NCBI GenBank assembly: GCA_025517485.1
Contig: JAOPKB010000003.1
Location: 248,001 to 312,000, forward strand
Source: Natronoglomus mannanivorans
Lineage (GTDB): Archaea > Halobacteriota > Halobacteria > Halobacteriales > Natrialbaceae
DNA: 64,000 nucleotides
Direction: 5' to 3'
The translations under genes were made by a program, and so were the position numbers. How positions within the stretch are numbered: position 1 is the first letter of the stretch; every line of letters starts with the position of its first letter. The notes below the pieces were generated by a model that did no database searches, was not told the origin of the DNA, and worked only from the letters and a program-made list of their open reading frames with translations. Shown here in pieces: positions 1 to 64,000 of this stretch.

Positions 1-167
1 CATCGTATCTGACCCTGTCTGATCGTCGGGTCCCGGAACGTCTCCCGGCATGGCTAGTACTACGCGGTTCTCGACCGTGGGCTACCGGGGTTCTCATGAA
101 CGCCGTTTAAACGCCCCACGGTATCATGTAACACACCACCACCGTTCGGTTCGGCTTCGGTCACGAA

Positions 168-812
168 TTACTCTTCCAGGATCGTATTCGAAAGCAAGGC
201 GAACGTCCCCCGACGAAGCCGCCGAGAGAACGATTGTCCAGTGATGTCCAGTTCCGCGCCGAGAGCGGAGAGCGACGTCTCGCGGGGGATATCGAAGTAT
301 CCCTCCCTAAACGCGAGGTACAGCGCGTCACGTTGTTTGGGGGTCAATCCGTACTGATCGCTCGTTGGGGTGGTCGGATTCCAGACACGCTGGACCTCGA
401 TCGGAATCTCGTGGTCCTGGAGCGTCTGCTGGAACGCCGAGAGGTTCTCGCGGCCCGGACTCCGAAGCTGGAACTGCCACGTCTCGGCGGTACCCGTCCC
501 GTGCTCGATCAACAGCTCGTGATCGACGATCGCATCCAGAAACGGATCCGCCGTGATAGTCCATCCGACCCGAAAGAGCGTTCGACCGGCGTGCTCGTCG
601 AGGGCCGTGAGGTGCGCCACTCGATCGTGTTTGCGAACGGCGGCCTCGAACGCGGCGAGATCGTTCGATTCAACCCAGAGGTACGGAACCGTCGACTCGC
701 CGGTCGGAACGAACCGCGCCAGTTCGATACGAACGTCCAGCCCGTTCTGGAGTACTCGTCCCATCGCGAACGATTCACTCGGAAGCGAGACGTCGACGGC
801 GACGAGACTCAC
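168..812 (-). CDS. HTH-10 (bacterio-opsin activator type) transcriptional regulator
   Basis: Predicted cytoplasmic DNA-binding regulator of 214 residues. The C-terminal ~55 residues start with LTPKQRDALYLAFREGYF and continue through a helix-turn-helix (SALGAELDITGQSFSRRLRR), the hallmark of the haloarchaeal HTH-10/Bat family. The N-terminal ~150 residues match the usual Bat-associated sensor region, beginning VSLVAVDVSLPSESFAMG. I chose the GTG at 812 because family members begin at this point; a longer open frame to 1001 encodes residues unlike the family, and an ATG at 764 is the alternative. The gene stands alone, so no target can be read from context. Family call is firm; ligand and regulon are unknown. 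Confidence 0.85.
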   Translation of the reverse strand: MSLVAVDVSLPSESFAMGRVLQNGLDVRIELARFVPTGESTVPYLWVESNDLAAFEAAVRKHDRVAHLTALDEHAGRTLFRVGWTITADPFLDAIVDHELLIEHGTGTAETWQFQLRSPGRENLSAFQQTLQDHEIPIEVQRVWNPTTPTSDQYGLTPKQRDALYLAFREGYFDIPRETSLSALGAELDITGQSFSRRLRRGTFALLSNTILEE

Positions 813-1335
813 CGTGACCACCGTCGGTGTGACGGGAACGAACGGTCGGAGCGACCGAACACGCGTGAGAACGATAGACAGCCGAGCGAGAACGAAAGCG
901 TATTCCACGGCGTACGCAAGCGAACCGCTCGAACCGGACCGAGGGCAGTACGACCGTGACGAGGGGGGTGCGAGGACATGGACGGATCCCGTGTGAGACA
1001 CTGGCTACCCTGTGACGTTCTCGCCAGCCGTGGTCGGCGAGCCCAACGCACTCCCGACCCGACGACTTCGGAGAGTTGACGTCCAGCGTGTGAGTGTCGT
1101 CCTGTCTCTAGATGTCGGTTTCAACACAAAAACAGTTAGCGGTGTTTTCCGTACAGTGCAAATGAGTGCGGTTGACAGCGCAGGTGCGACAGAGACAACG
1201 GACACCTAACCAGCAACGACTGTTTGCTGATAGGTCTGTCGACCGACTGCCTCGTCGAGACGGGGTTCACAACGGTACTCTCCCGTACCCTCAAGGACAC
1301 CCGTTTAGTCGCTCGAGCGTGTAGAACGGTTCTCG
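813..1335. other. intergenic, no gene recognised
   Basis: No reading frame here has a family-like translation. A 15-codon frame begins at 1161 (MSAVDSAGATETTDT) shortly after an A-rich stretch at 1130-1140; it could be a tiny peptide or a truncated gene start, but there is no support beyond the start and stop codons. Confidence 0.4.
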
Positions 1336-2724
1336 ATGGACGACGGACTCGGCGGGTTGCTCGACGAAACGCACCGGAACGCTGTTCTAGGTTGGTTGAT
1401 GACGCTACTACTCGCCGGACTGTCGATCAGGTACGCACTCGAGGGGTCCTATCGCTGGTTCGTCTTCACTGGGTTCGCAGTCGCGCTCGTCCTCGTTCCG
1501 GCGGTTCGGTTTTGGGATCCGCTGGTGATGCCACCCTGGGAACTGCTGGTTGTCGTCGCGGTTCCCGTCGTGGACGCGACGATACTCGGCCAGACGTTCC
1601 TGACCGAGATCGCCGTCTACGTCGCCGTCGCCGCGGTCGCACTCGTCGTCGCCATCGAACTCCACCGCTTCACGCCGGTCCGGATGAACCACTCGTTCGC
1701 GATCGGCTTCGTCGTCCTCACGACGCTGGCGGTCGCCGGCGGCTGGAACGTCGCCCAGTGGGTTTCCGACGCGACGCTGGGCACGACGTATATCGTCGGC
1801 GACCGCTCGCAGGACGAGGCCAATCACGCGATGATGATCGACTTCATCTACGCGGCCGTCGCCGGCCTCGTCGCCGGAATCGTTTTCGACCGGTACTTCC
1901 GGATGCGGTCGTCCGAACCCGCGGCGCGGACGTCCGTTCCGCAGATGGGAGCGGATGGCGAGGTTGAGAGCGAAAGCGAAACACCGGACCAGAACCCGAA
2001 TCAAAATCAGGGCCAGAGCCAAAGCCAGAGTCGGTATCGGAACCAGAGCCAGAACCAAAACGCCCCACCCGAAAACCAGTCCAACCCGACCCCCTCGTTC
2101 GTCCGCGAACGACTGAACATCTCCGAATCCTCGATCATATGGCTCTCTCGAGCCATGCAACTCGCCCTCGGCGGCATCTTGGTGTACGGACTGCTCGAGC
2201 GGGACGTGACGACGATCTCGAACGCCGGGATCGCCTTCGCGATCACGTTCCTCCCCGCCATCCTGGAGCGTGACCGCCGACTGCCACTCGAGCCGGGGCT
2301 CGTCTTCTGGCTCACGTCGGCGGTCTTCCTTCACGCGGTGGGCTCCGCCGGTCTCTACGGCCTCGTCGGACCGTGGGACAGTCTGACACACGCGCTCTCG
2401 GCGTCGATCGTCGCCGCCGGCGGTTACGCGGTCGTCCGGGCCATCGACCTCCACAGCGACGAGGTGTACCTTCCGCCGAAGATGATGTTCGGGATCATCC
2501 TGGTGTTCGTGCTGGCGTTTGGCGTCCTTTGGGAGATCATGGAGTTCGCGATCGACGGCATCACACAGGAGTTCGGACTCGAGGCGGTGCTCGCCCAGCA
2601 CGGCATCGACGACACGATTGGCGACCTCGTGTTCGACCTCGTCGGCGCCGTCATCGTCGCGACCTGGGGGTCGGTCTACCTCGGCGACGTCTCCCACCGG
2701 ATCGCGGACATAATCGGGAAGTGA
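1336..2724 (+). CDS. polytopic membrane protein with two related halves joined by a Q/N/S-rich linker
   Basis: 462-residue integral membrane protein of unknown function. Residues ~15-195 form about six hydrophobic segments and residues ~270-460 form another set. Each half ends with an acidic motif followed by membrane helices (DEANHAMMIDFIYAAVAGLV in the first, GIDDTIGDLVFDLVGAVIVA in the second), which suggests an internal duplication. The second half (LWEIMEFAIDG, then DDTIGDL..D..GA) resembles the YjdF/DUF2238-like group of small membrane proteins. Between the halves lies a low-complexity stretch at about residues 215-250 made of repeated Gln, Asn and Ser with glutamates, encoded by near-repeats of aaccagagcc. 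Function is not assignable; the duplication is inferred by eye. Confidence 0.75.
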   Translation: MDDGLGGLLDETHRNAVLGWLMTLLLAGLSIRYALEGSYRWFVFTGFAVALVLVPAVRFWDPLVMPPWELLVVVAVPVVDATILGQTFLTEIAVYVAVAAVALVVAIELHRFTPVRMNHSFAIGFVVLTTLAVAGGWNVAQWVSDATLGTTYIVGDRSQDEANHAMMIDFIYAAVAGLVAGIVFDRYFRMRSSEPAARTSVPQMGADGEVESESETPDQNPNQNQGQSQSQSRYRNQSQNQNAPPENQSNPTPSFVRERLNISESSIIWLSRAMQLALGGILVYGLLERDVTTISNAGIAFAITFLPAILERDRRLPLEPGLVFWLTSAVFLHAVGSAGLYGLVGPWDSLTHALSASIVAAGGYAVVRAIDLHSDEVYLPPKMMFGIILVFVLAFGVLWEIMEFAIDGITQEFGLEAVLAQHGIDDTIGDLVFDLVGAVIVATWGSVYLGDVSHRIADIIGK

Positions 2725-2786
2725 GCGGTGCTCGCGTCACTGTCGAGTGCACAGATTGAACTGGTGGGACTCGAGACTCTCCTGTC

Positions 2787-2984
2787 ATGCTCGAGCAAAA
2801 CGCCGTTCGTCGGGCCTACGATGACGTCTCCGAGGTCTACGCCGCGAAACGGTCCGAGAACGGGAACGGTCGCAGAACGGCACTCCCCATCGAGTCGAAT
2901 CCGAGGACGGTCGGCGATGAAGTGCCGGTCTCCGCCGCGGAGTCGATGGGCGAGGAGGGAGTACGCTCGAACGGACCATACTAA
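2787..2984 (+). pseudogene. N-terminal remnant of a SAM-dependent methyltransferase
   Basis: The frame opens with MLEQNAVRRAYDDVSEVYAA, which is the characteristic start of class I SAM-dependent methyltransferases in haloarchaea (VRRAYDxxAxxYAxxRS). After about 28 residues the resemblance stops: the glycine-rich SAM-binding motif (LDxGCGxG) never appears, and the frame ends after 65 codons. No continuation is visible in the other forward frames up to 3176. I read this as a truncated, non-functional relic. The remaining ~190 bp before the next gene hold nothing recognisable. Confidence 0.5.
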
Positions 2985-3176
2985 ACGGAGGCAGGTAATG
3001 ACTATCTGTCGGGCTCAGATGCCCCGAACCGTCAAAGAGCCGTTCGATGCAGGGAGCGGCCATTGTCGTCGATACCGATAGCCGGTTCACCGGCACGCAT
3101 CGGTCGATCGATTCTGTTCGTGGAGCGAAACAGGCGAGCTCGACGGTAGAAAGGGAGAGGTGCGTGTGCTGGACGA

Positions 3177-4490
3177 TTACTCCGACGGTTCCTTCGAACG
3201 GCGCCGCTTGATCACGTATGCCGCACCGCCAAGGGTCGCGGTTCCGGCTGCCGCTCCCGCCAACTTGTAGCCTGACGGCGAGGAGTCGTCGTCAGATTGT
3301 CGGATTGGCTCGGCGAATTCGTCCGCTTCGTTCGACCATTCGTGGTGATGTCCCAGAGTCCCCAAGCAGACACGCGAATCCTCGCTGGATCCGTCAAATC
3401 CCGTTTCGATCGCATAAACGTACCCGTCGCGGCTTCCGACGAACGCGCGCCCGTTTACCACCGTTGGCGAAGAGACGACGGCACCGCCGGTCTGGAATCG
3501 CCACAGTTCCTCGCCTGAGTCGAAGTCTAGCGCGTAGACGTTCCGGTTTCGTCCCCCGACGATCACCGCCCCGTCGACGACCGTCGGCGACGAGGCCACA
3601 GCACCGTTGGTCTCGAAACGCCAGCGCACCTCGCCCGAGTCGACATCGAGTGCGTACACGTCTCCGCCGACACCACCGACGAACACTGTATCTCCGGCCA
3701 CTGTCGGTGACGACGAGAATCCTTCGCTCGTTCGAACGGACCACTTCTCGTTGCCGGTCTCCGCGTCGAGACCGACGAACGTACCGTCGCGGTCGCCGAC
3801 GAAGACGGCGCCGTCGGACAGCGTGGGTGACGAAACCACCGACTCGGTCAGCTCGTAGGTCCATTCGTCGTCGCCCGATTCTGCGTCCAGTGCGTAGCAC
3901 ATCCCATCCACGCCACCGACGTAGACCGTCCCGTCGACGACTGTCGGTGACGAACGCACCGCATCGTCGGTGTCAAACGTCCAGTTTTCGGTGCCCGTTC
4001 TCGCGTCAATCGCGTGAACGGCGTGGTCGTAGCCGCCGACGAACAGGGACCCGTCGGCTGCTGTGACCGACGAGCGCATCCACGGTTCGTCGATCGCGTA
4101 GTGCCAGTACTCCTCGCCGGTCTCCGCGTCGAGCGCGTAGACGCCCGCGCTCAGATCCCCGTCGGTCGGCGCCTCGGTGCTGACGTAGACCGTCCCGTTG
4201 ATAACCGTCGGAGCCGTCTCGATCCAGTTATCGACCAGCAGCGCGGGACGGAACTCCCATCGTTTCTCCCCGCTGCGTTCGTTGATGGCGTAAACGTGGC
4301 CGTCGTCGCTACCGACGTAGACCGTCCCGTCGACGACCGTCGGTGACGAGTAGACGAGGTCGTCGGTTCGATAACGCCACGCTTGCTCGGGGCTGTCATG
4401 GTCGTCGACCGCGGCGGTGACACCGCTCAGTCCAACGACTGCCGCTCCCGCGGTCAGACGGAGCATAGTCCGGCGTGTTTCGTCTGCCAT
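3177..4490 (-). CDS. Tat-exported PQQ-type beta-propeller repeat protein with C-terminal membrane anchor
   Basis: 437 residues. The N-terminus has a twin-arginine signal (RRTMLRLTAGAAVVGLSG) that sends the folded protein out of the cell. The body consists of about eight ~40-residue repeats with the pattern SSPTVVDGTVYVGS.DG.VYALDA.TG...W.F, the signature of PQQ-like/PQQ_2 beta-propellers, which mostly act as structural or binding domains. A hydrophobic helix at about residues 408-425 followed by KRRRSKEPSE would anchor the C-terminus in the membrane with the propeller outside. No catalytic domain is fused, so enzymatic quinoprotein activity is unlikely. The repeats are similar at the DNA level (about 120 bp period). 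Start chosen at the ATG directly before the Tat motif. Confidence 0.85.
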   Translation of the reverse strand: MADETRRTMLRLTAGAAVVGLSGVTAAVDDHDSPEQAWRYRTDDLVYSSPTVVDGTVYVGSDDGHVYAINERSGEKRWEFRPALLVDNWIETAPTVINGTVYVSTEAPTDGDLSAGVYALDAETGEEYWHYAIDEPWMRSSVTAADGSLFVGGYDHAVHAIDARTGTENWTFDTDDAVRSSPTVVDGTVYVGGVDGMCYALDAESGDDEWTYELTESVVSSPTLSDGAVFVGDRDGTFVGLDAETGNEKWSVRTSEGFSSSPTVAGDTVFVGGVGGDVYALDVDSGEVRWRFETNGAVASSPTVVDGAVIVGGRNRNVYALDFDSGEELWRFQTGGAVVSSPTVVNGRAFVGSRDGYVYAIETGFDGSSEDSRVCLGTLGHHHEWSNEADEFAEPIRQSDDDSSPSGYKLAGAAAGTATLGGAAYVIKRRRSKEPSE

Positions 4491-5030
4491 GATTCACGCA
4501 CCCAGTTCAGTTCTGTCGCGTCGACCAGAACCCATCTCTATCCTGGTCCTCATTATTCTGCCAATACAACATTACTCGGCGGTATAAGTATACCCATATT
4601 ATAATATAAATTATATTTTACTCGTCTTGAATATATAGCCATAGAATCGATTGGTAGTGATTCGATATTAAGAATACAATGCCAATGGGAAACGAATGAT
4701 AGAATTCGACAGAGGACATCCACTGACTTCATTTTCGCGGGTACAATCGACGCGCTGCGGCGTACTGATCATCTGACTTCGTACGTGTGTAGCGTAGTGG
4801 AATCGACCCACGAGTAGTAGGGCCTCCTGTACGGGCAGAAACAGTAGGGATCCGACCACGGCAGGTCACCCGAAGGAGGGCGAACACGATGGACAGAGGA
4901 ACAGGAAGACGAACTGGCGCTCGTCACAGACTGCCACAATGTGCTTCGAGTGGTGTCTGCTGCGAATGGAACGAACTATGACGACGAACTTGGTCCTGCA
5001 ATTGAGAGGTAAACGGCCTCTCTCGACCGC
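4491..5030. other. AT-rich intergenic stretch without recognisable gene
   Basis: Base composition falls sharply between about 4555 and 4690 (runs such as tataatataaattatatttt), unlike the GC-rich neighbours. The low GC would suit the promoter of the leftward propeller gene or the debris of a mobile element. Short open frames here (for example 4668..4859 on the minus strand) have no family-like sequence. Confidence 0.5.
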
Positions 5031-5035
5031 TGGGG

Positions 5036-5260
5036 GTGGTAGGGACCGATGAGTTACCGACCTACCAGGCCACAGAACACGAGCATCGAACCGTCCTTCT
5101 CAACGAGGAAGACGCTTTGGAAGGAGGCGTCCAAACGCACCAAGCAAAGTTCCTCTAGTCGTTGCTCCAGCCGTAGCTGGCAAAATTCGTCGGCCGGTCC
5201 AAGTAAGACGTAAACAGCCTCGAGCACTCCGTGGATAGGCAACTACCAACAGATTCATTT
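5036..5260 (+). mobile_element. decayed C-terminal fragment of an IS1595-family transposase
   Basis: Reading from 5036 in one frame gives VVGTDELPTYQATEHEHRTV, then GGVQTHQAKFL, a stop, SLLQP, a stop, LAKFVGRSK. This is very close to the end of haloarchaeal IS1595-type transposases as I recall them (VHTNTAECLWSLLQPWLAKFRGLSK). In-frame stops replace two tryptophan positions, so the gene is dead. The upstream catalytic core and inverted repeats were not found in the flanking sequence. Family call is from memory of the motif only. Confidence 0.45.
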
Positions 5261-5630
5261 GATAGAAAAGGACGATTAGCCAATGCAACAGGATGATTTA
5301 TCTGATATTCAAATTCAGGTATTAAGCCTGAATCTCGTTCGTGCTGTATCGAACTACGCGCGGGCGTGTGTCGGATAGGATCGTAGGGGTCCCCCCGTGT
5401 GCGAGCACACATCGCACGGCTACGCGGCCATGTAGTCGCGCATTGATAGGAGTCAGTAGTACACTTTCTTTATTGGGGTTGAATATGGGCAAACCGATTC
5501 GAGACGTACAGAGAGAGTCTCATCAACGGAGCGGTAATCAACTTTCCAACGTCTGTCAAAAGCAGGCTGCTGAACACCCCTCTTTCCGGAGGAGCAATTC
5601 GGCCGAAAATCAATACATATCGTTCGTTAA
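5261..5630. other. intergenic, nothing recognised
   Basis: About 370 bp with no convincing gene on either strand. A 148-codon forward frame starting at 5341 runs into the next gene on the opposite strand and has no family-like features. The stretch is probably debris continuous with the decayed transposase to its left. Confidence 0.4.
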
Positions 5631-6497
5631 TCAATTTTGGTTGAGTGCTTTCCAATACCGTGCGACAGCCGCAGCGTGGCGCTCGTCCGGGTCTGCTATC
5701 CGATTTCCGTGCTTGTACACTTCGTGGACCATCGACGTAAGTGGCATTGCAATACCGTCTTTCTTTGCGTCCGTCCCGCGACCGTAACTGACGGCATAAC
5801 CCAAATCCTTGTCCCACGAATCCAGCGTGCTCAAGCCCTCGCCCTTTTCGGCGTACTCACCCGTAAAGAGCGCCTCGTCGAGATCCATCCCCAGAACCGA
5901 GTTGAGCGGCTCGGCATCAACATCTGCCGCGTTCGCGATCTCGACAATCTCCGCATCGATAGCAACCCGGGCAGCGTACCGGATCTGCATGAGGTACTTG
6001 AAGACCATCGTCTCCTCGACGCTGTCGAAGCGGTAGTGTTGGGTACTACACGTTTCGATGAGATCGTTTGCTGCCTTGATACTCGCGTCGTCACCACCGG
6101 GAAACATAATCAGTCCGCCGGCTGGTGCGTTCGACGTCCACGGAGCACTGACCCAATGAACTCCCCTCTCAGCACATTTTTGCTCGTATTTTACGGCCGC
6201 CGACACATCGATTGTCGACGTATCCATAATCACCTGTTCGGGTTCGGTGACGTTCAGGAGGCCATCATCTCCCTCCATTATTGCTTCGACGTTTGTCGTT
6301 CCCGTAACGGAAAGCACGATTGCGTCCGTGTGCTCCGCAACTTCGGCTCGGGTTGAGACGACCGTGGCTCCTTGCTCCCTAGCGTAGTCGATCTGATGCC
6401 CCCGATCGTAGCAGGTGACATCGTAGCCTGCCTCCATCAACCAGTCCATAAATCTCGCGCCAGCCTCTCCGACACCAACAAGACCAATTTCTTGCAT
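5631..6497 (-). CDS. NAD(P)-binding beta-hydroxyacid dehydrogenase (3-hydroxyisobutyrate dehydrogenase family)
   Basis: 288-residue cytoplasmic oxidoreductase. The N-terminus carries the Rossmann nucleotide motif (IGLVGVGEAGARFMDWL). A second region, VSAPWTSNAPAGG, sits where the family has its substrate motif (DAPVSGG), and FKYLMQ at about residue 165 supplies the conserved lysine of the catalytic helix, though the usual KxxNN asparagines are replaced by IR. The substrate therefore cannot be read with confidence; the enzyme may act on another beta-hydroxyacid. Start chosen at 6497 because the Rossmann motif follows at once, while the longer frame to 6542 adds a non-family tail. It stands alone beside the tRNA-Pro region and mobile-element debris, so it may be cargo of a former insertion. 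Confidence 0.75.
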   Translation of the reverse strand: MQEIGLVGVGEAGARFMDWLMEAGYDVTCYDRGHQIDYAREQGATVVSTRAEVAEHTDAIVLSVTGTTNVEAIMEGDDGLLNVTEPEQVIMDTSTIDVSAAVKYEQKCAERGVHWVSAPWTSNAPAGGLIMFPGGDDASIKAANDLIETCSTQHYRFDSVEETMVFKYLMQIRYAARVAIDAEIVEIANAADVDAEPLNSVLGMDLDEALFTGEYAEKGEGLSTLDSWDKDLGYAVSYGRGTDAKKDGIAMPLTSMVHEVYKHGNRIADPDERHAAAVARYWKALNQN

Positions 6498-6665
6498 TGT
6501 GGGGGCGCTGTCGCGTTTCGAGTTGATAAAACCATCGCGCACTCACCCGTACTGCCGCGGTGTACTCCTCCTTCCGAAGGGTTGCTACAGAACGCGTTGG
6601 TGGTGATTCGAACGCGCAAACCACCGGTTAACTGTCAGCGAAGGTGGGGAAAAGGATATGTATCC

Positions 6666-6682
6666 AGTGGGCCGGCGCAGAT
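6666..6682. repeat. 17-bp partial copy of the tRNA-Pro 3' end (att-like)
   Basis: The 17 bases here are identical to 6803..6819, which is the 3' end of the adjacent tRNA-Pro gene (acceptor stem, discriminator and part of the T arm). After the identity the sequence continues gtcgaacc, a degraded version of the T loop. Duplicated tRNA 3' ends are the normal footprint of integrases that use tRNA genes as attachment sites. Two more T-loop-like gattcgaa words occur at 6606 and 6714. Confidence 0.5.
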
Positions 6683-6804
6683 GTCGAACCACGGTCGGAG
6701 CGACGCTCCTCCCTGATTCGAATCTACGCGCCGTCGACGACTCCCATACTCCGGGTGCCTGGGGTCGCTACGCGCCGCTCGGTGGTGTCGAATGCGGGAG
6801 AAAG

Positions 6805-6877
6805 TGGGCCGGCGCAGATTCGAACTGCGGTTACGGCCACCCGAAGGCCGAAGGATACCAAGCTACCCCACCGGCCC
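6805..6877 (-). tRNA. tRNA-Pro (anticodon CGG)
   Basis: On the minus strand a 73-nt cloverleaf can be folded: acceptor stem GGGCCGG paired with CCGGCCC and discriminator A, D arm with GGGTAGCTTGGTATCC, anticodon stem CGGCC/GGCCG enclosing the loop TTCGGGT (anticodon CGG, reading CCG proline codons), and T arm CGCAG-TTCGAAT-CTGCG. No intron and no encoded CCA, as is usual in haloarchaea. The 3' end is duplicated at 6666..6682. Confidence 0.95.
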
Positions 6878-6902
6878 GCACCTGAGTGAAGGCAACGCCA
6901 GC

Positions 6903-6912
6903 GTATAATTCT
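6903..6912 (-). promoter_or_regulatory. TATA-like box for tRNA-Pro
   Basis: On the minus strand the word AATTATACGC lies about 26-35 bp upstream of the tRNA 5' end, the expected position for an archaeal TATA box. It is the only AT-rich word in this spacer. Confidence 0.5.
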
Positions 6913-7051
6913 TGCTTTGTCGACGCAGTCAGGTCGACGACCTCGACCTCGAAGAGTCGCCGAAGGCGACGAGTCGGTGGGGCTTAGCGCCCTCAGCATT
7001 AGCTACCCGGTGGCACGAACGCACTCGAGTCCTCGTTCTATCACCCAACGT

Positions 7052-7654
7052 TCAAAATCGCTCGTAGCCGTCCGTATCGAGGAAGTGATGGGCGACGGTG
7101 ATCGCCTGGTCGGCGTGGAGTCGCTCCGGGCCGAGACGGATGCGGCGGTCGGCCGCCGTCGTGAGGATCGACTCCTCGTCGTCGGTGAAGTCGTGGTGGT
7201 CCGAGAGGACGAACACCGGATCCGTGTCGGTCGAGAGGTCGGTCTCGACGGCCGGTTCGCCGTCCTCGTGAAGCTGGACGACCGTTCCCCCGGACGCGGC
7301 CGCCTCGAGCGTCTCCTCGAACCCCCGTCGATACACCTCGACGCCGGGACTCGGTTCCGCGGGGAGCGCGCCGATCGCCTCCTCGCGGTGCTCGAGGGCG
7401 GTTCGGACCCGGGCGGCGGTACTGCGTTCGTCGGGGTTCAGGTTGCGAAGGTCGCTGCCGTCGAAGACGATCGTGAGTTCGTCCTGACAGACGAGGTGGA
7501 CGCGGACGTCGGTTCGGATCCCGTGAGAGCGGACGAACGCGGCCGTGATCGACCGGCAGAGTGCGTCGAGGCGGCCGGCACCACCGGCGAGGTCGTCGAG
7601 CGAGAAGTCGGGTTCGATGGGGACGTCGTGGCCGATGCAGACGAACTGGCGCAT
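7052..7654 (-). CDS. trmY: tRNA (pseudouridine(54)-N1)-methyltransferase
   Basis: 200-residue SPOUT-class methyltransferase that converts pseudouridine 54 of the tRNA T loop to N1-methylpseudouridine using S-adenosylmethionine. The start MRQFVCIGHDVPIEPDFSLD and the following GGAGRLDALCRSITAAFVRS and DVRVHLV match the TrmY family closely, and FVLSDHHDFTDDEE near residue 150 is the SAM-binding knot region. Its substrate is made by Pus10, whose gene lies at 10191..11543. The ATG at 7654 is used because the longer frame adds 24 residues foreign to the family. Confidence 0.92.
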   Translation of the reverse strand: MRQFVCIGHDVPIEPDFSLDDLAGGAGRLDALCRSITAAFVRSHGIRTDVRVHLVCQDELTIVFDGSDLRNLNPDERSTAARVRTALEHREEAIGALPAEPSPGVEVYRRGFEETLEAAASGGTVVQLHEDGEPAVETDLSTDTDPVFVLSDHHDFTDDEESILTTAADRRIRLGPERLHADQAITVAHHFLDTDGYERF

Positions 7655-7800
7655 ATCGGATCGATGGACGCGAGTGGGATAGCCGCTTCGACTGCCGGTG
7701 GTTCGACCAGCGAGCCGATCAGTCACCGACGGCGACAGTCAGTTGCGCCTGCGTTGCATACGCACGGCCAACGGTTTACCGTCGAGTCGGCGTCCACTCA

Positions 7801-7962
7801 ATGATGGCGCAATCAGACACGGCGGGACAGCAGTTACTCAGCAGACTCGAGGGCCGGAAGTGCGAATTCTGTTCGGACGGAACGCTCGTTCGAGGCATTT
7901 TCAAGGGCAACGCGGCGGTCATCTGCGAGGAGTGTGACACACCGGCCGCACAGAGCTGGTAG
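7801..7962 (+). CDS. small zinc-finger protein, HVO_A0556 type
   Basis: 53-residue protein with two CxxC pairs (CEFC and CEEC) about 20 residues apart, forming a single zinc ribbon, with the family-typical frame GQQLLSRLEGR before the first pair and CDTPAAQSW at the end. Such small haloarchaeal zinc-finger proteins are abundant and mostly uncharacterised. Start codons at 7801 and 7804 are adjacent (MM). It is divergent from trmY, with a 146-bp shared upstream region. Confidence 0.85.
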   Translation: MMAQSDTAGQQLLSRLEGRKCEFCSDGTLVRGIFKGNAAVICEECDTPAAQSW

Positions 7963-8157
7963 CGGCGACGACTCGGTCTTTTTGGACGGGAGATGCCCTC
8001 GGCAACGGCGTTTCGGAACGGACGAAGCGATCGGAAACGAGACGACACTGATCTCACGACCTACGAGAGGTGTCACGAGAGTGCGTTCGAAACGTCTTCG
8101 AAACGGGAATTCGAGACGAGAGAGAAGCGAGGAGGAGGAACGCGGCCACAACGCCGA

Positions 8158-8346
8158 CTACCGCGACCTCGTCTCCGGATAGTCGTGTCCGACGACGAGC
8201 GCGACGACGTTGAGGGCGATGAATCCAACGAACAGCAGCAGACGGAACGCCGAATCGATCCCGGTGACGAACACTGGCAGATAGACGAACGGCAACAGGG
8301 CACCGACCCAGAAGCCGACCGCAGTGAGAGTACTCCCGACGCTCAT
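8158..8346 (-). CDS. small two-helix membrane protein
   Basis: 62 residues with two hydrophobic segments (about 8-28 and 33-52) and a short charged tail HDYPETRSR. It is encoded 5 bp downstream of the DUF7511 gene at 8352..8612, so the two are probably cotranscribed. Composition and context look real, but I do not recognise a family with a known role. Confidence 0.65.
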   Translation of the reverse strand: MSVGSTLTAVGFWVGALLPFVYLPVFVTGIDSAFRLLLFVGFIALNVVALVVGHDYPETRSR

Positions 8347-8351
8347 CGTCC

Positions 8352-8612
8352 TCAGCGCATCGACTCGAGGTCGACGAACGACCCCTCCTGGGCGGTAATC
8401 CAGGTCGTGTGGAGTTCGGACTCGGTGGCCTCACAGGGAAAGAGCGCACACTCGTCGGGCGCATCGTCGTTCTCGACGGTCACGTGCTCGAGGGGCGGAC
8501 GCGACGGGCTGTCGACCTCGGACTCGGGTTCGGGCTCGGGCTCGACCTCAAGTTCGAGTTCGTCGGTTCGATCCGTGCCGGAATGGTCGTGGGCATCGAT
8601 ATCGTGGCTCAT
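8352..8612 (-). CDS. DUF7511-type haloarchaeal protein
   Basis: 86-residue soluble acidic protein. The N-terminal half is low-complexity (alternating Glu/Pro, residues ~15-33). The C-terminal half carries the conserved block VTVENDDAPDECALFP followed by TTWITAQEGSFVDLESMR, which is typical of DUF7511 proteins of haloarchaea. Function unknown. The ATG at 8612 is chosen over 8642 because MSHDIDAHDH gives the usual short leader. Likely first gene of a two-gene unit with 8158..8346. Confidence 0.75.
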   Translation of the reverse strand: MSHDIDAHDHSGTDRTDELELEVEPEPEPESEVDSPSRPPLEHVTVENDDAPDECALFPCEATESELHTTWITAQEGSFVDLESMR

Positions 8613-8863
8613 GGTTAGCTGGCGTGGGACTCGCGCCACCACTGCCTACAGGAGACCGACCTATTGTTATCGTCGGGCTAACTGCGAGCGAACGCGACGT
8701 TTGAGTCGGTTCTCGAGGATTCCACTCCGTTCAATCGAGCGAAAAAGAACTCGACGAGTCTTGACGTGTACGGTCTCGCTACGGATGATCGAGGACTCAG
8801 AAACCGCCTGCGAAGAGCAGTAGGCAGTGGTTTCGGACAGTCGACGCGAGCTAAGAGGGGTCT

Positions 8864-9988
8864 CTACGGCGGGAATCCGCGGTCGGATTCACCGGGGGTC
8901 GGACGAGCGCCCAGCGTCAACTCGACGGTCGTTCGCTCGCCGTCGCGATAGACGTCGACCGGAATCGTGTCGCCGGGACTCGTCGAGAGGGCGAGGAACG
9001 TCGAAAGGGCGTGGCGATCCGGAATCGGCTCGCCATCCATCTCGAGGATGACGTCGCCGCCGACGGGGATGGCATCGCCGTTGCGCCGAACCTGGTCGTC
9101 GCTCTCCTCGAAGACGCCGCCAGCGGGGCCGTCCGGGTCGACCGACGTGACGACGATTCCGTTCGCCTCCGGGAGATCGTTCGCCTCGGCGATCCGTGGA
9201 TCGACCGTCTCGAGGGTGATTCCCATGTAGGAGTGGTGAAATTCGCCGTTCTCGATGAGTGCGGGTGCGACCCGTCGGGTCAGCGCCGAGGAGATCGCGA
9301 AGCCGATGTTGTCGCCGCCGCCGGCGTTGATGACGCCGACGACCTCGCCGTCGAGGTTCACGAGCGGGCCGCCGCTGTTGCCGGGGTTGATCCCGGCGTC
9401 GGTCTGGACGACGTTCGGGAAGGAAAACGAGCGGCCGGGCATCTGGAGCGAGCGATCGACGCCGCTGACGATCCCCTGGGACATCGAACCCTCGAGACCG
9501 AACGGGTTGCCGATCGCGAGCACTTCCTGGCCGGTGACTGGCATCTGTTCGGCCATCGGAAGCGGGTCGGCGTCGTCGGGCGTGTTGTCGACCTCGAGGA
9601 CGGCGAGGTCGCTGTAGAAGTCGGTACCGACGACTTCGGTGGCCGCCCACTCGCCGTTGGTGTATCTGACGTCGACTTCGTCGCCGCCGTAGACGACGTG
9701 TTCGTTGGTCACGACGTGGGTCTCGTCGTAGAGGAAGCCGGATCCCTGTCCCTGTCCCGGATCGTCGCTGAACGGGTCTTCGATGCCGGAGACGCGGAGG
9801 AACGTGACCGAGTCGATCGTTTGCTCGTAGACATCCGTGTACAGTGAGCCGTCGGCGCGGTCGTCCTGGTCGATGTCGACGACCTGCTGAGCGAACGTCC
9901 GCGGACTCGCACAGCCTGCGGTCGCACCGAGCAGGCCAGCACCTGCCGTCGCGAGGAATCCTCGTCGATTCAGGTTCGTTTCGTCCAT
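8864..9988 (-). CDS. HtrA/DegP-like serine protease with PDZ domain, Tat lipoprotein
   Basis: 374-residue extracytoplasmic trypsin-like protease for protein quality control. The N-terminus has a twin-arginine motif (NRRGFLATAGAGLLG) and a lipobox TAGC with Cys26, so the mature protein is probably lipid-anchored outside the membrane. The catalytic triad is visible as His97 (TNEHVV), Asp127 (YSDLAVLEVD) and Ser205 (NPGNSGGP). A PDZ domain follows from about residue 255, starting at SYMGITLETVDPRIAEAN and containing GDVILEMDGEPI. Single-PDZ architecture is the usual haloarchaeal form. The gene stands alone. Confidence 0.93.
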   Translation of the reverse strand: MDETNLNRRGFLATAGAGLLGATAGCASPRTFAQQVVDIDQDDRADGSLYTDVYEQTIDSVTFLRVSGIEDPFSDDPGQGQGSGFLYDETHVVTNEHVVYGGDEVDVRYTNGEWAATEVVGTDFYSDLAVLEVDNTPDDADPLPMAEQMPVTGQEVLAIGNPFGLEGSMSQGIVSGVDRSLQMPGRSFSFPNVVQTDAGINPGNSGGPLVNLDGEVVGVINAGGGDNIGFAISSALTRRVAPALIENGEFHHSYMGITLETVDPRIAEANDLPEANGIVVTSVDPDGPAGGVFEESDDQVRRNGDAIPVGGDVILEMDGEPIPDRHALSTFLALSTSPGDTIPVDVYRDGERTTVELTLGARPTPGESDRGFPP

Positions 9989-10190
9989 ATCAGTGCCAGG
10001 GGTGGGACGAACTTGAACCCCCGGCCACCGCTCGACGGGTCGGTGGATCGAGTCGTTCGTTTCGTCTCTCCGTCCGCTCTCTCAGTTTCCCAGCCGTCTC
10101 TCGTCGCCGACACATCGGGTACCGGACCTGATCCACCGTCGAATCGACGAAGGGAAAACGTGTTACCGCCGGCACACCGAGTAAGGGAAA

Positions 10191-11543
10191 ATGACGATCA
10201 CCGAGGACGCCCGTGCGCTGCTCGCGACGGGACCCATCTGCGACTCGTGTCTCGGGCGCCCGTTCGCCGAGCGGAGTTTCGGGCTCACCAACGCCGAGCG
10301 AGGGCGATCGCTGCGGACGACCCTCGCGATGGCCGACGACGACCCCTACGAGCCGGTCGACCCCGACGACTGCTGGGTCTGTGAAGGGTACTGCGGAACG
10401 TTCGACGTCCTCGCCGAGACGATCGTCGAGGGCCTCGAGGGGATCGACTTCGACACCTATCAGGTCGGGAGCCGCGTGCCGCCCCTGTTCGAGGAAAACG
10501 AGGAATTACTGCGAGAGGACGCCGGCCTCGAGATCGATTCGGGCGAGACGCTCAAACGTGAGGTCAACCGCGAGGTCGGCCGTCGAGTCGGCGCGGCGAC
10601 CGGCGCCGACGTCTCCTTCGACCGACCGGACGTCCTCGCGATCATCGACCTCGCGGCGTTCGACCCGCTCGAACTCGAGGACGACGTCGACCGGGTAACG
10701 AGCCACGCGATCGACGTCCAGGTCAACCCCGCGTTCGTCTACGGCCGCTACCGCAAACTTGAGCGGGACATCCCCCAGACGGAGTGGCCCTGCCGGGAGT
10801 GTGGCGGGACTGGTATCCAGCTCGGCGACGAGGGTGAAGAGCCCTGTGACTACTGTGGCGGCTCGGGGTACCTGTACGACACCAGCGTCGAACAGGTCGT
10901 CCGCCCCCACGTCGTCGAGGCGATGGACGGCGACGAGGGAACCTTCCACGGCGCTGGCCGCGAGGACGTCGACGCGCGGATGATCGAGGGCGGACGGCCG
11001 TTCGTCCTCGAGGTGAAACGACCCCGGGAGCGCAGTCCCGACGTCGAAGCGCTCGAACGAGAGATCAACGCGGCCGCCGACGGGCAAGTGGAGGTCGAGG
11101 GACTCCGTCTCGCGACCTACGAGATGGTCGAGCGCGTCAAGGAACACGACGCGAGCAAACACTACCGTGCCGAGGTCGCGTTCGATGACGCTGTCACCGA
11201 GGAGGAGTTCGAGGCGGCACTCGCCGAACTCGACGGAACGACCCTCGAGCAGTACACGCCGGAACGCGTCGACCACCGGCGGGCGAGTCTCACGCGCACG
11301 CGGACGGTGTACGGTATCGACGGTGAACTCCGTTCGCCCACCGAGGCCGTCGTCACCCTCCACGGCGAGGGCGGACTCTACGTCAAGGAACTGATCAGCA
11401 GCGACAACGGCCGGACGGAGCCGAGTCTGGCGGGGCTGCTCGAGACGGACGCGGAAGTGACCGCACTCGACGTGACCGGCGTGGAAGGCGAGGACGAACC
11501 GTTCGAGCGCGAGGAGTTCTTCAGGGACGAGCCTCGAGCGTAG
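10191..11543 (+). CDS. pus10: tRNA pseudouridine(54/55) synthase Pus10
   Basis: 450-residue enzyme that isomerises U54 and U55 in archaeal tRNAs. The N-terminal THUMP-containing half starts with the Cys cluster CDSCLGRPFAE and CWVCEGYCG, and a second zinc-binding set CRECGGTG...CDYCGGSGY occurs at about residue 200-225. The catalytic block FHGAGREDVDARMIEGGRPF holds the presumed catalytic Asp, and FVLEVKRPR follows. All family landmarks are present and the length is normal. Its product at position 54 is the substrate of TrmY encoded at 7052..7654. Confidence 0.95.
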   Translation: MTITEDARALLATGPICDSCLGRPFAERSFGLTNAERGRSLRTTLAMADDDPYEPVDPDDCWVCEGYCGTFDVLAETIVEGLEGIDFDTYQVGSRVPPLFEENEELLREDAGLEIDSGETLKREVNREVGRRVGAATGADVSFDRPDVLAIIDLAAFDPLELEDDVDRVTSHAIDVQVNPAFVYGRYRKLERDIPQTEWPCRECGGTGIQLGDEGEEPCDYCGGSGYLYDTSVEQVVRPHVVEAMDGDEGTFHGAGREDVDARMIEGGRPFVLEVKRPRERSPDVEALEREINAAADGQVEVEGLRLATYEMVERVKEHDASKHYRAEVAFDDAVTEEEFEAALAELDGTTLEQYTPERVDHRRASLTRTRTVYGIDGELRSPTEAVVTLHGEGGLYVKELISSDNGRTEPSLAGLLETDAEVTALDVTGVEGEDEPFEREEFFRDEPRA

Positions 11544-11653
11544 GGAAGGGAGCCCAGAGAGCGGTGTCGACGTTCTCGAGCCCGAGTTCGGGAATCGTTC
11601 GCCGACATCTTGTTGTGGGAAAAACACTTTGGTGATCGGATCGAAGATCACGT

Positions 11654-12070
11654 ATGGGAAATCAGGAGACGTGGCCGAGCGTCGGCCGTGCAATCGTCGC
11701 CGTCGCGCTCGTCTTGCTGGTCAGTCGGCTGGCACTCGACGTCGCCGGCGTTACGTCCGTAAGCGAACCCGTGTGGCCACTCGCCGTGCTGTCCGGATTC
11801 GTCCTCGTCGTCGCGTTCCTCGTGTCGACGAGATCGCCTGACGAGTCTGGTGGGGACGCGAATACGGGCAAGACAGCCAGCTCTGGGATCGACGACGGCG
11901 AGACTGACGACACCAACTCCGTGTGGAACGCGATTCCATCGTGGCAGTACGGCGGTCGACACGCCGAATCCGGCGGGCTCACACGCGACGAACAGGAACA
12001 GGCACTCGCGGAGATACAGGAGCAAGCCGCCGAACTCGAGCGTGAAAACGACGTCCAGAATCGGCGGTAG
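11654..12070 (+). CDS. haloarchaeal hypothetical membrane protein
   Basis: 138 residues. Two membrane helices (about residues 11-32 and 40-58) with a short loop are followed by a soluble acidic tail. Residues ~90-138 contain NAIPSWQYGGRHAESGGLTR and then a helical segment rich in Glu, Gln and Ala (DEQEQALAEIQEQAAELERE) with coiled-coil character. I do not recognise a function; the pattern of two helices and a short helical cytoplasmic tail recurs in conserved haloarchaeal proteins. Upstream AT-rich word aaaaacactttgg at 11619-11631 may be its promoter. Confidence 0.7.
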   Translation: MGNQETWPSVGRAIVAVALVLLVSRLALDVAGVTSVSEPVWPLAVLSGFVLVVAFLVSTRSPDESGGDANTGKTASSGIDDGETDDTNSVWNAIPSWQYGGRHAESGGLTRDEQEQALAEIQEQAAELERENDVQNRR

Positions 12071-12246
12071 TCCCATATCCCCCTTCTCGAGGACCGAACG
12101 GGAGCGAGTGAGTGAACAACGCGAGCTGCCAGAGCGCACTCCGGGGCAGTTCGTCGACTCGGCGTGAAGCGGTCAGTTCGTCGATCGTCGCTCAGACCCA
12201 GATCAGGAGAGCAAGGATTTTGCCGTCGCCTGCCACACTCGAGGAC

Positions 12247-12960
12247 ATGACGAGCTTCGGCGTCGACGAGGCGGGGAAGGGTCCGGTGTTCGGCTCGATG
12301 TTCGCCGCGGCGGTGTGCGTCGACGATCCCGCAGTGCTTCCCGAGGGGATCGCCGACTCCAAGCGGCTGTCACCGACCCGGCGCGAGTCCCTCGCCGCGA
12401 CGCTCCGCGAAGACGATCGGATTCGGATCGGCGTCAGCGAGATTCCGCCCGCGCGGATCGACGATCCCGCAACCGACATGAACGGCCTCGCAGTCGCAGC
12501 GCACGCCGAGGCGATCGACAGTGCACTCTCGAGGGAAGAACGGGGGTTCGAATCGGAGTCCGGTGTCGCGGACGCCGACGACCTCCAGGCGGAGACCGAG
12601 ACCTCGATCGAGGGCCTCTGTGACGCCTGTGATACCGACGCCGCTCGGTTCGCTCGCCGGGTCGCAGACGCGTGCACTGCTGACGTCACGGTCGACGCCC
12701 GCCACGGCGCCGACGACGACTCGCCGATCGTCGGTGCCGCGAGTATCGTCGCCAAGGTCGAACGCGACGCCCACGTCGCCGCCATCGCCGACACCTACGG
12801 CGACGTCGGCAGCGGCTATCCGAGCGATCCGACTACCCGCGAGTTCCTCGAGGAGTACGTCGCCGCGAACGGCGAACTCCCGCCGTTCGCCCGCGAGTCG
12901 TGGTCGACCTGCACCGACGTGCTCGCGAGTGCGACCCAGACGGGACTCGGTGACTTTTGA
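12247..12960 (+). CDS. rnhB: ribonuclease HII
   Basis: 237-residue endoribonuclease that cuts RNA in RNA-DNA hybrids and removes misincorporated ribonucleotides. The start MTSFGVDEAGKGPVFGSM has the conserved catalytic Asp-Glu pair (DEAGKGP), followed by IADSKRLSP, DARHGADDDSPIVGAASIVAKVERD (third and fourth acidic residues region) and GSGYPSDPTT. The region at ~95-140 has an acidic insertion typical of halophiles. The ATG at 12247 is used; the longer frame from 12112 has no family similarity. Confidence 0.93.
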   Translation: MTSFGVDEAGKGPVFGSMFAAAVCVDDPAVLPEGIADSKRLSPTRRESLAATLREDDRIRIGVSEIPPARIDDPATDMNGLAVAAHAEAIDSALSREERGFESESGVADADDLQAETETSIEGLCDACDTDAARFARRVADACTADVTVDARHGADDDSPIVGAASIVAKVERDAHVAAIADTYGDVGSGYPSDPTTREFLEEYVAANGELPPFARESWSTCTDVLASATQTGLGDF

Positions 12961-13204
12961 TTGCGAGTAAGGTTCGACGAGCTCGAGTCCGGTCGAGGTG
13001 ATGACCGGTCAGCGTGGCGATTCGACTCGGTGAGAATCCACCGCCGTGAGCACCCGATCGAACGGACCGTGGGTCACGCAAGCCCAGTCCATTTACGGGC
13101 TGTTATGTTTACAATAGATCGTATTGCAGTCGGCGAGACTGTGCCTGTCACGCGAATACATAGTTCTCGAGAGTACCCCCTCCCACCCCAACTCCCCACC
13201 CCTC

Positions 13205-14194
13205 ATGGCGTCACAACCCGATTCGAACCCCATCACGAAGTCGACGGGACGGTCGATCTACCAGACGATCAGCGAAGTCATCCTCACCGGCGTTGCGATC
13301 ATCGTCCCAGTCGTCGTGACGATCTACGTGTTGACGGTCGCACTGTCGTTTCTCGACAGTGCCCTCCAACCACTCGTCGAGGTTCTCCAGATGACGGGTG
13401 TGTTCGCACTCTTGGAGGATCTGGGACTCGTCACCGTCCTCGTCGAGGCGGGCGTCTACGACAGCGTCATCGGCTTTCTCACCGAGATCATCGCGCTCGT
13501 CGCGCTACTGGGAATCATCGTCCTCGTCGGGACCGTTGCGTACCACCCCATCGGCGAACGGTTCGTCGACTACGTCGACGTCTTCATCGCGTCGATTCCT
13601 GGGATCGGAACGGTCTACAAGAGCTTCCGCCGGATGGGCGACATCATGATCGACGACGACGTCGAGAACTTCCAGGAGGTCAAACTCGTCGAGCTACACG
13701 GCGAGGGAAGCTACGTGATCGGGTTCGAGGTCGGTGACTCACCACCGGTCATCAGCGACGCCGTCGAGGAGAACGTCGTGACGATGTTCGTCCCGTTCGT
13801 ACCGAATCCCGTCACCGGCGGCTTCCTGACCTACGTCTCCGAAGCGCGGCTCACCGACGTCGACATGACCGTCGACGAGGGGATCCGAAACGTGATCACG
13901 AGCGGCGTCGCCGGCCACGAATCGGAGCAGGCCGCGGTCGACCTCTCCGTCGACGACGTGCAGGACCTGCTCGACGGCGAAATATCCCGACCATCGGGAC
14001 TCTTCGACGAGACGAGTTCGACCGTCGAACCCACGGAGACGACGGAGACGGCCGAATCGCCCGACTCGAGTTCCGGTCCTGAGTCCGGTTCGGCGCCGAG
14101 CTCCTCGTCGACGTCTCCAACCACGTCTCCGTCCACGTCGACGTCAACTTCTCCCACGTCCCAGCCCACCGACGAGTCCGATCGCAGTACCTGA
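13205..14194 (+). CDS. DUF502 family membrane protein
   Basis: 329 residues. Two long membrane helices (about 25-55 and 90-120) bracket a short loop, then comes the family block IPGIGTVYKSFRRMGDIM and a beta-rich soluble domain containing VPFVPNPVTGGFLTYV, which are the characteristic motifs of DUF502. The last ~60 residues are a Thr/Ser/Glu-rich tail (repeats such as TSPTTSPSTSTSTSPTSQP), probably exposed and possibly glycosylated. Biochemical function is unknown. The start at 13205 places helix 1 correctly; the longer frame from 13124 has no support. Confidence 0.88.
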   Translation: MASQPDSNPITKSTGRSIYQTISEVILTGVAIIVPVVVTIYVLTVALSFLDSALQPLVEVLQMTGVFALLEDLGLVTVLVEAGVYDSVIGFLTEIIALVALLGIIVLVGTVAYHPIGERFVDYVDVFIASIPGIGTVYKSFRRMGDIMIDDDVENFQEVKLVELHGEGSYVIGFEVGDSPPVISDAVEENVVTMFVPFVPNPVTGGFLTYVSEARLTDVDMTVDEGIRNVITSGVAGHESEQAAVDLSVDDVQDLLDGEISRPSGLFDETSSTVEPTETTETAESPDSSSGPESGSAPSSSSTSPTTSPSTSTSTSPTSQPTDESDRST

Positions 14195-14295
14195 CTCGAG
14201 CCCCCTCAGCCCGGATCGAGATCGGCTGAGGGTCGTTCCACCGGATCGAATCTGGCCGTCCGAACCCACTGAACTTTAACTTGTACAGGCTAAGT

Positions 14296-14392
14296 CCCGG
14301 TCCTCAAGGAGTCGTTCGAGAGAGCTTTGCTCTCTCGTGATCACGAAAATCTCCGATTTTCGGACGACAACGCAGTGAGCAGAGCGAACGAG
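14296..14392 (+). mobile_element. probable TnpB 3' tail, interrupted by a palindromic repeat
   Basis: Reading ...VLKES then, after the palindromic element, NAVSRANE and a stop at 14390-14392 mirrors the tail of the second remnant (STLKERAALAASE-stop) and of haloarchaeal IS200/IS605-type TnpB proteins (SPTLKE...SE). After the stop comes agtagggcggggatacagcc, comparable with the right ends of such elements. Only the last ~20 codons remain. Confidence 0.4.
14311..14368. repeat. structured palindromic repeat, copy 1 (58 bp)
   Basis: The ends gtcgttc and ggacgac can pair. Inside lie a hairpin gagagagc-ttt-gctctctc, the palindrome gtgatcac, and a hairpin cgaaaatc-tcc-gattttcg. Copy 2 at 14584..14645 has the same plan with compensating changes in the second hairpin. 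Confidence 0.75.
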
Positions 14393-14491
14393 TAGCGCAG
14401 TAGGGCGGGGATACAGCCGTACGCTCGCTGCACCCAAAAAGTTCAAGTTTAGACACGATTAACCAGCGAATAGTGGTCTGACCGTGACCAG

Positions 14492-14773
14492 AACGCTGCT
14501 CTTGAAGTACAGCGCCGTGGATTGCTTGAACTGGAAGTGGTTGAGAATGAATCGGGATTAGGTCAGGAACTGACCGAATCAACGTCGTTCGAGAGAGCGG
14601 AACTCTCTCGTGATCACGAAAGGCGCGGAGCGCCTTTCGAACGACCTGCTGAGACTGGCACCGCTGCGGGGCCACGCTCTAGCTCGTCTAGAGACGTGGT
14701 TCCTGCAAGTGCCGTCGTTGACACAGGAAGCTCCACCCTCAAGGAACGAGCGGCGTTAGCCGCGAGTGAGTAG
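14492..14773 (+). mobile_element. C-terminal remnant of an IS200/IS605-type TnpB
   Basis: The frame reads AALEVQRRGLLELEVVENES ... TESTSFER, then the inserted palindromic repeat, then FERPAETGTAAG ... VVPASAVVDTGSSTLKERAALAASE and a stop at 14771-14773. The ending is the well-known tail of haloarchaeal IS1341-type TnpB (ALP...VV..GSPTLKE...ASE). The RuvC catalytic residues and zinc finger are absent, so this is a dead relic. The right-end-like sequence ggtggggtagttcacc follows at 14774-14790. Confidence 0.65.
14584..14645. repeat. structured palindromic repeat, copy 2 (62 bp)
   Basis: Ends gtcgttc and gaacgac are a perfect inverted pair. The inner parts are hairpin gagagag-cgga-ctctctc, palindrome gtgatcac and hairpin cgaaaggcgc-gga-gcgcctttcg. 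Compared with copy 1 the second stem differs on both arms yet still pairs, so structure rather than sequence is conserved. Confidence 0.75.
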
Positions 14774-14807
14774 GGTGGGGTAGTTCACCCCGTCACAGAT
14801 CCAACGG

Positions 14808-15818
14808 ATGAATATGCTCGAGATCGCCACGCTCCTCGCACTGGCCGTGGTCGGAACGGGAATCGTCTGGAAGGGGAGCAGCTGGCTCGAGACGTCAGCG
14901 GACGAACTCGCGGTCGGCTACGGCGTTCCGACGGTCGTCCAGGGCGCGGTCATCGCCGCGGCGGGCTCGAGTATGCCCGAACTGGTGAGCGTCCTCCTCG
15001 CAGCGTTACGCCACGGTGAGTTCGAACTCGGCATCGGCGCTGTCGTCGGCTCCGCGGTGTTCAACCTGATGGTGATCCCGGCCGTCGCCGTACTGGCGAC
15101 CAGCGGCATCTCGACGACCCGCGAGCTGGTGTTCAAGGAAGCGCTGTTTTACATGCTCTCGGTCGCGACGCTCCTGTTGACGTTCTCGCTGGCGGTGATC
15201 TACTATCCAACTGAGAACGCCCTCGAGGGGTCTGTCACGCGTACGCTCGCGCTGTTCCCCATCGGCCTCTACGTTCTCTACCTGTTCACCCAGTACCTCG
15301 AAGTGTCCGAGCACGACACGTCTCCGGAGAGCAACGTCAACCTTCCGCGGGCCTGGTTCTGGTTTCTCGTCGGATTGGTGTTCATCATCGTCGGCGTCGA
15401 AGGGCTCGTTCAGTCGGCGATCGGCTTCGGCGACGTCTTCGGCACGCCCGCGTTTCTCTGGGGAATGACCGTCGTCGCCGCCGGTTCGAGCATCCCCGAC
15501 GCGCTCGTCAGCGTGAACGCCGCCCGCGCCGGGCGGCCGACGGTCAGCCTCGCGAACGTCCTCGGCAGCAACGTCTTCGACCTGCTGATCGCCGTCCCGG
15601 CGGGCGTCCTCGTCGCCGGCACGCTGACGATTACGTTCGCGTACGTCGTCCCGATGATGGGCTTTCTGATCCTCGGCACCGTCGTCTTCTTCACCGTCAT
15701 GCGGACGGATATGCTGCTCTCGAGAACTGAGGCGTGGCTCCTGATCGTCCTCTACGGCGTGTTCGTGGTGTGGCTGCTCGCGGAGAGCGTGGGACTGACG
15801 AACGTCGTGCCGGCGTGA
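14808..15818 (+). CDS. sodium/calcium exchanger family (CaCA) cation antiporter
   Basis: 336-residue polytopic membrane protein with about ten helices. The two inverted alpha-repeats of the CaCA superfamily are plain: AAGSSMPELVS with GSAVFNL in the first half, and AAGSSIPDALVS with GSNVFDL in the second. These helices carry the acidic residues that bind Ca2+ or another cation in exchange for Na+ or H+. Length and layout match YrbG-like archaeal members (structurally known NCX_Mj type). The substrate cannot be fixed from sequence. It starts 35 bp after the TnpB remnant. Confidence 0.9.
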   Translation: MNMLEIATLLALAVVGTGIVWKGSSWLETSADELAVGYGVPTVVQGAVIAAAGSSMPELVSVLLAALRHGEFELGIGAVVGSAVFNLMVIPAVAVLATSGISTTRELVFKEALFYMLSVATLLLTFSLAVIYYPTENALEGSVTRTLALFPIGLYVLYLFTQYLEVSEHDTSPESNVNLPRAWFWFLVGLVFIIVGVEGLVQSAIGFGDVFGTPAFLWGMTVVAAGSSIPDALVSVNAARAGRPTVSLANVLGSNVFDLLIAVPAGVLVAGTLTITFAYVVPMMGFLILGTVVFFTVMRTDMLLSRTEAWLLIVLYGVFVVWLLAESVGLTNVVPA

Positions 15819-15900
15819 TAGGCGTGGGCGGAATCGAGTCGACGGCGTGCTCGAGGCTGCGACGGATGACGGGCCGGAACCGCTTGCAGCAGAACACGAC

Positions 15901-16353
15901 TCAGGAGTCAGTCGTACGTCGGTGATGGATCCGACGAACCACGGCTCCACCGAGGTACGCGAGCCCGCCGAAGAGGAGTGCGCCAGCGAGGGCGTAGACG
16001 GGACCGTGAGTGAGTCCTTCGACGAGTTCGCCGTGGGGGTCGAGTTTGTACCCTAACGTGCGAGGCGGCGTGTACCGGGTCTCCATCGACCACCGGTAGT
16101 AGCCGACCAGCGGCGGCACGACGAACCGCCACAGAACGGTGGCGAAGACGACGCCCAGTCCCGCCAGCACGCCTGCGCGGGCCCAGCCGGCGTAGAGGGC
16201 GATTGCGAGCGAGAGATAGAGTAACGAAAACCCGAGAACGGCGTCGTACTCGAGCAGAAACGCCGCCGACGCGAGAAGCGGGACGACGATGGCGAGCACG
16301 CCGATACGAACTCGCGGTCGTCGGTCACCGAGCAGGACGTCTCGAGCGTTCAC
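15901..16353 (-). CDS. haloarchaeal hypothetical membrane protein
   Basis: 150 residues with four predicted membrane helices (about 17-34, 37-56, 60-80 and 118-142). The loop between helices 3 and 4 contains YYRWSMETRYTPPRTLGYK. The start codon is GTG at 16353. The C-terminus RRIHHRRTTDS is basic and likely cytoplasmic. I recognise no functional family. It lies convergent to the antiporter and upstream of secD in the same direction, 93 bp away. Confidence 0.7.
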   Translation of the reverse strand: MNARDVLLGDRRPRVRIGVLAIVVPLLASAAFLLEYDAVLGFSLLYLSLAIALYAGWARAGVLAGLGVVFATVLWRFVVPPLVGYYRWSMETRYTPPRTLGYKLDPHGELVEGLTHGPVYALAGALLFGGLAYLGGAVVRRIHHRRTTDS

Positions 16354-16446
16354 ACGACTACGTTTTGCGCAGAATACAAAACGTTTCGGCGGAGAACCGG
16401 TTGGATATCGAAATACGATTCGACTCGAACGTTGCCAAAAGCCGCC

Positions 16447-18072
16447 TCAGCGGTCCGTCAACAGGTACCGCAGGATGTCACCGTAGGCCGGCCGGGTGAT
16501 GAGGACGCCGATCAGGACACCCAGGATGGTGATGATCGCGAAGCCCTGCAGGTCACCGAGGTTCAGGACGGCCAGCGGCGACATGGCGATGATCGTCGTC
16601 CCCGCGGCCGCGCCGATGACCCAGAACGCCTTCCGGAACCGGGACTCGAAGACGCGCCTCGAGTTGACGTCACCCTCGGACATCACCTCGTCGGCGATGA
16701 TGATGAGGTCGTCCACCCCGGTACCGACCACGGCGATAAAGCCGGCCACCTCCGGGAGCCCCAGTGGCATCCTGATCGCCGCGGCGAAGCCAAGCAGGAT
16801 GACCACTTCGGCGAGTGCCGTCACGATCATCGGTGCGGCGACGCGTGCGTCGGCGTAGCGCAGGTAGACGACGCCGCTGACGGTGAGCACCGAGATGACC
16901 CCGATGATCAGCGAGTAGACCTTGAACTGATCGGCCAGCGCCGGCTCGAGCGTGAACGTCTGGTCGTTCTCGAAGTCCAGCGGTGCGCGCAGGCTGCCGG
17001 CCCGGAGGTTGATCGAGAGTGACTGTGCCTCCTGCTGGTTCGGTGCGCCCATAATGAACCGCGGGTCGTTCGCCCAGTCGCCAGACCGCATGTTCTGTGC
17101 GAGGTCGCCGCCCATACTGTGGGAGTCGACGACTTCACCGTCGACGACGGTGAGCAGACAGTAGTTCTGCCCCTCCGCGCCGGGATTCTCGTAGTCACAC
17201 TGCCCGACTCCTTCGTTCGTGAACCCGATGTCGTTCATCCGCTGTTGGTAGTCCGGCGCGATGTCTGACCGAACCGTTACCGGGACGTGGTGTCCGCTTC
17301 GATCGTTGTAGTCCGGCGGACTGATCGACGCGAAGTCGCCCTGTTCGAGGACGGTCTCGTTCGTCTGCGAGCCGTTCCCGTCGGGATAGTGGGCGACGAC
17401 TCTGACGATCCCTCGCTCGGACAGATGGTTGCGAAGTTCCTGTGGCGTCCAGTCTGGGACCTCGGTGACGATGTAGAACTGGCCGCCGATGTCCGACTGG
17501 GAGACACGGCCGCCCGAGAGGCCCGCCTCGTTGATCTTCGTGTCGATCGTACCGATCATCTCGTCGCGCGTCGCCTGCGTGACGCCCTCTCTGATGTCGT
17601 CTTCGGTCGCGTCGACCTCGGCGGTCTGTAACGCACCGGCGAACTCCGACTGCGAGACGTTCTTGGTGAATACCTCCGCGGTGTAGGTTCCCGTTCGCTC
17701 GTCGAACCGAAGCATGACGTCCGCGGGATCGAGCTCGAGTTCGTCTCGAAGCGTCTGACTGACCTCGATTTCGCGGTCGGGATCGATCTCGAGGTTCTCT
17801 GCAGTCATTCCGACCACGGGTGCGCTCACCCGCGTCCCGCCGTCGAGGCTGAGGCCGTAGACGAGGTTCGTCCAGCCCTGAGTGGTCTCGACGGACGCCG
17901 CCGTTCCGTTCACGTTCCCGTCGGTTCCGTTTTCGGCGACGGCAGTGCCGTCACCGATGCTGTCGTCGGCGAAGATGCCACCGGGGATGAACAGGGCGAC
18001 GAGAGCCACGCTGACGAAGACGATCAGGAGGATGATCCGCCAGTAAGCCTTGATGAAATCGCGCAGACCCAT
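16447..18072 (-). CDS. secD: protein-export membrane protein SecD
   Basis: 541-residue subunit of the SecDF complex that assists Sec translocation from the outer face. One N-terminal helix (~12-32) is followed by a large extracytoplasmic domain (to about 355) with the family motif LVYGLSLDGGTRVSAPVVG near residue 70, then five C-terminal helices with TALAEVVILLGFAAAI and GFIAVVGTGVDDLIIIADEV, the D-containing helix 4 motif of the RND-like family. It overlaps the upstream secF stop by one base (TGATG), so the two are translationally coupled. Confidence 0.95.
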   Translation of the reverse strand: MGLRDFIKAYWRIILLIVFVSVALVALFIPGGIFADDSIGDGTAVAENGTDGNVNGTAASVETTQGWTNLVYGLSLDGGTRVSAPVVGMTAENLEIDPDREIEVSQTLRDELELDPADVMLRFDERTGTYTAEVFTKNVSQSEFAGALQTAEVDATEDDIREGVTQATRDEMIGTIDTKINEAGLSGGRVSQSDIGGQFYIVTEVPDWTPQELRNHLSERGIVRVVAHYPDGNGSQTNETVLEQGDFASISPPDYNDRSGHHVPVTVRSDIAPDYQQRMNDIGFTNEGVGQCDYENPGAEGQNYCLLTVVDGEVVDSHSMGGDLAQNMRSGDWANDPRFIMGAPNQQEAQSLSINLRAGSLRAPLDFENDQTFTLEPALADQFKVYSLIIGVISVLTVSGVVYLRYADARVAAPMIVTALAEVVILLGFAAAIRMPLGLPEVAGFIAVVGTGVDDLIIIADEVMSEGDVNSRRVFESRFRKAFWVIGAAAGTTIIAMSPLAVLNLGDLQGFAIITILGVLIGVLITRPAYGDILRYLLTDR

Positions 18073-18953
18073 CAGCGGTTCACCCCTTTGAACTTGTACC
18101 AGCGGAGCATACTGAGATTGAGCATGTAGGTGTTCATCAGGTCGGCAGCGAGGCCGACGAAGAGGATCAGGCCGACCGATGCGAGCAGTTCGACGCCGAA
18201 CAGCGTCGCGGAGATTGCCATCACGAGCATCGCCGCCATCGACGTGACCGTCATCGTCACACCGGTTCGCATCGCACGGTGAGTGCTCTCGTAGAAGTCA
18301 CCGCTCCGGCGGAGGATCGAGTTATTCAACAGGATGTCCGAGTCGACGGAGTAACCGATCAACAACAGCAGCGCCGCGACGGTCCCCAGCGTGAGTGGGA
18401 TGCCGGCGAGGTTCATGAACGCGAGCGGAATCACGATGTCGGAGAACGCGGAGACGACGATCGCGACCGACGGCACGAACGTCCGGAACAGGATGAACGC
18501 GAACACGCTCATCCCGACGAACGCGATTCCGATGCCGTACAGTGCAGTCTGTTGAGTCTGTGCGCCGAAACTCGCCGACGTCGACGAGCCCGACATGACG
18601 ACGCCGTCGTTACCGCCGAGTGGCTCGAGGTTCGATTCGGCCTGTTCGCGTAACGCTTCGTCGTCAGTCGACGTGAACTGGACGATGTAGCGGTTGTCCT
18701 CGGTCTGGACGGACTGGATCGACGAGACTTCCTCGTCGAAGGCGTCCGGAATGTCGCTCTCGTCGGTCGCCGTGTCGACGGTCAACTCGGTGCCGCCGGC
18801 GAACTCGATTCCGAGTCCGACGGGAGCGCCGGTGAACACGTACCAGCCACCGAGAATGGCGAGGGCGACTGCGAGGACCGCGAGCGGAACCGCCGCAAGC
18901 TGGCGGTTTGAGTACCGGGTGTAATCGATCTCCGGTACGTCGAAGTAACCCAT
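18072..18953 (-). CDS. secF: protein-export membrane protein SecF
   Basis: 293 residues with six membrane helices and an extracytoplasmic domain between helices 1 and 2. Motifs include GLGIEFAGGTELTV near residue 47, VSAFSDIVIPLAFM, LLLIGYSVDSDILLNNSILR (conserved GYSVxD helix) and SMAAMLVMAI. It is the first gene of a secF-secD operon, with the last base shared with secD. SecDF is not needed by the many Tat substrates encoded further right. Confidence 0.95.
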   Translation of the reverse strand: MGYFDVPEIDYTRYSNRQLAAVPLAVLAVALAILGGWYVFTGAPVGLGIEFAGGTELTVDTATDESDIPDAFDEEVSSIQSVQTEDNRYIVQFTSTDDEALREQAESNLEPLGGNDGVVMSGSSTSASFGAQTQQTALYGIGIAFVGMSVFAFILFRTFVPSVAIVVSAFSDIVIPLAFMNLAGIPLTLGTVAALLLLIGYSVDSDILLNNSILRRSGDFYESTHRAMRTGVTMTVTSMAAMLVMAISATLFGVELLASVGLILFVGLAADLMNTYMLNLSMLRWYKFKGVNR

Positions 18954-19055
18954 ATACCCGGGACTTGGATGCAGGCCAAGTAAGCTTTCTCAATTCCTAC
19001 GAGCGAGAAACCAATCGACCGTGCGCTCTTTGTCCCTCGATCCCGTGGTAATTAT

Positions 19056-19430
19056 ATGGCACAGAAAACCGACCGCGGGCGAGCGGACGAGCGAGAGGAG
19101 GGGAACGAGACAGCGCAGGAACGAGCCGACCGGATCGTCGTCTCCTATCCCGAAGACCTCTCCGACTGGGGGCGGTTTCAGGTCGAGAAACCGTCGTTCG
19201 TCGCCTTCCTGTTGAAGACTCGAGACCGCGCGAGCGAGGGCGACGTCTGGGAGGAGTTCGTCGACGTCGGCTGCTGTGGCAGCACCCTCGACGTTCCGTT
19301 ACGGGTCGAACGGATCGAGGGCGGATCGGTGATCGACGAGGAGACCGACCTCACCTACGAGGTTCGCGAGGCCTGCGGGATCGAAGGCAGCTGGCAGGTC
19401 CAGAGCGAGGGTGGGCCCAAGCAGGCCTGA
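19056..19430 (+). CDS. haloarchaeal conserved hypothetical protein
   Basis: 124-residue soluble acidic protein. The first 25 residues are charged and low in order (TDRGRADEREEGNETAQER), followed by a compact part with IVVSYPEDLSDWGRF, PSFVAFLLKTRDRA and the cysteine cluster VDVGCCGSTLDVPL. A third cysteine occurs at REACGIEGSW. The pattern suggests a metal or disulfide site, but I do not recognise a family with known function. It is divergent from secF with a 102-bp gap. Confidence 0.75.
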   Translation: MAQKTDRGRADEREEGNETAQERADRIVVSYPEDLSDWGRFQVEKPSFVAFLLKTRDRASEGDVWEEFVDVGCCGSTLDVPLRVERIEGGSVIDEETDLTYEVREACGIEGSWQVQSEGGPKQA

Positions 19431-19457
19431 GCGTCGGATAGCTCGATAAAGACGACG

Positions 19458-19931
19458 TCAATCCGGCAAGTACCGAACGCTCACCACACCGTCGTCCGGC
19501 GACCGGCGTACCTCGACGCGAACCGCCTCGAGTCTGGCCGCTCGAGTGACCGTCTCGACGTCCTCGAGGACGTCGCGCGCGGCGTCTTCGGTCTCGTCCG
19601 GCGGGACGGAGAGTACGTGAATCTCGCCGGTACCGGCGCGTTCGTTCGTGACGAGATCGCCCACGTCGGCCTCGGCGGCGAGTTCCGTCGAGTGAGTCGT
19701 CGGCGAGAGATCGCTGTCGATCACGTCGATCGAGCGTCGGTCGGCGACCTCGACGACCTGCCAGGAGACCTCGAGCGGCGGGTCGGGTGCCACGGTAGCC
19801 TCGAGGACGTCGTGGACCTCGAGGCCGGGGTTCGACGAGAGAGTCAGGACCTGTGCGGTGTCGACGTCGCGGACGACTGCCGAGTCGTCGTTGGCGTGGG
19901 TGACGACGTAGGTTCCGGTCTGTTCGGTCAT
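19458..19931 (-). CDS. DUF5812 family protein
   Basis: 157-residue soluble acidic protein beginning MTEQTGTYVVTHANDDSAVV and continuing VRDVDTAQVLTLSSNPGLE, the typical opening of haloarchaeal DUF5812 proteins. It looks like two small beta-rich parts followed by a helical one near VPPDETEDAARDVLEDVE. Function unknown. The ATG at 19931 is used because the longer frame to 20021 has an arginine-rich shadow-like extension. Confidence 0.82.
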   Translation of the reverse strand: MTEQTGTYVVTHANDDSAVVRDVDTAQVLTLSSNPGLEVHDVLEATVAPDPPLEVSWQVVEVADRRSIDVIDSDLSPTTHSTELAAEADVGDLVTNERAGTGEIHVLSVPPDETEDAARDVLEDVETVTRAARLEAVRVEVRRSPDDGVVSVRYLPD

Positions 19932-20021
19932 GGGTGGTGATAGGCAGCGAGGTGTTTTCGGGGTTTCGTCTCTCGGTCGGAAATCAGAACCCGATGAGCC
20001 CGCTCGGTACCGAACCGTCAA

Positions 20022-20543
20022 CTACCGCGAGAGCCGGTGTGTTCCATAGATCACCAGTACGGCGACGACCGGCGGGACCAGGCCGACGATCGACGGCAGC
20101 CCGTACAGCACTTCGAGGACGGGGCCGAGCGCGCCGTCGACGCTCGTTTGCTGTTCGGGCGGCGTCGAGACGACGAGTCCGAGGTAGACGGCAAAGATGA
20201 AGAGGAAACCGGTACTCGCGAGTCGACGGTCGTAACCCGTGTCGTCGCCGATCTCTCGGCGGTGACGGCGGGCGACGAACAGGACCGGTGCGAGGATCGG
20301 GAGGACGACGAGGAGGCCGACGAGGACGAAAAACGAGCGCAACAGCGAGATCGACCCGTCGCTCGCGTCGACGGTGTCCGCGATGAGGACGATCAACGCG
20401 AACACGAAGATGATCGTCACCAGCCCGGCGAGCACCAGCGCGACGGCGACGTACAGTTTGAACAGCCAGGAGTTGCTCCGGCTGAACGCGAACCGGAAGG
20501 CTCCCGGCAACCCGTCGTACGATTTCCCAGCCGCCTCGGTCAT
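20022..20543 (-). CDS. haloarchaeal hypothetical membrane protein
   Basis: 173 residues with about four membrane helices (35-60, 73-98, 118-135 and 148-168). It opens MTEAAGKSYDGLPGAFRFAF and contains a dibasic cytoplasmic loop ARRHRREIGDDTGYDRR. No catalytic motif. It lies 90 bp upstream of the DUF5812 gene in the same direction and may be cotranscribed. The ATG at 20543 is supported because the frame above it is arginine-rich and unlike a membrane protein. Confidence 0.72.
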   Translation of the reverse strand: MTEAAGKSYDGLPGAFRFAFSRSNSWLFKLYVAVALVLAGLVTIIFVFALIVLIADTVDASDGSISLLRSFFVLVGLLVVLPILAPVLFVARRHRREIGDDTGYDRRLASTGFLFIFAVYLGLVVSTPPEQQTSVDGALGPVLEVLYGLPSIVGLVPPVVAVLVIYGTHRLSR

Positions 20544-20713
20544 TGTTCGACGGTAGGGAGCGGGTCCGAATAAGCGGTGCGATACTGCGTCGGTTTCTGA
20601 TGGATCTCGAGAGCACGTGACCCGTCGGAACCCGTGAAACGGCAGGACGGAACGAGTGACGCGAGACGAAACGGGACGGAACGCCTTTACGCCCGGCCGT
20701 CGCGCAAACGCGC

Positions 20714-22090
20714 ATGGACGTCGACATCGGGAACGCGCTCGCCACCGTCGCTTCACCAGGAATCTCGAGAGACGCTCTCGAGCGACTCGACGAGGACGTC
20801 GCCCGCGCCCACGAACGGATCGAAGCGGGGCGTGCCGACGCCGAACACGGCTACGAGGCGCTGAACCTGCCGAGTCGAACCGATCCTGACGAGATCTATC
20901 GCGCCGTCGATCGCCCGGAGATCGCCGACGCCGACGCGCTCGTCACGATCGGAATCGGCGGCAGCGCGCTCGGAGCCGCGACGATCGCGGACGCACTGTC
21001 CGGGGCCGGGGCCGAGGTCGGAGTCGGTGCCGGGAGCGAGGTCGGAGCCGACACCGCAGACGACGGCACACAAACCGTCTTCCTCGACAACGTCGATCCG
21101 GAGTGGATCACGGGCCACCTCGAGACGCTCCCCCTCGAAAACACCGCGATCAACGTCGTCTCCCGGTCGGGGACGACCGCGGAGACACTGGCGAACTTTC
21201 TGGTCGTCCGCGAGGCCTTCGAGGACGCCGGCGTCGACTGGACGGAGCGGACGATCGTTACGACGGGCGAGGCGGGGCCGCTCCGAGAGCTCTCCGATCG
21301 CCACGGCCTGCCCGCACTGCAGGTCCCCGACGGCGTCCCCGGTCGTTTCTCCGCGCTCTCGCCGGTCGGACTCGTCGCGGCGGCCGTCTGCGGACACGAT
21401 CTCGAGGCCCTCCTCGCGGGCGCCAGCGCGGAAGCCGAGACGCTCACCGGCTCGCTGTTCGAGTGTCCGGCCTACGCCTACGGTGCCACGACTCACGCCC
21501 TCGCCGCCCGCGGCGCGTCGGTGAACGCGATGATGCCCTACGCGGAGTCCCTCGAGACCTACGCGGAGTGGTTCGCCCAGCTGTGGGCAGAGAGCCTCGG
21601 CAAGGACGACTTGGGCCAGACGCCGGTGCGCGCGCTGGGTGCGACCGACCAGCACTCTCAGCTCCAGCTCTATCGGGCGGGCCCGCGGAACACGCTCGTC
21701 AGCTTCGTCACGCCCCGCGAGCGCGACGACCGGGCGATTCCGGCGACCGACGTCGACGACCTTGCCTATCTCGGCGACGCGAGTCTGGGCGAACTCCTGC
21801 AGGCGGAGTTCGAGGCGACGGAAGCGAGCCTCGCCGCCGCGGGCCGGCCGAACGTCAGGATCGAACTCGAGCGCGTCGACGCCTTCGAACTCGGCGGACT
21901 CCTGTACGGCATGGAAGCCGCGTGCGTGCTCGCAGGCGAACTCGCGGGCGTGAACGCGTTCAACCAGCCCGCCGTCGAGTGGGCGAAGAAGGCGACCCGC
22001 GGACTCCTCGGCGGCACCGACGCCGACGGCAACAGACTCGAGGAGGCCGACGCCGTCGCCGAGAAGACGACGCTTCGCGTCGATCGGTAA
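20714..22090 (+). CDS. pgi: glucose-6-phosphate isomerase
   Basis: 458-residue cytosolic enzyme interconverting glucose 6-phosphate and fructose 6-phosphate, here in gluconeogenesis and sugar storage. The sugar-phosphate isomerase motifs are present: VTIGIGGSALGAATIADAL near residue 76, NVVSRSGTTAETLANFLV (phosphate-binding loop), LGATDQHSQLQLY and the C-terminal lysine region NQPAVEWAKKATRGLL. This is the classical bacterial-type fold (not the cupin archaeal enzyme). A Gly/Ala/Glu/Val-rich insertion at about residues 96-115 is a halophilic embellishment. It is the one gene in the left part that connects directly with glucose released by the cellulase cluster. Confidence 0.94.
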   Translation: MDVDIGNALATVASPGISRDALERLDEDVARAHERIEAGRADAEHGYEALNLPSRTDPDEIYRAVDRPEIADADALVTIGIGGSALGAATIADALSGAGAEVGVGAGSEVGADTADDGTQTVFLDNVDPEWITGHLETLPLENTAINVVSRSGTTAETLANFLVVREAFEDAGVDWTERTIVTTGEAGPLRELSDRHGLPALQVPDGVPGRFSALSPVGLVAAAVCGHDLEALLAGASAEAETLTGSLFECPAYAYGATTHALAARGASVNAMMPYAESLETYAEWFAQLWAESLGKDDLGQTPVRALGATDQHSQLQLYRAGPRNTLVSFVTPRERDDRAIPATDVDDLAYLGDASLGELLQAEFEATEASLAAAGRPNVRIELERVDAFELGGLLYGMEAACVLAGELAGVNAFNQPAVEWAKKATRGLLGGTDADGNRLEEADAVAEKTTLRVDR

Positions 22091-22154
22091 CGGCCCGAAC
22101 CCGCGGAACCGTCGAATGCGGTGACGCTTTGAACGACGAGCCGAAAGGGGGGCT

Positions 22155-23279
22155 ATGGGTGAGACAACACAGGCCACCGACAATTCGCCCACGCTCGAGG
22201 TCGTCCCCACGATCGGTGTGGGACTCTCGGGAGTCGCGCTGGCCGGCGTTTTCGTTCCGCTTCGTCGTGGTGTGTCGGATCCGGTGATTACGGTGGCGGT
22301 CGTCTGTGCGCTGTTCGCGCTCGTCGCGTTTGTCGCACGTCGACACGGGCTACTGGATCGGACGGTCGGAGGGCTGGGTGCAGCTGCCGCGAGTCTCTGT
22401 GTCGTGCTCCTGTCGGGATACGCACTGAATCAGGAAATCGCCGGGAGCGTCTCGCTGTCACTGGGCGTCGGTTCGGTGTCGTTATCGACCGTGTTCGGCG
22501 CGTTTCTCGCCGCGAGCATCGCGATCGGCGTGGGTATCGCGGAGTCGGTCGGTATCGACGGGTACGGAGTCCTGCGGCGCGCGCGCACGACGGTCGGTCT
22601 CACGATCCTCGGCTGGGTCGGCCTGTTCTCGGCGGCGCTCACGATGGAACTGTTCGCAGTTCCGGTCGTTCTCCTTCGCGGTGAGATTTCGGACGTCGAG
22701 TGGATGGTCGTCGCACAGGTCGGCATGGCGGTCGGGACGGGGCTCGTCGCGATCGGCTATCTCGTCGCGACCGATCGCGACTGGTCGTTCATCGACCTTC
22801 GCGTCCCGACGCTCAGGGACGTCGGCTGGACCGTCGGCGGGGTCGCCCTCCTGTTCGGTGCGTTGCTCGTGATCAGCGTGATCCTGTCCACGACCGGAAC
22901 CGAGAGTGCCGAGCACGCGACGGTCGATCAGGCCCGGGAGAACCCCGAACTGATGCTCGTGCTCATTCCGGCGGCGATTCTGGTCATCGGTCCATTCGAG
23001 GAACTCCTCTATCGGAACGTCGTCCAGAAGGCGATGTACGACGTGTTCTCGCGACAGGGTGCAATCGTCGCCGGAAGCGTCGTGTTCTCGATCGTCCACC
23101 TCTCGGCGTACGCGACCGCCGGTCTCGGGGCGGTGATGGCGAGTCTCGGCGTCGTCTTCGGACTCTCACTCGTTCTGGGATTCATCTACGAGCGGACGGA
23201 CAACCTCGTCGTTCCGGCCCTCGTCCACGGGATCTACAACGCGGTCGTCTTCGCGAACCTCTACTTCACGTACGCCTGA
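22155..23279 (+). CDS. CPBP family intramembrane metalloprotease
   Basis: 374-residue polytopic protein with about nine helices. Three conserved motifs of the CPBP/ABI (Rce1-like) family are visible near the C-terminus: EELLYRNVVQ (EExxxR, catalytic Glu pair), FSIVHLSAYA (FxxxH) and HGIYNAVVFAN (HxxxN). These form the membrane-embedded metal site. Substrates in archaea are unknown; candidates are prenylated or small membrane proteins. The gene is 64 bp after pgi on the same strand. Confidence 0.9.
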   Translation: MGETTQATDNSPTLEVVPTIGVGLSGVALAGVFVPLRRGVSDPVITVAVVCALFALVAFVARRHGLLDRTVGGLGAAAASLCVVLLSGYALNQEIAGSVSLSLGVGSVSLSTVFGAFLAASIAIGVGIAESVGIDGYGVLRRARTTVGLTILGWVGLFSAALTMELFAVPVVLLRGEISDVEWMVVAQVGMAVGTGLVAIGYLVATDRDWSFIDLRVPTLRDVGWTVGGVALLFGALLVISVILSTTGTESAEHATVDQARENPELMLVLIPAAILVIGPFEELLYRNVVQKAMYDVFSRQGAIVAGSVVFSIVHLSAYATAGLGAVMASLGVVFGLSLVLGFIYERTDNLVVPALVHGIYNAVVFANLYFTYA

Positions 23280-23379
23280 TCGGAAGAGACGAGAGCAGAC
23301 ACGACGCGAGACCTCCCCGCGAGACGAGTGGCGCGAACGGCTGACGGTCACTCGAGACTGACATCAGAATCGAGTGCAA

Positions 23380-23446
23380 GACCGGAAACAAAAACGAAAG
23401 CGAACGCGAACGTGAACGCGAAAACGAAACCGAAAGCCACCGAAAT
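23380..23446. repeat. imperfect hexanucleotide repeat tract
   Basis: About eleven imperfect 6-bp units of the form aaaacg / gaacgc / gaacgt / gaaacc follow each other in the spacer between the CPBP protease and nob1. Similar 6-bp tracts occur inside coding regions of this window (see findings). Confidence 0.6.
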
Positions 23447-23467
23447 CCGGATTCCGGCGCGGGTCAG

Positions 23468-23926
23468 CTACGACGGATTCTTCCGGGTGAGTGCCGACCC
23501 ACAGATCGGACAGCGGTCTTTCTCCTCGTCGAACTCCCGGCCACAGCCCTGACACTGGAATAGCCAGTCTCGTTGCTCGGAGATTCCCTCTCGAGCGATG
23601 AACTCGACCTCGACGTTCAGTTTCTCGGCGACGTTTTGCATCGCGTAGTCGTCCGTGACGAGCACGCCGTCGAGTTCGAACGACGCGGCGACGAGGCGAA
23701 TGTCGGTATCCGAGAGCACCTCGAGGTCGCCCGATTCCTTGGCGGCGCGACGAACCTTCTCTGTGGTGTCGTCGTTCGGGATGTGGATGTGCATGCCAGA
23801 CCCCTCCATCGCGTCGTAGCGATAGGCGCTCTCGTCCTCGAGTTCCTCGCGGACGAGTGGAATCGTGGCTGTCTGTGCGGTCGTGTGAAAGTCGTGGATA
23901 AAAGCTGACGAGTCGAGAATGTGCAT
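23468..23926 (-). CDS. nob1: endoribonuclease NOB1 (PIN domain plus zinc ribbon)
   Basis: 152-residue rRNA-processing nuclease that makes the 3' end of 16S rRNA. The PIN domain starts MHILDSSAFIHDF (first catalytic Asp) and contains REELEDE, LSDTDIRLVAASFELDG and VTDDYAMQNVA, giving the acidic active site. A C-terminal zinc ribbon has CQGCGREF and CPICGSAL. The ATG at 23926 is chosen because the family starts with M-x-x-L-D-S-S-A; an ATG at 23953 is possible and would overlap the previous gene. It is 10 bp downstream of the PRC-barrel gene, an association seen in haloarchaea. Confidence 0.92.
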   Translation of the reverse strand: MHILDSSAFIHDFHTTAQTATIPLVREELEDESAYRYDAMEGSGMHIHIPNDDTTEKVRRAAKESGDLEVLSDTDIRLVAASFELDGVLVTDDYAMQNVAEKLNVEVEFIAREGISEQRDWLFQCQGCGREFDEEKDRCPICGSALTRKNPS

Positions 23927-23936
23927 ACCGGTACCG

Positions 23937-24182
23937 TTAGCGTTGGACGACAATGTAATCCTTCACGGCCTGGACACGGCTGACGGAGATCAGAAACTGG
24001 CCAGTCTCGTTGCGATCGAAATCGACGGAGCGAGCAGGCAGTTCCTCGTCGGGTTCGATGACGAGATCGTGGAGTTTCCCGGACTTGAGGTCCATCGTGA
24101 TGTTGTAGAGCAGTCCCAGCTCGGTTCCATCCGATCCCATGACGGACTTCCCCGAGAGGTTTTCAGCGAGTATATCGCTCAT
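23937..24182 (-). CDS. PRC-barrel domain protein
   Basis: 81-residue single-domain protein: MSDILAENLSGKSVMGSDGT, ELGLLYNITMDLKSGKLHDL and a closing beta strand FLISVSRVQAVKDYIVV. The PRC-barrel fold is shared with the ribosome maturation factor RimM, so its position directly before nob1 suggests a role in rRNA processing (inference). The ATG at 24182 is taken; the one at 24218 adds 12 non-family residues. Confidence 0.85.
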   Translation of the reverse strand: MSDILAENLSGKSVMGSDGTELGLLYNITMDLKSGKLHDLVIEPDEELPARSVDFDRNETGQFLISVSRVQAVKDYIVVQR

Positions 24183-24223
24183 GCTATCCCGTTCAGACTT
24201 ATCACTATTAAACGCCACGGGCT

Positions 24224-24271
24224 GTCTGACGGACGTCGTCCTTCGACGGGACGCCCGTCTGACGGACGTCG
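24224..24271. repeat. 15-bp direct repeat upstream of the PRC-barrel/nob1 unit
   Basis: The word gtctgacggacgtcg occurs at 24224-24238 and again at 24257-24271, 33 bp apart start to start, about three helical turns. It lies 42-89 bp upstream of the start codon at 24182 and could be a paired protein-binding site. Confidence 0.4.
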
Positions 24272-24342
24272 GCCGGAGAGAAGGGCGTTCTCGGGACGGT
24301 ATCGGACGGTCTGACAGTCACGAGTCACACTCGGGAGAACGG

Positions 24343-24867
24343 TCAGTCCCAAGTTCGAGAAGTGTGGGAGCTACCGGTCGTCGGTTTCGAATCGACACCG
24401 TCTGGAGCCTTGTTCCGAGCGATCCAGACGCTGCCAGCGCCAACAGTACCGACGAACACTCCCGCGAGAAGAATATACAAGACTGGATCGATGAGGTTCG
24501 CTTCGGTTCTCGTCACCAATTCAAACAATATATTCGACAATCCAAGTCCGACCATTCCGACGAACATGCTGGCTCCGGCGACCGTAGACGCCGTCCGGTC
24601 GTCCGTCTCGAGGTGCCAAGCGAGAAAGAGACCGACGAAAACGGCCGCGACCATCATGATGTCGACCGTTGTGCTCAACTCCCAGCTGAATATAACCGGG
24701 GGTTCAATTTCCTGTGCAACCGTATCGAGAGCGAGAGCGAAGACTCCCATTCCGAGACCGGCCAGCGTGAACAGGGATCCGACGAACGTCGCCCACGCTT
24801 TCACCATCGCGTTCTGTCGTACACTGCTGGTCGTCCCATCGTCGGCGAGACGGCCTGTCGAGTCCAT
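24343..24867 (-). CDS. hypothetical four-helix membrane protein
   Basis: 174 residues with four membrane helices (about 24-46, 62-82, 95-115 and 122-145) and a hydrophilic C-terminal tail ending SSHTSRTWD. No known motif. The start at 24867 follows an AT-rich promoter-like stretch (24868-24915, with aatatttt and aaataggattg). It is upstream of the PRC-barrel gene but 160 bp away, so probably independent. Confidence 0.65.
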   Translation of the reverse strand: MDSTGRLADDGTTSSVRQNAMVKAWATFVGSLFTLAGLGMGVFALALDTVAQEIEPPVIFSWELSTTVDIMMVAAVFVGLFLAWHLETDDRTASTVAGASMFVGMVGLGLSNILFELVTRTEANLIDPVLYILLAGVFVGTVGAGSVWIARNKAPDGVDSKPTTGSSHTSRTWD

Positions 24868-25069
24868 AGGATTATTGATAGGTGAACGCAGAAATATTTT
24901 CCCAAATAGGATTGTAGATTTTTGCGCCACGTATGTACGATGGCGGGAAAGGCGCGGATCGGTGAGGCGACGTTCTCGAGACCCTCGTCCGAAGCGACTC
25001 AGGGGGCATTCGACGCGGTCGTGTCGTGGCGAACGGTATCACAGCGAATTTGACAGAACGCGTGACGAT

Positions 25070-25082
25070 GGCTTTAACTACC
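25070..25082 (+). promoter_or_regulatory. TATA-like box for infB
   Basis: The word ggctttaactacc lies 44-56 bp before the infB start codon. TTTAACT is a plausible haloarchaeal TATA element and would give a transcript with a leader of about 20 bases. Confidence 0.4.
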
Positions 25083-25125
25083 GCGCAACGGATTTTTCAG
25101 CAAAGACCTTCTCTGGTGGTTCATC

Positions 25126-26925
25126 ATGTCTGACACGGATACTCGCGACCCAACCTCTCTCAGAACGCCGATCGTCGCCGTTCTCGGGCACGTCGATCAC
25201 GGCAAGACCAGTTTACTCGACAAGATACGCGGTTCGGCCGTCATCGAGGGTGAAGCCGGGGCCATCACCCAGCACATCGGCGCCACCGCGGTCCCGCTCG
25301 ACGTCATCTCCGAGATTGCGGGCGAACTCGTCGATCCCGACGACTTCGACCTCCCCGGCCTGCTCTTTATCGATACGCCCGGGCACCACTCCTTTACCAC
25401 GCTGCGCTCACGCGGCGGCGCGCTCGCCGACATCGCGATCCTCGTCGTCGACGTCAACGATGGCTTCCAGCCCCAGACGCTGGAAGCGCTCGACATCCTC
25501 AAGCGCTCCCAGACACCCTTCATCGTCGCCGCGAACAAGATCGACACCGTCCCGGGCTGGAACCCGAACGAGGACTCGCCGATCAACGCGACCTACGACG
25601 CCCAGTCCGACCGCGTCCGCCAGACGCTGGACACGAGCCTCTACGAGATCATCGGCAATCTGAGCGACGAGGGGCTCTCGGCGGACCTCTACTGGCGAGT
25701 GCAGAACTTCCAGCGGAACATCGGCGTCGTCCCCGTCTCGGCGATGACCGGCGAGGGCGTCCCCGACTTGCTGGCGGTGATGATGGGCCTCTCCCAGCGG
25801 TACATGAAAGAGGAGATGGAGATCGACGTCGCCGGTCCCGGCGTCGGCACCGTCCTGGAAGTCAAAGAGGAGAAGGGCTTCGGGACGACCATCGACACCG
25901 TCCTCTACGACGGCACCATCCGGGCCGACGACGAGCTCGTCGTCGGCGGAATGAACGAACCGATCGTCACCGACGTGCGTGCGATCCTCCAGCCGCGACC
26001 GCTCGCCGAGATCCGCACCGAGAACCGATTCGAGAAGGTCGACTCGGTGTCGGCGGCGGCCGGTGTCAAGGTCGCCGCACCCGATCTGGCTGACGCGATG
26101 GCCGGTGCGCCCGTCCGCGTCGTCCGGAATCGCGACCGACAGGAAGTCATCGGAGAAGTCGAGGCCGAACTCGCCGACATCGCCGTCGACACCGCCGACA
26201 ACGGCGTCGTCGTCAAAGCCGACACGCTCGGCAGCCTCGAGGCGATGGCCGACGCCCTAGAGGAGGCGGAGGTCCCGATCGTCCGCGCCGAAGTCGGCGA
26301 CATCGCACCCCGGGACATCTCGGTCGCGTCGACCGCGGACGAACACAAGGAACGAACCATCCTTGGGTTCAACGTCGACGTCCTCTCGGACGCCGAACAG
26401 CGAGCGGAGATCGACGACGTTCGGCTGTTCACCGACGACGTCATCTATCAGGTCATCGACGAGTACGAGACGTTCGTCGAGGAGATGGAACGCGCCCAGC
26501 AGGACACCGTCCTCGACAACATCACCCGGCCCGCGCGGTTTCGGATCCTACCCGACCACGTCTTCCGGCAAAACGACCCCGCCGTCGTCGGCGTCGAGGT
26601 CAACTCCGGAACCCTCCAGAACAACACCTTCGTCGTCAGCTGGGAGGGGAACGAACCCACACGCGTCGGTCAGGTCAAGGGGATTCAAGAGCAAGGTGAG
26701 GACGTCGACGAGGCCCGCGCCGGCGAACGCGTCTCCGTCGCGATCGACGGACCGACCGTCGGCCGCCAGATCGAAGAAGACGACGAACTCTGGACCGAAC
26801 TCCCCGAGAAACACGCGAAGATTCTCGAACAGGAACTCGCGAGCGAGATCCCCGGCGACGAACTCGAGGCGCTGAACATGTATCTCGACAAGCGGCGAAA
26901 GCGCGATCCCTTCTGGGGGAAGTAG
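25126..26925 (+). CDS. infB: translation initiation factor IF-2 (a/eIF5B)
   Basis: 599-residue GTPase that promotes ribosomal subunit joining. G1 is GHVDHGKTSL at residues 21-30, switch motifs follow in EAGAITQHIGATAVP, G3 is FIDTPGHHSF near 82-91, and G4 is NKIDTVPGW near 139. The C-terminal part has the domain II/IV beta barrels and the long helix ending LNMYLDKRRKRDPFWGK, typical of archaeal/eukaryotic IF5B. No intein interrupts the GTPase domain. Monocistronic. Confidence 0.96.
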   Translation: MSDTDTRDPTSLRTPIVAVLGHVDHGKTSLLDKIRGSAVIEGEAGAITQHIGATAVPLDVISEIAGELVDPDDFDLPGLLFIDTPGHHSFTTLRSRGGALADIAILVVDVNDGFQPQTLEALDILKRSQTPFIVAANKIDTVPGWNPNEDSPINATYDAQSDRVRQTLDTSLYEIIGNLSDEGLSADLYWRVQNFQRNIGVVPVSAMTGEGVPDLLAVMMGLSQRYMKEEMEIDVAGPGVGTVLEVKEEKGFGTTIDTVLYDGTIRADDELVVGGMNEPIVTDVRAILQPRPLAEIRTENRFEKVDSVSAAAGVKVAAPDLADAMAGAPVRVVRNRDRQEVIGEVEAELADIAVDTADNGVVVKADTLGSLEAMADALEEAEVPIVRAEVGDIAPRDISVASTADEHKERTILGFNVDVLSDAEQRAEIDDVRLFTDDVIYQVIDEYETFVEEMERAQQDTVLDNITRPARFRILPDHVFRQNDPAVVGVEVNSGTLQNNTFVVSWEGNEPTRVGQVKGIQEQGEDVDEARAGERVSVAIDGPTVGRQIEEDDELWTELPEKHAKILEQELASEIPGDELEALNMYLDKRRKRDPFWGK

Positions 26926-27095
26926 TCGGCGTCAGTTCGAAGGTTCGGCCGTTCGTGGCGCTCTCACGCTCGGTCTCCTCTCGCTGTCCTCACTCGAGAG
27001 ACGTCACACAGTCGCGACTGGTCGAGTCAGAACACTCGAGTTAGCCAAAATGAATCGGCGTCGGCCGTTCGCGTGACTCGGTCTGTCGTCCGTCG

Positions 27096-27509
27096 CTATC
27101 GAGCCGTCGGCGTCACACTATCGCTGACCGCCTGTTTGACCTGCAAGGCGGCGCTGGCTGCCAGTCCGCGGGCGACTTCGCTGCGTTCGTCGGCGGTGAT
27201 CGCCTCCTCGACGATCTCGGTATCCGTGTCGACTGGCTCCTCGAGATCCGGCGTGAAACCGGCACTGACGGGGTGGCCGATCGGCGGCTGGACGGCGACG
27301 CGGACCTGCGGTCCACCGACACCGCTGGCGATATCAGCGTCGACAATGTACTCGTCCGGGAGGAACTCGCGGGTCTGAGCGGCGATCCGCGAGACGTCTC
27401 TGTGGAGTGCGCGTTTCTGTGCCCCCGACAACTCTGGGACGTCCGCCGCGGCTCGGTGACCAGCCTGTGTCTCCCCCGGCAGCCCTGCGTACGGCGTGTT
27501 TCCATTCAT
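27096..27509 (-). CDS. DUF5811 family protein
   Basis: 137-residue soluble protein beginning MNGNTPYAGLPGETQAG and containing ADVPELSGAQKRALHRDVSR and DEYIVDADIASGVGGPQVRVAV, the standard DUF5811 sequence of haloarchaea. Function unknown. Start at 27509 is fixed by the conserved opening. Converges with infB. Confidence 0.88.
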   Translation of the reverse strand: MNGNTPYAGLPGETQAGHRAAADVPELSGAQKRALHRDVSRIAAQTREFLPDEYIVDADIASGVGGPQVRVAVQPPIGHPVSAGFTPDLEEPVDTDTEIVEEAITADERSEVARGLAASAALQVKQAVSDSVTPTAR

Positions 27510-27582
27510 AAGAGTTCGGTATGCGTCCCAATGTGATGGGGAGTGAAAAGGGTTCGCCTCAGAATAGTTTCTTCCGGAACGA

Positions 27583-28134
27583 CTAGAGAACGGGGGCGCT
27601 CTCACCGTAGACGGCGAGGACGACAGCCGTCGTGTAGCGGCCGGATTTCGCCTTCCGCGTCTCCACCCGATCGCGGGGTTCGCCGAACTCCCACTCGCGT
27701 AACTCCTGGCCCGCCGCGATCCCTTCCCGAACCCGCGTCCGAACGTCCGCACTGTCCATCTCGCCCGCCGTCTCGTAGAACAGGCCCGGCCCATCGTCTG
27801 CGGACTGCACCCAGCTCAACGCCGCACTCACACGACCCGGTCCGGCGGTCGTCGCTCGAGCTTCCACGACGGTCAACCGCTCTCCTGCGGGGCCGAGGTC
27901 GGGCGCGGTGCCGACGGCTTCCACGTCGACGCCCGCCGGGATAACGGAGGAGACCGAAACGAGATTGTAGTTACAGATCCCTGCCTCCGCGAGGGCCGCG
28001 TCGTAGGAGGCCATCTTCGTCGGTGCCGAGGCCGATCCCCAGACGACCCGGATCGTCTTCGAACTCGAGTTCGGATCCGGGTCTGTACCCGTACCCGTCC
28101 CCGTCTTCGTTCCTGTCCCCGTATTCGTATTCAT
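27583..28134 (-). CDS. pdaD: pyruvoyl-dependent arginine decarboxylase
   Basis: 182-residue proenzyme that self-cleaves and decarboxylates arginine to agmatine, the entry to archaeal polyamine or agmatidine synthesis. The cleavage-site region NLVSVSSVIPAGVDVEAVG carries the Ser-Ser pair where the pyruvoyl group forms, preceded by AEAGICNYN. The conserved PGRVSAALSWV and the C-terminal TAVVLAVYGE are present. The N-terminus has a low-complexity Gly/Thr leader (TNTGTGTKTGTGTGTDPDP) that is absent from most relatives and comes from a 6-bp repeat. Start at 28134. Confidence 0.88.
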   Translation of the reverse strand: MNTNTGTGTKTGTGTGTDPDPNSSSKTIRVVWGSASAPTKMASYDAALAEAGICNYNLVSVSSVIPAGVDVEAVGTAPDLGPAGERLTVVEARATTAGPGRVSAALSWVQSADDGPGLFYETAGEMDSADVRTRVREGIAAGQELREWEFGEPRDRVETRKAKSGRYTTAVVLAVYGESAPVL

Positions 28135-28272
28135 GGCCGCCCCTCGGGGACCGTGCGCGTAAGGTGTTGCGATTGCCGAGCGAGTCGCTCGGATGTCGGG
28201 CGAGCGACTGACGGAGCGAAATGATCGCAGTGGGCCGTTACGATTCAGCACGGGGCCGAACGCGCAGTCGCG

Positions 28273-29508
28273 TTAGTCGTAGAAGTATCCTGCCGAGGAG
28301 ATGACGTCGGCACCGTCGTCGTCTTCGATCTTCTCGAGGGCCTCCTCGAAGTCGACCATTCGGACGTCGGTCCGGTCGCTTCGAATCGCGAACATACCGG
28401 CTTCGGTCGTGAGACTCTCGAGTTCGGCACCGGAGTAGCCGTCCGTCTCGTCTGCGAGTTCCTCGAAGTCGACGTCGTCGTCGATGCTCATGCCGCGGGT
28501 GTGGATCTCGAGAATCTGGGTGCGACCCTCGTGGGTCGGTTCGGGGACCTCGATGAGGCGGTCGAACCGGCCGGGGCGGAGGATGGCGCGATCGAGCATG
28601 TCGTAGCGGTTGGTGGCGGCGATGATGCGGATCTCGCCGCGGGCCTCGAAGCCGTCCATCTCGCTGAGCAGTTGCATCATCGTCCGCTGGACTTCCGCGT
28701 CGCCGCTGGTCTTCGACTCCGTTCGGCGGGAGGCGATCGCGTCGATCTCGTCGATGAAGATGATAGCCGGTTCGCGCTCGCGGGCCATCTCGAAGAGGTC
28801 GCGGACGAGCCGTGAGCCCTCACCGATGAACTTCCGGACGAGTTCGGAGCCGGCCATCTTGATGAAGGTGGCGTCGGTCTGGTTGGCCACCGCCTTGGCG
28901 AGCATCGTCTTCCCGGTGCCGGGCGGGCCGTACAGCAAGACGCCGCTCGGCGGTTCGATACCGACCGTCTCGAACACTTCCGGTTCGATGAGCGGTTGTT
29001 CGACGGCTTCGCGGACCTCGCGGACCTGTTCGTCGATGCCGCCGATATCCTCGTAGCCGACGTCGGGACTCTCCTGGATCTCCATCGCTTGCGCGCGAGC
29101 GTCCGTCTCGGCGTCGAGGATGGACTGGATTCCGAAGGAGTCGTTGACCGCGACGCGGTCGCCGGCTTCGACGCGGTCGCCCATCCGCGGGGAGACCTCC
29201 GTCAGCACCTCCTGATTGTTGCCGTGTTGCTTGACGACGACTTCGTCTTTGTCGTCGAAGACGTCTTCGACGGTCGCGACGTACAGCGAGGAACTCTTCA
29301 GCGTGTCGTTCTCGCGTTCGACGCGGTCGGCCTGCTCGCGCAGTTCCTGCCGGCGCTGTTCGGCGGCCTCGAGTTGGTCTGAGAGCTGTGCGTGGACATC
29401 GACGATGTCCTCGAAATGGGCGCGTAAGGCCTCGAACCGCTGTTCGTCCGGCATATCCGGATCGATCTCGCGGTTAGGTCGGTCTGGGAGAGACGGGCTT
29501 CGAGACAT
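28273..29508 (-). CDS. pan: proteasome-activating nucleotidase (PAN)
   Basis: 411-residue AAA+ ATPase that unfolds proteins and feeds them to the 20S proteasome. An N-terminal coiled coil (about 25-72) is followed by an OB domain (75-130), then Walker A GPPGTGKT at 194-201, Walker B IIFIDEID at 249-256 and arginine-finger region LRPGRFDRLIEVP. The C-terminus ends YFYD, consistent with the hydrophobic-Tyr-X motif that opens the proteasome gate. Length and order are normal. Many haloarchaea have two PAN paralogues; which one this is cannot be said. Confidence 0.95.
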   Translation of the reverse strand: MSRSPSLPDRPNREIDPDMPDEQRFEALRAHFEDIVDVHAQLSDQLEAAEQRRQELREQADRVERENDTLKSSSLYVATVEDVFDDKDEVVVKQHGNNQEVLTEVSPRMGDRVEAGDRVAVNDSFGIQSILDAETDARAQAMEIQESPDVGYEDIGGIDEQVREVREAVEQPLIEPEVFETVGIEPPSGVLLYGPPGTGKTMLAKAVANQTDATFIKMAGSELVRKFIGEGSRLVRDLFEMAREREPAIIFIDEIDAIASRRTESKTSGDAEVQRTMMQLLSEMDGFEARGEIRIIAATNRYDMLDRAILRPGRFDRLIEVPEPTHEGRTQILEIHTRGMSIDDDVDFEELADETDGYSGAELESLTTEAGMFAIRSDRTDVRMVDFEEALEKIEDDDGADVISSAGYFYD

Positions 29509-29637
29509 CCTGACGTACTCGGATAAGAGATGGACCGTAAATGTGCTTTTGGGTCCCGACGGATTTGTCGGTTTGTTCGCTAAAAGGGGGATACCGCGCT
29601 CGAGAGAGTTCTGTGTGACGTTCGAGACGTGACTGGG

Positions 29638-31437
29638 CTACAGGAGCGTCTCGAGTTCGTCCAGTCGATCCCCGTAGGTCGACAGCGCGCGATCGATCGG
29701 ATCGGACGTGCTCATGTCGACGCCGGCGATCCGCAGGAGCTCGAGTGGATACTCTCGCGAGCCCTGTCGCAGGAAGGTTCGGTAGTCCGCGGCGGCGTCC
29801 GCGTCGACGGTACCGTCACCGACGATGTCGTCGACGATCGCGAGCGCGGCCGCGATGCCGGTCGAGTACTGATAGACGTAAAACGCCCGATAGAAGTGCG
29901 GGATGCGCATCCACTCGCGCGCGATTCGGTCGTCGATGACGGCCGGTTCGTAGTAATCGGCCTTGAGTCCGCGATAGAGTTCGTCGAGACGGTCGGCGGT
30001 CAACGCCTCGCCTCCCTCCTCGAGTTCGTGGGCTCTGTGTTCGAACTCGGCGAACAGCGTCTGACGGAACAGCGTCGAGCGCACCCGTTCTAAGAACTCG
30101 TTGAGGACGTGTTTCCGGAACAGGTCGTCGTCGACGGTCTCGAGGAGGTGGTGGGTGAGCAACGCCTCGTTGACGGTGCTCGCGACCTCGGCGACGAAGA
30201 TTTCGTAGTTCGAGTAAATGTAGGGCTGTTCGTCGGTGGTGAGTTCGGAGTGCATCGAGTGGCCGAGTTCGTGGGCGAGCGTGTACATCGAGGAGACGTC
30301 GTCCTGATAGTTCATCAGGATGAACGGTTGCGTGTCGTAGGTGCCACCCGAATACGCACCGGAGCGTTTGCCCGTGTTCTCGTAGACGTCGACCCAGCGC
30401 GAATCGAAGCCCTCGGCGACGCGAGACTGGTACTCCTCACCGAGTGGAGCGACCGCCTCGACGACGTGATCGACGGCCTCGTCGTAGGAAATGTCCGGCC
30501 CCTCGTCACCGGCGAGGGGCATGTAGAGGTCCCACATCCGCAACTCGTCGACGTCGAGTGCCTCACGTTTGAGTTCGGCGTACTGGTGGAGTGTGTCGAG
30601 GTTGTCGTTGACCGTATCGACGAGCGTATCGTAGACCTCGACGGGGACGTTCGGCCCGTCGAGGGCGGCCTCGCGAGCGGTATCGTAGTTGCGCGCCTGT
30701 GCCAGTTTGACGTCGGCTTTGACGCTGTTCTTGTACGCGGTAGCGACCGTGTTCCGCATCGATTCCCACTCGTCGAAGTAGGCCTCGTAGACGCGGTTGC
30801 GGAAGTCCCGGTCGGGACGCTTGAGCAGGTTGACGAAGTTGCTCTGGGTGATCTCTACGCCCTCGCCGTCGGCGTCCTCGACCGTCGGGAACGTCATGTC
30901 CGCGTTCGAGAGCATATTGTACACCTCGCCGGTGGCACCAGTGACCTCGCTCAGATCGGCCAGCAGCGCCTCGACCTCCGCCGAACGGGTGTGCGGTTTC
31001 ATCCGTAACACGTCGTCGACGTAGTGGCCGTAGGTCTCGAGGGCCGGTTCGTCCTCGAGCATCGCCTCGAACTCCTCGCGAGTGAGCGACTGAATTTCGG
31101 GTTCGAGAAACGAGGCCGCCGACTGCGCGTCGGCCGCCAGCGACTGCGCACGGGCGGACAGCGCCTGATACTCCTGGTCGGTCGTATCCTCGTCGCTGCG
31201 CATCCGAGCGTAGGAGGCGATCTTCGAGATCTCGCGCATCAGTTGGTCGCGTCGTTCGAGGACCTCGAGCAGCGTCTCGGCGTCGTCGGTCGCCTGCCCC
31301 TCGTAGGCGGCGAGATCCTCGATCCGATCGCCGGCGGCGTCGTAGGCGGCTTCCCACTCGTCGTCGGTCGCGTAGATACTCTCGAGATCCCACTTGTAGC
31401 CCTCATCGATATCGGACCGGTCGGGAACGGAACTCAT
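29638..31437 (-). CDS. pepF: oligoendopeptidase F (M3 metallopeptidase)
   Basis: 599-residue cytosolic zinc peptidase degrading short peptides. The zinc motif HELGH lies at residues 389-393 (YTLAHELGHSMHSELT), with the third ligand Glu in the following IFVAEVASTVNEALL. The start MSSVPDRSDIDEGYKWDLES matches the PepF opening (YKWDLxxIY), so the upstream extension to 31569 is left out. Probable monocistronic gene at the left border of the AT-rich spacer. Confidence 0.95.
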   Translation of the reverse strand: MSSVPDRSDIDEGYKWDLESIYATDDEWEAAYDAAGDRIEDLAAYEGQATDDAETLLEVLERRDQLMREISKIASYARMRSDEDTTDQEYQALSARAQSLAADAQSAASFLEPEIQSLTREEFEAMLEDEPALETYGHYVDDVLRMKPHTRSAEVEALLADLSEVTGATGEVYNMLSNADMTFPTVEDADGEGVEITQSNFVNLLKRPDRDFRNRVYEAYFDEWESMRNTVATAYKNSVKADVKLAQARNYDTAREAALDGPNVPVEVYDTLVDTVNDNLDTLHQYAELKREALDVDELRMWDLYMPLAGDEGPDISYDEAVDHVVEAVAPLGEEYQSRVAEGFDSRWVDVYENTGKRSGAYSGGTYDTQPFILMNYQDDVSSMYTLAHELGHSMHSELTTDEQPYIYSNYEIFVAEVASTVNEALLTHHLLETVDDDLFRKHVLNEFLERVRSTLFRQTLFAEFEHRAHELEEGGEALTADRLDELYRGLKADYYEPAVIDDRIAREWMRIPHFYRAFYVYQYSTGIAAALAIVDDIVGDGTVDADAAADYRTFLRQGSREYPLELLRIAGVDMSTSDPIDRALSTYGDRLDELETLL

Positions 31438-32716
31438 ACAGCGTATTTCGAAACGCAAGGGGTAAAACATGGCGAAACGCCGTCCGTGACCGACGTCTCG
31501 AGGTGGCGCTCGAGGTGGACGAACCGCGAGTTCGAAGACTACGGATAAGAGTGTGACTATGAGTGTCAACTTTCATAGAGCTGGGGTCTAATATACTATA
31601 TTTGAAGATTAGGATCCGATAGACATTCGACGAGGTGAATCACACGAGTTTAGAGATGGCGAGTGTACTTACGATTATATAGGGTTTTTAGCCCTAGAAT
31701 ATGTATTTATAGGTATAGAAACGATTGTTTTAAATATTTTTGGTGAATGGATAGGAGTACGAACGCGAGTGGAGATCGGCGGCCTACTGATTGGGGCCCT
31801 AACTAACAATACTATTTGCATTCTAATATATAGATATTTATCGCTCCAGTCTCGAGGACGATCGGCAGCCGAACACGACCACCGGCCCAGAGAGTCCGAA
31901 CTAGGGTGTCAGCATCTCGCCGAGCCGAGTGAGCCGACGACTCTCGAGCATGTATTACAACCCTATGATTGTAATTTCGAGTTCCTTTCGCCGGATTTGG
32001 TTGCTATTTAACATTAGTATGAATATACATCAAGGAATATCTATAATGTGGCTGCGATTGTCTCTAACGACCCTATAGAGAATTAATTTAATATAGATAA
32101 GTCTGAAATATACAATGTTAGAACAACAACTAATTAGATCTGAATGTACAACTGGTTTGTTTTTTGTGCAGAGTTGTGTAAAATATATTAGCATACGCCT
32201 CGGCGCCGTCTGTCGGTTACCGATGTTCAACCCCCTGCCGAAAACAGACATATAGGATATATAAGGAAATTATAGTATGGTTAGCGGCCGTCCGCAGAGC
32301 CCTCAAAATGGTTTCGATACATGGTCACGGTTGTGACGACACAGACAGAACCAGAAGACGATATCAACAGGGGGACGTACCCCGCCCGACCGACCACGGA
32401 ATACCGACTACGAATCGGTTACAGACGGGTGGCGTGACGACTCCACTCGTACACCTCACTCGCTCGTTGTGAGGGAAACCAGCCGAATCCGACCGCCACT
32501 GCCACCGAATCTTTTAGTATCGTTACCGATAGTTTTTCCATAAAAGAGCGTAAACACAGTAACACAGTGACCGTGACAGTAGAGACCCGTGATCGACAGT
32601 TGGCAAGGTGGAACGTCCAGACACAGACACGGTGAACACTGAACACAGCACGACCGGTCCGAAACGGGTAGACGGCAATCACCACGAGCGAAACGAGAAA
32701 TGAAAAACGAGAGCAC
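31438..32716. other. AT-rich gene-free spacer at the left border of the cellulosome cluster
   Basis: About 1.3 kb with marked AT enrichment between 31,575 and 32,280, unlike both flanks. Short frames at 31769..32011 (+) and 32030..32251 (-) have no family-like sequence. A hairpin taggg-tttttag-cccta occurs at 31680-31696. Promoter-like AT words for the first GH5 gene include atatataagg near 32256 and tttttccataaaag near 32530. No integrase, transposase or inverted repeat was recognised. Confidence 0.55.
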
Positions 32717-34630
32717 ATGACAGACGAGATCGACGAGACAGCTGAGACAGGCGAGAGGAACCGAACGGAGGACCGAACAGAGGCGAGCGCGTCGACCACG
32801 AGAGTTCATACCGATTCGAACAGACTCCTCGAGGGCTCCCGACGCGACTTTCTGAAAACCGCAGGGGCGAGTGCGGGCGCACTGGCGTTCGGGACGTCGA
32901 TGACCGGGTCGGTCGCCGCCGAACCACAGATTCCGACGCCGCCGCTGCACGTCGACGGCAACCTCATCAAGGATCCGGAGGGCAATCGAGTCCAACTTCG
33001 CGGACTCAACATGGCGGATCCGAAGCGACTGAACGTTACGGCGCCGGCCCGCGGGAAGAACGCCGAACACGTCGTGGACCTGCTGACCGACCAGAATCGG
33101 GGCTGGCATCCACACGTGATTCGCGTCCCAGTCCAGCCGATCGACATCGGTGAGCACACGCCGGGCCACATCGCCGGACCACCGGATCCGATCGCGTTCA
33201 CCGAAGCCCAACTCGAGGACTACCTCGAGACCCACCTCGACCCGGTGATCGATCACCTAGAGCAACGCGGCGTCTACGCGATCGTCGACTTTCACCGCCA
33301 CTGGCGCGAACGGGGTGAGGACGAACTCTGGCTGTTCGACCAGCAGACCGGCGATCCGAACGAGGCGCTCCAGGAGGAAGTCGACATGTTCTGGGACATC
33401 GTCGCACCGCGGTACGCCGATCGATCCCACGTCCTCTACGAGGTGTACAACGAGCCGACGACGCCGGGAATGTGGGACGACCCGATGGGCGAGAACAACG
33501 AGTACTTACAAGACTACTGGCGGTACTGGAAGAATCTGGCCCAGCCGTGGGTCGATACGATCCGCGAGCACGCGGACAACATCGTCCTCGTCGGCTCGCC
33601 GAGCTGGACCCAGAGCCCCGAGGGCTACTTCGTCGAGCCGTTCGACGGCGACAACCTCGCGTACACGTATCACATCTATCCCGAACACAACGCGAGCAGA
33701 CAGGAAGACTGGGAAGACTCCACGATCAACGGACAGGGTGTCGAAGGTGTCTACGAGGAGGTCCCCCTGTTCGTCACCGAATTCGGCTGGGAAAACCCCA
33801 ACATCTACGTCGACGGCCCGCTCTCGGGCAACACGAGCGGGTTCGGGGAGACGTTCATGGACTGGCTCGAGTCGAGCGACGGGATCCACTGGATGGCCTG
33901 GTGTGCCGATCCGATCTGGCGTCCAGTCATGTTCGGTCGCTCGTTCATGGGCGAAGATCCGTACAATCCGGACGATCAGGATTCCGTCGACGATCCGTAC
34001 TCGGAGGCAGTTCCCACCAATTGTGAGGAACTACCCTGCGAGTGGGAACTGCTCGGCGGCGACGACTGGATGGGCGAGTTCATTCGAGAGAAACTCGAGG
34101 AGTACAAAGACGACGGCGTTCCGGGCGGGGAATTGACGAATCCGGAGGACCCGACAGCACCCACCGATCAGTGGACCGGGGAGGTTACCGAGACGAGTAT
34201 CGAAGTAGAGTGGGAGTCGGTCACAGACGCCGACGGCTACCGTCTCTATCTCGACGGCAGTCTCACGGAAGAGACGTCGACGACGACGGCGACGATCGCT
34301 GGTCTCGAGGCCGACACCGAGTACGAGATCGGCATCTCGTCGGTCGCCAACAGTGGGGAGTCCGACGTCGCGACGATGACGGTACGTACGCTTTCAGACG
34401 ACGAGTCGGAGGGCCCACCCGAGATCGACGGGATTCGGCCTGCAGATACGACCGGTGATGGGCTATACAACGACTTCACGGACAGCGGCTCGACGACGAC
34501 CACGGACGTGAACGTCTTCTTCGAACACGTCGACGACCCCGCCGTCACGGAGTATCCCCAGTACTACGACTTCGACGGCAACGGCGAAGTAAGCGTCACC
34601 GACGTTATCGAACTCTTCGAGTCGATCTGA
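32717..34630 (+). CDS. Tat-exported GH5 cellulase with FN3 and dockerin
   Basis: 637 residues. Order: acidic leader, twin-arginine signal (SRRDFLKTAGASAG, RR at 42-43), GH5 domain ~70-470, fibronectin-III module ~478-560, dockerin ~574-637. GH5 hallmarks are FHRHW, acid/base Glu246 in YEVYNEPTTPG and nucleophile Glu355 in FVTEFGW. The likely activity is endo-1,4-beta-glucanase on cellulose; the exact glucan preference is inferred. The dockerin has the pattern DTTGDGLYND-FTDSGSTTTTD and DFDGNGEVSVTD, of the FFEHVDDPAVTEY class. Its GH5 domain is closest to that of the scaffoldin (both begin EPQIPTP..HVDGNLIKDPEG). Confidence 0.92.
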   Translation: MTDEIDETAETGERNRTEDRTEASASTTRVHTDSNRLLEGSRRDFLKTAGASAGALAFGTSMTGSVAAEPQIPTPPLHVDGNLIKDPEGNRVQLRGLNMADPKRLNVTAPARGKNAEHVVDLLTDQNRGWHPHVIRVPVQPIDIGEHTPGHIAGPPDPIAFTEAQLEDYLETHLDPVIDHLEQRGVYAIVDFHRHWRERGEDELWLFDQQTGDPNEALQEEVDMFWDIVAPRYADRSHVLYEVYNEPTTPGMWDDPMGENNEYLQDYWRYWKNLAQPWVDTIREHADNIVLVGSPSWTQSPEGYFVEPFDGDNLAYTYHIYPEHNASRQEDWEDSTINGQGVEGVYEEVPLFVTEFGWENPNIYVDGPLSGNTSGFGETFMDWLESSDGIHWMAWCADPIWRPVMFGRSFMGEDPYNPDDQDSVDDPYSEAVPTNCEELPCEWELLGGDDWMGEFIREKLEEYKDDGVPGGELTNPEDPTAPTDQWTGEVTETSIEVEWESVTDADGYRLYLDGSLTEETSTTTATIAGLEADTEYEIGISSVANSGESDVATMTVRTLSDDESEGPPEIDGIRPADTTGDGLYNDFTDSGSTTTTDVNVFFEHVDDPAVTEYPQYYDFDGNGEVSVTDVIELFESI

Positions 34631-34781
34631 GCGCTGAGAGACTCGAGTTTGTGAAGCGATTGCAGGTTTCGAAGAACTGGATCGAAACGACCTCGATGGA
34701 ATCTGGAGCAGACGTTGTTATCGGCTCCAATCACCACACAGGCAACTGGGAGGGGGGTAAAATGTTATAGTATCGATGATG

Positions 34782-34808
34782 GAAAATTTTATATGGGTAT
34801 TCACCTAA
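34782..34808 (+). promoter_or_regulatory. promoter-like element of the second GH5 gene
   Basis: gaaaattttat followed about 15 bases later by cctaata resembles a BRE/TATA element. A closely similar arrangement precedes the scaffoldin (36973..37004), and related words occur at 57351 and 62343. It lies 93-119 bp upstream of the start codon, implying a leader of roughly 80-90 bases. Confidence 0.45.
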
Positions 34809-34900
34809 TAAGGGAGATGAGGCTTCGAACGAACCTCACGCACTACGTATCGGTAGCGATCACAGGCGCTATCTGAGCACGGTGTACGTTCGATCACACC

Positions 34901-36733
34901 ATGAGCGAGAACACGAATCATAACGGGCGAAAACAGTCGAATAGACGAAGTCAAACGACAGGAACGACACGTCGTTCCTTCATGAAAGCGGCGAGTGCGG
35001 GTGCAGTCGCCGCCGGTCTCGGTACCAGCATGATGGGCAGTGCCAGTGCTGCAGGGATCAACCTGCCGCCGCTGGCACGTGACGGGAACAAGATCGTCGA
35101 TCCGAGCGGAAACGAGGTCATCCTCCGCGGCGTGAGTATCGCCGATCCCGGCGAACAGAGCCGTGACTGGCGTGGCCAGACGGCACCCGAGACCTTCGAA
35201 CTCGCGACGGATCAGAGCGAGGGGTGGTACAACCGGATCATCCGCGTTCCGATACAGGCCGAGTTCATCGCCGCCGGTACCGAAGCGCCAGCACCTGAGC
35301 AGATGCCCCACGGCGACGACTGGGGTCCACTCCTGCCAGGTGCCTTCGACGCGAGCGACGTAGAGTGGTACTGTCAGACCTACATCGACGAACTCGTCGA
35401 GCTCGGGCGCCAACAGGGCGCCTACGTGATGCTCGACTACCACCGGCACTATCCCGTCTTCCACAACGAGGAGCACTCGGAGTACGACATCTCCGACGAT
35501 ATCTGGATCTGTTCTTCCGACGGCGGCGAGGACTGGCGAGATCCGGACGTCTGTGGCGAGCGGGGAGTCCTCTGGCACGGCGAGGACCAGGTGGACGACA
35601 TCTGGAACCTGATCGACGACCAGAACATTCTGGAAGCGTTCGAACTCGACGAGGACGATATCTTCCTCGAGCCTGCGTCGGTTTCGAACGCGCTCGACGA
35701 CGAACTGCACACGTTCTGGGAGGTCGTTGCGGACCGTTACGCCGAGGACATGCACGTCGTCTTCGACGTTTACAACGAGCCGACCGGTCCGTACGGCGGT
35801 GACTGGGGCGGTCAACACCGGACGGCAGGCGAGCTCTCCAACCCGGTTGCTGCACCCGGCGAGGCGGAAGGCGACTACGATGTGACCCAGCCAGGAATGA
35901 AAGGCTGGTACGACCTGTGGGTCGACCGTGCACAGCCGTGGATCGACACGGTCGAGGACAACGCGCCGGGACACATCGTCACGATCGGCAATCCCCGCTG
36001 GAGCCAGTACACCTACTGGGCACCGCACAACGAGTTCGACGCCGAGCACATGTGTTACACGTCTCACGTGTACACCCAAGACGACATGCGACCGCTCGAC
36101 GAGAAGATCGGCCCGGCGACCGAACAGGTGCCGGTCTTCTTCAGCGAGTTCGGCTGGATGGACCACGATGGACTGGTTCCGACCCCGTGGATGGACGGCA
36201 GTCGCGAAGAGTTCGGGCCCGAGTTCGAGCAGTTCATGGAGAGCCACGACGTCCACCCGATTTGTTGGTGTTTCGACCACTCGTGGGAACCGAACTTCTT
36301 CGATCACGGCGACCCAGGACCGGGCGGCGCACAGGGCGCTCCCGACGCCGACGACTGGATGGACCACCTGATCGACACGACGCCCGGTCAGTTCTGGCAC
36401 GAGTACGTCCAGGAGAAAGAAGGAGACAGAGACCAGCCAGTCGACGGCGACACCGCGTATCCTGACGGCGACACCGGTCCGAACTCGTGTCACGGTCTGA
36501 GTGCCGGCGAGTGTTACGGTGACACTGACACCCCAACGCCCGGAGAACCGCAGGACACCACCGGTGACGGCCTCTACAACGACATCACTGGCAGCGGCTC
36601 GACGACCACCAGTGACGTCACCGAGTTCTTCAGTGGGTTTACCGACGAGTACTCCGATCCACAGTACTACGACTTCACCGGCAGCGGATCTGTGACCACG
36701 AGCGACGTCGTCGAACTCTTCGAGTCGATCTAA
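34901..36733 (+). CDS. Tat-exported GH5 glycoside hydrolase with dockerin
   Basis: 610 residues. Twin-arginine signal TRRSFMKAASAGAV (RR 24-25), GH5 domain ~53-505, short linker, dockerin ~549-610. Catalytic landmarks: DYHRHY, acid/base Glu293 in DVYNEPTGPYGG, nucleophile Glu416 in FFSEFGW. The domain has an insertion at about residues 187-262 (after HRHYPVF, with two cysteines CSSDGGEDWRDPDVC) that the other GH5 enzymes here lack. The dockerin is of the second class (DVTEFFSGFTDEYSDPQYYDF). No FN3 or CBM. Predicted secreted beta-glucanase; substrate specificity uncertain because of the insertion. Confidence 0.9.
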   Translation: MSENTNHNGRKQSNRRSQTTGTTRRSFMKAASAGAVAAGLGTSMMGSASAAGINLPPLARDGNKIVDPSGNEVILRGVSIADPGEQSRDWRGQTAPETFELATDQSEGWYNRIIRVPIQAEFIAAGTEAPAPEQMPHGDDWGPLLPGAFDASDVEWYCQTYIDELVELGRQQGAYVMLDYHRHYPVFHNEEHSEYDISDDIWICSSDGGEDWRDPDVCGERGVLWHGEDQVDDIWNLIDDQNILEAFELDEDDIFLEPASVSNALDDELHTFWEVVADRYAEDMHVVFDVYNEPTGPYGGDWGGQHRTAGELSNPVAAPGEAEGDYDVTQPGMKGWYDLWVDRAQPWIDTVEDNAPGHIVTIGNPRWSQYTYWAPHNEFDAEHMCYTSHVYTQDDMRPLDEKIGPATEQVPVFFSEFGWMDHDGLVPTPWMDGSREEFGPEFEQFMESHDVHPICWCFDHSWEPNFFDHGDPGPGGAQGAPDADDWMDHLIDTTPGQFWHEYVQEKEGDRDQPVDGDTAYPDGDTGPNSCHGLSAGECYGDTDTPTPGEPQDTTGDGLYNDITGSGSTTTSDVTEFFSGFTDEYSDPQYYDFTGSGSVTTSDVVELFESI

Positions 36734-36972
36734 GGACCGAAGAACTCGAATTCAGAGCCCAGTAATTGACACCGATCGACAATCGAAAACCGCGCCATTC
36801 ACGATTCCCCACTCGCGGTCACTCACCGACGATCGCTGTGGGGCGCTCTCCATCTGGGAGAGCAACACCACGATTCGGTACACAGAGCCAGCACACTGCG
36901 ATCAGTGTCGATCGATATCGTGGCGGCGACGATTCGATCACAGTAACATCCTCTATTCTATAGCAGAACTAT

Positions 36973-37004
36973 GAAAAATTTTATCTACACCCTCGACTAA
37001 TCAG
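36973..37004 (+). promoter_or_regulatory. promoter-like element of the scaffoldin gene
   Basis: gaaaaattttat, then ctaatcag 12 bases on, matches the element upstream of 34901. It lies 109-140 bp before the start at 37113. The intervening leader has a small hairpin cccc-tagc-gggg at 37091-37102 just ahead of the start codon. The rest of the 36734-37112 spacer holds nothing recognised. Confidence 0.45.
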
Positions 37005-37112
37005 AGTAGTGGACTGCACCACGCGTACGTCCGTACCGTCTGTTCACGGCACGGGTACACGGACGATAGTGGGGTGTTCAGGGCGACAGCCCCTAGCGGG
37101 GATTTCAAAAGC

Positions 37113-40100
37113 ATGAGCGAGAACACAACAGAATCCGACCGAGACGAAGAAGAACCGAGTAACGGGACACGCTGGGACACGTCACGCCGTACATTTATGA
37201 AAACGGCGAGCGTCAGCGCTGGCGCGCTCGCGTTCGGGTCCGCGAGCATATCGGGCCTGGCGAGTGCGGAACCGCAGATCCCGACACCGCAGCTGCACGT
37301 CGACGGAAACCTGATCAAGGATCCGGAAGGCAACACGGTCAACCTGCGCGGACTGAACATCGTCGACCCCAAGCGTGCAGACACCCTCGCGTCGTCTCGA
37401 GGGAAGAACGCCGTACAGATGGTCGACATGCTCACGGACAAGAGCGACGGGTGGCACGCTCACGTGATTCGGATTCCCGTTCAGCCGGTCGACATCGGCG
37501 ACCACGAGGCAGGGCATATAGCGGGCCCACCGCAACCGGTCGCGTTCACGGAAGCCGAACTCGAGGACTACCTCGAAGAGCACCTCGATCCGGTCGTCGA
37601 GGCGTGTAAGGAACGGGGCGTCTACGCGATCGTCGACTTCCACCGTCACTGGCGTGACGAGGAAAACGACAACGTCGTCGACTGGGACGATCCCGAACTC
37701 GCCGAAGAGGTCGAGATGTTCTGGGAGATCGTCGCGCCGCGGTACGCCGACGAGTCTCACGTCATGTACGAAGTGTACAACGAGCCGACCGAACCCGGCG
37801 TCTGGGGAGCTGCGACCACCGAAGAAGAGAGCTGGGCCGCAGACGTCTGGCGCGACTGGCAGGAACAGGCACAGCCGTGGGTCGACACGATCCGAGAGCA
37901 CGCCGAGGACACGCTCGTCCTGATCGGGTCGCCGAGCTGGACGCAAGCTCCCGAGGGAGCGCTCGTCGAACCCTTCGAGGGCGAGAACCTCGTCTATACC
38001 TACCACATCTATCCCGAACACGAGGTGAGCCAGCGACAGGAGTGGGACGATACAACCCACGAGGAGGCTATGGACGAAGGGTACTCGAACCAGGGCGTCA
38101 GTCACGTCTACGAGGAGTACCCGCTGTTCGTCACGGAGTTTGGATGGCAAGACGGTGCCAGCGAACCGACCAGTGGGACGACCTCCGGCTTCGGCGAACC
38201 CTTCATGGAGTGGATGGAATCCAGCGACGCCATCCACTGGACGGCGTGGTGTGCGGACATCTGGTGGGAATCGCCAATGTTCCAGCGCGCGTTCGACGCG
38301 GAGGAAGCCGGAGAAGAACCCGAGTGTGACGACCTTCCGTGTGAGTGGGACTTACTCGGCGAAGACGTCGGCAGCTACGACGACAACATGGGCGCGTTCA
38401 TCAAGGACACGCTCGCGGAGTACCAGGACGACGGCGTTCCGGCCGGAACCGTCTCCGGACCGGGTGGATCGGATCCCGAGTCCGGAGGCGATGGTCTGGT
38501 CTCCGTCGAACTCTCTGCGGACGAAATCGACGAAGGAGAGACCGTCGAAGCTACGGTCTCTATCGCGGAGATTCCGGACGGCCTCTCCGGCTTGCTCGGT
38601 GACGCCGGCGTCGACGATCCCAGCGTCGCGACCGTCGTCGACGCGAGCGTCAATTCGGACTTCGGCATGGTTCAGGACCCCGAATTCTCCGACGATGGTT
38701 CGATGGTCAACCTCGTCGCTGCCGACATCAGTAGCGCCTTCGAAGCGGGCGACACCGATATCGAACTCTTCACGCTCACGCTCGAGGGACAGGGCGACGG
38801 CGTTACCAACGTCGTCCTCGAAGATCTGATCGAAGCGGGTGACGGCACCTTCTACGACTTCGAACTCGGCGATATTTCCCTCACCGTCGGTGAGGGTGTC
38901 GGCGACGGTGAGGACGAGGAGGAAGACGAAAACGGAGAAGAGGACGAAAACGGAGAAGAGGACGAAGACGACACCGAAACTGGTGAGCTGTCCGTTTCGG
39001 TCGACGTTTCCACGGAACAGCTCGAGATCGGCGAGACGGTCGAAGCCGCCGTCTCCATTTCGGAGCTTCCACGCGGACTCTCCGGGCTGCTCGGTGACGC
39101 CGGTGTGAGCGACGCCAGCACTGCAACCGTCGTCGACGCGACCGTCAACCCGGACTTCGATATGATTCAGGATATCGAACTCTCCGCGGACGGTTCGATG
39201 GTCAACCTCGTCGCCGCCGACACCGGCAGTGCCTTCAACGAAGGAGACACCGACGTCGAACTGTTCAGCCTCGAGATCGAGGGACAGGACGACGGTGATG
39301 TCGATATCGTCATCGAAGACATGATCGAGGCCGGCGACGGCACGTTCTACGACTTCTCCCTCGACGCGCCGACGCTCACTGTCGGCGATGGCGTCGAAGA
39401 TGGCGAAGAGGACGACGAAGAGGAGACAGACGACGTAACCGTCACCGCCGACCTCTCGACGAACGAAATCGAGGCAGGCGAGACCGCCGAAGCCACGGTC
39501 TCTATCTCGAGTCTTCCACGCGGGCTCTCCGGCCTGCTCGGTGACGCCGGCGTGAGCAACATCGACGCTGCCACTGTCACCGACGCGACCGTCAACCCCG
39601 ATTTCGATATGATTCAGGATATCGAACTCTCCGCGGACGGCTCGATGGTCAATCTCGTCGCTGCAGATACCGGCAACGCGTTCGAGGAGGGTGCGACCGA
39701 CGTCGAACTCTTTACCCTCGAGTTCACCGGACAGGGTGCGGGCGAGACGGAGATCGTCCTCGAGGATCTGATCGAGGCCCGCGACGGCACCTTCTACGAC
39801 TTCGAGTTCGATTCCCCGACCCTCTCGGTCGACGGCGAGATCGAGGGCGACGACACGGTCGTTACCGCCGATCTCTCGACGGACGAGATCGAGGCGGGCG
39901 AGACTGCCGAGGCCGCGATCTCCATCTCGCATCTCCCACGCGGGCTCTCCGGCCTGCTCGGCGATGCGGGTGTGAGCAACATCGACGCCGCGACTGTCGT
40001 CGACGCGACCGTCAATCCGGACTTCGATATGATCCAGGATATCGAGATTTCGGATGACGGTTCCATGGTCAACCTCGTCGCTGCCGACACCGGCAGTGCC

Positions 40101-42380
40101 TTCAACGAAGGAGATACCGACGTCGAACTGTTCACCCTCGAACTCGAAGGACAGGGTGCGGGCGAGACGGAGATCGTCCTCGAGGACCTCATCGAGGCCC
40201 GCGACGGCACGTTCTACGACTTCGAGTTCGACTCGCCGACGCTCTCGGTCGACGGCGAGATCGAGGGCGACGACACGGTCGTCACCGCTGACCTCTCGAC
40301 GGACGAGATCGAGGCGGGCGAGACCGCCGAAGCCGCAATCTCCATTTCGCATCTCCCGCGCGGACTCTCCGGCCTGCTCGGTGACGCCGGCGTGAGCAAC
40401 ATCGACGCCGCGACGGTGACCGACGCGACCGTCAATCCGGACTTCGATATGATTCAAGATATCGAGATTTCGGATGACGGTTCCATGGTCAACCTCGTCG
40501 CCGCTGACACCGGCAACGCGTTCGAAGAGGGTGCGACCGACGTCGAACTGTTCACCCTCGAACTCACCGGCCAGGGTGCGGGCGAGACGGAGATCGTCCT
40601 CGAGGACCTGATCGAAGCTCGAGACGGCACCTTCTACGACTTCGAGTTCGACTCGCCGACGCTCGCCGTCGACGGCGAGATCGAGGGCGACGACACGGTC
40701 GTTACCGCCGACCTCTCGACAGAGGAGATCGAGGCGGGTGAGACTGCCGAGGCCGCGATCTCCATCTCGCATCTCCCGCGCGGGCTCTCCGGGCTGCTCG
40801 GTGATGCGGGTGTGAGCAACATCGACGCCGCGACGGTGACCGACGCAACCGTCAATCCGGACTTCGATATGATTCAAGATATCGAGATTTCGGATGACGG
40901 TTCCATGGTCAACCTCGTCGCTGCCGACACCGGCAACGCGTTCGAAGAGGGTGCGACCGACGTCGAACTGTTCACCCTCGAACTCACCGGCCAGGGTGCG
41001 GGCGAGACGGAGATCGTCCTCGAGGATCTGATCGAAGCACGTGACGGCACGTTCTACGACTTCGAGTTCGATTCCCCGACCCTCTCGGTCGACGGCGAGA
41101 TCGAGGGCGACACGGTCGTTACCGCCGACCTCTCGACAGAGGAGATCGAGGCGGGCGAGACTGCCGAGGCCGCGATCTCCATCTCGCATCTCCCACGCGG
41201 GCTCTCCGGCCTGCTCGGCGATGCTGGTGTCAGTAACCCTGACGCGGCGACCGTCGTCGACGCGACCGTCAACCCCGATTTCGATATGATCCAGGATATC
41301 GAGATTTCCGAGGACGGCTCGATGGTCAACCTCGTCGCTGCCGACACCGGCAACGCGTTCGAGGAGGGTGCGACCGACGTCGAACTCTTCACTCTCGAAC
41401 TCGAGGGCCAGGGACTTGGCGAGACCGAAATCGTCCTCGAGGACCTCATCGAAGCTCGAGACGGCACGTTCTACGACTTCGAGTTCGACTCGCCGACGCT
41501 CGCCGTCGAAAGTGGACCCATCACTGGCGAGACGGTCGTTACCGCCGATCTCTCGACAGAGGAGATCGAGGCGGGCGAGACCGCCGAAGCCGCGATCTCG
41601 ATCTCGAGTCTCCCACGCGGACTCTCCGGGCTGCTCGGTGACGCAGGTGTCAGTAACATCGACGCCGCGACGGTGACCGACGCGACCATCAATCCGGACT
41701 TCGATATGATTCAGGATATCGAAATCTCCGCGGACGGTTCGATGGTCAACCTCGTCGCTGCCGACACCGGCAACGCGTTCGAGGAAGGAGCGACCGACGT
41801 CGAACTGTTCACCCTCGAACTCACCGGTCAAGGCGAGGGCGAGACGGAGATCGTCCTCGAGGATCTGATCGAAGCTCGAGACGGCACGTTCTATGACTTC
41901 GAGTTCGACTCGCCGACGCTCGCCGTCGAAGACGGCGACGGACCCGAACCGGCACCGGACGCGCTCGTCGTCGACGACTTCAGCAGCGATGGCCAGTGGA
42001 ACGAACTGGGCCGCTGGCGTGGCGGCGGGAACTTCCAGAACGGCGAGGGCGAGATCTCCGGCGGAGAACTCGTCCTCGAGTACGACAACGCGGGCTGGTA
42101 CGCCTCTCAGATCGACGAGGACGTCTCCGAGTACGACGAACTCGTCTTCAGTGTCAGTGGAGACAGCGGCGGCGAAGAGAGCGACTTCACCGTCTCGCTC
42201 GGCGGTGCCAATGCGCTCGCGTCGAGTGTCGCTGACGGCAGTATCTCCACGAGTACCGGCGACCTGCGAATCGATCTCGATGCACTCGGTGCGAACCAGA
42301 GTTCGCCCGGTCAGTTGAACCTCAACTTCTGGCAAGGCGGCAGTAGCACGATCTACGTCGACGAGATCCGGTTCGAGTAG
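37113..42380 (+). CDS. cellulosome scaffoldin: GH5, eight cohesins, putative carbohydrate-binding module
   Basis: 1755 residues, Tat-exported (SRRTFMKTASVSAG, RR 25-26). Order: GH5 ~55-445 with acid/base Glu224 (EVYNEPTEPG) and nucleophile Glu342 (FVTEFGW); eight cohesin modules starting near residues 462, 625, 775, 915, 1055, 1195, 1334 and 1474; and a C-terminal beta-sandwich-like module 1617-1755 (VDDFSSDGQWNELGRW..., DNAGWYASQI) resembling carbohydrate-binding modules. Each cohesin has ADLS..EIEAGETAEA, LPRGLSGLLGDAGV, DGSMVNLVAAD and the end FYDFEFDSPTL. Very acidic linkers (EDENGEEDENGEEDEDD) separate modules 1-2 and 2-3; the others are joined by about six residues. There is no dockerin and no sorting signal, so it is probably released. 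The ATG at 37113 is chosen over 37074 because it matches the MSEN opening of the preceding gene. Confidence 0.9.
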   Translation: MSENTTESDRDEEEPSNGTRWDTSRRTFMKTASVSAGALAFGSASISGLASAEPQIPTPQLHVDGNLIKDPEGNTVNLRGLNIVDPKRADTLASSRGKNAVQMVDMLTDKSDGWHAHVIRIPVQPVDIGDHEAGHIAGPPQPVAFTEAELEDYLEEHLDPVVEACKERGVYAIVDFHRHWRDEENDNVVDWDDPELAEEVEMFWEIVAPRYADESHVMYEVYNEPTEPGVWGAATTEEESWAADVWRDWQEQAQPWVDTIREHAEDTLVLIGSPSWTQAPEGALVEPFEGENLVYTYHIYPEHEVSQRQEWDDTTHEEAMDEGYSNQGVSHVYEEYPLFVTEFGWQDGASEPTSGTTSGFGEPFMEWMESSDAIHWTAWCADIWWESPMFQRAFDAEEAGEEPECDDLPCEWDLLGEDVGSYDDNMGAFIKDTLAEYQDDGVPAGTVSGPGGSDPESGGDGLVSVELSADEIDEGETVEATVSIAEIPDGLSGLLGDAGVDDPSVATVVDASVNSDFGMVQDPEFSDDGSMVNLVAADISSAFEAGDTDIELFTLTLEGQGDGVTNVVLEDLIEAGDGTFYDFELGDISLTVGEGVGDGEDEEEDENGEEDENGEEDEDDTETGELSVSVDVSTEQLEIGETVEAAVSISELPRGLSGLLGDAGVSDASTATVVDATVNPDFDMIQDIELSADGSMVNLVAADTGSAFNEGDTDVELFSLEIEGQDDGDVDIVIEDMIEAGDGTFYDFSLDAPTLTVGDGVEDGEEDDEEETDDVTVTADLSTNEIEAGETAEATVSISSLPRGLSGLLGDAGVSNIDAATVTDATVNPDFDMIQDIELSADGSMVNLVAADTGNAFEEGATDVELFTLEFTGQGAGETEIVLEDLIEARDGTFYDFEFDSPTLSVDGEIEGDDTVVTADLSTDEIEAGETAEAAISISHLPRGLSGLLGDAGVSNIDAATVVDATVNPDFDMIQDIEISDDGSMVNLVAADTGSAFNEGDTDVELFTLELEGQGAGETEIVLEDLIEARDGTFYDFEFDSPTLSVDGEIEGDDTVVTADLSTDEIEAGETAEAAISISHLPRGLSGLLGDAGVSNIDAATVTDATVNPDFDMIQDIEISDDGSMVNLVAADTGNAFEEGATDVELFTLELTGQGAGETEIVLEDLIEARDGTFYDFEFDSPTLAVDGEIEGDDTVVTADLSTEEIEAGETAEAAISISHLPRGLSGLLGDAGVSNIDAATVTDATVNPDFDMIQDIEISDDGSMVNLVAADTGNAFEEGATDVELFTLELTGQGAGETEIVLEDLIEARDGTFYDFEFDSPTLSVDGEIEGDTVVTADLSTEEIEAGETAEAAISISHLPRGLSGLLGDAGVSNPDAATVVDATVNPDFDMIQDIEISEDGSMVNLVAADTGNAFEEGATDVELFTLELEGQGLGETEIVLEDLIEARDGTFYDFEFDSPTLAVESGPITGETVVTADLSTEEIEAGETAEAAISISSLPRGLSGLLGDAGVSNIDAATVTDATINPDFDMIQDIEISADGSMVNLVAADTGNAFEEGATDVELFTLELTGQGEGETEIVLEDLIEARDGTFYDFEFDSPTLAVEDGDGPEPAPDALVVDDFSSDGQWNELGRWRGGGNFQNGEGEISGGELVLEYDNAGWYASQIDEDVSEYDELVFSVSGDSGGEESDFTVSLGGANALASSVADGSISTSTGDLRIDLDALGANQSSPGQLNLNFWQGGSSTIYVDEIRFE
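39435..41936 (+). repeat. tandem 417-420-bp repeats encoding cohesins 3-8
   Basis: Six units start at 39435, 39855, 40275, 40695, 41112 and 41532, that is, at spacings of 420, 420, 420, 417 and 420 bp. Neighbouring units share long identical stretches, including at synonymous positions (for example the block encoding DFDMIQDIEISDDGSMVNLV). Units 1 and 2 (38496, 38985) are more diverged and lie outside the regular spacing. Confidence 0.9.
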
Positions 42381-42513
42381 CGACCGAACACTGAGACGGA
42401 CTCGAGGTCGACTCGAGTCGGTCTCGGACCCGTTCCGATCGAGTATCGAACGCCAAACGCGTTTTCGTTTTCTTTCGTCGAGAGTCGAGAGTTGAACAGT
42501 CAGCGATCAGATA

Positions 42514-42538
42514 CCAGTGTAAAAAATTATAACACTGG
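42514..42538 (+). promoter_or_regulatory. inverted repeat around a TATA-like core upstream of the anchored cohesin
   Basis: ccagtgt (42514-42520) and acactgg (42532-42538) are a perfect 7-bp inverted pair flanking aaaaaattata, a strong TATA-like core. A regulator binding here would directly cover the core promoter. The start codon is 119 bp downstream. Confidence 0.5.
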
Positions 42539-42656
42539 GTGCGCGTTACTATCGCGTGAACTCACGAAATACCACGCGTGTGCGACTTCGTATTAGCCGG
42601 TATCGTCGACGCTCGCGTGTTTCGGGTGGGGGATTCACGCCACAGGTGTTCCCAAG

Positions 42657-43433
42657 ATGAACGAAAAGACGATTCAGATCAGCCGAAAGGAACAGACAAA
42701 CGAAATCGAGTCCGAGTCAGAATCCAAGTCAGAATCCGAAGACGGGAGCGCCACAGCCACAGCTATAGCCACACGGACAGAGCGGGGGCTATCACGTCGT
42801 GCCGTCCTGACGATGACGGCGGGTGCAGGTGCAGGGATGGCTGGCGTTGCCAGTGGCACTGTTTCTGGCGCTGTTACAGCCCAGGATACACAGACGGTAA
42901 CCGTGGAACTGACCGTCGAAGAGATCGATATCGGAGAGACGACCGAGGCCACGGTCTCGATCGGGGCGATTCCACGCGGACTCTCCGGCCTCCTCGGCGA
43001 GGTCCGCGTAGACGAACCCGAGGTCGCGACGATCGTCGACGCGAGTATCAACGAGGAGTTCGGACTGGCCCAGGATCCCGAGTTCTCCGACGACGGTTCG
43101 GCGTGTAAGCTGGTCGCAGCCGATATCAACGGCGTCTTCTCGGAGGGTGACACCGATATCGAACTGTTCAGCCTCGAGTTCGAAGGACAGGGTGACGGCG
43201 AGATCGAACTCGTCGTCGAGGACCTCGTCGAAGCGAGTGACGGGACATTCTACGACGTCGATATCGAGGGCGATCACCTCGTCGTCGGCGACGGTTCGGA
43301 GTCGGCGACTGGAGACGAGGATGACGGTGACGACGGTGCCAGTCAGATGCCGGGATTCGGCGCTGGTGGAGCGATCGCGGGGCTCGTCGGTGGCATCGCA
43401 TATCTCTTGGGAGATCGAACAAGAAGAGAGTGA
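42657..43433 (+). CDS. cell-surface anchored single-cohesin protein (Tat signal, PGF-CTERM)
   Basis: 258 residues. A Ser/Glu-rich leader (~18-30) precedes a twin-arginine signal (LSRRAVLTMTAGAGAG, RR 47-48). One cohesin spans about 80-213 (VTVELTVEEIDIGETTEATV, IPRGLSGLLGEV, FYDVDIEGDHLVV). An acidic linker leads to MPGFGAGGAIAGLVGGIAYL and the basic end DRTRRE, the tripartite PGF-CTERM signal that archaeosortase A processes to attach proteins to a membrane lipid. It would display one cohesin on the cell surface. Its cohesin differs clearly from those of the scaffoldin (for example GEVRVDEPEVATIVDAS), so dockerin preference may differ. No enzyme domain. Confidence 0.9.
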   Translation: MNEKTIQISRKEQTNEIESESESKSESEDGSATATAIATRTERGLSRRAVLTMTAGAGAGMAGVASGTVSGAVTAQDTQTVTVELTVEEIDIGETTEATVSIGAIPRGLSGLLGEVRVDEPEVATIVDASINEEFGLAQDPEFSDDGSACKLVAADINGVFSEGDTDIELFSLEFEGQGDGEIELVVEDLVEASDGTFYDVDIEGDHLVVGDGSESATGDEDDGDDGASQMPGFGAGGAIAGLVGGIAYLLGDRTRRE

Positions 43434-43651
43434 CTCGAGAGACGTACGACGCCCGCATCGAATGGGAGTGAGAGTTGATTAATTTCCGTTGTTTGGAAGT
43501 AATGTTTTGTGGTTAGAGTGTATACATAGTGTGGGGCGAGAACGGCAATCTTCCCGACCGGACGTCGACGCCTGTCAGGATCTATGAACAGAGTCGATGT
43601 CGGTGACAGACGGGGCCGATCAGTATCGATCACACTACCGAGAGACCAACC

Positions 43652-45931
43652 ATGACCAGACGACGACCACGAGCACGAGAGTCGAACGTACCGAGCGCAG
43701 GCCGCTCCGAAGACGGAGTAAGCGGTGAGAGCGGAGACGAGGGGAACCACCGAGCGGAGGGATACGATCCGACACGACGTCGTTTCCTGCGAGGTATCGG
43801 CGCCAGCGCGCTCGTCGGAACGATCGGTATCGGTTCCACGCAGGTAGCGGCCCAGACCGATCCGGAGTCGTTCGTCGAAACCGACGGAACCCAGTTCGTC
43901 GTCGACGGGGAACCGATCTACTTCCACGGAGCGAACAACTTCTGGATCACCGACGCCTACCGGGGGACCGAAGACCGAATCGACGCCCTCTTCGAGCAGT
44001 TCGAGGAAATGGGGATCAACTTCCTGCGGACGTTCGTCACCTGCGAAGGTGGCGACGGCGATTGCTACATTCTCGAACCGTACGAACACTCGGAAGGGGC
44101 CTTCGAGACGCTCGATTACATCGTCGCACGTGCAGCGGACCACGGGATCAGACTGACCCTCATCCTCGCGGACAACTGGGACCACAACGGCGGCATCCCG
44201 CAGTACGTCGAGTGGATCGACAGTGCGGACCATCACGGTGATTTCTACGTCGACGAGAACGCCAGAGAGCTGTACCGGTGGCACGTCGAGGAAGTTCTGA
44301 CCCGGGAGAACACGATCACCGGTCGGGAGTACCGCGAGGAGCCGTCGATCGCGATGTGGGAACTCTGTAACGAACCTCGACTCGAGGGTGACGCGTTTGG
44401 CGAGGGTGAAGACCCCGGCTACGAGGAGCGCGCGTCGATCCTCGAGGACTGGATCGAGGAGATGTCGGGGTTAATCAAGGAGTTCGACGCGAACCATCTC
44501 GTGTCGACGGGGATGGAGGGGTTCTACACGCGCGAGGACCGCACCGAGTGGTTCTACAACGAGTGGACCGGACAGGATTTCGTCAGACACCACTCGATCG
44601 ATACCATCGACGCCTGCTCGTTCCACATGTATCCCTACCACTGGAACTTCCCGCTCGAGTACGGAGCGGCGTGGGTTCGCGAACACGTCGAAGACGCCCA
44701 CGAGGAGGTCGGCAAGCCGGGCTACTGTGGCGAGTTCAACGTGAACATCGACAGCGGCCTCGAGACCAGAAACGAGACGCTCGACGAGTGGTACGAGACG
44801 TTAGACGCGACCGACGCCGACGCCGCGATGATTTGGCAAATCGTCTTAGCGGAGACCCACGACCACGACGGCTTTCAGGTCTACCGGAGCGAGACTGGAG
44901 ACGTCCTCGCGGAGTACGCCCAAGCGACGAGTGCCAAGAGCGTGGCCGGGAGCGACGCCGAGCTCGCGGCGCCGACGAGCGTGGTCGCGACCACGACCGG
45001 GTCGTCGATTGCCGTCGACTGGAGTCGAGTGAGCGGTGCCGCCGAGTACGTCGTCTCGCTGGATGGAGCCGTCGAACGTACCACGTCGGAGACGAGTGTG
45101 GTTCTCGAGGGACTCGACGCGGACCTCGAGTACGAGGTCGGCGTCACGGTGGTCGGGACCAGCGGTGAGGAGACCGCAACTGCGACGACGACGGCGACGA
45201 CGGAGGGCCCGGAGACGGTCGACTACCCCGAGTGGGAGTACGGCACCGTCTACGAGGAGGGTGACCGGGTCGTCTGGAACGAAATCGTCTGGGAAGCCCA
45301 GTGGTACACCGACGACGAAGAGCCACGGTTCGAGAACGGCTACGCGTGGGAGTTCGTCCGCGTGATCGGTGTCGCGGGGATAGATTCCGATTCTGATTCT
45401 GATTCTGATTCTGATTCCGGATCCGAGGACGGCGACCCGGACGAACCGACGGCACCCGCCGACGTCTGGATCGACGCGGTCGGCGAATCGACACTCGAGG
45501 TGGGCTGGGAGACGGTCGTCGAGGCCGACAGCTATCGGGTCTATCTCGACGGCGAGCTCGAGGCCGAGACCACGGAGACCGAGACGTCGATCACTGGTCT
45601 CGCGTCCGGAACCAGCTACGAGGTTGGAGTCCGAGCGGTCGCCAACGGTGAGGAATCGACACTCGAGACGACGGATGCGAGTACCGAGACGGATGGAGAT
45701 GGCGGTTCGGCGGAGCCGCCGGCGATCGATGGCGTCCAGCCCGCGGATACGACCGGCGACGGCCTCTCCAACGACTTCACCGGGAGTGGCTCGACGACGA
45801 CCACTGACGTGACCGTCTTCTTCGAGCACGTCGACGACCCCGTCGTCGCGGAGTACCCCCAGTACTACGACTTCACTGGCAACGGCCAGGTGACGGTGAC
45901 CGACGTCGTCGAACTGTTCGAATCGTTGTAG
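43652..45931 (+). CDS. Tat-exported GH5 mannanase-like enzyme with FN3, CBM5/12-like, FN3 and dockerin
   Basis: 759 residues. Twin-arginine signal TRRRFLRGIGASALVG (~41-56). The GH5 domain (~72-425) has the look of endo-1,4-beta-mannanases (GH5 subfamily 7): YFHGANNFWI, ILADNWDHNGG, acid/base Glu241 in WELCNEPRLEG and nucleophile Glu361 in GYCGEFNV. Then FN3 ~438-518, a CBM5/12-like module ~523-570 (YPEWEYGTVYEEGDRVVW, VWEAQWYT), an Asp/Ser repeat linker ~578-590, FN3 ~598-685, and a dockerin ~696-759 of the FFEHVDDP class. It would attack mannans of plant walls as part of the complex. Confidence 0.88.
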   Translation: MTRRRPRARESNVPSAGRSEDGVSGESGDEGNHRAEGYDPTRRRFLRGIGASALVGTIGIGSTQVAAQTDPESFVETDGTQFVVDGEPIYFHGANNFWITDAYRGTEDRIDALFEQFEEMGINFLRTFVTCEGGDGDCYILEPYEHSEGAFETLDYIVARAADHGIRLTLILADNWDHNGGIPQYVEWIDSADHHGDFYVDENARELYRWHVEEVLTRENTITGREYREEPSIAMWELCNEPRLEGDAFGEGEDPGYEERASILEDWIEEMSGLIKEFDANHLVSTGMEGFYTREDRTEWFYNEWTGQDFVRHHSIDTIDACSFHMYPYHWNFPLEYGAAWVREHVEDAHEEVGKPGYCGEFNVNIDSGLETRNETLDEWYETLDATDADAAMIWQIVLAETHDHDGFQVYRSETGDVLAEYAQATSAKSVAGSDAELAAPTSVVATTTGSSIAVDWSRVSGAAEYVVSLDGAVERTTSETSVVLEGLDADLEYEVGVTVVGTSGEETATATTTATTEGPETVDYPEWEYGTVYEEGDRVVWNEIVWEAQWYTDDEEPRFENGYAWEFVRVIGVAGIDSDSDSDSDSDSGSEDGDPDEPTAPADVWIDAVGESTLEVGWETVVEADSYRVYLDGELEAETTETETSITGLASGTSYEVGVRAVANGEESTLETTDASTETDGDGGSAEPPAIDGVQPADTTGDGLSNDFTGSGSTTTTDVTVFFEHVDDPVVAEYPQYYDFTGNGQVTVTDVVELFESL

Positions 45932-46396
45932 AGCGGTTGGTCCAGCGACCCGTTGATTTTCACTGCTCGAATCGGAGTGTGACGTTCGATCCGAATCGTC
46001 GGTTCATCAGTCTCGAAGGTTCGGATCTGGGATCCGTGGTCGCGGCCTCACTGGACTCTCGTTCGATGGCCGGGGGCCGATCATCACCGTTCGTTGCAGA
46101 TACATTTCATTTATAGTGGTGAACGAATTACTGTCGTGAAGATACTATTTAGTGCGTTAGTTCCATTGGTGTATCTAACCGACAAGAGGGAGGAGGGTAA
46201 CTGCGAGAGACCGTCAGAAAGGAGGTCTGCTGGCGGATCAGTGAGTGACGACATTAATTTCCCAAGTGTACTAATATTATTTACTAGAGCCAGTAGTTTT
46301 AATATGTTCTGGGGGAGTATGTTAGGGTGCAGCTTTGCATGCGTAGCGGACACAGGATCGTGGCGAACACAGGCGAATCCGATCGACAGAACGACA
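45932..46396. other. intergenic with AT-rich promoter region
   Basis: No gene recognised. AT-rich words catttatagtgg near 46108 and ctaatattatttac near 46270 are promoter candidates for the next gene. An open frame from 46094 continues into that gene but encodes a non-family leader. Confidence 0.45.
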
Positions 46397-48421
46397 ATGC
46401 AAAACAACGATAACACACCGAAGACAGGCGAATCGGCGGAGGATCTAGCATCACAAATCGACGTTACTCGTCGTGGCATCATGAGAGCGACTGCTGGCGC
46501 AGGCGTCGCCGCGCTCGGGTTGGGCGCTGGCGTATCCGGCAGTGCAGTCGGACAGGCTAGTGGTGTCGGTAACCTCAGCGAGTTTCAGGAGTTGTCGGTC
46601 AGTAGCGACAACCGAATCGTCAACGAGGACGGCGAGACGTTCGTGATGCGGGGAGTCAACATCCCCGATCCGAAGCGTCTCGAGCGAACGAAACACCTCC
46701 GCGGGAAGTCGGGAGAGCAGCTCCTCGACATGGTGACGAGCAACGAGTCCGGCTGGTATCCGCGGGTCGTCCGCGTTCCCGCCCAGCCACAGGACATCGG
46801 AGAGCATCCGATGGGCCACACCGGTCCCGAGTACGAGCCCGGCGAGCTCGAGTCGCCCGACGTCGTCGCCGACGACCGACGGAAGATGCGGCCGTCACAG
46901 CCGGTGGCGTTCACCGAGGACCAGCTTCAGGACTACCTCGAGAACTACTACGACCCGATCGTCGAGCGCTGTGCGGAGCGCGGTGTATACTGCATCGTCG
47001 ACTTCCACCGACACTGGCACGAGCAGCCACCGGGCGACCCGTCGCTGAGTGACGCGGCTGCCGAAAACCACCTGCCGTACAACAGCCCGTACACGAACTA
47101 CTGGGCACGCAACACGTACTCGGGTTCGCAGGTCGAGTTCACCGAGGACGATCCCGGTTCGTGGGGTCACGTCGACCAGGCCTGGATCGACGCCCACGGC
47201 TACGGCCAGACGCAGGGAGACACACCGTACAACTACGAGTACTGGCAGGTCAACGAGGAACTGCTCGAGGAGGCGATCATGTTCTGGGAGGCCGCCGCCG
47301 AGCGCTACGGCGACATGGATCACGTGATCTTCGAGCCGTACAACGAGCCCACGTCGCCCGGTATCTGGGGCCCCGTCGAGGGCTGTGGTGCCGACAAGCA
47401 ACACGGTCTCTGGCGGACGTTCCAGGACGACTTCATGGGGCCGATCCTCGACACGATCCGTCAGTACTACGACGGACTCCTGCTGGTCGGCGTCCCCGGC
47501 TGGTGTCAGTCCCTTCAGGGACTCCACTGGCGGGACTTCAATCAGGCAGGCTACGACAACATCGCCGTCACGTGGCACAATTATGCGGGCCACGACGTCA
47601 GCCAGATGCACAACTGGTTCAACGACACGAACTACCAGAGTCCCGACGGCGTCGAGGCCGATACCGGTCAGTCACTCGACGACCCCTACCTCGAGCCGCC
47701 GAACTCCGTCGACGACCCCGACTGTTGGGGCTGGGAGGGCTACGAGGCTGCTGGGCTCCAGGAAGCGATGGACCATCACCCGGTCGCCGTCACCGAGTTC
47801 GGCTGGGTCGACAACACGGACGTCGCCCACTGGCTGCGCGGATCGACGACCGGTCTGGGCACCACCAACGAGTACGGAATACCGTTCTTCGACGCGCTCG
47901 AGGAAGACGACCGGATCAGCTGGGTCGCCTGGGTCGCCGACGTCCGCTGGCACCCCACGATGTTCGAGTACCCGGACGGCCCCAACGAGGGCGACGTCGC
48001 CGACTCCCTCGAGAACCAGAACTTCTACGATCCGGACTTCGAGGACCTTCCAGCACCGTGTCCCGACCTCCCCTGCGAGTGGGAGATTCTCGACGGCGAG
48101 GACAGCGGTGCGTACATCAAGGACAGACTCGAGGTCTACGCAGACGACTCAGTGCCGATGGGTCTGGATCTGGTTACCGACGACGGGAGCAACGACGACA
48201 GCGGTGGGAACGGTGGGAACGGTACTCCCGGCGAACCCCAAGACACCACCGGTGACGGTCTCTACAACGACATCACCGGCAGCGGCTCGACGACCACCAG
48301 TGACGTCACCGAGTTCTTCGATGGCTTCACCGACGAGTACTCCGATCCGGAGTACTTCGACTTCACCGGTAACGGCGAAGTGACCACGAGCGACGTCGTC
48401 GAACTCTTCGAGTCGATTTAA
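46397..48421 (+). CDS. Tat-exported GH5 cellulase with dockerin
   Basis: 674 residues. Signal VTRRGIMRATAGAGVAALG (RR 25-26); GH5 ~60-590; Gly/Asn/Ser linker ~598-611; dockerin ~612-674. Catalytic residues: acid/base Glu317 in EPYNEPTSPGIWG, nucleophile Glu467 in AVTEFGWVDN; FHRHWHEQ is present. The domain is larger than its paralogues, with an insertion at about residues 207-290 rich in Tyr and Asn (NSPYTNYWARNTYSG). The dockerin is of the EFFDGFTDEYSDP class and its DNA is almost the same as that of the GH10 gene at 51124. The start at 46397 puts the Tat motif at the usual position; the open frame from 46094 is not a plausible leader. Confidence 0.9.
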   Translation: MQNNDNTPKTGESAEDLASQIDVTRRGIMRATAGAGVAALGLGAGVSGSAVGQASGVGNLSEFQELSVSSDNRIVNEDGETFVMRGVNIPDPKRLERTKHLRGKSGEQLLDMVTSNESGWYPRVVRVPAQPQDIGEHPMGHTGPEYEPGELESPDVVADDRRKMRPSQPVAFTEDQLQDYLENYYDPIVERCAERGVYCIVDFHRHWHEQPPGDPSLSDAAAENHLPYNSPYTNYWARNTYSGSQVEFTEDDPGSWGHVDQAWIDAHGYGQTQGDTPYNYEYWQVNEELLEEAIMFWEAAAERYGDMDHVIFEPYNEPTSPGIWGPVEGCGADKQHGLWRTFQDDFMGPILDTIRQYYDGLLLVGVPGWCQSLQGLHWRDFNQAGYDNIAVTWHNYAGHDVSQMHNWFNDTNYQSPDGVEADTGQSLDDPYLEPPNSVDDPDCWGWEGYEAAGLQEAMDHHPVAVTEFGWVDNTDVAHWLRGSTTGLGTTNEYGIPFFDALEEDDRISWVAWVADVRWHPTMFEYPDGPNEGDVADSLENQNFYDPDFEDLPAPCPDLPCEWEILDGEDSGAYIKDRLEVYADDSVPMGLDLVTDDGSNDDSGGNGGNGTPGEPQDTTGDGLYNDITGSGSTTTSDVTEFFDGFTDEYSDPEYFDFTGNGEVTTSDVVELFESI

Positions 48422-48941
48422 CGCTACCGACGCCCCGAATCGGTCCGTTCTGCGGGCCGTTACCTCCGGATCCGGGGAATTTTCTGATCGAGATGTTCGA
48501 GCGGCAATCGGGCGTTCGCGTTCACGTTCGCCTCGGCGTTCACGTTCACAAATCTCCAGTTCATCGTTCCGAATGTGGATTCCGGTGACTCACAGTTGTC
48601 GTCTGACTCGAAAGTCGACCGCGATCAAACGGTTCGAGCGGCGTGTCCCACCGTCGACGGCGTGATAACGGCGACCGAGCCGACTCCCATCCACTGATGT
48701 ACGGTTCCGGGTGCGTGCTCGAATCCCGGTTCGGTGATGTGTTCGCCCCATAATTACACCACATATGGTAAGATTTAATCCGCGCAGAGTAGTTGGTTTC
48801 AACGAGTACAGGGCAGCCGGCAGCGGCGGTTACCAGTGAGGTCGAGCGGGCGAATCCGTTCGAATCGTCACCGGGTGACAAACGCAGCGGAGACGTACGC
48901 GGTCGAATCGCAGACTGCACCTTCGGAGACGAACACCGACC
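48422..48941. other. intergenic with hexanucleotide-like tract and promoter candidate
   Basis: No gene recognised. A tract of gttcac/gttcgc units lies at 48506-48550. A TATA-like word in ggtaagatttaatcc at 48768-48782 may serve the GH10 gene, leaving a leader of about 130 bases. Confidence 0.45.
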
Positions 48942-50711
48942 ATGACAGCAAACGACGAGACACCGACGACAGAAGCCGAGTCTGGAACCGAACGACTATC
49001 ACGAGCCGACTACGACGACGGGCGCGACCGCTCGTCGACCGACGAATCGAGTGCTCGGATCCCCCTCGAGCGCCGCGACTACCTCCGCTCGATCGGGGTT
49101 GCTGGCGCACTCGGTTCGCTGGGTTCGCTCTCCGGAGCGACCGGGGGCGTCGCCGCACAGGACCAGGACGGCGACTGGGAGGCGGCGGCCGACGAGCGGA
49201 TCCAGGAGCACCGTACCGGCGACCTCGAGGTCGTCGTCGAAGACGAGAACGGGAACCCGATCTCCGGGGCTGACGTCCACGTCGAGTTGCAGGAACACGA
49301 CTTCGGCTTCGGGACGGCGGTCAACGCCGGCACGCTCGTCAACGAGTCGAGCGAGGGTGACGAGTATCGCGAGTACATCCCGGAGCTGTTCAACAAGGCG
49401 GTCCTCGAGAATCAGCACAAGTGGCGCTTCTGGGAGGACGATACACAACTGGCCGACGATGCAACCGACTGGCTCCTCGATCGGGGACTGGACGTACGCG
49501 GACACGTCTGTATCTGGGGTGCGACACAGCACAACGCGGTTCCGGCGGACGTCGAGACGGCGATCGACAACAACGACGCAGAGACCATCCGCCAGCGGAC
49601 GATGGACCACATCGAGGAGGTCATCACCCACTACGGCGACGACATCGAGGAGTGGGAGGTCGTCAACGAAGTGCTCCACGAACACGCGCTCGTGGAGGGT
49701 GTCTATGGCGATCAGGTCGACCTCGACGAGCCGTGGGCCGGCGAGGTCGTTCCGTGGCGCTCGGAGATCCTCGCGGACTGGTACCTGAAGGCCCAGGAGG
49801 TCGCCGACCAGGAAGGTGTCGACATCGCGGTCAACGACTTCAATACGCTCGGGGGACAGTGGGACTACACCAGAGACTGGTACCCAGAGCAGATCGAGTT
49901 CCTGCTGGACAACGGCGTCGACCTCGACGGAATCGGGTTCCAGAGTCATATCGCAGCCCACGATGCGCCAGTCGGCGGGAACGACGACCCCGACGAGCGA
50001 ATGAGTTACGAGCAGATCAACGAGATCCTCGACGAGTACGCGGATTACGGTGCCGGCCTCCGAATCACCGAGTTCGACACCTTCGGCGGCGACGACTGGA
50101 GCGGCGACGAGGAGAAAGCCGAGGTGCTGTACACCTATCTGAAGACGGCGTTCAGCCACCCAGCGGTCGACGACTTTCTAATGTGGGGCTTCTGGGACGG
50201 CCGCCACTGGGAGGACGACGCGCCGCTATTCGACCAGAACTGGAACCCCAAGCCCGCCTACGACGTCTGGACCGACCTCGTCTTCGAGGAGTGGTGGACA
50301 GAAGAGTCCGGACAGGCCGATACCAGCGGCACCTACACGACACCGGCGTTCCTCGGCGAGTACGAGATTACCGTGACGACCGACGAGGGATCGACGACGA
50401 CGACCATCGACGTGACCGACGCCGACGGAACGACGACCGTCGACGTGACTGCGGACGGCGACGGCAATGGCAATGGCGATCCCAACGGTGACGGCCCGCC
50501 GGAGATCGATGGCTACCAGCCCGCGGATACGACCGGTGACGGGCTGTACAACGATATTACGGGCAGCGGCTCGACGACGACGACCGACGTGAACGTCTTC
50601 TTCGAAAACATCGATAACCCGGACGTCGCCGACTACCCGCAGTACTACGACTTCGACGGCAACGGCCAGGTGAGCGTCACCGACGTCGTCGAACTCTTCG
50701 AGAGTATCTGA
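48942..50711 (+). CDS. Tat-exported GH10 xylanase with dockerin
   Basis: 589 residues. Signal ERRDYLRSIGVAGALGSLG (RR 44-45). An N-terminal beta module ~90-125 (DLEVVVEDENGNPISGADVH) leads into the GH10 barrel ~115-455: KWRFWE, RGHVCIWG, acid/base Glu243 in WEVVNEVLHE, nucleophile Glu377 in RITEFDTFG, and MWGFWDG. A short beta-sandwich follows (EYEITVTTDEGS...VTDADGTTTV, ~470-505), then an Asn/Gly linker and a dockerin ~525-589 of the FFENIDNPDVADY variant of the EHVDDP class. Predicted endo-1,4-beta-xylanase for hemicellulose. First of three adjacent GH10 paralogues. Confidence 0.92.
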   Translation: MTANDETPTTEAESGTERLSRADYDDGRDRSSTDESSARIPLERRDYLRSIGVAGALGSLGSLSGATGGVAAQDQDGDWEAAADERIQEHRTGDLEVVVEDENGNPISGADVHVELQEHDFGFGTAVNAGTLVNESSEGDEYREYIPELFNKAVLENQHKWRFWEDDTQLADDATDWLLDRGLDVRGHVCIWGATQHNAVPADVETAIDNNDAETIRQRTMDHIEEVITHYGDDIEEWEVVNEVLHEHALVEGVYGDQVDLDEPWAGEVVPWRSEILADWYLKAQEVADQEGVDIAVNDFNTLGGQWDYTRDWYPEQIEFLLDNGVDLDGIGFQSHIAAHDAPVGGNDDPDERMSYEQINEILDEYADYGAGLRITEFDTFGGDDWSGDEEKAEVLYTYLKTAFSHPAVDDFLMWGFWDGRHWEDDAPLFDQNWNPKPAYDVWTDLVFEEWWTEESGQADTSGTYTTPAFLGEYEITVTTDEGSTTTTIDVTDADGTTTVDVTADGDGNGNGDPNGDGPPEIDGYQPADTTGDGLYNDITGSGSTTTTDVNVFFENIDNPDVADYPQYYDFDGNGQVSVTDVVELFESI

Positions 50712-51123
50712 GGCGCTCGAGCCAGCGAAACTGCGCTCTCCTCGTGCGGTCTGGTGTGCAATATCGTTCGAGGGCATCTGTCGACGACCGTCTTTCGACC
50801 GCGGCCACGATTTCGAGGGAAATCTCGTCCGACGTAACACGGCTCTATTCTCCGACCACCATATATTAGTACATCGTAGAAAAAGGTTAATTAATAAGGC
50901 AACAGTAGAGTTCGTACGGAGTGAGATGCAGCGTCGTTCGACGAGCAGTTCCCGACAGCTTCACATCCCACTCGAGCGGTTCGATCGGGAGCCAACACCA
51001 TCGTGAGCGGCTCGGCGAACACGGACTCGGCTCACGCGTGAGGAGGTGTAGCTGGATGCGAGAAAGAAAAGCGGGCGAGAGCGAATCGACGCAGAACCAC
51101 CGGCGAGATAGGATACAGCAACG
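50712..51123. other. intergenic with AT-rich promoter candidate
   Basis: No gene recognised. The AT-rich block ccatatattagtacatcgtagaaaaaggttaattaataagg around 50860-50900 is the likely promoter of the second GH10 gene, giving a long leader of more than 200 bases unless a second promoter exists closer to 51124. Confidence 0.45.
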
Positions 51124-53349
51124 ATGACCGATACCGACGACACACCGACAGAGAGCGAACAGGGGATCGAGAAGAGACAACAACCACAGCGAGTCGATGA
51201 GAGTGAACACGGACACGAACGGGAAGGTGGACGTGAACACGAATACGAACACGACCTCGAACTCGAGCGCCGCGACTACCTCCGTTCGATCGGAATCGCC
51301 GGCGCACTCGGTTCGGTAGGCTCACTCGGCGCGCTCACCGGAGCGACCGGGAGCGTCGTCGCACAGGACGGCGACTGGGAAGCGGCAGCCGAGGAACGCA
51401 TCGAGGAACACCGGACCGGTGACCTCGAGATTGTCGTCGAGAACGAAGACGGTGAGGCGATCCCCGACGCCGAGGTCGAAGTCGAGATGCAAGAACACGA
51501 CTTCAACTTCGGGACCGCCGTCCACGCCGAGTTCCTCACGCGGGGAAGCGAGTGGGGCGACGACCTTCACACCGAGCAGGACCGCCAGAATTACGAAGAA
51601 GCTATCGAGGAACACTTCAACACGATCGTCCTCGAGAACCTCCACAAGTGGTATCTGTGGGAGGACAACGTAGATATCGCCGACGAGGCCGTCGACTGGG
51701 CCGTGGAACGCGATATGGGCGTTCGCGGCCACGTCTGTCTCTGGGGCAACATCGGGGCTTGGGCGATTCCGCCAGACGTCGTCGAGGCGATGGGTGAAGA
51801 CTGGGCCGATCACGCCGACGACGTCCCGGACGAATTCGGCGAACCGGATCACGACCCCGACTACGTCGTCGAAGAGTCGATGAACCACATCGAGGAGATC
51901 ATCTCCCACTATAGCGGCGACGTCCACGAGTGGGAAGTCGTCAACGAGGTCTTCCACGAGCCCGCGATGATCGAAGCGATCGAAGGCGATGGCGTCACGC
52001 CAGAGACGGCACCGATTCTGGGCGACTGGTACGAACACGCCGAACAGATCGCCGAGCAACACGACGCCACGATCGCCGTCAACGACTACAACACGCTCAA
52101 CGGCCCTCACGAACAGGATCGCGACCAGTACGAGGCCCAAATCGACTACCTCGTGAACGACCGCGGCATCGACCTCGACGGCGCCGGCATGCAGGCCCAC
52201 CACTACGCCAACGAGCGCATCAGTTCCGACGAGATCATGTCCGTCCTCGACCGCTATGCCGACTACGGTGTCGGCCTCCGCATCACCGAGTTCGACATGT
52301 TCGGTGACAACTGGGACCAGCAGATGGAAGCCGATTATCTCCACCGCTTCCTCAAGACGACCTTCAGCCACCCCGCTATGGAAGAGTGGTTGATGTGGGG
52401 CATCTGGGACCCACTCCACTGGGGGCCCGAACTCGGCGACGACCCCAACGCACCGCTGTACGACGACGACTGGAACGAGAAACCGTCCTACGACGCCTAC
52501 GTCGATCTCGTCTTCGGCGAGTGGTGGAACGACGAGTCCGGCCCGACCGACGCCGACGGCACCTACACCACCGACGCCTTCCTCGGCGAGCACGAGATTA
52601 CGGTGACGACCGACTCCGACACGGCGAGCACGACCGTCTCCGTTACCGACCCCGACGGGACGACGACGGTCCGGATCGACGTCTCCGGCGAGGGCGGCCC
52701 GGAGCGGCCGGACGCACCGGCGTCGGTCACCGTCACCGACGAAACCGACTCGAGTGTCGACCTCGAGTGGGACGCCGTTGGGGACGCCGAGAGCTACGCC
52801 GTCTACGTCGACGGAGAGAGCGACCAGGAGGTCACCACTACGTCGGCGACCGTCGACGGACTGTCACCGGCGACGACCTACGAGTTCGGTGTTGCGACGG
52901 TCGATAGCGCCGGTATCGAGTCGGGGCTGACGACGACGACGGGAACGACCGGCGATCCCGACTACCCCGAGTGGGACCCCACCGAGACCTATACCGAGGG
53001 TGACCGGGTCGTCTGGGACGGGACCGTCTGGGAGGCCCAGTGGTGGACCGAAGATCAGGAGCCGGGGACCGACGAGTACGGCCCCTGGGAGGACGTCGAA
53101 GATGCCGATGACGGTGGCAACGGTGACAACGGTAATGGCGACGAGGACGAACAGACCGGTCAGCCCCAAGACACCACCGGTGACGGCCTCTACAACGACA
53201 TCACCGGCAGCGGCTCGACGACCACCAGTGACGTCACCGAGTTCTTCGACGGCTTCACCGACGAGTACTCCGACCCACAGTACTACGACTTCACCGGCAA
53301 CGGCGAAGTGACCACCAGCGACGTCGTCGAACTCTTCGAATCGATCTAA
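51124..53349 (+). CDS. Tat-exported GH10 xylanase with FN3, CBM5/12-like module and dockerin
   Basis: 741 residues. A leader rich in His/Glu repeats (EHGHEREGGREHEYEHDLE) precedes the Tat signal ERRDYLRSIGIAGALGS (RR 49-50). GH10 barrel ~110-470 with acid/base Glu275 (WEVVNEVFHE) and nucleophile Glu389 (RITEFDMFG). Then a short beta-sandwich ~480-520, FN3 ~527-612, a CBM5/12-like module ~616-660 (YPEWDPTETYTEGDRVVW, VWEAQWWTEDQEPG), Asn/Gly/Asp linker, and dockerin ~680-741 of the EFFDGFTDEYSDPQ class. Its CBM5/12-like module closely matches that of the mannanase gene at 43652, although the catalytic domains are unrelated in family. Confidence 0.92.
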   Translation: MTDTDDTPTESEQGIEKRQQPQRVDESEHGHEREGGREHEYEHDLELERRDYLRSIGIAGALGSVGSLGALTGATGSVVAQDGDWEAAAEERIEEHRTGDLEIVVENEDGEAIPDAEVEVEMQEHDFNFGTAVHAEFLTRGSEWGDDLHTEQDRQNYEEAIEEHFNTIVLENLHKWYLWEDNVDIADEAVDWAVERDMGVRGHVCLWGNIGAWAIPPDVVEAMGEDWADHADDVPDEFGEPDHDPDYVVEESMNHIEEIISHYSGDVHEWEVVNEVFHEPAMIEAIEGDGVTPETAPILGDWYEHAEQIAEQHDATIAVNDYNTLNGPHEQDRDQYEAQIDYLVNDRGIDLDGAGMQAHHYANERISSDEIMSVLDRYADYGVGLRITEFDMFGDNWDQQMEADYLHRFLKTTFSHPAMEEWLMWGIWDPLHWGPELGDDPNAPLYDDDWNEKPSYDAYVDLVFGEWWNDESGPTDADGTYTTDAFLGEHEITVTTDSDTASTTVSVTDPDGTTTVRIDVSGEGGPERPDAPASVTVTDETDSSVDLEWDAVGDAESYAVYVDGESDQEVTTTSATVDGLSPATTYEFGVATVDSAGIESGLTTTTGTTGDPDYPEWDPTETYTEGDRVVWDGTVWEAQWWTEDQEPGTDEYGPWEDVEDADDGGNGDNGNGDEDEQTGQPQDTTGDGLYNDITGSGSTTTSDVTEFFDGFTDEYSDPQYYDFTGNGEVTTSDVVELFESI

Positions 53350-53526
53350 CGAGCTCGGCGAGCGTTCCACGGGTCACCCGACCCGTGTCATTCACCGGCA
53401 TCTGAATCGGATCTGTGTACCTCGATCGAGGCGCTACTGCCCCTTCTTCAGCGAGCGTCATCAGAGATCGAGGGGTTCTGACGACGCCCGAAGGCGCGAG
53501 CGGAGAGGAGACAACACCCACCGACT

Positions 53527-55260
53527 ATGACAACCAACGACGAAATACCGACGACAGCAGACGAGTATCGAACCAAAAAACCACCGCGAGTCGACCACGA
53601 GGAGGGCGACGACCGAACGGACGAACCGACCGAGTGGATCGACACGTTGGCACTCGAGCGGCGCAGTTACCTCCGGTCGATCGGGGCCGTGGGCGCACTC
53701 GGTTCGCTCACAGGATTCACTGGGGCGACCGGGGGTGTCGCCGCACAGGACGACGATAGGGACTGGGAGGCGGCAGCCGACGAGCGTATCGAAACGTATC
53801 GGACGGGCGATCTCGAGGTCGTCGTCGAGGACGAATCCGGAGAACCGATCGCCGGAGCCGACGTCGACGTAGAGATGCGAGCTCACGATTTCGGCTTCGG
53901 GGTCGCGCTCTCTGCACCGCGGGTCCTCGAGGAGTCGGCGGACGCCGATCAGTATCGCGAGCACGTGCCGGAACTGTTCAACAAAGCCGTCCTCGGCAAC
54001 CACCACAAGTGGCGCTTCTGGGAGGAAAACCGCGAGACCGCCGACGAGGCGACCCAGTGGGCACTCGATCAGGGACTCGACGTGCGCGGACACACGTGCA
54101 TCTGGTCCAATCGCGACGCCTACGCCGTCCCGGCGGACGTCGAAGACGCGATCGACGAGGGAGACGCCGAACACATTCGAGAGCGAAGTCTCGAGCACAT
54201 CGAGGAGATCATCACCCACTACGGCGACGACGTCGAGGAGTGGGACGTCGTCAACGAGGCGGTCCACGAGTACGCGCTCGTGGAGGGTGTGTACGGCGAT
54301 GCCGTCGACGACGATCCGTGGGAGGGCGAGGTCGTCCCTTGGCAGTCACCGTTGCTGGCCGAGTGGTACGAGAGAGCCCAGGCGGTCGCCGAGCAGGAGG
54401 GGGTCGGAATCGCGGTCAACGACTACAACACGCTCGTCGGTCCCCACGACTATGCGCGTGACTGGTATCGGGCACAGATCGAGTTCCTACTCGAGGAGGG
54501 GATCGATCTCGACGGAATCGGAATGCAGTGTCACTTCGGTGTGGACGAGCGGCTCACTCCAGAAGAGATCATCGCGGGGCTGGACCTGTACGCAGACTAC
54601 GGAGCCGAGTTGCGTGCCACGGAGTTCGACACGTTCCAGGGCGAGTGGAGTCGGGAGCAGCAAGCCGACTACCTCTACGAGTTCCTGAAGACGTTCTTCA
54701 GCCATCCACAGACACAGGACTTCGTGATGTGGGGGTTCTGGGACGGCGACCACTGGGGAGAGAGCTACGGTGAAGAGGACGACGCGCCGCTTTTCACCGA
54801 GGACTGGGAGCCCAAGCCGGCCTACGATCGGTACGTCGAACTCGTGTTCGAGGAGTGGTGGACCGACGAGGCCGGTTCGACCGGTGCCGACGGCACCTAC
54901 GCGACGACGGCGTTCCTCGGTGAACACGAGCTGACGGTGGACACCGGGGAGGAAACGATCACTAAAACGGTCGACGTCACCGATGCCGACGGGACGACCA
55001 CCGTAACGGTGACTGGGGATGGTGAGACCGGATCAGGTGAGGGTCCACCATCGATCGACGGCTACCAGCCCGCGGATACGACCGGTGACGGGCTGTACAA
55101 CGATATTACGGGCAGCGGCTCGACGACGACCACGGACGTGAACGTCTTCTTCGAGCACGTCGATGACCCTGCTGTCACGGAGTATCCCCAGTACTACGAC
55201 TTCGACGGCAACGGCCAGGTGAGCGTAACCGACGTCGTCGACCTGTTCGACAGCCTTTGA
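53527..55260 (+). CDS. Tat-exported GH10 xylanase with dockerin
   Basis: 577 residues. Signal ERRSYLRSIGAVGALGSL (RR 45-46). GH10 barrel ~105-445 with KWRFWE, RGHTCIWS, acid/base Glu244 (WDVVNEAVHE) and nucleophile Glu366 (RATEFDTFQG). The post-catalytic beta-sandwich (HELTVDTGEETITKTVDVT) is kept; FN3 and CBM are absent. Dockerin ~513-577 of the FFEHVDDPAVTEY class. N-terminal and dockerin sequences are closest to the GH10 gene at 48942, indicating tandem duplication. The leaders also match at the DNA level just after the start codon. Confidence 0.92.
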   Translation: MTTNDEIPTTADEYRTKKPPRVDHEEGDDRTDEPTEWIDTLALERRSYLRSIGAVGALGSLTGFTGATGGVAAQDDDRDWEAAADERIETYRTGDLEVVVEDESGEPIAGADVDVEMRAHDFGFGVALSAPRVLEESADADQYREHVPELFNKAVLGNHHKWRFWEENRETADEATQWALDQGLDVRGHTCIWSNRDAYAVPADVEDAIDEGDAEHIRERSLEHIEEIITHYGDDVEEWDVVNEAVHEYALVEGVYGDAVDDDPWEGEVVPWQSPLLAEWYERAQAVAEQEGVGIAVNDYNTLVGPHDYARDWYRAQIEFLLEEGIDLDGIGMQCHFGVDERLTPEEIIAGLDLYADYGAELRATEFDTFQGEWSREQQADYLYEFLKTFFSHPQTQDFVMWGFWDGDHWGESYGEEDDAPLFTEDWEPKPAYDRYVELVFEEWWTDEAGSTGADGTYATTAFLGEHELTVDTGEETITKTVDVTDADGTTTVTVTGDGETGSGEGPPSIDGYQPADTTGDGLYNDITGSGSTTTTDVNVFFEHVDDPAVTEYPQYYDFDGNGQVSVTDVVDLFDSL

Positions 55261-55474
55261 AGCGGTCGGGCCAGCGAATCACCGGTTCGACCTGGTCAGT
55301 GTGACCCATACATTCAATATCACACTGTGTGTAAATACCGAAGAATCGACTGCGACACAGTCGGACAGATGGGACGACCGATCCAGCGAAGATTCCGAAC
55401 GGTGTTGTCGACGGAATCCCGCCGGGAGTCTATGCGGTCAGCCGCGGCTATCCACATCCAACTCGAGTAGATCA

Positions 55475-57277
55475 ATGACAGACACCGACCCACACGAGGA
55501 CAGACCGGAGTACAGACGATCGATCCAGGGGACGACGTATCGGACGAGGCCAGCGGAGCGTGGCGGAGGCTCCGAGTACGTCCCGGATGCCGCCGATCGA
55601 AGCAGACGGGCGTTCCTCGCGGCGATTGGCGCTGGTGCCGGGGCGCTGGCGCTCGGTACTGGAACCGTCGCCGCCGACCACGACGAGATCCCCCGCGACT
55701 CGGTGGAACTCGGCGACCGCGGGATTCCGACCCCGTGGCTCCACCGCGAGGGTAACGAACTCAGAGATCCCGAGGGGAACAGGGTCGTCCTGCGAGGCGT
55801 GAACGTCACCGATCCCGCCAGGGCGGAGTCCCTGCTGTGGCGCTCGCCGCTGTGGCAGAACATCGAACACGCGACCGATCCCGACAGGGACTGGTACTCG
55901 CGGGTCATCAGGATCCCGGTCCAGACCGGCGACGTCGCGAACGTCGATCCCGACGACGGGAGCATTCTTGGCTCGCCGACCGACGAGGTCGATCCCGGCG
56001 AGTTCACGAAGGCCCAACTCGAAGCCTACATCGAGGGATATCTCCGGCCGGCCGTCGACTTCTGTGCGGACGTCGGGGTCTACTGTATCGTCGACTACCA
56101 CCGTCACGACGATCAGAGCGTCGAGTACACCGATCCCGACCTCTACGAGGAAGTGACGATGTTTTGGGAGACGGTCGCGCCGGAGTTCGCCGAGGATTCA
56201 CACGTCCTCTACGAGGTGTACAACGAGCCGATCGGGCCCTACGCCGGCGAAGGCCAGAACGAGGATCACGACGTCTTCGACCCCGAAGGCGAGGAGACGT
56301 GGTTGCTCTGGCGCGAAACAGCCCAGCCGTGGGTCGATACGATCCGCGAGCACGCCCCGGACAACGTGATCATCGTCGGCTCCCCGCGGTGGAGCCAGTG
56401 GACCTACTGGGCGCCCGAACACGAGTTCGAGGGCGAGAACCTCGCTTACGCCGCCCACGTCTACACACACGAGAACCTCCGGCCGCTCGCCGAGTACTTC
56501 GGCGACCCCGCCGAGGAGGTACCCGTCTTCCTGAGCGAGTTCGGGTGGACCACCGACTTCAACGCCGACTTCCTCGTTGGCACCCCCGAAGAACACGGAC
56601 AGGAGTTCTACGACTTCCTCGAGGAGTACGACAGCATCCACTGGCAAGCGTGGTGTTTCGACCCGTTCTGGCAACCGATTATGTTCGACTTCGACGACTC
56701 GACCCACGAGTGGGAGCTGCTTGGTGGGGACTATCAGGGCGAGTTCTTCCGAGACTATCTGGCCGAGAAACGCGACGACGACATTCCGCTCGCGTCCGGC
56801 GGGTCGGACTCACCGCCGGCACCGGCGGAGCTGTCGGTGACACGCTCGAGCGAGACGACGCTGGAACTGGCCTGGACCGCCGTGGACGCCGCGTCGTCGT
56901 ACGGACTCTACGTCGAGGGCGACTTCGAAGCGGAGACCGACGCCACCGAAACGGAGATCACCGTCGATTCGACCGGCGAGCTCGAGGTCGGTGTGACGGC
57001 GATCGACGCGGACGGAAACGAGTCGACGCCAGTTACGCGGACGGTTTCGGCTGGAGACGGACCGCCGGCGATCGACGGGACCCAGCCCGCGGACACCACC
57101 GGCGACGGACTGTACAACGACTTTACCAGCAGTGGCTCGACGACCACCACGGACGTGACCGTCTTCTTCGAACACGTCGACGACCCCGCGATCACCGAGT
57201 ATCCCCAGTACTACGACTTCACTGGCAACGGCCGGGTGACGGTGACCGACGTCGTCGAACTCTTCGACAGCCTGTAG
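55475..57277 (+). CDS. Tat-exported GH5 cellulase with FN3 and dockerin
   Basis: 600 residues. Tat signal RSRRAFLAAIGAGAGALALG (RR 44-45). GH5 ~80-430 with DYHRHDDQ, acid/base Glu251 in EVYNEPIGPYAG and nucleophile Glu355 in FLSEFGW. FN3 ~446-527, dockerin ~537-600 of the FFEHVDDPAITEY class. The start at 55475 is chosen over 55301, because the intervening 58 codons are cysteine-rich and unlike any signal leader. A CACACTGTGTG palindrome in an AT-rich setting at 55321-55331 may mark its promoter. The pseudogene at 59931 is derived from this subgroup. Confidence 0.9.
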   Translation: MTDTDPHEDRPEYRRSIQGTTYRTRPAERGGGSEYVPDAADRSRRAFLAAIGAGAGALALGTGTVAADHDEIPRDSVELGDRGIPTPWLHREGNELRDPEGNRVVLRGVNVTDPARAESLLWRSPLWQNIEHATDPDRDWYSRVIRIPVQTGDVANVDPDDGSILGSPTDEVDPGEFTKAQLEAYIEGYLRPAVDFCADVGVYCIVDYHRHDDQSVEYTDPDLYEEVTMFWETVAPEFAEDSHVLYEVYNEPIGPYAGEGQNEDHDVFDPEGEETWLLWRETAQPWVDTIREHAPDNVIIVGSPRWSQWTYWAPEHEFEGENLAYAAHVYTHENLRPLAEYFGDPAEEVPVFLSEFGWTTDFNADFLVGTPEEHGQEFYDFLEEYDSIHWQAWCFDPFWQPIMFDFDDSTHEWELLGGDYQGEFFRDYLAEKRDDDIPLASGGSDSPPAPAELSVTRSSETTLELAWTAVDAASSYGLYVEGDFEAETDATETEITVDSTGELEVGVTAIDADGNESTPVTRTVSAGDGPPAIDGTQPADTTGDGLYNDFTSSGSTTTTDVTVFFEHVDDPAITEYPQYYDFTGNGRVTVTDVVELFDSL

Positions 57278-57300
57278 GGTTCTCGAGGGCCGATGGATCG

Positions 57301-57322
57301 AACTGATCGGAACGGATCAGTT
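57301..57322. terminator. perfect 8-bp inverted repeat after the GH5 gene
   Basis: aactgatc and gatcagtt enclose a 6-base loop, 23 bp after the GH5 stop codon. It could fold as a hairpin in the transcript or be an operator for the next gene. No T-run follows directly, so a terminator role is only a guess. Confidence 0.35.
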
Positions 57323-57335
57323 CCGTCGTCACAGT

Positions 57336-57362
57336 ATTATATTCCATATAAAATTTTATCCT
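57336..57362 (+). promoter_or_regulatory. AT-rich promoter-like block before the cohesin-like/dockerin protein
   Basis: attatattccatataaaattttatcc contains the same aaattttat core seen at 34784 and 36975. It is about 290 bp upstream of the chosen start at 57651. The rest of the 57278-57650 spacer shows nothing else. Confidence 0.4.
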
Positions 57363-57650
57363 TTAGAGCTCGTATATTTAGTGTAGGTCACACAGGAACG
57401 TACGAGAGAGGACCGCACTCGAGTCCGAACCGACGGGACAGTCGTTCACGATCGGGTGCTTCGAGACCGGCGGGAGACGAGACGACGCGCGACGATCGAA
57501 CGAACCGAAGAGGAGAAATCGAAAGCCGGCGCCCGTCGGAAGGCGACGGGGCCGAGCGTCGTGGCCGTGGAACTCGGGACGAGCGTGACCAGTACTGAAT
57601 CGGCGATGGAGGTCGATATCGCCGAAACGAACACGGAGACGAACACCACT

Positions 57651-59903
57651 ATGCGAGACACAGAATCCAACTCTAACCCCAACCCTAACTCCGACGAACC
57701 GAAGGAATCGACGCCCGACCACGCAGTTTCGGACCCGAGAACGAAAACACCGCCATCGACCTCTCGTCGGGCCGTCCTCGCGGCCGTCGGTGCCGGAATG
57801 ATGGCCGGTTCCGGCGCGTTCGCGATCGGTGCCAGCGGAGCCGAACGGGAGTCGATCGACAGACGGTACCTCGAGTGCAGTCGGCCGACGATCGATCGTG
57901 AGGCGTTCCCCGAAACCGTTCAGGCGGAGTTCGACGAGGCACTCGAGTCCGGTCGATACGAATCCGATCGACCGCCGCGAGTGCTCGAGACGATAGATAT
58001 CGAGGAATCGCACGTCCGTCTCGATGGAACGGTCTACACGGCGGTGGTCGACGAGACCGCCGACGGAACGTACGTTCTCACCCTCCATGTGGAGACGATC
58101 CCGACGCTCGGCGAGCCGCGGACGCTCGATATTCGGAATCGGAGCGGGGAGTCGCGGACGCTGATGGTGCAAATCGAGTCACCGGCCGGGAGCGAAGCGG
58201 GAGACGAGGCCGTCGAACCCGAATCCGAGGTACTGTACGATGGGGCGGTCGAAATCGACGCCGGCGAGCGACGAACGGTCTGGGGAACGAACGCGATCGG
58301 CACGTACGACCTGACGATCGAAACCGAAGACGGAGAGCGCGTCGAGGACGGCTTTCACGTCACCGAAGGCGGCTTCACCAGCGTCGAGATCGGCGAGGAT
58401 GGTGGCGTGGGAGTCCTCCAGGCCCAGGCAGGTCTCGTGCAGTGTGAGTTCGACCCCGAGGCGTACTCCTCACCCTGGGTCGACCTCGAGGTCGAGAGCG
58501 AGCACCTCGAACCGGGCGAACGGACGACGGCGGCCCTGTTCCTGACGTACACGACCGAGGGAGTGAGCGAGTACGACCTCGAAGTGACCGTCGACGACGC
58601 GAACGTCGTCCGGATCACGGACGTCCAGTACGACGAGGCGTTCGACGCTGGTGACGCGCCGGGAATCGCAGCGGACGGGTCGGCGGCGACGCTCCGAGCA
58701 GTCGACACGACCGAGGCCGTCCCGTCCGCGGCACGGTTCGTCCCGCTGGCGACGGTGGAACTCGAGGCGACAGACGGCGTGGCCGACGGAGAGGAGTTCG
58801 GGACTCGAGTCGACGTCGCGGTCGAGTCGATGAGCGACGACGACGGATCGCCCGTCGACGCGAACGGCGAGAGCACCTCGTTCACGGTCGCACGGCCACT
58901 GGAGTGGGGGACAGGAGTCGACCGGTACGCGTACTCGCGTGACAGTCGAGGACTGGATCAGGGAGAACGGGACCTCCCTCTGGTGACGATCGGCGACGAC
59001 GCCGTCGTCGTCCACGGATCGTCGACCACGGGACCGAGTGTCTGTAGCGCAGACGAGTTGCTGGAACTGGCCGTCGACGAGACGGAGGGGACACTGATGG
59101 CGACCGTGTCGGGACCGAACGATCCCGAGCACGACGCCGGTGATTGTACGGACGACGTTGCCGCCGTCTCCTACGAACTGGTCGCGACCCTCGAGGAGGG
59201 GATTGGCCCCGCGGAAACCGTTCGTCTCACGGAACGGGCCTACGCGCGAAGCGGCACCAGCGTGGTCATCCGTGACGACGCTCGGCCGGCCGTTCGCGGC
59301 GTCGACGACTACGAGTTCTCCCTCGTCGATCGCGAGTTCGGAGACCCCGAAGCGGCCGACCACGACCCCGAGGTGAGCGTCGAGGGCGGAACGGTCGTCG
59401 TCGCCGGCACGATCGAGTTGCCGTACGTCGCCTGCCAGACGGTCGAACCGGCGCTGGTCGCCTACGACGAGGAGTGGGGTCGGTTGGTGGTCGAGGTCAC
59501 AAAGGCGTGGGCAGACGGGGTCGATCCCGGCGATCCCTGTCCGGCCGAAGCCGGGTTCCAGGGGTACGAACTTCGGGTCCCGGTCGACGGAGGCGTCGAT
59601 ACCCTCCGACGAGTCAGTGCGGTCGAACCGGCCGTCGACGGCACCCGTCTCGTTACCGTCGATGGACGCGATCTCGAATCGAGTGCGGAGATCGAATTGA
59701 ACGGCTACACACCGCAGGATCTGAACGGTGATGGACTGTACCGCGACGTCGACGGCAACGGCGAACTCGGGACCAACGACGTGGTCACCCTCTTCGATCA
59801 TCTCGAACACGAAGCGGTGACGGCGAACCCCGAAGCGTTCGACTTCGCGGGCACCGGGGAGGTCACCACGACTGACGTCGTCGAACTGTTCGAAGAGCTG
59901 TGA
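57651..59903 (+). CDS. Tat-exported protein with cohesin-like domain, two Cys-pair repeats and divergent dockerin
   Basis: 750 residues. An Asn/Pro/Glu leader precedes a Tat signal (TSRRAVLAAVGAGMMAG, RR 39-40). Residues ~60-275 are beta-rich and unrecognised. Residues ~277-415 resemble a cohesin fold (VDLEVESEHLEPGERTTAAL, VSEYDLEVTVDDANVVRITDV). Two copies of an unknown ~110-residue unit follow (~424-540, ~547-665), each with a VVV-G strand, a Cys, a D-x-L-V strand and a second Cys. The dockerin (~683-750) has canonical calcium loops DLNGDG and DVDGNGELGTND, unlike the others here. No catalytic domain. With both cohesin-like and dockerin parts it may be an adaptor. Start codons at 57606 and 57456 are possible; 57651 is preferred because its leader resembles that of the GH10 gene at 48942. 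Confidence 0.75.
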   Translation: MRDTESNSNPNPNSDEPKESTPDHAVSDPRTKTPPSTSRRAVLAAVGAGMMAGSGAFAIGASGAERESIDRRYLECSRPTIDREAFPETVQAEFDEALESGRYESDRPPRVLETIDIEESHVRLDGTVYTAVVDETADGTYVLTLHVETIPTLGEPRTLDIRNRSGESRTLMVQIESPAGSEAGDEAVEPESEVLYDGAVEIDAGERRTVWGTNAIGTYDLTIETEDGERVEDGFHVTEGGFTSVEIGEDGGVGVLQAQAGLVQCEFDPEAYSSPWVDLEVESEHLEPGERTTAALFLTYTTEGVSEYDLEVTVDDANVVRITDVQYDEAFDAGDAPGIAADGSAATLRAVDTTEAVPSAARFVPLATVELEATDGVADGEEFGTRVDVAVESMSDDDGSPVDANGESTSFTVARPLEWGTGVDRYAYSRDSRGLDQGERDLPLVTIGDDAVVVHGSSTTGPSVCSADELLELAVDETEGTLMATVSGPNDPEHDAGDCTDDVAAVSYELVATLEEGIGPAETVRLTERAYARSGTSVVIRDDARPAVRGVDDYEFSLVDREFGDPEAADHDPEVSVEGGTVVVAGTIELPYVACQTVEPALVAYDEEWGRLVVEVTKAWADGVDPGDPCPAEAGFQGYELRVPVDGGVDTLRRVSAVEPAVDGTRLVTVDGRDLESSAEIELNGYTPQDLNGDGLYRDVDGNGELGTNDVVTLFDHLEHEAVTANPEAFDFAGTGEVTTTDVVELFEEL

Positions 59904-59930
59904 CGCGAGACTGAGGGGCAGATTACTGTA

Positions 59931-60202
59931 CACCGCACCAGCGAGCCTCGGTCGTGGTCGGATTGCTTGACTGGAACGCCGGCACCGACTGGGCGCTGCA
60001 CGAGGAGTTCGGGAAAAACCTACGTCTACATCGACGACCGGCTTCGGCTGCTGACAACGTACTTCTGGCCCCCGTCTTCCTCGCCAAGTTCGGCTGGATC
60101 GACTTCGAACAGACACCGTGGTCGGGCGAATTGTCGTCCGAATACACCCTCGAGTTCGAGATGTACCCAGTCCGCCCACCTACGGTGCCGTTCAATTACT
60201 GA
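59931..60202 (+). pseudogene. degraded GH5 cellulase fragment
   Basis: DNA and broken frames align with the middle of the GH5 gene at 55475. WNAGTDWALHEEFGKNL corresponds to WSQWTYWAPEHEFEGENL, VYIDDRLRLLTTYF (shifted frame) to VYTHENLRPLAEYF, and PVFLAKFGW to PVFLSEFGW. In the last block the nucleophile Glu is Lys. The part with the acid/base Glu is missing and two frames are needed, so it is a dead relic. It ends within the TATA region of the next gene. Confidence 0.7.
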
Positions 60203-60245
60203 CTCCATAACAATAAAATACAAGTTATTAGTATTGGAAAGTATA

Positions 60246-62024
60246 ATGGATGGCGAGACCCAGATTCGACGACGAAATCTGCTCACGGCGATCAGTGGAC
60301 TCACCGCGACGAGTGCACTCGTCGCTGGTGTCGGATCGACAGCGGCGAAATCAACCCTTGCCCGCAACCCCATCTCGGATTCACTCACCGACTACGAGTT
60401 CAGGCGTATCGATCCCCCTTCCGTCCCACTCCAGCACCAGCCGTCGATTAGGTTCGAGGACGAGGCAGTCGTCGTACGTGGAACCCTCGCTGTCGACTCG
60501 GCGTACTGCGAGATCGCAACGCTGTCAGCGCTATCGTACGACGAAGACGAGGCGATACTGACAGTCGAGGTCGGAAACAGCAGGCTCGACGATATAGACG
60601 ACGGGCGAACGTGCTCGACGGACGTGACACAGGAGGCCTACGAGTTGACGGTGACGATCGAGGGGAACAGTCCAGAGACCGTCGAAATCAGCGAGAACAG
60701 TGCTGACCGCTTGCGAGAGTGGTCTATTGACCGTGACGATGACCCCCAGCCGTCGCTGTCCGGTATCGAAGACTACGAGTTTATCCTCCGTTCGTCGACC
60801 GACGGCGATCCCGATACGGAGCCACAGGTGGCGTTCGGGACGGACACTGTCCGGATCGCTGGCGACCTGCTGATCGGGTCGAGCAGCTGCAAAACTGCTG
60901 AACTATCGGGACTGGCCTACGACAAAGACGAGGACGTGCTGATGACATCCGTAGCGGACGCTTGGAACCAGTATCCGGCGACCGCAGACGATCCGCTCGA
61001 GTGTACAGACGATATGGCTGTCGTCTCCTACACGCTCGTCGTCTCGTTCGACGACGGGGCTCCTGCTGTCGTCATCGCTTCCGAAACCGACGTTCACGAC
61101 GACTGGCGAACGACCAGGATGGATCACCCAGCGAGTACCCAACCGGAGACGATGGGGATCGACGACTACAGGTTCAGGACGAACGTAACAAATGAGATCG
61201 ACGCCGACGACGACCCCCGCGTGTGGACCACCTTCGATCCTGACGACGTCGTGGTAGACGGGGAACTGTGGGTCGACTCGAGTACCTGCAAGACTGTTCG
61301 TCTCTCGAAACTCCTGTACGACGAGGACGATGGGACGCTAGAAGTCGAACTCACGGACGGGTGGATCAGCCCCCTCACACAAGCAGAGGGCGCACTCGTC
61401 GAGTGCGATGACGAGGTCGGCGTCGAATCGTACCTGATACAGGTGACGGTCAACGGTGATCAGTTGGACACCGTCACCGTCGTCGAGGACGATTACGAGG
61501 ACACGCGACAGGTGACCGTCCCCTACAGTGAGCCACGATCGCCGACGAACCTCGACGTTCTGGAGACGACGGCCACCACGATCACTCTTCAGTGGGAATC
61601 GGGCTTCGTGCTAACTGTCGATGGCTATCACTATCACGTCTTCCTCGACGGAGAACTCGAGCAGGAATCGGTGGATCAGCGAGAAACCACGCTGGGTGGC
61701 CTCGAACCCGAAACGAGTTACGAGATTGGTGTGGCGACGGTGGACGAGGGAGGAACTGAATCATCTCGAGAGACGATTACAGTGACGACCGAATCGAGAG
61801 GTCCAGAACCACCGGCTATCCATGAGGACGCGCCTCGAGATACGACCGACGATGGGATGTTCAACGATATCACAGGCTCTGGGTCGACGACGATGACTGA
61901 CGTGAACGTCTTCTTCGAACACATCGACGATCCGGCGGTCACGGAGTACCCCGACTACTACGACTTCAACGGTGACGGGAAGGTGAGTGTCTGGGACCTG
62001 ATCGAATTGTTCGAGTCGCTGTAG
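60246..62024 (+). CDS. Tat-exported protein with three Cys-pair repeats, FN3 and dockerin
   Basis: 592 residues. It opens almost directly with the Tat signal (IRRRNLLTAISGLTATSALV). Three copies of the unknown unit seen in 57651..59903 fill residues ~38-418; each has a strand VVVRG or VRIAGDL or VVVDGEL, then a Cys in SxxC(K/E)xxxLSxLxYD, then a V-V strand and a second Cys before a short beta pair. FN3 ~424-516, dockerin ~526-592 of the FFEHIDDPAVTEY class, with the second loop altered (DFNGDGKVSVWD). No catalytic motif is seen; it may be a binding or structural subunit. An AT-rich box at 60213-60235 close to the ATG suggests a leaderless transcript. Confidence 0.78.
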   Translation: MDGETQIRRRNLLTAISGLTATSALVAGVGSTAAKSTLARNPISDSLTDYEFRRIDPPSVPLQHQPSIRFEDEAVVVRGTLAVDSAYCEIATLSALSYDEDEAILTVEVGNSRLDDIDDGRTCSTDVTQEAYELTVTIEGNSPETVEISENSADRLREWSIDRDDDPQPSLSGIEDYEFILRSSTDGDPDTEPQVAFGTDTVRIAGDLLIGSSSCKTAELSGLAYDKDEDVLMTSVADAWNQYPATADDPLECTDDMAVVSYTLVVSFDDGAPAVVIASETDVHDDWRTTRMDHPASTQPETMGIDDYRFRTNVTNEIDADDDPRVWTTFDPDDVVVDGELWVDSSTCKTVRLSKLLYDEDDGTLEVELTDGWISPLTQAEGALVECDDEVGVESYLIQVTVNGDQLDTVTVVEDDYEDTRQVTVPYSEPRSPTNLDVLETTATTITLQWESGFVLTVDGYHYHVFLDGELEQESVDQRETTLGGLEPETSYEIGVATVDEGGTESSRETITVTTESRGPEPPAIHEDAPRDTTDDGMFNDITGSGSTTMTDVNVFFEHIDDPAVTEYPDYYDFNGDGKVSVWDLIELFESL

Positions 62025-62048
62025 GCGACTCCTCGAATCCGAATTCCG

Positions 62049-62245
62049 ACGAGCCGCCATCGATCGCGGAACCACGCTGCAGAACGCGACTGATAAGGAG
62101 TTCCGATAGCGATGGTCCTCGACGAAAAGACGCTCTTCGGGCACCGAGTAAATTTCGTCGTGACTCAATATCCACGTAAGACGATATAAGCGAGAATGAC
62201 GTTGTTACCGTCACCGACGTCGTTAGGTCGTTCGATCGGCTGTAA
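62049..62245 (+). pseudogene. degraded dockerin-coding fragment
   Basis: The spacer after the preceding gene aligns with dockerin DNA in order. gagccgccatcgatcgcgga matches the start of the EPPAIDG block. A middle part with ttcgggcaccgag..gtcgtgactcaatatcc matches the FFEHVDDPVVAEYP block. The end reads ENDVVTVTDVVRSFDRL-stop, matching GQVTVTDVVELFDSL-stop. Frames are broken, so this is a decayed second dockerin or the remains of a lost gene. Confidence 0.6.
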
Positions 62246-62342
62246 ACCCGTTCTGTTTCTCGAACGGTGACCGTTCTCTCGAGTGTCAGATCGATTCTCC
62301 GAGAACTGTCGCTGCTGAGCCACTTCTGTTTGACCATTGCTA

Positions 62343-62364
62343 GAAAACTTTAACCTAATACACG
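62343..62364 (+). promoter_or_regulatory. promoter-like element of the last GH5 gene
   Basis: gaaaactttaacctaatacacg matches the order GAAAA-TTTA-CTAAT found before 34901 and 37113. It lies 68-89 bp upstream of the start codon. Confidence 0.45.
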
Positions 62365-62431
62365 TTCGAATTTCGAGTGATTCACCTCGAATGCACGGTC
62401 GATGACACCGATGGGTTCGGGATCTGGGACC

Positions 62432-64000
62432 ATGAGTGATAACACCACCCCACGTGAGATGGACGAACAGGTGCAAAACGGACAGAATTCGACGACAGGT
62501 CGAGCGAGACATGACAATATCGGGAAGCCGCGAGGACACGACACCGGTGCGTGGACGCGCCGGAACTTCGTGAAGGCGGCGGGTGTCGGGGCGGCCACGG
62601 CCGGACTGTCGACGGCCTTTTCCGGGAGCGCGGCCGCCGGCGAGAACATGCCGACGCCGTGGCTCCACGTCGACGGCAACCTCGTGAAGGACCCCGAAGG
62701 GAACGAAGTCGTCCTGCGCGGGGTCAACGTCGTCGATCCGTGGCGAGCGAACCGGGACGCTCCCTACTACAAGATGCACATCGACGACTACGTCGAACTC
62801 GCCACGAACGAAGACGAGGGGTGGTACTCCCGGGTCGTTCGACTCCCGATGCAACCACAGGACATCGGGAAACACGGCTCCGGTGCCGTCGATCCGGTCG
62901 CCTTCACCGAAGACGAGTTACTGACCTACCTCGAGGAGCACGTCGATTCGGTAGTGGAGAAAGCAAGGGAACGAGGTGCCTACATCATCCTCGACTATCA
63001 CCGCCACTACCCGGACGGCCCGGACTGGACCGAGCCGGCTCTCGACGAGGAAATCCGGCTGTTCTGGAACGTCGTCGCGCCGCGATACAACGACCAGTCT
63101 CACGTCCTCTTCGAGGTGTACAACGAGCCGACGACGCCGTACGCTGGCCACGACCTGGGGCCGGAAAACGACATCGACATTCGGGATCCGGAGGGCGAAG
63201 AAACGTGGTTGCACTGGCGGGAAACCGCCCAGCCCTGGGTCGACCTGATTCGCGAGCACGCCGCGGACAACCTGATCCTCATCGGGTCACCCAGCTGGAG
63301 TCAGTGGACCTACTGGGCGGACGAACACGAGTTCGAAGGCGAGAACCTCGCCTACACCGGTCACGTCTACACCCAGGAGAGCCTCCGCCCGCTCGGCGAG
63401 TACTTCGGGAAACCCTCGGAGAACGTCCCGGTGTTCATGACCGAGTTCGGCTTCGGCGGTCCCGAACCGTACCTACAGGGAACGCGGGAGGTCCACGGCC
63501 AGCAGTTTTCGGACCTCTACACGGAGTACGACAGCATGCACTGGACGGCGTGGTGTTTCGACTTCGACTGGGAGCCCTCGATGCTCGACCGGGACTACGA
63601 GATCAAAAACGAGTGGGGCGAGTGGACCCAAGAGCACCTCGAGCAGTGGGCCGACGACGACTTGCCACAGGTCGAGAGCGAGTCGCCGCCGGTCGGCGGT
63701 GACAACGGTGACGATGACGACGACAACGACGACGAAGAGCCCGAATCGCCGACGCCACCCGCCGACCAGTGGGTCGACGAGGCCACCGAAACCAGCATCG
63801 AGGTGGGCTGGGAGGCGGTCGACGGAGCCGACGCCTATCGGGTCTTCCTCGAGAGCGACCTCGAGGAGGAGACGACGGCAACGACGGCGACGATCACGGG
63901 ACTCGAGGCCGACACGGCGTACGAACTCGGACTCTCGACGATCGTTGGCGACGAGGAGTCCGACGTCGTGACGACGACGGTGAGCACGCGTTCGGAGGGC
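62432..64000 (+). CDS. Tat-exported GH5 cellulase with FN3, cut by the window edge
   Basis: 523 codons are present and the frame is still open at the right edge. Tat signal TRRNFVKAAGVGAATAGLS (RR 43-44). GH5 ~72-415 with DYHRHYPDGPDW, acid/base Glu232 in EVYNEPTTPYAG and nucleophile Glu338 in FMTEFGF. An Asp/Asn/Glu linker (~429-440) leads to FN3 ~442-520. By analogy with its neighbours a dockerin should follow beyond 64000, but this is not seen. The ATG at 62432 gives a normal leader length. Confidence 0.9.
   Translation, partial: MSDNTTPREMDEQVQNGQNSTTGRARHDNIGKPRGHDTGAWTRRNFVKAAGVGAATAGLSTAFSGSAAAGENMPTPWLHVDGNLVKDPEGNEVVLRGVNVVDPWRANRDAPYYKMHIDDYVELATNEDEGWYSRVVRLPMQPQDIGKHGSGAVDPVAFTEDELLTYLEEHVDSVVEKARERGAYIILDYHRHYPDGPDWTEPALDEEIRLFWNVVAPRYNDQSHVLFEVYNEPTTPYAGHDLGPENDIDIRDPEGEETWLHWRETAQPWVDLIREHAADNLILIGSPSWSQWTYWADEHEFEGENLAYTGHVYTQESLRPLGEYFGKPSENVPVFMTEFGFGGPEPYLQGTREVHGQQFSDLYTEYDSMHWTAWCFDFDWEPSMLDRDYEIKNEWGEWTQEHLEQWADDDLPQVESESPPVGGDNGDDDDDNDDEEPESPTPPADQWVDEATETSIEVGWEAVDGADAYRVFLESDLEEETTATTATITGLEADTAYELGLSTIVGDEESDVVTTTVSTRSEG

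Follow-up and report, generated by a model that had tools for sequence, protein, structure and literature searches.

Cellulosomes are regarded mainly as machines of anaerobic bacteria. To our knowledge, the Archaeoglobus fulgidus cohesin 2xdh lies outside any scaffoldin with plant-wall enzymes. Its entry title describes it as non-cellulosomal, and earlier work cited in an excerpt of PMC9012536 holds that archaea with cohesin and dockerin modules lack scaffoldins. The same paper goes on to describe scaffoldin-like proteins of ANME archaea with up to five cohesins, archaeal and multi-cohesin like the protein analyzed here; the ANME proteins carry a dockerin, however, their usual dockerin cargo consists of transporter solute-binding proteins, and section 32 of that source describes no cellulase set.

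We analyzed a window of 64,000 nucleotides from Natronoglomus mannanivorans, whose large GH5/GH10 gene cluster was published in 2024 (PMC10963439), and conclude that the cluster is a real and probably working haloarchaeal cellulosome variant. With bacterial cellulosomes (Acetivibrio thermocellus CipA and the simple clostridial ones) it shares a multi-cohesin scaffoldin, many dockerin-bearing plant-wall hydrolases, gene clustering, the cohesin fold (here predicted) and a separate protein with a surface-anchored cohesin (the anchoring likewise predicted). It differs from them in its archaeal host, which lives at 3.5-4 M Na+ and did not grow anaerobically on cellobiose when tested; in a scaffoldin that begins with a GH5 domain and has neither CBM3 nor dockerin; in an anchor tail that is PGF-CTERM-like, not SLH or sortase; and in cohesins that fall below Pfam detection.

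Cluster organization

The cluster spans 46,106 bp and extends past the window end, a continuation that the original prediction had overlooked. It codes for 17 dockerin proteins; 17 of the 29 dockerins found in the 5.5-Mb genome sit in 0.84% of its length (binomial 2e-28). Their catalytic families are PF00150 (nine proteins), mannanase-like (one), GH10 (three) and PL14 (one), so that the cluster contains the several dockerin-bearing plant-wall hydrolases expected of a cellulosome; GH9, GH26 and GH43 proteins with dockerin tags are coded elsewhere in the genome. The dockerin proteins in the window part (32717-64000) are:

32717..34630, + strand: GH5, FN3 and dockerin; PF00150; dockerin 34430-34627
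34901..36733, + strand: GH5 and dockerin, short-linker class; PF00150; dockerin 36533-36730
43652..45931, + strand: mannanase-like, FN3, CBM5/12-like and dockerin; GH5_7 in PMC10963439; dockerin 45731-45928
46094..48421, + strand: GH5 and dockerin, short-linker class; PF00150; dockerin 48221-48418
48942..50711, + strand: GH10 and dockerin; PF00331; dockerin 50511-50708
51124..53349, + strand: GH10, FN3, CBM5/12 and dockerin, short-linker class; PF00331; dockerin 53149-53346
53527..55260, + strand: GH10 and dockerin; PF00331; dockerin 55060-55257
55301..57277, + strand: GH5 and dockerin; PF00150; dockerin 57077-57274
57456..59903, + strand: non-catalytic, cohesin and dockerin; divergent cohesin-fold module 58473-58895; dockerin 59703-59900
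59967..62024, + strand: non-catalytic, FN3 and dockerin; dockerin 61824-62021; PF00404 23.1 bits, cut-off 22.9
62402..64000, + strand: GH5 and FN3, cut by the window end; dockerin at L010:2028-2225 (C23:312028-312225)

ORF 43652 has no PF00150 match, and no catalytic family was found in ORFs 57456 and 59967. The count of the original prediction, ten complete dockerin-like C-termini (four GH5, one mannanase-like, three GH10, two non-catalytic), all on one strand, is borne out, and its eleventh candidate, cut by the window edge, has its dockerin just beyond.

Gene order is the same as in PMC10963439. Eleven proteins are identical in size to the published ones, a twelfth, of 1755 aa, agrees with the later start, and the remaining sizes differ by start choice; ORF 57456 codes for a product with 97% identity, over 92%, to an N. 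mannanivorans protein. PMC10963439 recognizes the type I dockerins but takes them as substrate-binding, labels the repeat protein as "GH5/CBM6", gives the anchor as "S-layer glycoprotein", and uses the words cohesin and cellulosome nowhere; in the literature we searched, the cluster is not recognized as a cellulosome variant. The original prediction knew of no described haloarchaeal example of this completeness; the genes had been published in 2024, without the cohesin reading (PMC10963439), and related clusters exist.

The eight-module protein and its neighbors

An ORF at 37074-42380 (1768 aa) codes for the multi-cohesin scaffoldin that had been predicted, with eight modules of ~134 aa; the start at 37113 was chosen because it matches the length in PMC10963439 (MCU4972_2718). 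Next to it lies a separate single-cohesin protein, also predicted beforehand.

37113..42380, + strand: scaffoldin-like protein, 1755 aa; Tat signal and GH5 domain, then eight modules of predicted cohesin fold and a C-terminal domain of ~140 aa
37326..38255, + strand: GH5 catalytic domain; PF00150 E 6.7e-35, residues 85-394
38493..38894, + strand: cohesin-fold module 1
38988..39389, + strand: module 2
39435..39836, + strand: module 3
39855..40256, + strand: module 4; structure predicted, pLDDT 94.5; solved cohesins matched
40275..40676, + strand: module 5
40695..41096, + strand: module 6
41112..41513, + strand: module 7
41532..41933, + strand: module 8
41958..42377, + strand: C-terminal domain, ~140 aa; common to three other cluster proteins (alignment A7)
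42657..43433, + strand: single-cohesin protein, 258 aa; module 42891-43295; twin-arginine motif, PGF-CTERM-like tail

The Tat signal of the scaffoldin-like protein scores 16.9 bits with TIGR01409 (cut-off 16.7). Its N-terminal GH5 domain, which the original prediction had missed, stands where a CBM3 would be expected; the Pfam scan found no CBM3, and the protein has neither a dockerin nor a surface anchor. The C-terminal domain is possibly a carbohydrate-binding module: the protein that carries it is labeled GH5/CBM6 in PMC10963439, while the domain itself has no Pfam match and a PDB search returned no convincing solved relative.

Collapse or inflation of the repeats during assembly was rejected, as the longest identical run among modules 3-8 is 101 bp, and misassembly is further disfavored by Halomontanus rarus KZCA124, where ten modules lie on a complete chromosome. 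An antisense ORF (38352-42335, 1327 aa) was rejected as a gene, being taken for a mirror image of the repeats.

The 258-aa protein is predicted from its tail to be a surface anchor, the tail scoring 15.9 bits with TIGR04126, under the cut-off of 24.5. ORF 57456 contains, besides its dockerin, a divergent cohesin-like module that had gone unnoticed, and its product is a candidate adaptor. The long fold of this protein has a mean pLDDT of 49.6, and we used its first ~150 residues only (block means 46-88); the dockerin end has low confidence (block means 46-62) and lends no support.

Predicted cohesin fold of the modules

The Pfam cohesin family PF00963 did not match the window modules at E<=1 in the protein scan, nor in the genome search. 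An AlphaFold model of module 4 nevertheless shows the β-sandwich fold of cohesins, and in a Foldseek search with this model all 50 of the 50 matches listed were cohesin or scaffoldin entries. PF00963 is the commonest Pfam family among 43 relatives of the modules, yet matches only six of them (E<=1, best 4.1e-5). A profile built from these relatives had a scaffoldin cohesin as its best match among solved structures (E 0.0087), and profile-profile comparison of the module family with Pfam-detected haloarchaeal cohesins gave 85.5%; a narrow profile of the nine modules brought no gain against either the PDB or the Pfam-detected cohesins. Of three protein searches, two scored only the 7992 candidates with the most shared words. 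At 28 of the 29 best-scoring loci in other haloarchaea, a dockerin lies within 3.3 kb of a module.

The original prediction had named comparison by profile or structure beforehand as its refuting test; the direct Pfam comparison is negative, the predicted fold is that of a cohesin, and the prediction was not refuted. The model thus supports the window repeats being cohesins by predicted fold, although they lie below Pfam detection.

Dockerins

Assignment of the cluster dockerins to type I by PF00404 is mixed but positive as judged from sequence. In the genome search, 12 of the 17 matched at E<=0.01 and five were above the cut-off, three of these only together with their frame neighbors, whereas hmmscan of whole proteins placed one of 17 above it. 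ORFs 34901, 46094 and 51124 had no PF00404 match at E<=1 in the protein scan; the KZCA124 protein syntenic to ORF 34901 reaches 24.5 (cut-off 22.9). The second loop is canonical; in most copies, positions 3 and 5 of the first loop are taken by T and S. A broad dockerin profile matched the dockerins 1daq, 1ohz and 2ccl in the PDB, ranked under three EF-hand proteins.

Proposed assembly and alternatives

Since eight cohesin-fold modules occur with 17 dockerin-ended proteins, a cellulosome-like assembly is likely: we consider with good confidence that the eight-module protein, the anchored ninth module and the dockerin proteins would form such a complex extracellularly. With eight modules, the scaffoldin has the two or more cohesins that belong to a simple cellulosome as defined in an excerpt of PMC11557425, whereas the N-terminal CBM3 is missing, for which the excerpt names one bacterial exception. 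A scaffoldin dockerin able to bind the anchored cohesin, as in complex cellulosomes, is absent. Without dockerin, anchor or CBM3 on the scaffoldin, we therefore speak of a cellulosome-like complex and not of a textbook simple or complex cellulosome.

In such a complex, the proteins would leave the cell by the Tat route, for which most carry signal motifs. Going by their families, the dockerins would form pairs of calcium-loop helices that insert into the cohesins. With insoluble mannan or cellulose as substrate, the scaffoldin could bring together as many as eight enzymes (GH5 glucanases, mannanases, GH10 xylanases, PL14), itself adding GH5 catalysis and possibly a carbohydrate-binding end. 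The 258-aa protein would show one dockerin partner on the cell surface, the ORF 57456 protein may serve as adaptor, and the GH9, GH26 and GH43 dockerin proteins from elsewhere in the genome could take part. Every contact, as we infer it, would have to hold at the 3.5-4 M Na+ of the organism. Protein contacts in near-saturated salt normally demand different chemistry.

The main role of true cohesins and dockerins might instead be to hold single enzymes at the cell surface or on the scaffoldin GH5, with most dockerin enzymes free or one per anchor and no mixed multi-enzyme complex. Elsewhere in haloarchaea the module is indeed mostly single, inside a longer dockerin-ended protein (the two scanned being PhoX and a nucleotidase), another ORF, itself of one module, adjoins at 24 of the 29 best loci, and the scaffoldin, having no dockerin, cannot plug into an anchor in the usual way. 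Single-enzyme display fits poorly with eight tandem modules, or ten in KZCA124, near many dockerin enzymes, and ORFs with at least three modules occur in 8 of the 31 re-searched genomes; we regard it as improbable. That the repeats act as Ig-like stalks or bind carbohydrate, with the dockerin-like tails as substrate binders, as annotated in PMC10963439 and as another haloarchaeal dockerin was read (PMC13260240), would agree with the missing Pfam cohesin match and the commonness of Ig-like folds, but is very unlikely given the Foldseek matches and the co-occurrence of module and dockerin, on which plain Ig stalks were rejected, and given an independent haloarchaeal protein whose seven Pfam-detected cohesins sit amid dockerin proteases.

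If the cellulosome-like reading is true, a plant-wall-enzyme scaffoldin in an archaeon would carry the cellulosome kind into another domain of life, into an organism without anaerobic growth in tests and into near-saturated salt. It would offer a testable explanation of why only cell-bound haloarchaeal enzymes attack insoluble cellulose, might yield salt-proof cohesin/dockerin pairs for enzyme assembly, and would correct the substrate-binding role in print for haloarchaeal dockerins (PMC10963439, PMC13260240).

Relatives in other haloarchaea

The cluster is not unique, because related multi-cohesin clusters are found in other haloarchaea, one of them protease-based. A contig scan with A1 returned a single locus, that of KZCA124 (L047), which resembles the window in its conserved gene order, GH5 scaffoldin, adjoining single-cohesin protein and dockerin GH5 and GH10 enzymes, but differs in having ten modules instead of eight and fewer GH5/GH10 genes (PMC10963439). 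Genome G265 (L050) combines five modules and a dockerin in one protein, next to a single-module protein, and G208 has the seven Pfam-detected cohesins in one protein, the surrounding proteases being subtilases.

We lean slightly towards a general haloarchaeal scaffoldin platform, with an archaeal cohesin/dockerin code and PGF-CTERM-type anchors. It would comprise cellulosomes adapted to salt in a number of genera (this species, KZCA124, G104, Natrinema salaciae, G265, G002), phosphatase single-enzyme displays, and a proteolytic counterpart in G208, whose seven-cohesin scaffold would collect subtilases.

A cellulosome-like gene cluster

The window (C23:248001-312000) belongs to a 5.5-Mb draft genome in 46 contigs. 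ORF reading and domain scans bore out the gene content given in the original prediction: ten complete dockerin proteins and an eleventh cut by the edge, together with one multi-repeat and one single-repeat protein, all on the + strand. The cluster continues past the window to C23:326822, for a total of 46,106 bp, and comprises 20 ORFs from window position 32717 to window-frame position 78822, of which 17 encode dockerin proteins. PF00150 is found in nine of the 17, two being GH5_7 mannanases according to PMC10963439; the other eight are one mannanase-like protein lacking a PF00150 match, three GH10, one PL14 and three non-catalytic proteins. The features discussed below are (L010 being the stretch that carries the cluster beyond the window):

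37074-42380, +: scaffoldin, comprising a Tat signal, GH5, eight cohesin-fold modules and a C-terminal domain of ~140 aa
42657-43433, +: 258-aa protein, one module and a PGF-CTERM-like tail
from 57456, +: divergent cohesin-fold module together with a dockerin
window-frame 69971-71707 (L010:7971-9704): the sole ORF of the dockerin run without a dockerin
window 41958-42377 and L010:4168-4599, 7129-7554 and 8109-8525: ~140-aa domain common to four cluster proteins

The analysis establishes which genes are present, the predicted fold of the modules, their co-occurrence with dockerins, and conservation. Judged by its parts, the system would work like a cellulosome, with the dockerins binding the cohesin modules and the enzymes assembling on the scaffoldin in the salt of the native habitat. 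Two textbook features, taken from the scaffoldin definitions in PMC11557425, are absent, namely the N-terminal CBM3 of the simple type and the scaffoldin dockerin of the complex type. We therefore class the system as a new haloarchaeal variant, which is a member of neither bacterial type.

Predicted scaffoldin, anchor and adaptor

The scaffoldin Tat signal scores barely over the NCBIfam cut-off (16.9 vs 16.7). Its modules are 70-94% identical at the DNA level and the longest identical run in modules 3-8 is 101 bp, so that eight modules do not look like an obvious artefact of assembly. The protein contains no dockerin and therefore lacks the textbook means of attachment to the anchor. The 258-aa protein is the predicted anchor, with a tail scoring under the curated cut-off. 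ORF 57456, which may act as an adaptor, carries a module recognized by the module profile at E 8.4e-9; cohesin and scaffoldin entries make up 46 of the 50 Foldseek matches listed for this module, from a model usable only in the first ~150 residues. PMC11557425 notes that divergent cohesins can evade sequence profiles.

For the shared ~140-aa domain we found no Pfam match and no convincing relative in the PDB; possibly it represents a new carbohydrate-binding family. One copy lies in the ORF without a dockerin, a large part of which has no match in Pfam or NCBIfam and whose protein is labelled CBM3 in PMC10963439.

Dockerin identity and classes

A genome search with PF00404 recovered 12 of the 17 cluster copies at E<=0.01 and five over the cut-off, three of these only with their frame neighbours. 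In whole-protein hmmscan a single protein (59967) exceeded the cut-off, with 64608 just below (22.4 vs 22.9). Three proteins (window 34901-36733, 46094-48421 and 51124-53349) stand apart as a second class, their linker being two residues shorter, and had no PF00404 match at E<=1 in the Pfam scan. The counterparts of 34901 and 46094 in genome KZCA124 retain this class and match PF00404 with 24.5 bits (over the cut-off) and 18.7 bits, respectively, which supports the short-linker proteins as dockerins. On sequence grounds, the retention of the class suggests two conserved binding specificities.

The second calcium loop is canonical; in the first, most copies carry T at position 3 and S at position 5. 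Searched against the PDB, a profile of the cluster dockerins yielded only EF-hand proteins among the 60 matches listed. A second profile, built from 26 haloarchaeal dockerins of which four belong to the G208 protease cluster (see below), matched the solved dockerins 1daq, 2mte, 2ccl, 5lxv, 1ohz and 4uyp with E-values of 4e-9 to 2e-6, ranking below three EF-hand proteins and one serine protease. PF00404 is the most frequent Pfam family of these 26 (23 at E<=0.01).

Genome-wide, the profile of the 17 found 29 dockerins at E<=0.01, of which 17 lie in the cluster (binomial 2e-28), these being the profile's own query members. The 12 dockerin proteins elsewhere, ten scanned together (one cut by a locus end) and two separately, include one GH26, two GH43 and one GH9.

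Relation to published work

The 20 ORFs correspond in order to locus tags MCU4972_2716 to 2735 of the published N. mannanivorans cluster (PMC10963439). Sizes are identical for 11 proteins (637, 610, 258, 759, 589, 741, 577, 815, 835, 490 and 578 aa); of the other nine, one reaches 1755 aa with a later start, seven differ by start choice and one (2731) is absent from the published table. ORF 57456 is 97% identical to an N. mannanivorans protein over 92%. The genome therefore belongs to this species or to a strain very near to it. PMC10963439 assigns the dockerin a role in substrate binding and uses neither "cohesin" nor "cellulosome"; the portion consulted of PMC13260240 repeats this reading for another haloarchaeal enzyme.

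In the open-licence PMC literature, covered mostly by titles and the beginnings of abstracts and exclusive of subscription journals and preprints, we found no description of a haloarchaeal cellulosome or scaffoldin. In passages of PMC10267330, on haloarchaeal cellulose metabolism, the only mentions of cellulosomes are as a mechanism of bacteria and in one reference. PMC12343721 and PMC9726719 contain neither "cohesin" nor "dockerin", and the excerpts of PMC11239784 and PMC10301127 mention dockerins and no archaeal complex. A section of PMC9012536 describes ANME proteins that combine a dockerin with as many as five cohesins, so that archaeal proteins with several cohesins have precedent. According to the available text of PMC4569967, insoluble cellulose was attacked only by cell-bound cellulases in the haloarchaea studied.

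Occurrence in other haloarchaea

The cluster-type module is present in 104 of 391 sampled haloarchaeal genomes, among which PF00963 occurs in 153 and PF00404 in 172. We searched 31 genomes again, the 29 with at least three module matches in the first survey plus G208 and G043, and found an ORF with at least three modules in eight: the window genome, G104, G002, G322, G265, G062, G105 and G209. In KZCA124 (L047) the gene order is retained and the scaffoldin has ten modules. G104 encodes a GH5 multi-cohesin scaffoldin, truncated where its contig stops, as well as a small cohesin protein; the ten dockerin ORFs scanned comprise six GH5, three GH9 and one GH81. This genome would fit the description of Natronobiforma cellulositropha in PMC10963439. 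In the 40 kb of G322 that were read, 12 dockerin ORFs accompany one ORF with three cohesins and another with one; the eight dockerin ORFs scanned include four GH5 and one rhamnogalacturonan lyase. In G265, five modules and a dockerin share one protein, next to which lie a protein with one module and a pair of GH5 dockerin enzymes; this is the canonical topology. The small 2.7-Mb genome G002 contains 15 modules and, at E<=0.01, 64 dockerins; one of its ORFs joins three modules to a dockerin.

Loci outside polysaccharide degradation

A PhoX-type and a nucleotidase protein each have a cohesin-like module within the chain and end in a dockerin (L052:6197-9589, L051:8466-11099; similar loci L017-L045). 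A second, single-module ORF adjoins the first in 24 of 29 loci, frequently with a PGF-CTERM-like tail in those read. In G208, PF00963 marks seven cohesin stretches (E 1.5e-83) in a protein of 2089 aa (L064:6164-12430). It lies among consecutive subtilase proteins (PF00082) with terminal dockerins, several also with internal cohesins (L064/L065, G208:C1:75001-115000). Judging from its domains, this locus is a predicted proteolytic equivalent of the scaffoldin cluster. A comparably dense locus occurs at C1:470-492 kb in G043, which belongs to the same genus as G208.

Further loci were seen in the window genome. On C42 (L072:536-5788) a dockerin-ended subtilase adjoins an ORF of 512 aa that carries two cohesin-like modules. 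On C6 (L054:3683-9737) a PPC-domain repeat protein ending in a dockerin precedes an ORF of 967 aa, in which two weak cohesin-like modules were seen. The sole PF00963 match at 1e-3 in this genome is a separate cohesin, which occurs singly in an ORF of 312 aa whose C-terminus is PGF-like (L012:7978-8913; C4:33241-33630) and is missed by the cluster module profile.
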